20,349 nt of DNA, from positions 1 through 20,349 of IMG/VR virus record IMGVR_UViG_3300033553_000374. One strand, written 5' to 3'. The position numbers were made by a program, and so were the translations under genes. Position 1 is the stretch's first letter, and every line of letters begins with the position of its first letter. Below, piece by piece: positions 1 to 20,349 of this stretch. The notes beneath the pieces are model-generated. The model saw only the letters and a list, made by a program, of their open reading frames with translations, was not told the DNA's origin and did no database searches. Source of the stretch: a virus.

Positions 1-642
1 ATCGGGGTTTTTGCTTTCTTCGTCACGTTCGCGCATGGCCTCCTCGGTCAGCGCTTCAAGTTCGTACTCGGGCATCACCTTGTCGGCGGTTTCGACATCA
101 AATTTATCAATGATGAATTCACGCGTCCGGCGCATCATTCGTGCCAGCACGGTTTCGGTGTAACCGGAAAACTCAAATTCCATGCCGGTGTCGTAACCGG
201 AGAACTCCATGGCTTTGAGGCCCGGAATGGCAGGGGGCACTGCACCGAGAAAACCAACGTGGCCGACTTTGAAGCCGTCGCTGGTTTGGCGGATGCGCAC
301 AGATCGATTTGGGAAACGCTTGTTTTCAACCATATCGGCGAACTGCGATTCAACATCGCTGAACTTGCCGAACAGTGAATCACCTTCACGCTTTAATTCT
401 GACGACCAGCCATAAGCGGGGGCATCAACCTTAGGGTGGCCAATAACAATCGGGAACGATTCATGGTTGCTCACCATCTCGTCCAGATCATCGGTTGTGA
501 AGTTTTGAGTTTGTCCCAGGGAATCAGTCTGCTCACCAGCTTTAAAAAGCTCGACGAAATCGTCAAAGCCTTTAAAGTCGAGCACCGACTTAACGGCGGC
601 TCTAACAGAGCGGGGTTTGGTCTTTTTGTTTTTTGAGTTCAT
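1..642 (-). CDS. Mu gpI-like prohead protease/scaffold, 5' part
   Basis: Open reading frame on the minus strand from ATG at 642 that runs off the left edge; 214 residues are visible. It reads MNSKNKKTKPRSVR, then a segment with IVIGHPK, PAYGWSSELKREGDSLFGKF, RFPNRSVRIR and FLGAVPPAIPGLK. The GH-x(5-8)-GW, REGD-LFG-F-DV and LGA-PPA-PGL pattern is typical of phage capsid maturation proteases of the Mu gpI type, which cleave or scaffold the procapsid; the major head gene normally follows. There is no Shine-Dalgarno sequence before the ATG, but a 20-bp dyad lies exactly 36 nt upstream. In Mu-like genomes this gene follows the MuF head gene, whereas the full MuF here is at 17928-19121 on the other strand. 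Family call is firm; whether it belongs to the same phage is inference. Confidence 0.8.
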   Translation of the reverse strand, partial: MNSKNKKTKPRSVRAAVKSVLDFKGFDDFVELFKAGEQTDSLGQTQNFTTDDLDEMVSNHESFPIVIGHPKVDAPAYGWSSELKREGDSLFGKFSDVESQFADMVENKRFPNRSVRIRQTSDGFKVGHVGFLGAVPPAIPGLKAMEFSGYDTGMEFEFSGYTETVLARMMRRTREFIIDKFDVETADKVMPEYELEALTEEAMRERDEESKNPD

Positions 643-938
643 GCTGCGCATTTTGGAGTGCACAGCATAAATTGAAGAGGAGGGAAATATTTCCCCCCGG
701 CTTTTTCAGGTCCGGTAAATGCAGATTAGAGCAAAGCGAATTGAAACTCAACAGATAATTTTCGAGCGATAATACCGAACCTACGGCACAGAGGCAGAAC
801 TGAGCCTGCAAAGCCGCCCCTGACCCGATTCAAAAACCATTCAAAATCAATTGTAAGCCGTTATTGCTCTATAAGTCGTGCGGGTATGGCTTTAATCGCT
901 TACAAGGGCACACAGGGGCTGTTTTGTGGTTGTTAAAT
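643..938. other. Non-coding stretch between gpI and the secreted-protein gene
   Basis: Besides the dyad at 679-698, this stretch holds an inverted repeat: TTGTAAGC at 851-858 and GCTTACAA at 898-905. I see no convincing gene on either strand. If the central segment of the prophage is inverted, one breakpoint should lie between about 700 and 1660, so this region is a candidate for it. No inverted homology to 19122-19500 was found by eye. Confidence 0.5.
679..698 (-). promoter_or_regulatory. 20-bp dyad upstream of gpI, candidate late-activator site
   Basis: Read on the minus strand the site is GGGGGGAAATATTTCCCTCC, near-perfect dyad symmetry around ATAT. It matches the dyad at 11884-11903 in 18 of 20 positions, and both lie 36 nt before a start codon. 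Mu has C-activated late promoters in front of lys and I, so this is a candidate site for the Mor-like activator encoded at 9797-10198. A TATGCT hexamer 9 nt downstream could act as a -10 element. A hairpin acting on RNA is an alternative reading. Confidence 0.55.
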
Positions 939-1457
939 TTACCAGGTAATCTCTTCTTCTGGCTTTAATATCTTTTTTCCATTTCCGTATTTCTTCTCGA
1001 CCTGTTCGGCAAGTTGTCTGCCGGCACTTTCCGCATAGCTGGCCACTTCGGCATATGGGCCATATTTAATATTACCGCTCATATACATGCCGGCAAAGCT
1101 GGCATGTAAACGAATCAGCTCAGCTAAGGCTGCGGTCTGATCATCTGGCCCATTGAACATAGCCGCACTTCGATGCGAATCAATGCGTTCATGGATGTAC
1201 CATGATCGAAGCTGATCGGCGCCAGGCCTTTCGTAGGCCGCTCGATTTGAATCCCAGATATTGATTAGATTATGCAACCCTTTAATACGTTGCCATAGGT
1301 CAACCAGCCCCAGCTCGTCAACATCGTCGTCTATTAACGGGTATTCCTGAATGAACGCCGTAGCCTGGGTGACGTATGATTCTTCTAATTCATCAAAGGT
1401 CATTGCATAAGCAACGCTTGAAGTCAGTAATACCAATATGACGATTAAACTTTTCAT
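939..1457 (-). CDS. Small secreted protein of unknown function
   Basis: 172 residues from ATG at 1457, chosen because AAGGAG lies just upstream and because the protein then begins with a classical signal peptide: MKSLIVILVLLTSSVAYA, with a likely cut after AYA. A longer reading to 1586 would run back through repeat DNA and is rejected. The mature part is acidic and mostly helical in appearance, with several Trp and Tyr and no recognisable domain; it should be periplasmic or exported. It sits between the gpI gene and the repressor block and has its own ribosome site. It could be a lysogenic-conversion (moron) gene or a stray host gene; I do not recognise the family. Confidence 0.7.
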   Translation of the reverse strand: MKSLIVILVLLTSSVAYAMTFDELEESYVTQATAFIQEYPLIDDDVDELGLVDLWQRIKGLHNLINIWDSNRAAYERPGADQLRSWYIHERIDSHRSAAMFNGPDDQTAALAELIRLHASFAGMYMSGNIKYGPYAEVASYAESAGRQLAEQVEKKYGNGKKILKPEEEITW

Positions 1458-1558
1458 TCCATTCTCCTTATTAATTAATGTAATTTCCGCCACACCCACG
1501 GTGGGATCGGTGCAGCCTGTCCCCACAGATTCAACCCGGCCAGCTTCGCAGCTGTTTC

Positions 1559-1654
1559 GCCGTAGGGCGCAATAACCATAAGGCATTGCGCCGCATGTAG
1601 TTTACTCTAAATGCTTTCCATTCGGCGTAATGCGCTGCGCTTATTACACCCTAC
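1559..1654. repeat. Pair of inverted REP-like palindromes
   Basis: Unit one (1559-1593) has 8-bp arms GGCGCAAT and ATTGCGCC. Unit two (1623-1654) carries the related sequence GGCGTAAT ... ATTACACC in the opposite orientation. Both end in the GTAGGGYG-type edge typical of short palindromic intergenic repeats in proteobacterial chromosomes. Phage DNA rarely carries such pairs, so this spot may be host DNA or a junction, or may have been carried in with the secreted-protein gene. Confidence 0.6.
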
Positions 1655-1678
1655 TGAGCTGTGGTTGGGTTTGTTTTA

Positions 1679-1981
1679 CTATGGCAACACTGCGTCTGGC
1701 GTTACTGCCAGACCATCCCTTTGCAACTGCCTATCATTCAGCGTTCTGACAGTGCAGCGGCATTGTTTGCGGTGCGGCGGCCAGTGAGCACTTAACCAGG
1801 GGTTGTCCAGCCGCACAATGATGCCATCGAGTGCCGTACATTCTGGATGATCTCTATTGTCACCTACTGACTGCATCTGTGCGTAGGGGCGAAATTCAGC
1901 GGTGCGCCGAAAATCATTCCACTTTGCATCCATAGCTGCCTTCCTTAATCGATCATCCTCATCTGTCCACTTCCTGCTCAT
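1679..1981 (-). CDS. Stand-alone MuF core (head morphogenesis) fragment
   Basis: 100 residues. It aligns with residues about 100-178 of the full MuF protein at 17928-19121: LRKAAMDAKWNDF with LRTAHMAGRWQQF, FRPYAQMQSVGD with TRPFLQYLTAGD, LDGIIVRLDNPW with WNGLVLHIDDPF, and QCRCTVRTLNDRQL with GCRCNVRSLSARQM. The DNA is not similar, so it is not a recent copy of that gene. It lacks the N-terminal helical part and any C-terminal domain. Its ATG lies inside the repressor gene (23-nt overlap, different frame), so it should be translated with the repressor in lysogens. It may be a decayed gene end fused by deletion, or a small protein with a job in lysogeny. Homology is clear; function is unknown. 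Confidence 0.65.
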   Translation of the reverse strand: MSRKWTDEDDRLRKAAMDAKWNDFRRTAEFRPYAQMQSVGDNRDHPECTALDGIIVRLDNPWLSAHWPPHRKQCRCTVRTLNDRQLQRDGLAVTPDAVLP

Positions 1982-2363
1982 TTTGTTCTTCTCCTTTCTT
2001 CAGTGTTTTGTTGGTACCTTTGGCAGCTGACTGATTAACCTTTGCATCAATCATTAACCGGAACCATTGTTGATCCTCATCATTCAATGATCGGTAGCCG
2101 TCGATTAGGACTACCTCGTCAGGTTCAAGCATGATCGGTTGTGGTGCGTCTTTATAGCGGCCTGCCAGCACATAAAACACATCGAACTTTTCTGCGTCCT
2201 TCATTAAGGCGACCAGCGCATCAGATGGAATCTTTGTTCCTCTCTCCCACGCAATAACAGACGTCTTCGCAACATTGCAGATCTCTGCGACGCGGGCATG
2301 ACTTAATTTGAGCCGTTGACGCTCTTTCTTGAATCTAAAAAAAATATCGTTTTCGCTACTCAT
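1959..2363 (-). CDS. XRE-family phage repressor
   Basis: 134 residues transcribed divergently from the early operon, as is the c repressor of Mu-like phages. Residues about 10-55 form an XRE/Cro helix-turn-helix (RLKLSHARVAEICNVAKTSV, then IAWERGTKIPS). The C-terminal half is short and polar, with no peptidase (LexA-type) domain, so cleavage-driven induction is not expected from the sequence. The start codon at 2363 lies beside two copies of GTTTTCGCTAC, the likely operator, so it probably controls itself and the early promoter. No good ribosome site precedes the ATG. The 3' end overlaps the MuF-fragment gene. Confidence 0.8.
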   Translation of the reverse strand: MSSENDIFFRFKKERQRLKLSHARVAEICNVAKTSVIAWERGTKIPSDALVALMKDAEKFDVFYVLAGRYKDAPQPIMLEPDEVVLIDGYRSLNDEDQQWFRLMIDAKVNQSAAKGTNKTLKKGEEQNEQEVDR

Positions 2364-2397
2364 TTATATTGACAGGTAGTGTTTTCGCTACCATAAT
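2349..2397 (+). promoter_or_regulatory. Early promoter with repressor operators
   Basis: TTGACA at 2369-2374 and CATAAT at 2392-2397 are separated by 17 bp, a near-consensus sigma-70 promoter pointing at ner. The spacer is itself an imperfect palindrome, GGTAGTGTTTTCGCTACC (2375-2392). GTTTTCGCTAC occurs at 2349-2359 and again at 2381-2391, exactly 32 bp apart (about three helical turns), with the first copy abutting the repressor start codon. This is the arrangement expected for operators that let the repressor shut the early operon and itself. Confidence 0.75.
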
Positions 2398-2429
2398 CAC
2401 CCCAAGACACTCATAAAGGAAGGTACGAC

Positions 2430-2768
2430 ATGCAAGATACCACAATCAACCAGCGGCTGGCACTGGTGTTTAGCCAACCAGGCACGATCCCGGCAGACCG
2501 GCTCTATGCGCTGGCGCTGCTCAAAATCACCCAGCGCGATATCGCAAGACAAGCCGGGGTCGAACCAGCCACCGTCTACCAGACCCTGTACGACATCATT
2601 ACCTCGTACAACGTCGCCTCTACCACCGCTGCAATGACCGGCCTCACCCTGAACCAGCTCTGGCCGTGCGGTAAATATAACCAGGCACCGAGACAAGCCC
2701 GGAGCAAGGTCGCCCAACCTGACTCAAATCGTCCAGCGTTGGACGATTTGCCCGCGAAGGTGGTGTGA
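2430..2768 (+). CDS. Ner-like DNA-binding early regulator
   Basis: 112 residues; ATG at 2430 with AAGGAAGG upstream. Residues about 27-70 form a helix-turn-helix (LLKITQRDIARQAGVEPATV), and LTLNQLWPCGKY resembles the end of Mu Ner (IWPSRY). Ner damps early and repressor promoters during lytic growth. It is the first gene of the rightward early operon, as in Mu. It has a polar tail of about 30 residues beyond the usual Ner length, and the tail coding DNA contains a 26-bp palindrome. The stop overlaps the next start (TGATG). Confidence 0.7.
   Translation: MQDTTINQRLALVFSQPGTIPADRLYALALLKITQRDIARQAGVEPATVYQTLYDIITSYNVASTTAAMTGLTLNQLWPCGKYNQAPRQARSKVAQPDSNRPALDDLPAKVV
2725..2750. repeat. 26-bp palindrome A inside ner
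   Basis: Arms CAAATCGTCCA and TGGACGATTTG (11 bp, perfect) flank GCGT. It shares its CAAAT/ATTTG ends and CAGCG centre with palindrome B at 3322-3347. There is no following T-run, so a simple terminator is unlikely. A protein-binding site or mRNA hairpin at the end of ner is more plausible. Confidence 0.6.
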
Positions 2769-3031
2769 TGCGAGCAAAAACAAAATTAAGGAAACAAGCA
2801 TTGGCGGTGATCGAGACCGCCGTCTACTTAGACTCGTACCTCCTTGGTAGGAACGGCATGTACGACGTCAGCCTCGGGTATCAGGTCAACCGCCAACTTT
2901 ACCCGTTCCAGTGCCGACGCGATCTCAAAAAACACAACAGGGACTTAAAACATCTTGTCCAGCAAATGGAGTGGGCAATTCAACGAATCAATCATCTATC
3001 AGTATCTGAAGAGGACTTCATTAATGACTAA
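2768..3031 (+). CDS. Small basic early protein, unknown
   Basis: 87 residues from the ATG at 2768, which overlaps the ner stop by one base and so suggests coupled translation. It is rich in Lys and Arg with a helical, amphipathic look (QCRRDLKKHNRDLKHLVQQM). No domain is recognised. The end overlaps the next gene by 8 bases. Its place between ner and the transposase suggests an early accessory role. Confidence 0.6.
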   Translation: MRAKTKLRKQALAVIETAVYLDSYLLGRNGMYDVSLGYQVNRQLYPFQCRRDLKKHNRDLKHLVQQMEWAIQRINHLSVSEEDFIND

Positions 3032-4034
3032 ACAGCTACCCGCAAAGCTCCCCAAGCAATTCACCGATCTGATGAACAATATTGGATTATTACCTGTCGC
3101 CGAGCTTCGCAAATTAAACCCGACAGACCGATTAACCGAGGCCGCGAAAGGTCAGCACCTGCAAGTGATCGGCGCTTTGTATAAAGGGTTGGCGCTTGCT
3201 GGGTTAAAAGAAGAGATGCGCCACGGGGAATATGGGCCAGCGTTGGCGAATTTCAACATTAAACCGGGCGACGCGTACCGTGCTGTCAACACGCTGGAGC
3301 TGGCATTACGCATCAAGCCTTCAAATTTATCAGCGCTGATAAATTTGGACGCCTCTAAAATTTACCTACTCGTGCCATGGCCCACTGATGAGGTTGACGC
3401 CTTTTTAGAAGGTGATCGGATAAATGGTATAACTATTGATGACGCCCGCGATGCCACAGTGCGCGAAATGGAACACCTGCTCAAGACAAACGCCGACGGC
3501 ATGATCGATGCGCAGAAAAAAATCGACAGGCTATCGCAAGACAACCTGGCGCTAACTGAAGAGGCGCTGGCGCTCAAGCACCAGCTAGCGAATAAGCATG
3601 CTGGGCGTTTTCCTGATTACGTGATGATGATACGCGATGAATCCACGGCATTGTCCAGTGAGATTGAGTTTCGCGTTGACAGTATGGAGCAGCTCTATCA
3701 GCACCTGCAAGATCAGGCAGTGCTCATTAAAACAGACAAGCGGGCAAAGCGGGATTTGCAGATTGCGCAAATCAGTCTGTATCACAACCTTAACGGCGCG
3801 ATAGCACGTGGCATGGTGCTACTGACCGAGCTACAGGAACAGTTCGGCGAGATTGTCACTGGCACGCTGACCGACTCTGTGGCGATGTATACCGCCGAGG
3901 AAGCGGCCTATGCCGCCAAGGATCGCGAGGCGCTACTGCAACTGGCAAAAGCCGATGCACAGTTGCGCGCAGACAAGCGCGAGCGGGAGAAGCCACGCGG
4001 ACGCGGCCGGCCTAACAAAGCCAAGGGCAGTTAA
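3024..4034 (+). CDS. Early protein with coiled coil and C-terminal AT-hook
   Basis: 336 residues from ATG at 3024; a longer frame start inside the previous gene is rejected because this ATG gives the usual short overlap. The N-terminal third (LKEEMRHGEYGPALANFNI and following) resembles the helical DUF3102-like phage proteins that look like partition or plasmid-replication factors. Residues about 165-205 are heptad-rich and likely coiled coil. The C-terminus ends in a basic AT-hook, KPRGRGRPNKAK, which binds the minor groove of AT-rich DNA. It is encoded two bases before the transposase gene, so a DNA-architectural or target-choice role is conceivable. Function is inferred only. Confidence 0.6.
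   Translation: MTKQLPAKLPKQFTDLMNNIGLLPVAELRKLNPTDRLTEAAKGQHLQVIGALYKGLALAGLKEEMRHGEYGPALANFNIKPGDAYRAVNTLELALRIKPSNLSALINLDASKIYLLVPWPTDEVDAFLEGDRINGITIDDARDATVREMEHLLKTNADGMIDAQKKIDRLSQDNLALTEEALALKHQLANKHAGRFPDYVMMIRDESTALSSEIEFRVDSMEQLYQHLQDQAVLIKTDKRAKRDLQIAQISLYHNLNGAIARGMVLLTELQEQFGEIVTGTLTDSVAMYTAEEAAYAAKDREALLQLAKADAQLRADKREREKPRGRGRPNKAKGS
3322..3347. repeat. 26-bp perfect palindrome B
   Basis: Perfect self-complementary sequence with 13-bp half CAAATTTATCAGC. It lies inside the AT-hook protein gene, 597 bp from palindrome A and of the same length, with the same CAAAT/ATTTG ends and CAGCG at positions 10-14. A perfect palindrome of this length in coding sequence is unlikely by chance. 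It is a candidate binding site, possibly analogous to the internal enhancer near the left end of Mu. Confidence 0.6.
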
Positions 4035-4036
4035 TC

Positions 4037-5692
4037 GTGAAAGCTGCCAAAGTGGTGGACATTAATACGGGTAATGAGTTAGTTGTCGCGAAAGCGGAAT
4101 GGCAAAAACTTCCCATTCAAAAACGCGAGCTGGCTGACAGTCGCCGTCGTTTTATCACACCGGTTCTCGATCTTTGTGAGCGCGGCTTCACCAAAGCGAA
4201 GGCCATCAGGGTTTTGCTTGCGCAATTGCAATCAGCCAACTGCGAGCCCTGGCTGATGGAGCTGGCTGATACCCTGGGGCGTAATAGCAAGCCCCCAAGC
4301 AAGGCGACACTCTATAGATGGTTTTCAGACTACGAAAAAAAGGGTCTGCCCGGTCTGGTCTCAGAAACTAAAGGTCGGCAACGGCTGGACTACGGCTGGG
4401 AAGCACGGGCGCTGTACTGGCATCAGCAACCCAGCAAGTTAGCAGCAGCGGCCATCGCGGTGCTGCTGCAGGAGGAGGGCTTCGACGGCGTTAACGAATC
4501 ACGTGTGCGCCGTTACCTAAAAACACTGCCTGATGATATCGCCAATAGAAAACGTATTGGCAGTAAGTTTTACCGCGACACTCAAATGCCCTCGCGTCGA
4601 CGTGACACGAGCGTGATCCCCGTCGGGCACACCTACCAGGGCGACGGTCACACCATCGACGTTTACCTTTCACACCCACGCACCGGCAAGCCGTGGCGAC
4701 CCGAGCTGACGCTCTGGATCGACATCGGTAGTCGTTACATTGCCGGGGTGTCACTGACTGAGGCCGAGAGTTCAATCAGCACCCTGCTGTCGCTGAGCAA
4801 AGCCATGGTCGATCACGACCACGTACCGGCCTGCCTACACATCGACAACGGCTCGGGTTTTAAAAGCCAGATGATGAACGATGAATCGGTCGGCTTCTAC
4901 CAGCGCTTCGACATCAGCACCATTTTCGCTCTGCCCGGCAACTCAAAAGGCAAGGGACAGGTCGAGCGTTTCTTTCGCACGCTGCGTGATGGTTTTGATA
5001 AACGCTGGCCGAGTTACTGCGGCGACGACATGGCCGATGAAGCCATTCAACGCGTTTTGAAAAATGCGCGCCAGGGTAAAAAACCGCTGCCCGATGTACG
5101 TGACTATTTAACGGAACTGATGAAGTGGATCGAGGGTTATCACAACCGGCCGCACGGTGGCCTCGACGGCAAGACCCCCGCAGAAATGTGGGCGCTGCTT
5201 GAACGTTCACCGCTGCACATGCCTGCTGCGGCGGTTATGCGCTGCCAGACTAAACGCACAGTGGTACGTGGCAGCCTGAACGTGCACAACCGTCAATACC
5301 GGCACGCGGAACTGCAACCCTTCAACCGACGGGAACTGGTTATTGAATACGACCTGTTTGATGACAAAAAAATATTCGCCTACACCGAAGACGGTCGAAA
5401 GATTTGCGAGCCGGAACTCACCAACAAGATTGACTACCTACCTGCCAGCCGTATCGAGGAGATGCAACAGCGCAGAGTGAAGGGACAGGTTAAACGCTTA
5501 GAAAAACATATAGAGGAAAAACGCGAGCGGTCACGGGGCAACATCAACCACGCCGAACTCGCAAACGAGATATTGGATGACGGACGGCCTAAGGCCATCG
5601 ACGCTGAATCGAAACTGATTGAGCTTGATGGCGTGACCACCGAACCGGCAGACCAGTGTGACGATATCGATATCTTCGATATCGATTATTAA
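4037..5692 (+). CDS. MuA-like DDE transposase
   Basis: 551 residues, GTG start two bases after the previous stop. An N-terminal helix-turn-helix part includes KATLYRWFSDYEKKGLPGL (89-107). The RNase H-like core carries QGDGHTIDVY (D203), LHIDNGSGF (D270) and GKGQVERFFRTL (E310). D203 to D270 is 67 residues, the same spacing as MuA D269-D336. A beta-barrel part follows (about 395-455), then a basic segment with KRLEKHIEEKRERSR and an acidic tail (DDIDIFDIDY) that may contact the MuB partner. It would catalyse strand transfer in integration and replicative transposition. The ATPase gene directly after it supports a Mu system. Confidence 0.93.
   Translation: MKAAKVVDINTGNELVVAKAEWQKLPIQKRELADSRRRFITPVLDLCERGFTKAKAIRVLLAQLQSANCEPWLMELADTLGRNSKPPSKATLYRWFSDYEKKGLPGLVSETKGRQRLDYGWEARALYWHQQPSKLAAAAIAVLLQEEGFDGVNESRVRRYLKTLPDDIANRKRIGSKFYRDTQMPSRRRDTSVIPVGHTYQGDGHTIDVYLSHPRTGKPWRPELTLWIDIGSRYIAGVSLTEAESSISTLLSLSKAMVDHDHVPACLHIDNGSGFKSQMMNDESVGFYQRFDISTIFALPGNSKGKGQVERFFRTLRDGFDKRWPSYCGDDMADEAIQRVLKNARQGKKPLPDVRDYLTELMKWIEGYHNRPHGGLDGKTPAEMWALLERSPLHMPAAAVMRCQTKRTVVRGSLNVHNRQYRHAELQPFNRRELVIEYDLFDDKKIFAYTEDGRKICEPELTNKIDYLPASRIEEMQQRRVKGQVKRLEKHIEEKRERSRGNINHAELANEILDDGRPKAIDAESKLIELDGVTTEPADQCDDIDIFDIDY
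5666..5686. repeat. Inverted repeat at the end of the transposase gene
   Basis: ATCGATATC and GATATCGAT flank TTC, giving 9-bp perfect arms that overlap the last codons of the transposase, just before the MuB-like gene. No U-run follows, so it may tune translation or mRNA decay between the two genes rather than terminate transcription. Confidence 0.4.
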
Positions 5693-5710
5693 TAATAAAG
5701 GAGAGTGTAC

Positions 5711-6757
5711 GTGAACAATACAACAATAAAACATACAAGAAGTGCTGTCGAAGTCCCTACGACCTGGAAAGACGTTTATAACGAGCAAAATAAAAAAGAC
5801 GTCGCCCGGATAATAACCTGGCTGAATGATGGACAGCTGCATGAACCCGGCTATGAAAATCAGCGCTCACAAACAAAGCTGAGCAAATCCGCCGACGTTA
5901 AACCGACTACTCTCAACACGATACTGCAGGGCAAGTACCCAAGCCCTCCGGGCAGGCATATCGAAAAAGTAATTGACATCATCACACGCGAAGAAATGCG
6001 CACCCGCGAAACCCTGGGCAACAACCCTTTTGTCGAGACCTCGGTTTCAGTTGCGGTTAATGCAGCCTGCCATCGTGCGCACATCTACCGCAACTTCGGC
6101 GTAGTCAGCTGTTACGTCGGCACCGGCAAAACGTGGGCATTAAAAAACTACATAGCATCACATCCCAACGCAATCATGATCGAAGCCACGCCCGACATGA
6201 ACACGCTGGTATTGCTGCGTGACATCGTGGAGGCCTGCGGCGCGATCGTGCACAAGAGTCACAAGTTCTCACGCGGCACCAAGGCCGACATGATCGACGC
6301 TGTAATCCGAAAGCTCAAAGGCACCGACACCCTGCTGATTCTCGACGAGGCCGAGAAAGTCACCACACAGACGCTTGAGTATGTTCGCCGCATCTCCGAC
6401 CTGGCTGAAATTGGTGTGGTGTTATCCGGCACCGAATACCTTCGACCACTGATCCGCGACCCGCGCGGCCGCTTCGGCCAGATCTCTTCCCGCGTCGGCT
6501 TCTGGCCACCGGTGATCAAGCAGATCCACTACACCGATTCACGCAAGATTGTTGACGCCGCGATCGGCGACAAGGTTGAGCTGACCGAAGAGCTGCATCA
6601 GGCGTTTTATAAAGTCTGTGATGGCTCGGCCCGAGTACTTGCCCGCACGCTGATACCCGCCGTGCATGACTACGGCATCCGCAAAGGCATCGCCATCACG
6701 CCCAAGCTGATACACACCCTGGGTGAAAAACTGCTCGGCTACGCCAAAGGTGAGTAA
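5711..6757 (+). CDS. MuB-like AAA+ target-selection ATPase
   Basis: 348 residues from GTG at 5711, preferred over GTG 5705 because AAGGAG then sits at proper spacing. The N-terminal helix-turn-helix is around KLSKSADVKPTTLNTILQGK. Walker A is YVGTGKTWAL (about 135-144) and Walker B is LLILDEAEKV (about 208-217), followed by an arginine-finger region (RDPRGRFGQISSR). In Mu, MuB polymerises on DNA, picks the target, gives immunity near phage ends and activates MuA. The final C-terminal helical part matches the MuB DNA-binding end. It lies directly downstream of the transposase. Confidence 0.9.
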   Translation: MNNTTIKHTRSAVEVPTTWKDVYNEQNKKDVARIITWLNDGQLHEPGYENQRSQTKLSKSADVKPTTLNTILQGKYPSPPGRHIEKVIDIITREEMRTRETLGNNPFVETSVSVAVNAACHRAHIYRNFGVVSCYVGTGKTWALKNYIASHPNAIMIEATPDMNTLVLLRDIVEACGAIVHKSHKFSRGTKADMIDAVIRKLKGTDTLLILDEAEKVTTQTLEYVRRISDLAEIGVVLSGTEYLRPLIRDPRGRFGQISSRVGFWPPVIKQIHYTDSRKIVDAAIGDKVELTEELHQAFYKVCDGSARVLARTLIPAVHDYGIRKGIAITPKLIHTLGEKLLGYAKGE

Positions 6758-6759
6758 CG

Positions 6760-6933
6760 GTGAACGCCGAGAACGAAGCCCAGGCGGAAGTACTGGAAGA
6801 ACAGGAAGAGCGGGCGATGCAACGCCTTCACGGTGTACGCCATGCAGGCGACCGTTACATTCAACCGCTGCACCATCACAAATACACCATCACGCGCAAG
6901 CTGCATACGCGTGACAAGCTGAGGAAAAAATAA
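6760..6933 (+). CDS. Small unknown early protein
   Basis: 57 residues from GTG at 6760, two bases after the MuB stop. It has an acidic, Gln- and Glu-rich start (EVLEEQEERAMQRLHGV) and a basic His-rich end (PLHHHKYTITRKLHTRDK). The stop overlaps the next ATG (TAATG). This frame fits the tight spacing better than the alternative frame at 6723. No family recognised. Confidence 0.55.
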   Translation: MNAENEAQAEVLEEQEERAMQRLHGVRHAGDRYIQPLHHHKYTITRKLHTRDKLRKK

Positions 6934-7520
6934 TGGATCATTTTGTTGAAACTCATAAAGGCTGGCTTGTTGATTTATCTGAGCCAGACCCCGCGTCGAT
7001 ATGCATTGATGATATCGCAATCGCACTATCAAAGCAGGCGCGCTACAACGGCCACAGCCGCGTAGCCTGGAGCGTCGCCGACCACTCACTGCTGTGCGTC
7101 GACTACGCCCGGCAGATGTTTGGTGCAGGCGACCTGATGTCGCTGTGGATGCTGTTGCACGATGCGCATGAAGCGTACACCGGTGACATTATTTCACCGC
7201 TCAAGTACATGCCGGAATTGATCGATGCTATTACCGTTATTGAAGAACGGCTGCAACGCGCGATTGAAACGTCCTGCGGTATCGGTAGGCCACCACCAGT
7301 CGTGCAACAAGTCATAGAGCTTGTTGACCAGTGCGCACTAGCAGTTGAATCACACCACATGATTCACAGCAAGGGTGAACATTGGGGCTTGCCACCTGTG
7401 AACAAAGACGCGCTCGATCTGTTCGATGAACCCGTCAGCGAGGAGGCAACACGAGCGCGTTTCATCAACTGCTACAACCGCTGCCTCGACAACATTAAAA
7501 CAGGAGTAAAGGCCGCATGA
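6933..7520 (+). CDS. HD-domain phosphohydrolase (YfbR-like)
   Basis: 195 residues. HD-superfamily metal ligands are visible: NGHSRVAWSVADHSLL (residues 39-54), LLHDAHEAYTGDIISPLK (74-91, with the H-D pair at 76-77), and a later D in ELVDQCALAVE. Proteins of this type are dNMP phosphatases or dNTP hydrolases and are common in temperate phages; a role in nucleotide pools during replication is likely. The fold resembles DatZ of 2-aminoadenine phages, but no purZ is seen here, so that role is not supported. It is coupled to its neighbours by ATG/stop overlaps. Confidence 0.8.
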   Translation: MDHFVETHKGWLVDLSEPDPASICIDDIAIALSKQARYNGHSRVAWSVADHSLLCVDYARQMFGAGDLMSLWMLLHDAHEAYTGDIISPLKYMPELIDAITVIEERLQRAIETSCGIGRPPPVVQQVIELVDQCALAVESHHMIHSKGEHWGLPPVNKDALDLFDEPVSEEATRARFINCYNRCLDNIKTGVKAA

Positions 7521-7798
7521 ACGCATGTATTCAAAACATCCACTCTGATGTCGTTAGCAAATTCACCCGCTGCAAAAACGCCGAGCTGGCTGCCGAGCAT
7601 TTATCAGACCAGGGCTTTGAAGTGATCAGCGTCGAGCTGCACCGCAGAACGCCGGTGGTCTGGATCGCGAACTCAATGAATTGCAAAACACTGCCGGGCG
7701 CCATGATCGGGCGTATGCAAACTGAGCGCGGCAGATTGTGTGTCTACGCTGCCGCGCTCTATGAGTGCCAGGTGCGCTGGATGGTGGTGGGTCATTAA
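7517..7798 (+). CDS. Small unknown protein
   Basis: 93 residues; the ATG overlaps the HD gene stop (ATGA) and its stop overlaps the next ATG. It is compact, with an alternating beta/alpha look: FEVISVELHRRTPVVWI, then GRLCVYAAALYECQVRWMVV. No known domain is recognised, but the operon coupling on both sides supports a real gene. Confidence 0.55.
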   Translation: MNACIQNIHSDVVSKFTRCKNAELAAEHLSDQGFEVISVELHRRTPVVWIANSMNCKTLPGAMIGRMQTERGRLCVYAAALYECQVRWMVVGH

Positions 7799-8382
7799 TG
7801 TCGATCACTATTACATGCCCGCGCTGTAATCATGAGTTCGACTTGCTACACGCTCGCGATGATGACGACTGGCGGCTGCTGATTGAGATCATGCTATCGC
7901 TGCCACCGGTTACTCATCGCAGCATGTGGGCGTACCTGAGCCTTTTTAGAGGCAGCAGCAAGTTGCGATCATCGAAGATGCTGCGCGTTGTCAAACAGCT
8001 CGCGCCGATGATCAAGGCGGCTGAAGTTCAGCGCAACGGTACCGGTTATGTGGTGCCGCCGGATACGTTCGCGCATGCCATGGAGCACCTGGTTGATAAC
8101 CCGCCTGCAACGTTAAAGCTGCCGCTAAAAGGCAACGGCTACCTGCTGTCGATATTGGCCAACAATGCGGAAACAGCTTTGGTTCAAAGCGAGAAGAAAC
8201 ACGAGCAACAGAAGCGCACACCATACCGCGACGTCACTCATAAACCGGAGCAGCACGTCGCTCCACAACCCGAAGAAAGCAAGCGAAAGGTTAGCACCTC
8301 GATGCCTGCCGATTTCAAAAAACTAGCCGGTGGCCTCAGCGCCACAGTAAGAAAAAAACACAACTCTGACGGAGAGCAATAA
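7798..8382 (+). CDS. Early phage protein with N-terminal CxxC
   Basis: 194 residues from the ATG overlapping the previous stop (TAATG). It begins SITITCPRCNHEF, a single CPxC knuckle, followed by a helical domain rich in Leu (LIEIMLSLPPVTHRSMW, MLRVVKQLAPMIKAAEV) and a polar, basic, low-complexity tail. It may bind DNA or replication factors, but I do not recognise the family. It is translationally coupled to the DUF3164 gene. Confidence 0.6.
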   Translation: MSITITCPRCNHEFDLLHARDDDDWRLLIEIMLSLPPVTHRSMWAYLSLFRGSSKLRSSKMLRVVKQLAPMIKAAEVQRNGTGYVVPPDTFAHAMEHLVDNPPATLKLPLKGNGYLLSILANNAETALVQSEKKHEQQKRTPYRDVTHKPEQHVAPQPEESKRKVSTSMPADFKKLAGGLSATVRKKHNSDGEQ

Positions 8383-9041
8383 TGTCAAACCAAAACGCAG
8401 TAACTGAAAATAACACTGAGACGATGGAAGCCGAAGCCATTCCACGTGGCTACATGCAAAAAGGCGACGGTAGCCTGGTGCCTAAAAAGCTGGTATCCCC
8501 GCTCGACCTGGAACGCAATGAACTGGTCAAGGACCTGGTTGCATCCGCTAAGGCGGTGCAGGCACCGATGGCCGAGTTTAAAACCCAGGCGATGAACGAT
8601 ATCGAAAAGTTCATTCAGCACTCCGCCGATAACTACGACGCGAAGATGGGCGGGAAAAAAGGCAACGTCACGCTGTACAGTTTTGATGGCCGGTTGAAGG
8701 TCGTTAGAACCTACGCTGAACACATCTATTTTGATGAGCGCCTGCAGGCAGCCAAGGCACTGGTCGATGAATGCATTCATGTATGGGCGAAAGGCTCACG
8801 CGCTGAAATCAAGGTGCTGGTACAGGATGCATTCCAGACCGATAAGCAGGGCAATATTTCAACCGGCCGCATCCTCGGGCTGAAACGCCTGGATATCAAA
8901 GACGAGAAATGGCAGCAGGCGATGATGGCGATTACCGACTCAATGCAGGTCGCCGGTACCAAGTCGTACATTCGCTTTTATGAACGCATCGGTAAAAGCG
9001 AAGAGTACACGCCTATTGCCCTGGACATCGCAGCGCTATGA
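8382..9041 (+). CDS. DUF3164 family phage protein
   Basis: 219 residues; the ATG overlaps the previous stop. It has the features of the DUF3164 family found in the early region of Mu-like phages: an N-terminal GYMQKGDGSLVPKKLVSPLD, a helical middle, SFDGRLKVVRTYAEHIYFDE, then a C-terminal part with RILGLKRLDIKDEKWQQAM and SYIRFYERI. Function is unknown; position and conservation suggest a role in replication or transposition. The end overlaps the next gene by 4 bases. Confidence 0.8.
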   Translation: MSNQNAVTENNTETMEAEAIPRGYMQKGDGSLVPKKLVSPLDLERNELVKDLVASAKAVQAPMAEFKTQAMNDIEKFIQHSADNYDAKMGGKKGNVTLYSFDGRLKVVRTYAEHIYFDERLQAAKALVDECIHVWAKGSRAEIKVLVQDAFQTDKQGNISTGRILGLKRLDIKDEKWQQAMMAITDSMQVAGTKSYIRFYERIGKSEEYTPIALDIAAL

Positions 9042-9346
9042 AGTGGGGCAAGCTGACCACCCGCCGTCTGATCATGCTGGCCGAACAGGGCCGGTCGGTT
9101 CAGCACATCAGCGAGAAGATCGGTTGCACCGAGCGTGACGTTATCGAACGCAGTTCGGAAATCAATCTGTCGCTGGCCGGTGTTGAGATCCCGAAGAACG
9201 GTGGTAAAGGGGAAGCCATGCGGCCCTGCCTGTACTGCCACAAAGACTTCCTCTCAACAGGTGCCGGCAATCGTCGCTGTGAAAGCTGTAATGGCTCAGC
9301 GAAACGCGCAACCGCCGGTGTCGACGGAATCTACATAGGAGCCTGA
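9038..9346 (+). CDS. Small HTH and zinc-ribbon protein
   Basis: 102 residues, start overlapping DUF3164 by ATGA. The first 45 residues look like a helix-turn-helix (RRLIMLAEQGRSVQHISEKI), and the second half carries a likely zinc knuckle, CLYCHKDF ... RRCESCNG. The combination suggests a nucleic-acid-binding regulator. It sits just before GemA, in the position where Mu-like phages have small regulators. Exact family is not recognised. Confidence 0.6.
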   Translation: MKWGKLTTRRLIMLAEQGRSVQHISEKIGCTERDVIERSSEINLSLAGVEIPKNGGKGEAMRPCLYCHKDFLSTGAGNRRCESCNGSAKRATAGVDGIYIGA

Positions 9347-9348
9347 TA

Positions 9349-9804
9349 ATGACAGCACGCGATAAAAATCCAAAGCCACTGTACACATTATTGCAAGTCG
9401 GCAAAGGTGCGCTGCACATGAGCGAAGACGATTATCGCGCGCTGTTAAAACAGCACGGTGCAAAGACTGACAGTAAGGGCCGCTCATCAGCATCAACGAT
9501 GAGCATCGCCCAGCTGCTGGCTGCGCTCGACGATATGAAGACACAGGGCTTTGTACCCACTCGCAGTTCAAAGGTTGGCAATGACAACTGGCGCACTCCC
9601 CGAATCCGCAAAATCACCGCGCTCTGGTGCGCACTGGCCGACGCTGGCGAAGTGCGCGAACGCGGTTACGCGAGTATGGAAAAATGGTGCCGGACCGTCA
9701 TGAAAACCAGCAAGCTGGAATGGGCAACCGGCCACGGCCTGAATGACTGCATCGAAGCGCTCAAGAGCTGGTGCGATCGCAAAGGAGTGAAACGCGATGA
9801 CTGA
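9349..9804 (+). CDS. gemA: GemA-like regulator (DUF1018)
   Basis: 151 residues. It matches the GemA/gp16 family: an N-terminal LYTLLQVGKGALHMSEDDYR, a Ser-rich linker, then KITALWCALADAGEVRERGY and the ending LNDCIEALKSWCDRK. In Mu, GemA affects host gene expression and DNA supercoiling or nuclease-related genes; its mechanism is poorly known. The gene lies directly before the Mor-type activator with an 8-base overlap, exactly as in Mu-like phages, which supports the call. Confidence 0.85.
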   Translation: MTARDKNPKPLYTLLQVGKGALHMSEDDYRALLKQHGAKTDSKGRSSASTMSIAQLLAALDDMKTQGFVPTRSSKVGNDNWRTPRIRKITALWCALADAGEVRERGYASMEKWCRTVMKTSKLEWATGHGLNDCIEALKSWCDRKGVKRDD

Positions 9805-10198
9805 TTTGAATATTTTCGACACCAGTCTACTGCCGCCACAAATGCGGCTGCTGACTAAAATCATCGGCCTGGGCGAAACCATCGAACTGGTCAAGCACCG
9901 TGGCGGCAGACCTACGCGCATGCCCACAACCGGCACCAGAGATACAGCCCTGGACAACATCCTGAAACGCGAATCGATAATGGCACTCGCTAAAAGCGAC
10001 CTCGCCGGACAACGCCTCGACCTACCCAAGCCCGACAAGATCATGGTGCAACTGCGCAACATGAACATCCTCGCGGCACGCGGCCGACTCACCAAAGCCG
10101 AACTGGCCAAAGAGTATGGCCTGACTACACGCATGATCCAGATTATCTGGAACGAAGACCCGCAGCCGGAATGCCCGACTGCGGATATGTTTGATTAA
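9797..10198 (+). CDS. mor: Mor-family transcription activator
   Basis: 133 residues. The family pattern is clear: an N-terminal dimer part with LTKIIGLGETIELVKHRGG, a middle segment ALAKSDLAGQRLDLPKPDK, and a C-terminal helix-turn-helix LTKAELAKEYGLTTRMIQII. Mor and its relative C of Mu activate middle and late promoters by binding dyads and contacting RNA polymerase. Only one such gene is seen in this window, so it may serve both steps here. The dyads at 679-698 and 11884-11903 are its best candidate sites. It overlaps gemA by 8 bases. Confidence 0.85.
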   Translation: MTDLNIFDTSLLPPQMRLLTKIIGLGETIELVKHRGGRPTRMPTTGTRDTALDNILKRESIMALAKSDLAGQRLDLPKPDKIMVQLRNMNILAARGRLTKAELAKEYGLTTRMIQIIWNEDPQPECPTADMFD

Positions 10199-10214
10199 AC
10201 GGAGTAATAAAATT

Positions 10215-10496
10215 ATGTGTGAATGTAAAAGTGAAATTGAAGAAAAAATAAAAGCCCGGTTCATTGAGCAAGAACCAGAGGCAACTGAACACCACGTTCA
10301 GCTAACGGGCTATGCCCTTATTTTTGGCAACAACCTGCAATCGAAAGGGTGCATGCCATTCAAAATGACAGCAACTTACCCTCTGAAAAAAGGCGGCTCA
10401 AAAGCAAAAAGCAAGCAGCAAAACATGCTTTTCACCTACTGCCCGTTTTGTGGTGAGGAGTATGAAGCGACCAATACCACCGGGGGCGAAGAATAA
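10215..10496 (+). CDS. Small Cys-containing phage protein
   Basis: 93 residues; the ATG at 10215 is preferred because ACGGAG lies upstream. It begins MCECKSEIEEKIKARF and ends with TYCPFCGEEYEA, a zinc-knuckle-like CPFCG. The middle is a mixed beta segment. It looks like one of the small zinc-binding proteins common in phage middle regions, with no specific function known. It is coupled to the next gene by a TAATG overlap. Confidence 0.6.
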   Translation: MCECKSEIEEKIKARFIEQEPEATEHHVQLTGYALIFGNNLQSKGCMPFKMTATYPLKKGGSKAKSKQQNMLFTYCPFCGEEYEATNTTGGEE

Positions 10497-10786
10497 TGTG
10501 CACTATCAAAAAACAACACCACGCCGAAACAGTGGTGACATTAACTAAGGGCGAGCTAGAGATGATTAAGGCCTGTCGTGAAAAAGACAGGCGTGAAGCC
10601 GAGGAGCGAGGTGCAAGGCGCAAAGCGTTGCGACTCGCTGCTGATTACGAAGCATGGCTTCAGGATAATGGCAGAGGCTCAACGTTCTCGACGTTTGCTA
10701 ATGAGTTTGACTATGACGAGCATGATGCTAGCGAAGTTTTTAAGCGAGTGGAAAAAATACGTGCAGCCAGTAGAAGAGAAGCATGA
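10496..10786 (+). CDS. Small charged helical protein
   Basis: 96 residues; the ATG overlaps the previous stop and the end overlaps the next gene by 4 bases. It is strongly helical and charged (KACREKDRREAEERGARRKA), followed by FSTFANEFDYDEHDASEVFK. No domain is recognised. Operon packing supports a real gene. Confidence 0.5.
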   Translation: MCTIKKQHHAETVVTLTKGELEMIKACREKDRREAEERGARRKALRLAADYEAWLQDNGRGSTFSTFANEFDYDEHDASEVFKRVEKIRAASRREA

Positions 10787-11037
10787 GCGATAGAAAAGAG
10801 GAATGGCTTGATAAGGCCATAGTGGTTTATAATCAAGTTAAAGAGACCGTGAAACAGGAAGCGGATGGTGTGACCTGCCGCATGGCTACTATTACATGCG
10901 TATGCGGCAGAAAAAGAGCCATTGTACAAATGTATCAATGTCTCTATTGCAAAGTCTGGATGTGTGATCAGTGCGCAGAAGAACACTTTGGGAAAACGGT
11001 TGCCGAGTATCGGGCTGAAAACCCTGCCAGCACATAA
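10783..11037 (+). CDS. Small zinc-binding protein
   Basis: 84 residues. The N-terminal half is helical and charged. The second half has many cysteines in a zinc-finger layout: TCVCGRKR, then CLYCKVWMCDQCAEEHFG. This may be a treble-clef or RING-like knuckle that binds nucleic acid or protein. The stop codon lies within CACATAAC, the start of a cassette-end-like element. Confidence 0.55.
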   Translation: MSDRKEEWLDKAIVVYNQVKETVKQEADGVTCRMATITCVCGRKRAIVQMYQCLYCKVWMCDQCAEEHFGKTVAEYRAENPAST

Positions 11038-11163
11038 CGGTTTGAGCTGTGGGGTGAGCGATTAACCATGATTACTTTTAATTTAGTGAGGTGTTGCCAG
11101 TGAATGCGGATACAACAGAAGCTGCCAACGGCAGCGAATCCCGCACGAAGGACTTGTTATGTG
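11031..11163 (+). repeat. Cassette-end-like element 1 (attC-like)
   Basis: Begins with CACATAACG (11031-11039) and ends with GACTTGTTATGTG (11151-11163); the outer 8 bases CACATAAC and GTTATGTG are exact complements. Integron attC sites have complementary outer ends of this AAC ... GTT type. The inner arms do not pair clearly, so this is a resemblance, not a firm call. A small gene starts inside it. Confidence 0.35.
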
Positions 11164-11291
11164 CGGACGGAAAAAAGCACTGGTGGGCAAATATGTCACG
11201 CAGCGAAGAAAAAGGGATTAGGGATCAACGTTGTGATTTGTGCGGAAAATGGCGAAAAGTAAAAATAGCCATTGATGATAAGAGCACATAA
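11100..11291 (+). CDS. Tiny protein with Cys/Trp-rich C-terminus
   Basis: 63 residues from GTG at 11100 (GAGG eight bases upstream). The second half looks like real protein: CADGKKHWWANMSRSEEKG, then QRCDLCGKWRKVKIA, a small zinc-knuckle pattern. The first part overlaps the cassette-end-like element, so the true start could lie further in. The stop codon is inside CACATAAC at 11285-11292, which is complementary to GTTATGTG at 11156-11163, so the gene body is bounded by inverted repeats. Confidence 0.45.
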   Translation: MNADTTEAANGSESRTKDLLCADGKKHWWANMSRSEEKGIRDQRCDLCGKWRKVKIAIDDKST

Positions 11292-11374
11292 CGCTGGAGA
11301 TAAGCGGAGAGCAGCGTTTTGTGCTGCGAGTCCGGCACGTTTTTTGTGCGAACTTAATTGACTTGTTAACTTTG
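11285..11374 (+). repeat. Cassette-end-like element 2 (attC-like)
   Basis: Starts with CACATAACG like element 1 and ends with TTGACTTGTTAACTTTG. Between them are two small hairpins: GCAGC/GCTGC (11311-11327) and GCAC/GTGC around 11335-11349. This 90-bp stretch has no gene. The shared edges AGCACATAACG and GACTTGTTA with element 1 are the reason for grouping them. Confidence 0.35.
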
Positions 11375-11598
11375 TACGGAGTATTGAAATGATTGACTTT
11401 GAAAGTATTGAAATTGGAAATAAGGTAAAGGTTGTTGGTATGGGTGCGCCTGGATTTGCCAAGATGGGCGATATTCTTGAGGTAACAAAAGTTGAAGAAA
11501 ATAAAGCGTATGTAAAACGTGATGATGGCAAAGAGGCGTTTTTTGCCTTAACTTGTGGAGCCGCAAGACTTGAGCTTGTTGAAAGTTAACTTGTCAAT
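11357..11598. mobile_element. Cassette-like unit bounded by 18-bp inverted repeats
   Basis: Left end ATTGACTTGTTAACTTTG (11357-11374). The right end (11581-11598) is ATTGACAAGTTAACTTTC when read in reverse complement; 15 of 18 bases match. A single small gene fills the unit. No recombinase or transposase is inside it, so movement would need an enzyme supplied elsewhere. Confidence 0.35.
11389..11589 (+). CDS. Small SH3-like protein in a repeat-bounded unit
   Basis: 66 residues; ATG at 11389 with ACGGAG upstream. The sequence is rich in beta strands and glycine: IGNKVKVVGMGAPGFAKMGD, then VTKVEENKAYVKRDDGK, which suggests a small SH3/KOW-like barrel. Base composition is visibly more AT-rich than its neighbours. 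It is flanked by inverted repeats at 11357-11374 and 11581-11598 that match in 15 of 18 positions, the second one overlapping the stop codon. This suggests a gene acquired as a unit. Function unknown. Confidence 0.55.
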   Translation: MIDFESIEIGNKVKVVGMGAPGFAKMGDILEVTKVEENKAYVKRDDGKEAFFALTCGAARLELVES

Positions 11599-11601
11599 AG
11601 G

Positions 11602-11844
11602 ATGCCTCAAATCATGATCACCAATAAACAACAACAACGAATCAGCGGCCTGCTCAACACGTCAGTCGATGACTGCCGGATCTCCATCCAATCGGATAAC
11701 GATCTGCCAATGCTAGAACATCTGCTGACCGAATGCCATGCACGGCAAAATACAAGCCGCGCGCAAATAGTAAAGCGCCGGATCAACAAGATAATAACTG
11801 AACGAAAACTGCCGCCGTTATCACCGGTTGACATTACAGCCTGA
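11602..11844 (+). CDS. Small basic helical protein
   Basis: 80 residues from ATG 11602; ATG 11614 (MITNKQQQRIS) is also possible, since AGGA lies near 11599-11602. Mostly helical, with basic residues at the end (AQIVKRRINKIITERKLPP). No domain recognised. It is the last gene before the dyad and lysis module. Confidence 0.5.
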   Translation: MPQIMITNKQQQRISGLLNTSVDDCRISIQSDNDLPMLEHLLTECHARQNTSRAQIVKRRINKIITERKLPPLSPVDITA

Positions 11845-11881
11845 TACCCCGATCATAGCCGCACCCTCCCTCCTAACTCTT

Positions 11882-11905
11882 TAGGGGGGAATTATTTCCC
11901 CCCTA
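11882..11905 (+). promoter_or_regulatory. Dyad upstream of the lysis operon, candidate late-activator site
   Basis: The 20-bp core GGGGGGAATTATTTCCCCCC (11884-11903) extends to 10-bp perfect arms around TTAT. It lies in the only sizeable gap before the lysis genes and exactly 36 nt before ATG 11940. A near-identical dyad precedes the gpI-like gene at the same spacing. It probably controls the lysis-to-MuF operon and is likely the target of the Mor-like activator. It could alternatively act as an RNA hairpin, but no U-run follows it. Confidence 0.55.
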
Positions 11906-11939
11906 CTACCCCCGCACTCTATCCGCCATGATTCATGGC

Positions 11940-12443
11940 ATGAATACTTTCGACGAAGCATTAAGATTTGTACTTGCCGCTGAAGGCGGTTATGTCAACG
12001 ACCCTCTGGACCGGGGCGGTGAGACTAATTTCGGCATATCGAAACGCGCCTACCCCACGCTCGACATTAAAAACCTGACAGAGTACGAAGCCTCAAACAT
12101 TTACTACCGCGACTACTGGCTGCACTGCCAGTGTGACAAATTGCCCCCGCAGTTTGCGATTGCTGTTTTCGGTTCGGCGGTTAACCACGGCCCGACGCGC
12201 GCCATCAGACTCCTGCAGCAAACAATCAAGTCGGTTGATGACGGCATTATGGGGCCTGCCACTTTGGCGGCGGCGGGCGCCAATAACAACCGTTACATGC
12301 TCGGTCGTTTTTTAAGTTTCCGCGCTAAGTATTACTTGTCCATCGTCACACGCAAGCCCTCACAAACAAAATTCTACGGCGGCTGGATGCAGCGCCTGTT
12401 CGACCTGCAGCAGTTTATTCTGGAGGTGACGCATGCCGACTAA
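11940..12443 (+). CDS. Endolysin, GH108-type muramidase
   Basis: 167 residues from ATG 11940; ATG 11928 is possible, but 11940 gives the same 36-nt spacing to the dyad as the gpI gene. The GH108 signature is clear: FVLAAEGGYVNDPLDRGG (E15 the likely catalytic acid), then ETNFGISKRAYP. The C-terminal part resembles the peptidoglycan-binding end of this family (QQTIKSVDDGIMGPATLAA). It would cleave murein at lysis. There is no signal peptide, so it depends on the holin encoded next, whose gene overlaps by 11 bases. Confidence 0.85.
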   Translation: MNTFDEALRFVLAAEGGYVNDPLDRGGETNFGISKRAYPTLDIKNLTEYEASNIYYRDYWLHCQCDKLPPQFAIAVFGSAVNHGPTRAIRLLQQTIKSVDDGIMGPATLAAAGANNNRYMLGRFLSFRAKYYLSIVTRKPSQTKFYGGWMQRLFDLQQFILEVTHAD

Positions 12444-12666
12444 AGACACCCAGAAAAAACAGAGCACTACGTTGATTTTTGTCATCATCGCATTTGTGGT
12501 GCTCATGATTAAGTTCACCTTCGCTGGTGTAGGCGGTATTCCCGCCATGTCTGTTTCTGAATTCGCGATTGGTTACACCGCAATCATGGCCGTATGGCTC
12601 GGCCGCGAATGGCGCCGCGAGCATTACAACAACCCAAGCCGGTATTCTAATGATGACCTTCGTTAA
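12433..12666 (+). CDS. Holin-like membrane protein
   Basis: 77 residues. A polar N-terminus (PTKDTQKKQS) is followed by two hydrophobic segments: TLIFVIIAFVVLMIKFTF (12-29) and a second around FAIGYTAIMAVWLG (43-56). A charged tail, REWRREHYNN, follows. Size, charge pattern and place between endolysin and spanins fit a class II holin that opens the inner membrane for the endolysin. Assignment rests on topology and context, not on sequence family. Confidence 0.65.
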   Translation: MPTKDTQKKQSTTLIFVIIAFVVLMIKFTFAGVGGIPAMSVSEFAIGYTAIMAVWLGREWRREHYNNPSRYSNDDLR

Positions 12667-12916
12667 TAAATTACTCATAGGTCTGGCATTCATTCTGTCG
12701 TTGTTCGGTTTGCACCAGCGCAACCGTGCTGATCGCAACGAGGCAAAAGCAAAAGACCAGGCGCAGCGTGCCGATTCGGCTGAATCGACAGCAACCACTC
12801 AGCGGCGCGTCAGCCGGGTACGTTCAGCGCTGAAACGAAAACAAAAACAGGAGCAACGCGATGCGCAAGCACGGCTTGATGATGGTCGCCGCGACCATTT
12901 TGATAATAATGGTTAG
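12650..12916 (+). CDS. Inner-membrane spanin (Rz-like)
   Basis: 88 residues from ATG 12650, overlapping the holin gene by 17 bases. One N-terminal transmembrane segment (LLIGLAFILSLFGL) precedes a long charged helical part with coiled-coil character (RADRNEAKAKDQAQRADSAE, then KRKQKQEQRDAQARL). This is the layout of an i-spanin, which links to an outer-membrane lipoprotein and fuses the membranes at lysis. The o-spanin gene starts inside this gene in another frame. Confidence 0.65.
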   Translation: MMTFVNKLLIGLAFILSLFGLHQRNRADRNEAKAKDQAQRADSAESTATTQRRVSRVRSALKRKQKQEQRDAQARLDDGRRDHFDNNG

Positions 12917-13130
12917 CAGCTGCTGCGCTAACGATGTGCGGCACGAACCGGTGCTGTTACCGGTGCCGGTCGAATCGTTGCTGCCTGCGGTTGCCGCTGA
13001 TGAGGTTGCCTGCCTGGATGATGACGCCTATGCGCGGCTGGTTGAGCGTGAGCGCTTGCGCAAGGAATTCGGCGATGACTGCGCCGCGATCATCGACGCC
13101 AATAATGCGGGTGTTAATGATGAGCGCTGA
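12861..13130 (+). CDS. Outer-membrane spanin lipoprotein (Rz1-like)
   Basis: 89 residues, ATG 12861 with AGGAG upstream, starting 56 bases inside the i-spanin gene in a different frame, as Rz1 does. MRKHGLMMVAATILIIMVSS followed by Cys-Cys gives a lipobox-like signal. Then comes a proline-containing stretch (HEPVLLPVPVESLLP). It should be a lipoprotein partner of the i-spanin. It is longer than lambda Rz1 but within the range of phage o-spanins. Confidence 0.65.
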   Translation: MRKHGLMMVAATILIIMVSSCCANDVRHEPVLLPVPVESLLPAVAADEVACLDDDAYARLVERERLRKEFGDDCAAIIDANNAGVNDER

Positions 13131-13362
13131 CCTTATCGACAATGCCTGCGAACTCGAAGAACGCCAACGCCAGCAGGCCATTGATGCGCATCAGGCTAAT
13201 AATGCTCACCGGCCACTGTTGATCGATGGTGTACGTGTCTGCCTTGATTGCGAAGAGGATATCCACGAAAGACTGGCGGCACTGCCCACAGCGGTACGCT
13301 GCCTGTTGTGTCAGGAACAATACGAAAAACAAAATATAAATAAACCCCGGATGAAATTCTGA
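13117..13362 (+). CDS. TraR/DksA-type zinc finger protein
   Basis: 81 residues; start at ATG 13117, overlapping the spanin gene end. It carries the TraR/DksA zinc finger: CLDCEEDIHERLAALPTAVR then CLLCQEQYE (CxxC-x17-CxxC). Phage TraR-like proteins bind the secondary channel of RNA polymerase and alter host promoter use. The N-terminal helix EERQRQQAIDAHQAN fits. The position among lysis genes is common in transposable and P2-like phages. Confidence 0.85.
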   Translation: MMSADLIDNACELEERQRQQAIDAHQANNAHRPLLIDGVRVCLDCEEDIHERLAALPTAVRCLLCQEQYEKQNINKPRMKF

Positions 13363-13580
13363 TGAGTGACGAAATCCACCGAGCATTAGGACGTATCGAA
13401 GGCGAGCTGAAAGGTATTCGCAAAACGCAGACAACGCATAGCGTGGCGCTGGTTGCTATAGATGAGCGCGTCAACGCCAACGAGGTCAAGGCTGCGAAAA
13501 ACGGAGCTATTACCGGCGGGCTGATGGCCGGTTTCGTTATGATCTTGAAGGAGTCTTTTCATTTGGGTGGGCAGGGTTAG
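13362..13580 (+). CDS. Small membrane protein with N-terminal coiled coil
   Basis: 72 residues; the ATG overlaps the previous stop. A helical charged part (EIHRALGRIEGELKGIRKTQ) precedes one likely membrane segment (AITGGLMAGFVMIL). This shape occurs in small phage proteins near the lysis genes. Function unknown; an accessory lysis role is possible. Confidence 0.55.
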   Translation: MSDEIHRALGRIEGELKGIRKTQTTHSVALVAIDERVNANEVKAAKNGAITGGLMAGFVMILKESFHLGGQG

Positions 13581-13581
13581 G

Positions 13582-14082
13582 ATGGCTCACAAGAAAGACG
13601 TGCGTACCGCTGTCAGACGATCGTATGTAAATGATCGCTTATCACTGTCAGCGGCGGCGGATAAAAATAACGTGCCACACGTCACTGCTCGCAGCTGGAA
13701 GAAACGCGACAAGTCTGATGGTGACGATTGGGACAAAGCGCGCGGGGCAACTCGTATGGCTGAGGGTGGCATCGGTGAGCTGACCTCGCAGGTGATTGAA
13801 GACTTTGCGATGTTGTTCCAGTCGACCATCGAAGATTTAAAGAGCGCGCAGGATATGGACCCGATTAAAAAGGCCGAGGCGCTGTCTCGGCTAAGCGACG
13901 CGTACAGCAAGACCATGAAAGCAGCGGGTGCCGGCAGCCCGCAAATCGCACGGCTCTCCGTCGCCATGGAAGTTCTTCAGGAGCTGGCCGGATTCATCCG
14001 CAAGCACTCCCCCGATGACTTGCCCAGGTTCACAGCGATACTGGACCCCTTCGGTCAACACATTGCCAGGGTGCTCGCATGA
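13582..14082 (+). CDS. Terminase small subunit-like (DUF1804)
   Basis: 166 residues from ATG 13582, just after the previous stop. It begins MAHKKDVRTAVRRSYVNDRL and continues with SLSAAADKNNVPHVTARSWK, a helix-turn-helix that fits the DUF1804 family (Mu gp27-like), thought to be the DNA-recognition subunit of the packaging motor. The C-terminal part is helical. It overlaps the large terminase gene by 4 bases, the expected pairing. Confidence 0.8.
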   Translation: MAHKKDVRTAVRRSYVNDRLSLSAAADKNNVPHVTARSWKKRDKSDGDDWDKARGATRMAEGGIGELTSQVIEDFAMLFQSTIEDLKSAQDMDPIKKAEALSRLSDAYSKTMKAAGAGSPQIARLSVAMEVLQELAGFIRKHSPDDLPRFTAILDPFGQHIARVLA

Positions 14083-15788
14083 GCCGAGGCGAAGAGCGGG
14101 AATTTCTAGACAGTCTGGATGAACTCCAGACTTCTTTGCGTAATGAGATCGACGCCTTCGCGCTCGGGCTGGATGCCACGCCCGAGGCGATTAAAGCCCG
14201 GCGGCTGAAAGTGCTGCAGGGCGACTTCAGGTTTTTTGCTTATAACTATTTTCCGCACCATATTCGTGGTGAGTCGTCACTGTTTCAGGCGCACTTTTGT
14301 GAGCGTTTTGCAAAGCTCTTGCCGCTGGATGGTGGCTGTAAAGAATGGTGGGTTGCACCGCGCGGCGAATGTAAATCATCACTGCTCACCAAGATCGGGC
14401 CGTGCTTTGTAGCTGTGCTCGGCATGCTGCAACAGAAGTCTATTCGCGATGAAGTGGGGCTTAAAAATAAGCCGAACTTTAACGACTACATTATTCTGCT
14501 TGGCGCTGAAACAAAGATGCCCACTAAGTTGCTGGCCGTTGTAAAGACAGAGCTTGAAAGCAACGCGGCGTTAAAGCTGGATTTCCCCGAAGCCTGCGGC
14601 CGTGGCACGTCGTGGAAGGTAAATGAGATCGTCACCCGCACTAACGTCAAGATCGAGCCGTTCGGCGCAGAGCAGGCAATTCGGGGTACTTTCCACGGAG
14701 CGTCACGACCGAAGCTGCTGTTCCCGGATGACATGATTACAGATAAGGAAGCAAAGAGCCCGACCGAGCGTGATAACCGCTGGAACTTTCTCGAAGCGGC
14801 AATTGATTATCTGGGCCCGCCGGATGGTTCGGTGAAGCTGATGGGTGTCGGTACCATTTTAAACAAGGACGATATTATCAGCCGCGCCAAGAACACCATC
14901 GGCCATGTCGTGCATCACTTCAAAGCCATTGAGAACTACCCGGACAAAATGGAGTTGTGGGACGAGTGTGAGGAACTGATGCGCAACGCGGACAAAGCGG
15001 CGGGTGAGTTGCTGCTCGAAAACACCCCGTCTTATCGTTTTTATCTGAAGCACAAAAAAGCCATGAACCGGGGCGCGGTGACTTCGTGGCCGGGTGTGCG
15101 CACGCTGTATTCATTGATGCACGCGCGCGCCAAGAATCGCCGCACATTCGGCACTGAGATGCAGGGCGATGCCCGCGCCGATGAAGATAAAGTTTTTACC
15201 GATATCCATTTCTGGGTGCAGCGATTGCAGCACTGGATTTATTTCGGCGGGTGTGACCCTTCGATGGGTAAAACCGAGTCCGCCGATCCTTCGGCGATTG
15301 TGGTCGGTGGCTATGACCCGAACACGAACAAGCTGCAGGTGATTCACGCGGACATTAAGCGCCGGGTGATCAGTAAATTGGGCAGTGATTTAATCGCCGT
15401 TCAAAGAGAGTTTAATTGCCAGGCAATCGGGTTTGAAAACAACAACGCTTACGAGCATTCACGCACGTCGTTTATTACCCAGGGCGCAGCAGAAGGTGTG
15501 TCGCTGCCGCTGATCGGTGTGACCGCTACGGTTGACCCGACAGTTCGCATCGACTCCCTGGAGCCGATGATCAACGGCATGGATCCGCGCATTCTGTTTC
15601 ATTCAAGTTTGCGGGCGCTGCTGGCGGAGCTGGACGATTGGCCGGAGAAACAATCGCACCACCATTACGATGGCCTGACCGCGCTACATATTCTGTGGAT
15701 GATTTCAGTCAGCCGTGCAGGTGGCCTTCCCAAAATTCAAACCAGTTCGCGCAGCAAACGGCGCGGGCTGAACACAAGCGGTTATTAA
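14079..15788 (+). CDS. Terminase large subunit (Mu gp28-like)
   Basis: 569 residues. The ATPase domain has an unusual Walker A, WVAPRGECKSSLLTKIG (residues 91-107), and Walker B LLFPDD (213-218), then coupling motif region GVGTILNKDD. The nuclease domain starts at YFGGCDPSMGKTESADPSAI (388-407) with D393, and DDWPEKQSHHHYDGLTALH near the end supplies further acidic residues. It cuts and pumps phage DNA into proheads. A Cys in place of the usual Gly before the Lys is notable but probably tolerated. Next gene is the portal, as in Mu. Confidence 0.9.
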   Translation: MSRGEEREFLDSLDELQTSLRNEIDAFALGLDATPEAIKARRLKVLQGDFRFFAYNYFPHHIRGESSLFQAHFCERFAKLLPLDGGCKEWWVAPRGECKSSLLTKIGPCFVAVLGMLQQKSIRDEVGLKNKPNFNDYIILLGAETKMPTKLLAVVKTELESNAALKLDFPEACGRGTSWKVNEIVTRTNVKIEPFGAEQAIRGTFHGASRPKLLFPDDMITDKEAKSPTERDNRWNFLEAAIDYLGPPDGSVKLMGVGTILNKDDIISRAKNTIGHVVHHFKAIENYPDKMELWDECEELMRNADKAAGELLLENTPSYRFYLKHKKAMNRGAVTSWPGVRTLYSLMHARAKNRRTFGTEMQGDARADEDKVFTDIHFWVQRLQHWIYFGGCDPSMGKTESADPSAIVVGGYDPNTNKLQVIHADIKRRVISKLGSDLIAVQREFNCQAIGFENNNAYEHSRTSFITQGAAEGVSLPLIGVTATVDPTVRIDSLEPMINGMDPRILFHSSLRALLAELDDWPEKQSHHHYDGLTALHILWMISVSRAGGLPKIQTSSRSKRRGLNTSGY

Positions 15789-15789
15789 T

Positions 15790-17298
15790 ATGAACGGTTC
15801 AGACATCAAAAAAGCGACACAGAATGATCTTAAAAACGAGATCGCGTCGCGCTCGACAGACCCGAACTTTTACAGTGCGCTTTCGTTTTTGCCTAACCCC
15901 GACGAAGTGCTGCGCAAGATGGGCCGCTCGCAGGAAGTGTATGACGCGATCATGCTCGACTCGCATGTGATCGGTGAGATGCGCTCAGTGCGTGCCGGGT
16001 TGTTGTCGTATGAATGGAAAATTACTGCCGGTGGCCAGACCAGCGCTGATGCCGCTGCCGCAGAGTTGTGCGAAAAGATTATGTCCAGACGGCCCGATGG
16101 CAATATGCAGTGGGCAGACGTGATGTGGAACATCATGCAGGCTGCATTCCGTGGCTACCGTGCGCATGAAGTGATCTGGCAACGTGAAGGTGCTTATTTA
16201 GTGCCCGCGCGCGTCATTGACAAACCCAACCGGCGCTTTGTTTTCAGCACCGATAATGAGCTGCGATTGATTACGCGTAACAACATGGTGGAAGGTGAAG
16301 AGCTGCCGAATTATAAATTCCTGCTGTCACGGCACATGCCGTCTTTCGAGAACCCGTATGGCGTCGCTATATTCAGCGCCTGTTTCTGGCCATACACGTT
16401 CAAGCATAACGGTTTTAAATTTTTCGTTAAGTTCTGCGAAAAATACGGGCTGCCATGGGCAATCGGTAAATACCCTGAAGGCACACCTTTGGAACGACAG
16501 AACGAGCTGGCTGATAGCCTGGCTGAAATGGTTGAAGATGGCGTTGCGGCGATACCGGACGGCGGGTCGGTTGAGTTGCTGAGTGCTAAGAGCTCGGGGC
16601 AGTTGCCACAGGAACGGCTTATTGATGTTTGCAACAAGGAGATGTCGAAGGCGCTGACATCGCAGACGCTGGCAACAGAGATACAGGGCCAAGGTTCACG
16701 CGCTGCCAGTGAAACGCACCGCGAGCGGGAAGAGTCGGTAAACACATCAGATAGAGGCATTGTTAGCGACACTATCAATCAGCTGTTTCAGTGGATCACC
16801 GAGCTGAACTTCAAGGGCGCTGTCGCGCCGACATTTGAATTTTATGAAGAGGCTGAAGCCCGGAAAGACTGGGTGGAAGTATTGACCGACGCGCGCGATC
16901 TTGTGGATATCCCTGTCTCCTTCGCACATGCGCGGTTGCAAATTCCCATAGCCGAACCCGGCGAAGCTGTATTGCCACGCAGCGGTACACAGGCACAACC
17001 ACCGGCTTCAAACTTTAACCAGGGCGCGTGTCCGCACTGCAACAACCAGCACGATTATGCCAGCGGCCGCAAAGACAACATAACGGCACTCACCGATCAG
17101 GCCGCGACGCAAGCCGATGAACTGATAGCGGACATGGCTGACTCAATCAAAGCCCTGCTCGATGAAAGCGACACGCTGCTGGATTTTCAGGAACGGCTAA
17201 ACGTGGCCTACCCTGATTTGTCAACAGACAAGCTGAATGAAATGACAACGCTGGCGATGATGTCGGGATTGTTGGATGGGATGGATAGCGCATCGTGA
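15790..17298 (+). CDS. Portal protein (DUF935, Mu gp29-like)
   Basis: 502 residues, start one base after the terminase stop. Typical DUF935 features are NFYSALSFLPNPDEVLRKMG, LDSHVIGEMRSVRAGLLSYE, WAIGKYPEGTP (about 225) and GQGSRAASETHREREES (about 300). It forms the dodecameric ring at the head vertex through which DNA enters. A CPHCNNQHDYASG knuckle near residue 415 is a lineage-specific feature. Length fits the family. Confidence 0.92.
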   Translation: MNGSDIKKATQNDLKNEIASRSTDPNFYSALSFLPNPDEVLRKMGRSQEVYDAIMLDSHVIGEMRSVRAGLLSYEWKITAGGQTSADAAAAELCEKIMSRRPDGNMQWADVMWNIMQAAFRGYRAHEVIWQREGAYLVPARVIDKPNRRFVFSTDNELRLITRNNMVEGEELPNYKFLLSRHMPSFENPYGVAIFSACFWPYTFKHNGFKFFVKFCEKYGLPWAIGKYPEGTPLERQNELADSLAEMVEDGVAAIPDGGSVELLSAKSSGQLPQERLIDVCNKEMSKALTSQTLATEIQGQGSRAASETHREREESVNTSDRGIVSDTINQLFQWITELNFKGAVAPTFEFYEEAEARKDWVEVLTDARDLVDIPVSFAHARLQIPIAEPGEAVLPRSGTQAQPPASNFNQGACPHCNNQHDYASGRKDNITALTDQAATQADELIADMADSIKALLDESDTLLDFQERLNVAYPDLSTDKLNEMTTLAMMSGLLDGMDSAS

Positions 17299-17369
17299 GC
17301 GTGATCTGGTTCGCTTTGTTTTTAATACTGACGGTGTTCATGATGCCGCCGCCAGCGGGAGGTGTTTAA
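17295..17369 (+). CDS. 24-residue hydrophobic peptide
   Basis: A GTG at 17295 overlaps the portal stop. The frame gives one membrane-spanning stretch, VIWFALFLILTVFMM, followed by PPPAGGV and a stop immediately before the next gene. The 3' end contains GGAGGTG, the ribosome site of the next gene. It may be a real micro-protein or a leader for coupling. Support is limited to composition and position. Confidence 0.35.
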   Translation: MSVIWFALFLILTVFMMPPPAGGV

Positions 17370-17370
17370 G

Positions 17371-17679
17371 ATGCCGGTTACAACATTTTTAAGTGGTGAA
17401 CCTGCTGCTCATAGTGACAAAGATCTTGCCGAACTAATTGATGAGATGTGCGAGCTGACTGGAAAAAAGTGGTCTGTTAGAACAATTGTCTGTCACGTTA
17501 CTAAACCGTGATTCGGGCCACCCAAGCAACACACTTACACAGAACTCTTTTTGAAAATGGATGACACTGATGGATTTCATGAATACCAGGTATTCATGTG
17601 CGTTTCAACCATAGGGGAAGCGAAGGCTTATTTAATCGGTGCCTTAGGTCAATTAAAGAAAAACAATGCTAACACCTGA
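17371..17679 (+). pseudogene. Phage gene interrupted by an in-frame UGA
   Basis: ATG 17371 has a strong GGAGGTG ribosome site. The frame reads 46 residues (LAELIDEMCELTGKKWSVRT, then CHVTKP), meets TGA at 17509-17511, and continues open for 56 more residues (FGPPKQHTYTELFLKMDD, VFMCVSTIGEAKAYLIGALG) to a stop at 17677-17679. Both halves look coding, and the full frame overlaps the next gene start at 17666 as its neighbours do. A one-base change of TGG (Trp) to TGA explains it best. UGA readthrough or a sequencing error is possible. The family is not recognised. Confidence 0.65.
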
Positions 17680-17941
17680 TCTCATAAACGGCCTGTTTGA
17701 ATGCGTTGGCGCGCTGGTGCTGATGATTAATGTGCGGGTGCTGATCCGCGATAAAGTGCTGCGCGGTGTGCATATTCTGCCGACGATTTTTTATACCGGC
17801 TGGGGAATATGGAACCTGTTCTATTACCCCGCGCTCGATCAATGGTTCAGTTTCTTTGGCGCTGCTGCAATTGTTACTGTTAATGCTGCATGGGTGGCAT
17901 TGGCTATTTATTACAGCCGGAGGGTTCATGCCAACACCTGA
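17666..17941 (+). CDS. Three-segment membrane protein
   Basis: 91 residues. Hydrophobic segments lie at LFECVGALVLMINVRVLI (10-27), ILPTIFYTGWGIWNLFYY (37-54) and FFGAAAIVTVNAAWVALAIY (63-82), with the aromatic-rich middle typical of small phage membrane proteins. It sits between the portal and MuF genes and overlaps the latter by 14 bases. Role unknown; superinfection exclusion is one possibility. Confidence 0.6.
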   Translation: MLTPDLINGLFECVGALVLMINVRVLIRDKVLRGVHILPTIFYTGWGIWNLFYYPALDQWFSFFGAAAIVTVNAAWVALAIYYSRRVHANT

Positions 17942-19121
17942 CATCGGCGGCGTTCCTTTCCAGGAAGCGATTGACCATTTCCGCAGCAAGGTCAGCATAC
18001 CGACGGAGCATTTCGATGAGATGATGGGTGCGACTCATGCGAAGGCGTTCACCGTGGCCGGTGCGACTAAGATGGATCTGCTGACAGATTTGCGGTCATC
18101 AGTTGACCAGGCTATCGCAAACGGCACCACCATTACGGAATTTCGCAAGCAGTTTGACGCGACTGTTCAGAAGCACGGGTGGTCTTATAACGGCGAACGC
18201 GGCTGGCGTACGCGAGTTATATTCGATAACAATTTACGCACCGCACACATGGCCGGGCGCTGGCAACAGTTTCAGAACACAAAAGCCACGCGACCGTTTC
18301 TTCAGTACCTGACTGCTGGTGACATTCGCGTTCGACCGGAGCACCGGGAGTGGAACGGCCTGGTACTGCATATCGACGACCCATTTTGGGATATATATAT
18401 GACCCCCAATGGCTACGGATGCCGCTGCAATGTTCGTTCATTATCAGCGAGGCAGATGCGCAGGGATAAATTAGACCTGAGCCAGGCCCCTGCAATTGAG
18501 ACAACTGAGCGTATAAACATTCGAACCGGCGAGGTGTACGGAGACGTGCCCAAAGGCATCGACACCGGCTGGGACTATAACGTCGGCAAAGCATGGCTCG
18601 GACCGGAAGTGGCGTTTGGTAAAAAAGCCATGGCCCTACCTGAAGCGGTTCGAAGCTCAGTCTTGGGTGACACATCAGAATACTCGAAGCTGCTGGCAAA
18701 GCCGTTCAAGTCATGGGCAGATGCTGCATTAAAACGCGAGAGCGCAGTGGGTGAAATCCGGACAGTCGGATATCTAAACGACAAAGCAGCAACGTTTGCC
18801 GCTACGAAAAAGATCACTACAAACTCGACAATTACGATCTCCGATGCTGATTTGAAGCATCTCAATGTAGCGCTGGATTCAGCCGATGTGAGCCAGTTAC
18901 CCGCACACATCGGCACCCCGCAAGCCATTCTATGGGATAAGAAGCAGCAGCTGCTCGCGTATGTCTTAAACACTGACCCAACCGCCCAGACCAGGTTATT
19001 GGTAGAAATCGCGTTTGGTCAGAAAGACGTGGCATTAAACACAGTGAAATCCGGCGGCGTAGTGAGCCTCAAAAAATTACGTGACACAAAGAACTACAAG
19101 GTCATTGACGGTGAAATATAG
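17928..19121 (+). CDS. MuF head protein with possible C-terminal nuclease domain
   Basis: 397 residues from ATG 17928 (GGAGG upstream); a longer frame inside the membrane-protein gene is rejected. The MuF core spans about 90-178: WRTRVIFDNNLRTAHMAGRW, then FLQYLTAGDIRVRPEHREWN and NGYGCRCNVRSLS. MuF is a minor head protein near the portal, injected with DNA in some phages. Residues about 275-397 are outside the core. With ISDADLKHLNVAL, GTPQAILWD and a C-terminal SLKKLRDTKNYKV they resemble the PBECR-type nuclease domains known as fusions to MuF proteins. That second assignment is tentative. Confidence 0.82.
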   Translation: MPTPDIGGVPFQEAIDHFRSKVSIPTEHFDEMMGATHAKAFTVAGATKMDLLTDLRSSVDQAIANGTTITEFRKQFDATVQKHGWSYNGERGWRTRVIFDNNLRTAHMAGRWQQFQNTKATRPFLQYLTAGDIRVRPEHREWNGLVLHIDDPFWDIYMTPNGYGCRCNVRSLSARQMRRDKLDLSQAPAIETTERINIRTGEVYGDVPKGIDTGWDYNVGKAWLGPEVAFGKKAMALPEAVRSSVLGDTSEYSKLLAKPFKSWADAALKRESAVGEIRTVGYLNDKAATFAATKKITTNSTITISDADLKHLNVALDSADVSQLPAHIGTPQAILWDKKQQLLAYVLNTDPTAQTRLLVEIAFGQKDVALNTVKSGGVVSLKKLRDTKNYKVIDGEI

Positions 19122-19142
19122 CCTTCTACCCGGTGGCCTGAG

Positions 19143-19430
19143 ATGTCACTAATGCACACAGCCGCGCTCACTGTTCTGTTATGCACACAGGGCACGGCCT
19201 GTATAGTAGTAACCGCCCAGCCAGAAATAGCGGCGTTTTTTGAGATTAGATACAGTGCTCGGGAATACGAAACCCAGGCACTCATCAAAGCGGATCCAGT
19301 CCCGATCCCTGAGCATCGGATCGCCCCTGCGATAGCCAGCAACCATCAAGCCTGGCGATCAATCCCCCAAGAATACGGCCGAACCACCGCCATCGGCAGC
19401 GCCTCAGGATGCCGGTGGCCCCATAAATGA
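19143..19430 (+). CDS. Doubtful ORF after MuF
   Basis: 95 residues, ATG 19143, no good ribosome site. The stop lies 8 bases before a strong hairpin terminator, as for a last gene, but the composition is odd and no domain is seen. The opposite strand in the same codon phase has an equally protein-like 55-residue frame (19179-19346, with DWIRFDECLGFVFPSTVSNL). One of the two, or neither, may be real. Confidence 0.25.
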   Translation: MSLMHTAALTVLLCTQGTACIVVTAQPEIAAFFEIRYSAREYETQALIKADPVPIPEHRIAPAIASNHQAWRSIPQEYGRTTAIGSASGCRWPHK

Positions 19431-19437
19431 CCCCAAA

Positions 19438-19470
19438 AAAAGACCGCGAGCACATGTTCGCGGTCTTTTA
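19438..19470. terminator. Strong bidirectional hairpin terminator
   Basis: 12-bp perfect stem AAAAGACCGCGA / TCGCGGTCTTTT with loop GCACATGT. A run of A before the stem gives a seven-T tract for leftward transcription; four T follow for rightward transcription. It closes the rightward late operon and could also stop read-through from glmU. Confidence 0.85.
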
Positions 19471-19489
19471 ATATCACTTTAAAGGTAGT

Positions 19490-19640
19490 TTGATAGCAAT
19501 TTAAGAGTAGTTTTTTACCAGTATTAGATCTAAAAATTACCGGTAAAAAACGTTTTTTGATAATTATGTTGCATTCTATGTGTTAATCGCTCAAATCCAT
19601 TTATTCGCCTAAGTGACTAATTTATTTAGCGAATTTTTTA
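19490..19640. other. AT-rich candidate phage end
   Basis: This stretch holds GTTTTTTACC (19510-19519) and its exact inverted copy GGTAAAAAAC (19542-19551), a 14-bp palindrome AAAAAACGTTTTTT (19545-19558), and loosely repeated GTTTGATA / TTTTTTGATAATTATG motifs. Mu-type ends carry several transposase-binding sites and finish with CA; TGTTGCA ends at 19573. Host-style repeats begin by about 19700. The exact junction cannot be fixed without the other end or an empty site. Confidence 0.4.
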
Positions 19641-19714
19641 TTCATCCTTCTTTTACCTATTCTCATTCCTAACGTCCCCCCACAGCAGGTTGTTATGGGC
19701 GGCATTTTTTGGGT

Positions 19715-19740
19715 ACTTTTTGTTGCTGTAGACAAAAAGT
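19715..19740. repeat. Intergenic inverted repeat, host type
   Basis: ACTTTTTGT and ACAAAAAGT (9-bp arms) flank an 8-base loop and are followed by GTGCCTCGCCC. It looks like a short interspersed repeat of the host chromosome and helps place the phage boundary to its left. Confidence 0.5.
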
Positions 19741-19823
19741 GCCTCGCCCGTGGGTGCGACTACCCACTACCCGCCATGTCAAAAATTATTACGAAGTTCG
19801 ATATTTCAGCGAAAGCCCAAACA

Positions 19824-19987
19824 TGGACTCCTTCCTTTGGTCCGTATACGGTGCATCCATGCACCACTACTCCGGCCAAAAACATGCCGGAATGACAGAA
19901 TTTTTTCCCATAAGTAACAGGCTCAGACTCGACTGGATTCCTTCCTTTGTTTCGTAAACGGTGCATCCATGCACCACTACTCCGGCC
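19824..19987. repeat. Two 54-bp direct repeats
   Basis: Copies at 19824-19877 and 19934-19987 match in 50 of 54 positions. Each contains the hairpin GGTGCATCCATGCACC and CACTACTCCGGCC, followed after a short gap by GCCGGNATGAC. This style (CCGGNATGAC edges) is typical of dispersed proteobacterial intergenic repeats. They fill the gap downstream of glmU; no gene is seen there. Confidence 0.7.
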
Positions 19988-20027
19988 TACGCCGGTATGA
20001 CGGCTTATATGCCTGTGGTGAAAGCTT

Positions 20028-20349
20028 TTATGTTTTTTTCTTCGTTGGCCGCTGCCACCCCTTAACCGTTCTCTGTACCGCCCGACTCAAAGTCAAACTG
20101 TCATCATCGGTATCATTAGTGATGGTCGAACCTGCACCTATGGTCGCATTTTTACCAACAGTTACAGGCGCTACCAGCTGGGTATCTGAGCCAATAAACG
20201 CGCCATCTTTGATGATGGTTTTGTGTTTGTTGGCACCGTCGTAATTACAGGTGATGGTGCCTGCACCAATATTCACATCGCGGCCCACTTCAGTGTCGCC
20301 CAGATAACTTAGATGGCCGGCTTTGCTGCCTTCGCCCAGACTGGTATTC
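20028..20349 (-). CDS. glmU: GlmU C-terminal part (GlcN-1-P acetyltransferase / UDP-GlcNAc pyrophosphorylase)
   Basis: The minus-strand frame runs in from the right edge, with about 106 residues visible. Left-handed beta-helix repeats are clear: [52 protein letters not shown], and the ending GWQRPTKKK. They match the acetyltransferase domain of GlmU, which makes UDP-GlcNAc for peptidoglycan and LPS. It is the only certain host gene here, and the prophage lies just past its 3' end. Confidence 0.95.

Follow-up and report, generated by a model that had tools for sequence, protein, structure and literature searches.

Introduction

In phage KS10 (NC_011216; PMC2628397) MuF lies at one terminus with the lysis and packaging genes aimed towards it, and gpI and the head and tail genes run the other way, on the other strand, to the far end of the genome. 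When KS10 was described in 2008 its capsid genes were noted to be 'separated by approximately 11 kb' and its first approximately 17 kb 'appears to be inverted', and the split was stated to be unique to KS10 (PMC2628397). Curvibacter phage TJ1 (MH766655) shares these features, and a 2021 comparison noted TJ1, KS10 and AFS-2018a merely as not aligned on the portal gene (PMC8541194). In Mu and D3112 all modules after the repressor lie on one strand (transposase and MuB, GemA and Mor, then lysis, terminase and portal), with MuF, G and gpI contiguous, and Mu has separate late promoters before lysis and before I. Pseudomonas phage B3, also transposable and with divergent arms around its repressor, has the early block alone reversed, with MuF, G and I still contiguous. 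A contiguous MuF-G-gpI run is typical of Mu-like phages rather than defining for them, as KS10 also does without it.

Here we analyse a whole IMG/VR record of 20,349 bp ('the window'), which holds the MuF-side half of a phage and one terminus only. Similar to KS10 and TJ1, the window has MuF at a terminus related to theirs and gpI on the opposite strand near mid-genome, and its MuF is 42% identical to that of TJ1. However, the repressor and early block is turned the other way in KS10 and likewise in TJ1: in the window it is not co-oriented with gpI, the repressor adjoins gpI, and Mor (9797-10198, plus) precedes the lysis genes, whereas KS10 Mor precedes gpI. The window carries the Mu and D3112 modules from repressor to gpI, but not on one strand, and unlike in B3 its head genes are not contiguous.

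A Mu-like prophage with a split late region

Family searches of the open reading frames gave the following features:

1-663, minus: gpI-like head maturation protease, truncated at the contig start so that its 5' part remains (phrog_976, E 5.7e-54)
939-1586, minus: cargo ORF, probably secreted, with a signal-peptide-like stretch after an internal Met of MKSLIVILVLLTSSVAYA
1679-1981, minus: MuF-domain mini-protein encoded on its own, in a gene whose range overlaps the repressor gene's end (PF04233, E 2.3e-9)
1959-2363, minus: HTH repressor (PF01381, E 1.6e-5), homologue of the TJ1 repressor
2430-2768, plus: ORF at the Ner position, weak match to a phage transcriptional-repressor family (phrog_769, E 9e-4)
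4037-5692, plus: DDE transposase, MuA-like (phrog_310, E 2e-110; Mu-transpos_C)
5705-6757, plus: transposition ATPase, MuB-like (phrog_296, E 3e-62)
9349-9804, plus: GemA (PF06252, E 4.8e-23)
9797-10198, plus: Mor/C-type late transcriptional activator (phrog_836, E 4.8e-18; Pfam Mor just below the cut-off)
11940-12443, plus: endolysin, GH108 (PF05838, E 3.4e-25; phrog_315)
13567-14082, plus: TerS / DUF1804 DNA-binding protein (PF08822, E 1.7e-59)
14079-15788, plus: large terminase, TerL (phrog_38, E 1.7e-85)
15790-17298, plus: Mu-type portal, Portal_Mu (PF06074, E 8.1e-97)
17928-19121, plus: MuF minor head protein, Phage_Mu_F, the last phage gene identified on this side (PF04233, phrog_220; start by alignment)
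19669-19684, plus: phage terminus on the MuF side, ending CTAACGTCCCCCCACA, with like ends in relatives
19685-20349: host DNA, matching a bacterial contig, with the 3' part of glmU at 20028-20349 (minus)

Both a DDE transposase and a MuB-type ATPase are present (phrog_310 and phrog_296), as are GemA, a Mor/C activator, a Mu-type portal and MuF, which together place the element among the Mu-like phages. The one-strand MuF-G-gpI run is absent: gpI lies on the opposite strand, 17.3 kb away from MuF. An earlier note on this DNA had read a gpI-like gene on the minus strand at the far left and a plus-strand run of terminase, portal and MuF with no head or tail gene before glmU, and the family searches, which place that run at 13567-19121 and found no head or tail gene between MuF and glmU among the window ORFs, bear this out. 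The MuF start that it placed at 17766 moves to 17928 by alignment, and its gene list had overlooked the minus-strand mini-MuF. The ORF at 2430-2768 has homologues at the equivalent place in relatives; for the cargo ORF at 939-1586 the family searches returned no match, and the gap between gpI and the repressor that it occupies seems to be a cargo site. TerL is 62% identical to that of the relative G002 and only ~35% to that of TJ1, and the TerL of G001 is 55% identical to that of TJ1, from which it seems that the terminase has been exchanged between lineages.

The MuF-side terminus reads ...TCATTCCTAACGTCCCCCCACA, with 19684 as its final base. A like terminus closes G001, G005, G006, G007, G010 and G016, and a variant form is found in KS10 and TJ1. 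The phage boundary and right-hand breakpoint had been proposed at 19121-19573; this lies inside the phage, with 19573 ~110 bp short of the terminus that matches complete relatives. Of the TG...CA termini, the window displays the MuF-side ...CCCCACA, the other end lying beyond the contig with an expected form of TGTAGCGCGC. The five bases that follow the terminus, GCAGG (19685-19689), are expected to be the target duplication, of which the contig covers one side only. From ~19697 on the DNA has an 88% match to a bacterial contig (G166), which fits host sequence, and the glmU segment reaches ~80% at most against genomes of the G007 class. Between the phage end and glmU the host DNA carries a 54-bp repeat twice (19824-19877 and 19934-19987, 93% identical).

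The same layout in complete relatives

Comparison with related prophages, which the earlier note had called for, was made by MuF searches of IMG/VR and bacterial genomes and by mapping the relatives with Mu, KS10, TJ1 and window proteins. The window order was found in 17 further phage or prophage records (18 including the window): it was mapped in G001, G002, G005, G006 and G007, and 12 more IMG/VR records have gpI opposite MuF and the transposase on the MuF strand. The KS10 order, with the transposase on the gpI strand, was present in 19 records plus KS10 and TJ1, and 24 surveyed loci had the canonical order with gpI just past MuF on one strand, counts that are not frequencies, as the records taken into the strand comparison were picked as non-canonical. 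Because the window order recurs in 17 further records, the arrangement is not a product of chance, and with best MuF identities to the window of ~42-66%, the split-layout phages form a clade of divergent members. In the relatives, what lies to the left of gpI is that phage's own head and tail region. Two loci have a further layout in which gpI on the minus strand is followed by TerL, portal, MuF and G on the plus strand (L097, record G038, and L115, record G039); in L097 head and sheath genes lie on the minus strand as well. The gene for a Dam-like methylase differs in position among window-type phages, some carrying it at the MuF end and others at the tail end (G009 and G011 [L128-L131] versus G001, G005, G007, G010 and G016).

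Five window-type prophages have both ends visible, and all five have matching termini and perfect 5-bp target duplications:

G001: CTTGA
G005: TTTTA
G007: TCTGG
G010: CTTGG
G016: CTTCG

These complete elements argue that the split layout moves and transposes as one unit, which in turn rules out an assembly error or an event in a single genome as its source. Given that the record is metagenomic, shows one end only and has a second MuF-like domain near the junction, one might suspect a chimeric assembly or a join of two distinct prophages where gpI meets the repressor, and the relatives too are mostly metagenome assemblies. However, the same junction is found in 17 other records, one target duplication spans both ends in each of five whole elements, one copy (G007) sits within a 329-kb bacterial contig, and the second domain is that of the mini-MuF, an accessory gene that neighbours the repressor in window-type and KS10-type phages alike, so that we give next to no credence to a joining artefact.

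The mini-MuF (~75-170 aa) is the C-terminal half of the MuF domain alone, and adjoins the repressor in both the window type and the KS10 type; homologues of the window gene stand beside the repressors of G007 and of six KS10-type phages (L056, L059, L062, L064, L072 and L087). We considered the gene as a scar of the inversion and rejected this, since its homologues keep their place next to the repressor, and move with it, whichever of the two layouts the phage has. Its place beside the repressor suggests expression in the lysogen, and one guess is that it serves as a decoy, upsetting the head assembly of related phages that enter the cell.

Phylogeny and a proposed two-step history

In a portal tree of 53 proteins, for which the canonical phages were taken as the outgroup rather than the root being inferred, every split phage falls in one clade (100/100), and the KS10 type forms one clade (100/100) nested within the window type. 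A monophyletic window type was rejected (AU test, p=0.00056), and 0 bootstrap trees recovered it. The five layouts require four changes on this tree, which is the minimum. From the other half of the genome, the gpI tree likewise recovers a single split clade (98) and, among window-type phages, a single KS10-type clade (100); the KS10 clade adjoins different window-type subgroups in the two trees.

Writing E for the repressor and early block, P for lysis, packaging and MuF, and T for gpI to tail, a single inversion of E P converts the canonical layout, +E+P+T, into the window type, -P-E+T, and turning E once more gives the KS10 type, -P+E+T, an inversion count that agrees with the tree. The simplest history has two steps, in which inversion of the segment from repressor to MuF would first have turned the canonical order into the window type, and inversion of the repressor and early block alone would then have turned the window type into that of KS10 and TJ1. 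Phylogeny and parsimony support that the split arose once, and that the KS10/TJ1 layout would be a later inversion inside it. Alternatively, the two splits could be independent, with the KS10 type derived from a B3-like ancestor, as in the B3-type order the early block is already reversed and turning half the genome would give the KS10 order in one step. However, the B3-type phages branch elsewhere, with the portals of B3 and phiSHP3 far from the split clade, and given that all split phages share a single clade (100/100) in which the KS10 type branches from within the window type, we regard independent origins as quite improbable.

Two probable late operons with a predicted common operator

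Upstream of each of the two predicted late operons of the window we found a copy of one palindrome:

678-698, minus: predicted late operator 1 for the operon of gpI, head and tail, with the palindrome GGGGGGAAATATTTCCCTCCT (0 expected in shuffles)
11884-11904, plus: predicted late operator 2 for the operon of lysis, packaging and MuF, with GGGGGGAATTATTTCCCCCCT (0 expected in shuffles)

The palindrome GGGGGGAAATATTTCCC(T/C)CC has exactly two copies in the window, reading into gpI and endolysin, and none in shuffled sequences. The centre of operator 1 lies 33 nt ahead of a -10-like CAAAAT, with 7 nt more to an ATG; operator 2 is followed by a -10-like CATGAT (11927-11932) and an ATG at 11940. 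By this geometry the ATG at 642 is the likely start of gpI. In G001, G008, G010, G011, G012 and G016 each phage has its own palindrome as an inverted pair at the two equivalent places, the pair in G010 being identical at 32/32 positions. Some copies are terminator-like hairpins (with a T-run in G010 and G012). In the canonical phages D3112, RcapMu and AFS-2018a a matching pair of copies stands before gpI and before the lysis genes as direct repeats. No operator pair above shuffled controls was found in G002, G006, G007, G013, KS10 or TJ1, and none was found by the same simple search in Mu, L106, L004 or L088.

Wherever it could be read the geometry was constant: 33 nt separate the centre of the palindrome from the -10-like hexamer, and a further 6-7 nt lead to the ATG. 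This spacing puts the palindrome centre near -45 and predicts leaderless late mRNAs. For comparison, the Mor binding element is 16 bp and centred at -43.5 (PMC4390567), and in Mu the lys and I promoters are distinct, each fired by activator C (PMC4461284). The predicted transcription start is at or adjoining the ATG (642 and 11940 in the window), with like geometry in G009, G010, G011, G012, G014, G016 and G018, and judging from this spacing the gpI and endolysin mRNAs may be leaderless. As both predicted late promoters carry one palindromic operator, a single late activator could fire the two divergent operons together, a role that the Mor/C-type activator at 9797-10198 would likely fill. The late region would have comprised two transcription units from the outset, each with its own Mor/C-type promoter, and the inversion would have turned whole units with their promoters intact. 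That the late region already had two units with separate promoters is probably why a split of the head genes was tolerated.

The inverted operator copies bracket the repressor and early block, the very block that is turned in KS10 and TJ1, and recombination between them would offer a simple route to the second inversion, giving the KS10 order without damage. That this early block (~698-11884) is slowly invertible, with the late operators doubling as inverted recombination sites that carry the window type into the KS10 type without a broken gene or promoter, is improbable in our estimate, and such inversion must be rare at most because the tree shows one such change. If true, the pair of late promoters would be an engine of modular genome rearrangement.

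A fixed rather than switching segment

The earlier note had proposed an inversion of the early and packaging segment. One inversion of the repressor-to-MuF segment relative to gpI-to-tail does describe the layout relative to Mu, but it is the order of a whole clade and not an event in this prophage. As to whether it was reversible, fixed or an assembly error, the divergent clade and the five target duplications speak for fixed; neither assembly error nor, on the evolutionary scale, a switch holds. Mu itself carries an invertible G segment, divergent halves do exist, and inverted operator copies flank the early block, all of which could be taken in favour of a reversible 17-18 kb switch within this prophage. 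The layouts nevertheless track the tree with the minimum of changes, and the operator repeats lie on either side of 698-11884 rather than of the segment that had been proposed. A repeat search of the window found no long inverted repeats linking the two proposed breakpoints, and there was no invertase or recombinase among the window ORFs scanned, a scan that covered the MuF-side half of the phage. The window as analysed lacks the pairing of an invertase with inverted crossover sites at the breakpoints that marks a switch of the Gin/G-segment type, and we consider a switch very unlikely.

Discussion

Taken together, our comparative and phylogenetic analyses indicate that the window order is an old, inherited half-genome flip common to a branch of Mu-like phages, and not a switch or an assembly error. 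We are highly confident in a clade-fixed layout in which tail, head and gpI run on the minus strand up to a minus-strand repressor, and transposase, early genes, Mor, lysis, terminase, portal and MuF run on the plus strand to the phage end, with a single origin, a secondary inversion in KS10 and TJ1, and the two late operons as the probable reason that it works. Our literature search, which reached few subscription papers and limits any claim of novelty accordingly, found neither the window-type order nor a history in two steps described.

In seven complete split phages gpI starts at 0.499 +- 0.014 of genome length; in six phages of other layouts the value is 0.43-0.51. The importance of the mid-genome gyrase site of Mu has been discussed (PMC8705779). 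We do not take the central gpI as proof of a gyrase-site constraint, with which it is only consistent, since conserved module lengths alone would yield it.

The authors of the KS10 study had no explanation for its head-gene split. The split can now be viewed as a trait of a whole clade, with a history of two steps whose intermediate survives, and the window type looks like the missing step behind the odd layout of KS10. A candidate reason that the split works is that there are two late operons with their own promoters and, in this subclade, one shared operator. The canonical Mu order is consequently a poor basis for calling misassemblies or prophage ends. The split also brings within reach the question of whether the borders of transcription units, and perhaps the mid-genome gyrase site of Mu, decide where the genomes of transposable phages rearrange.
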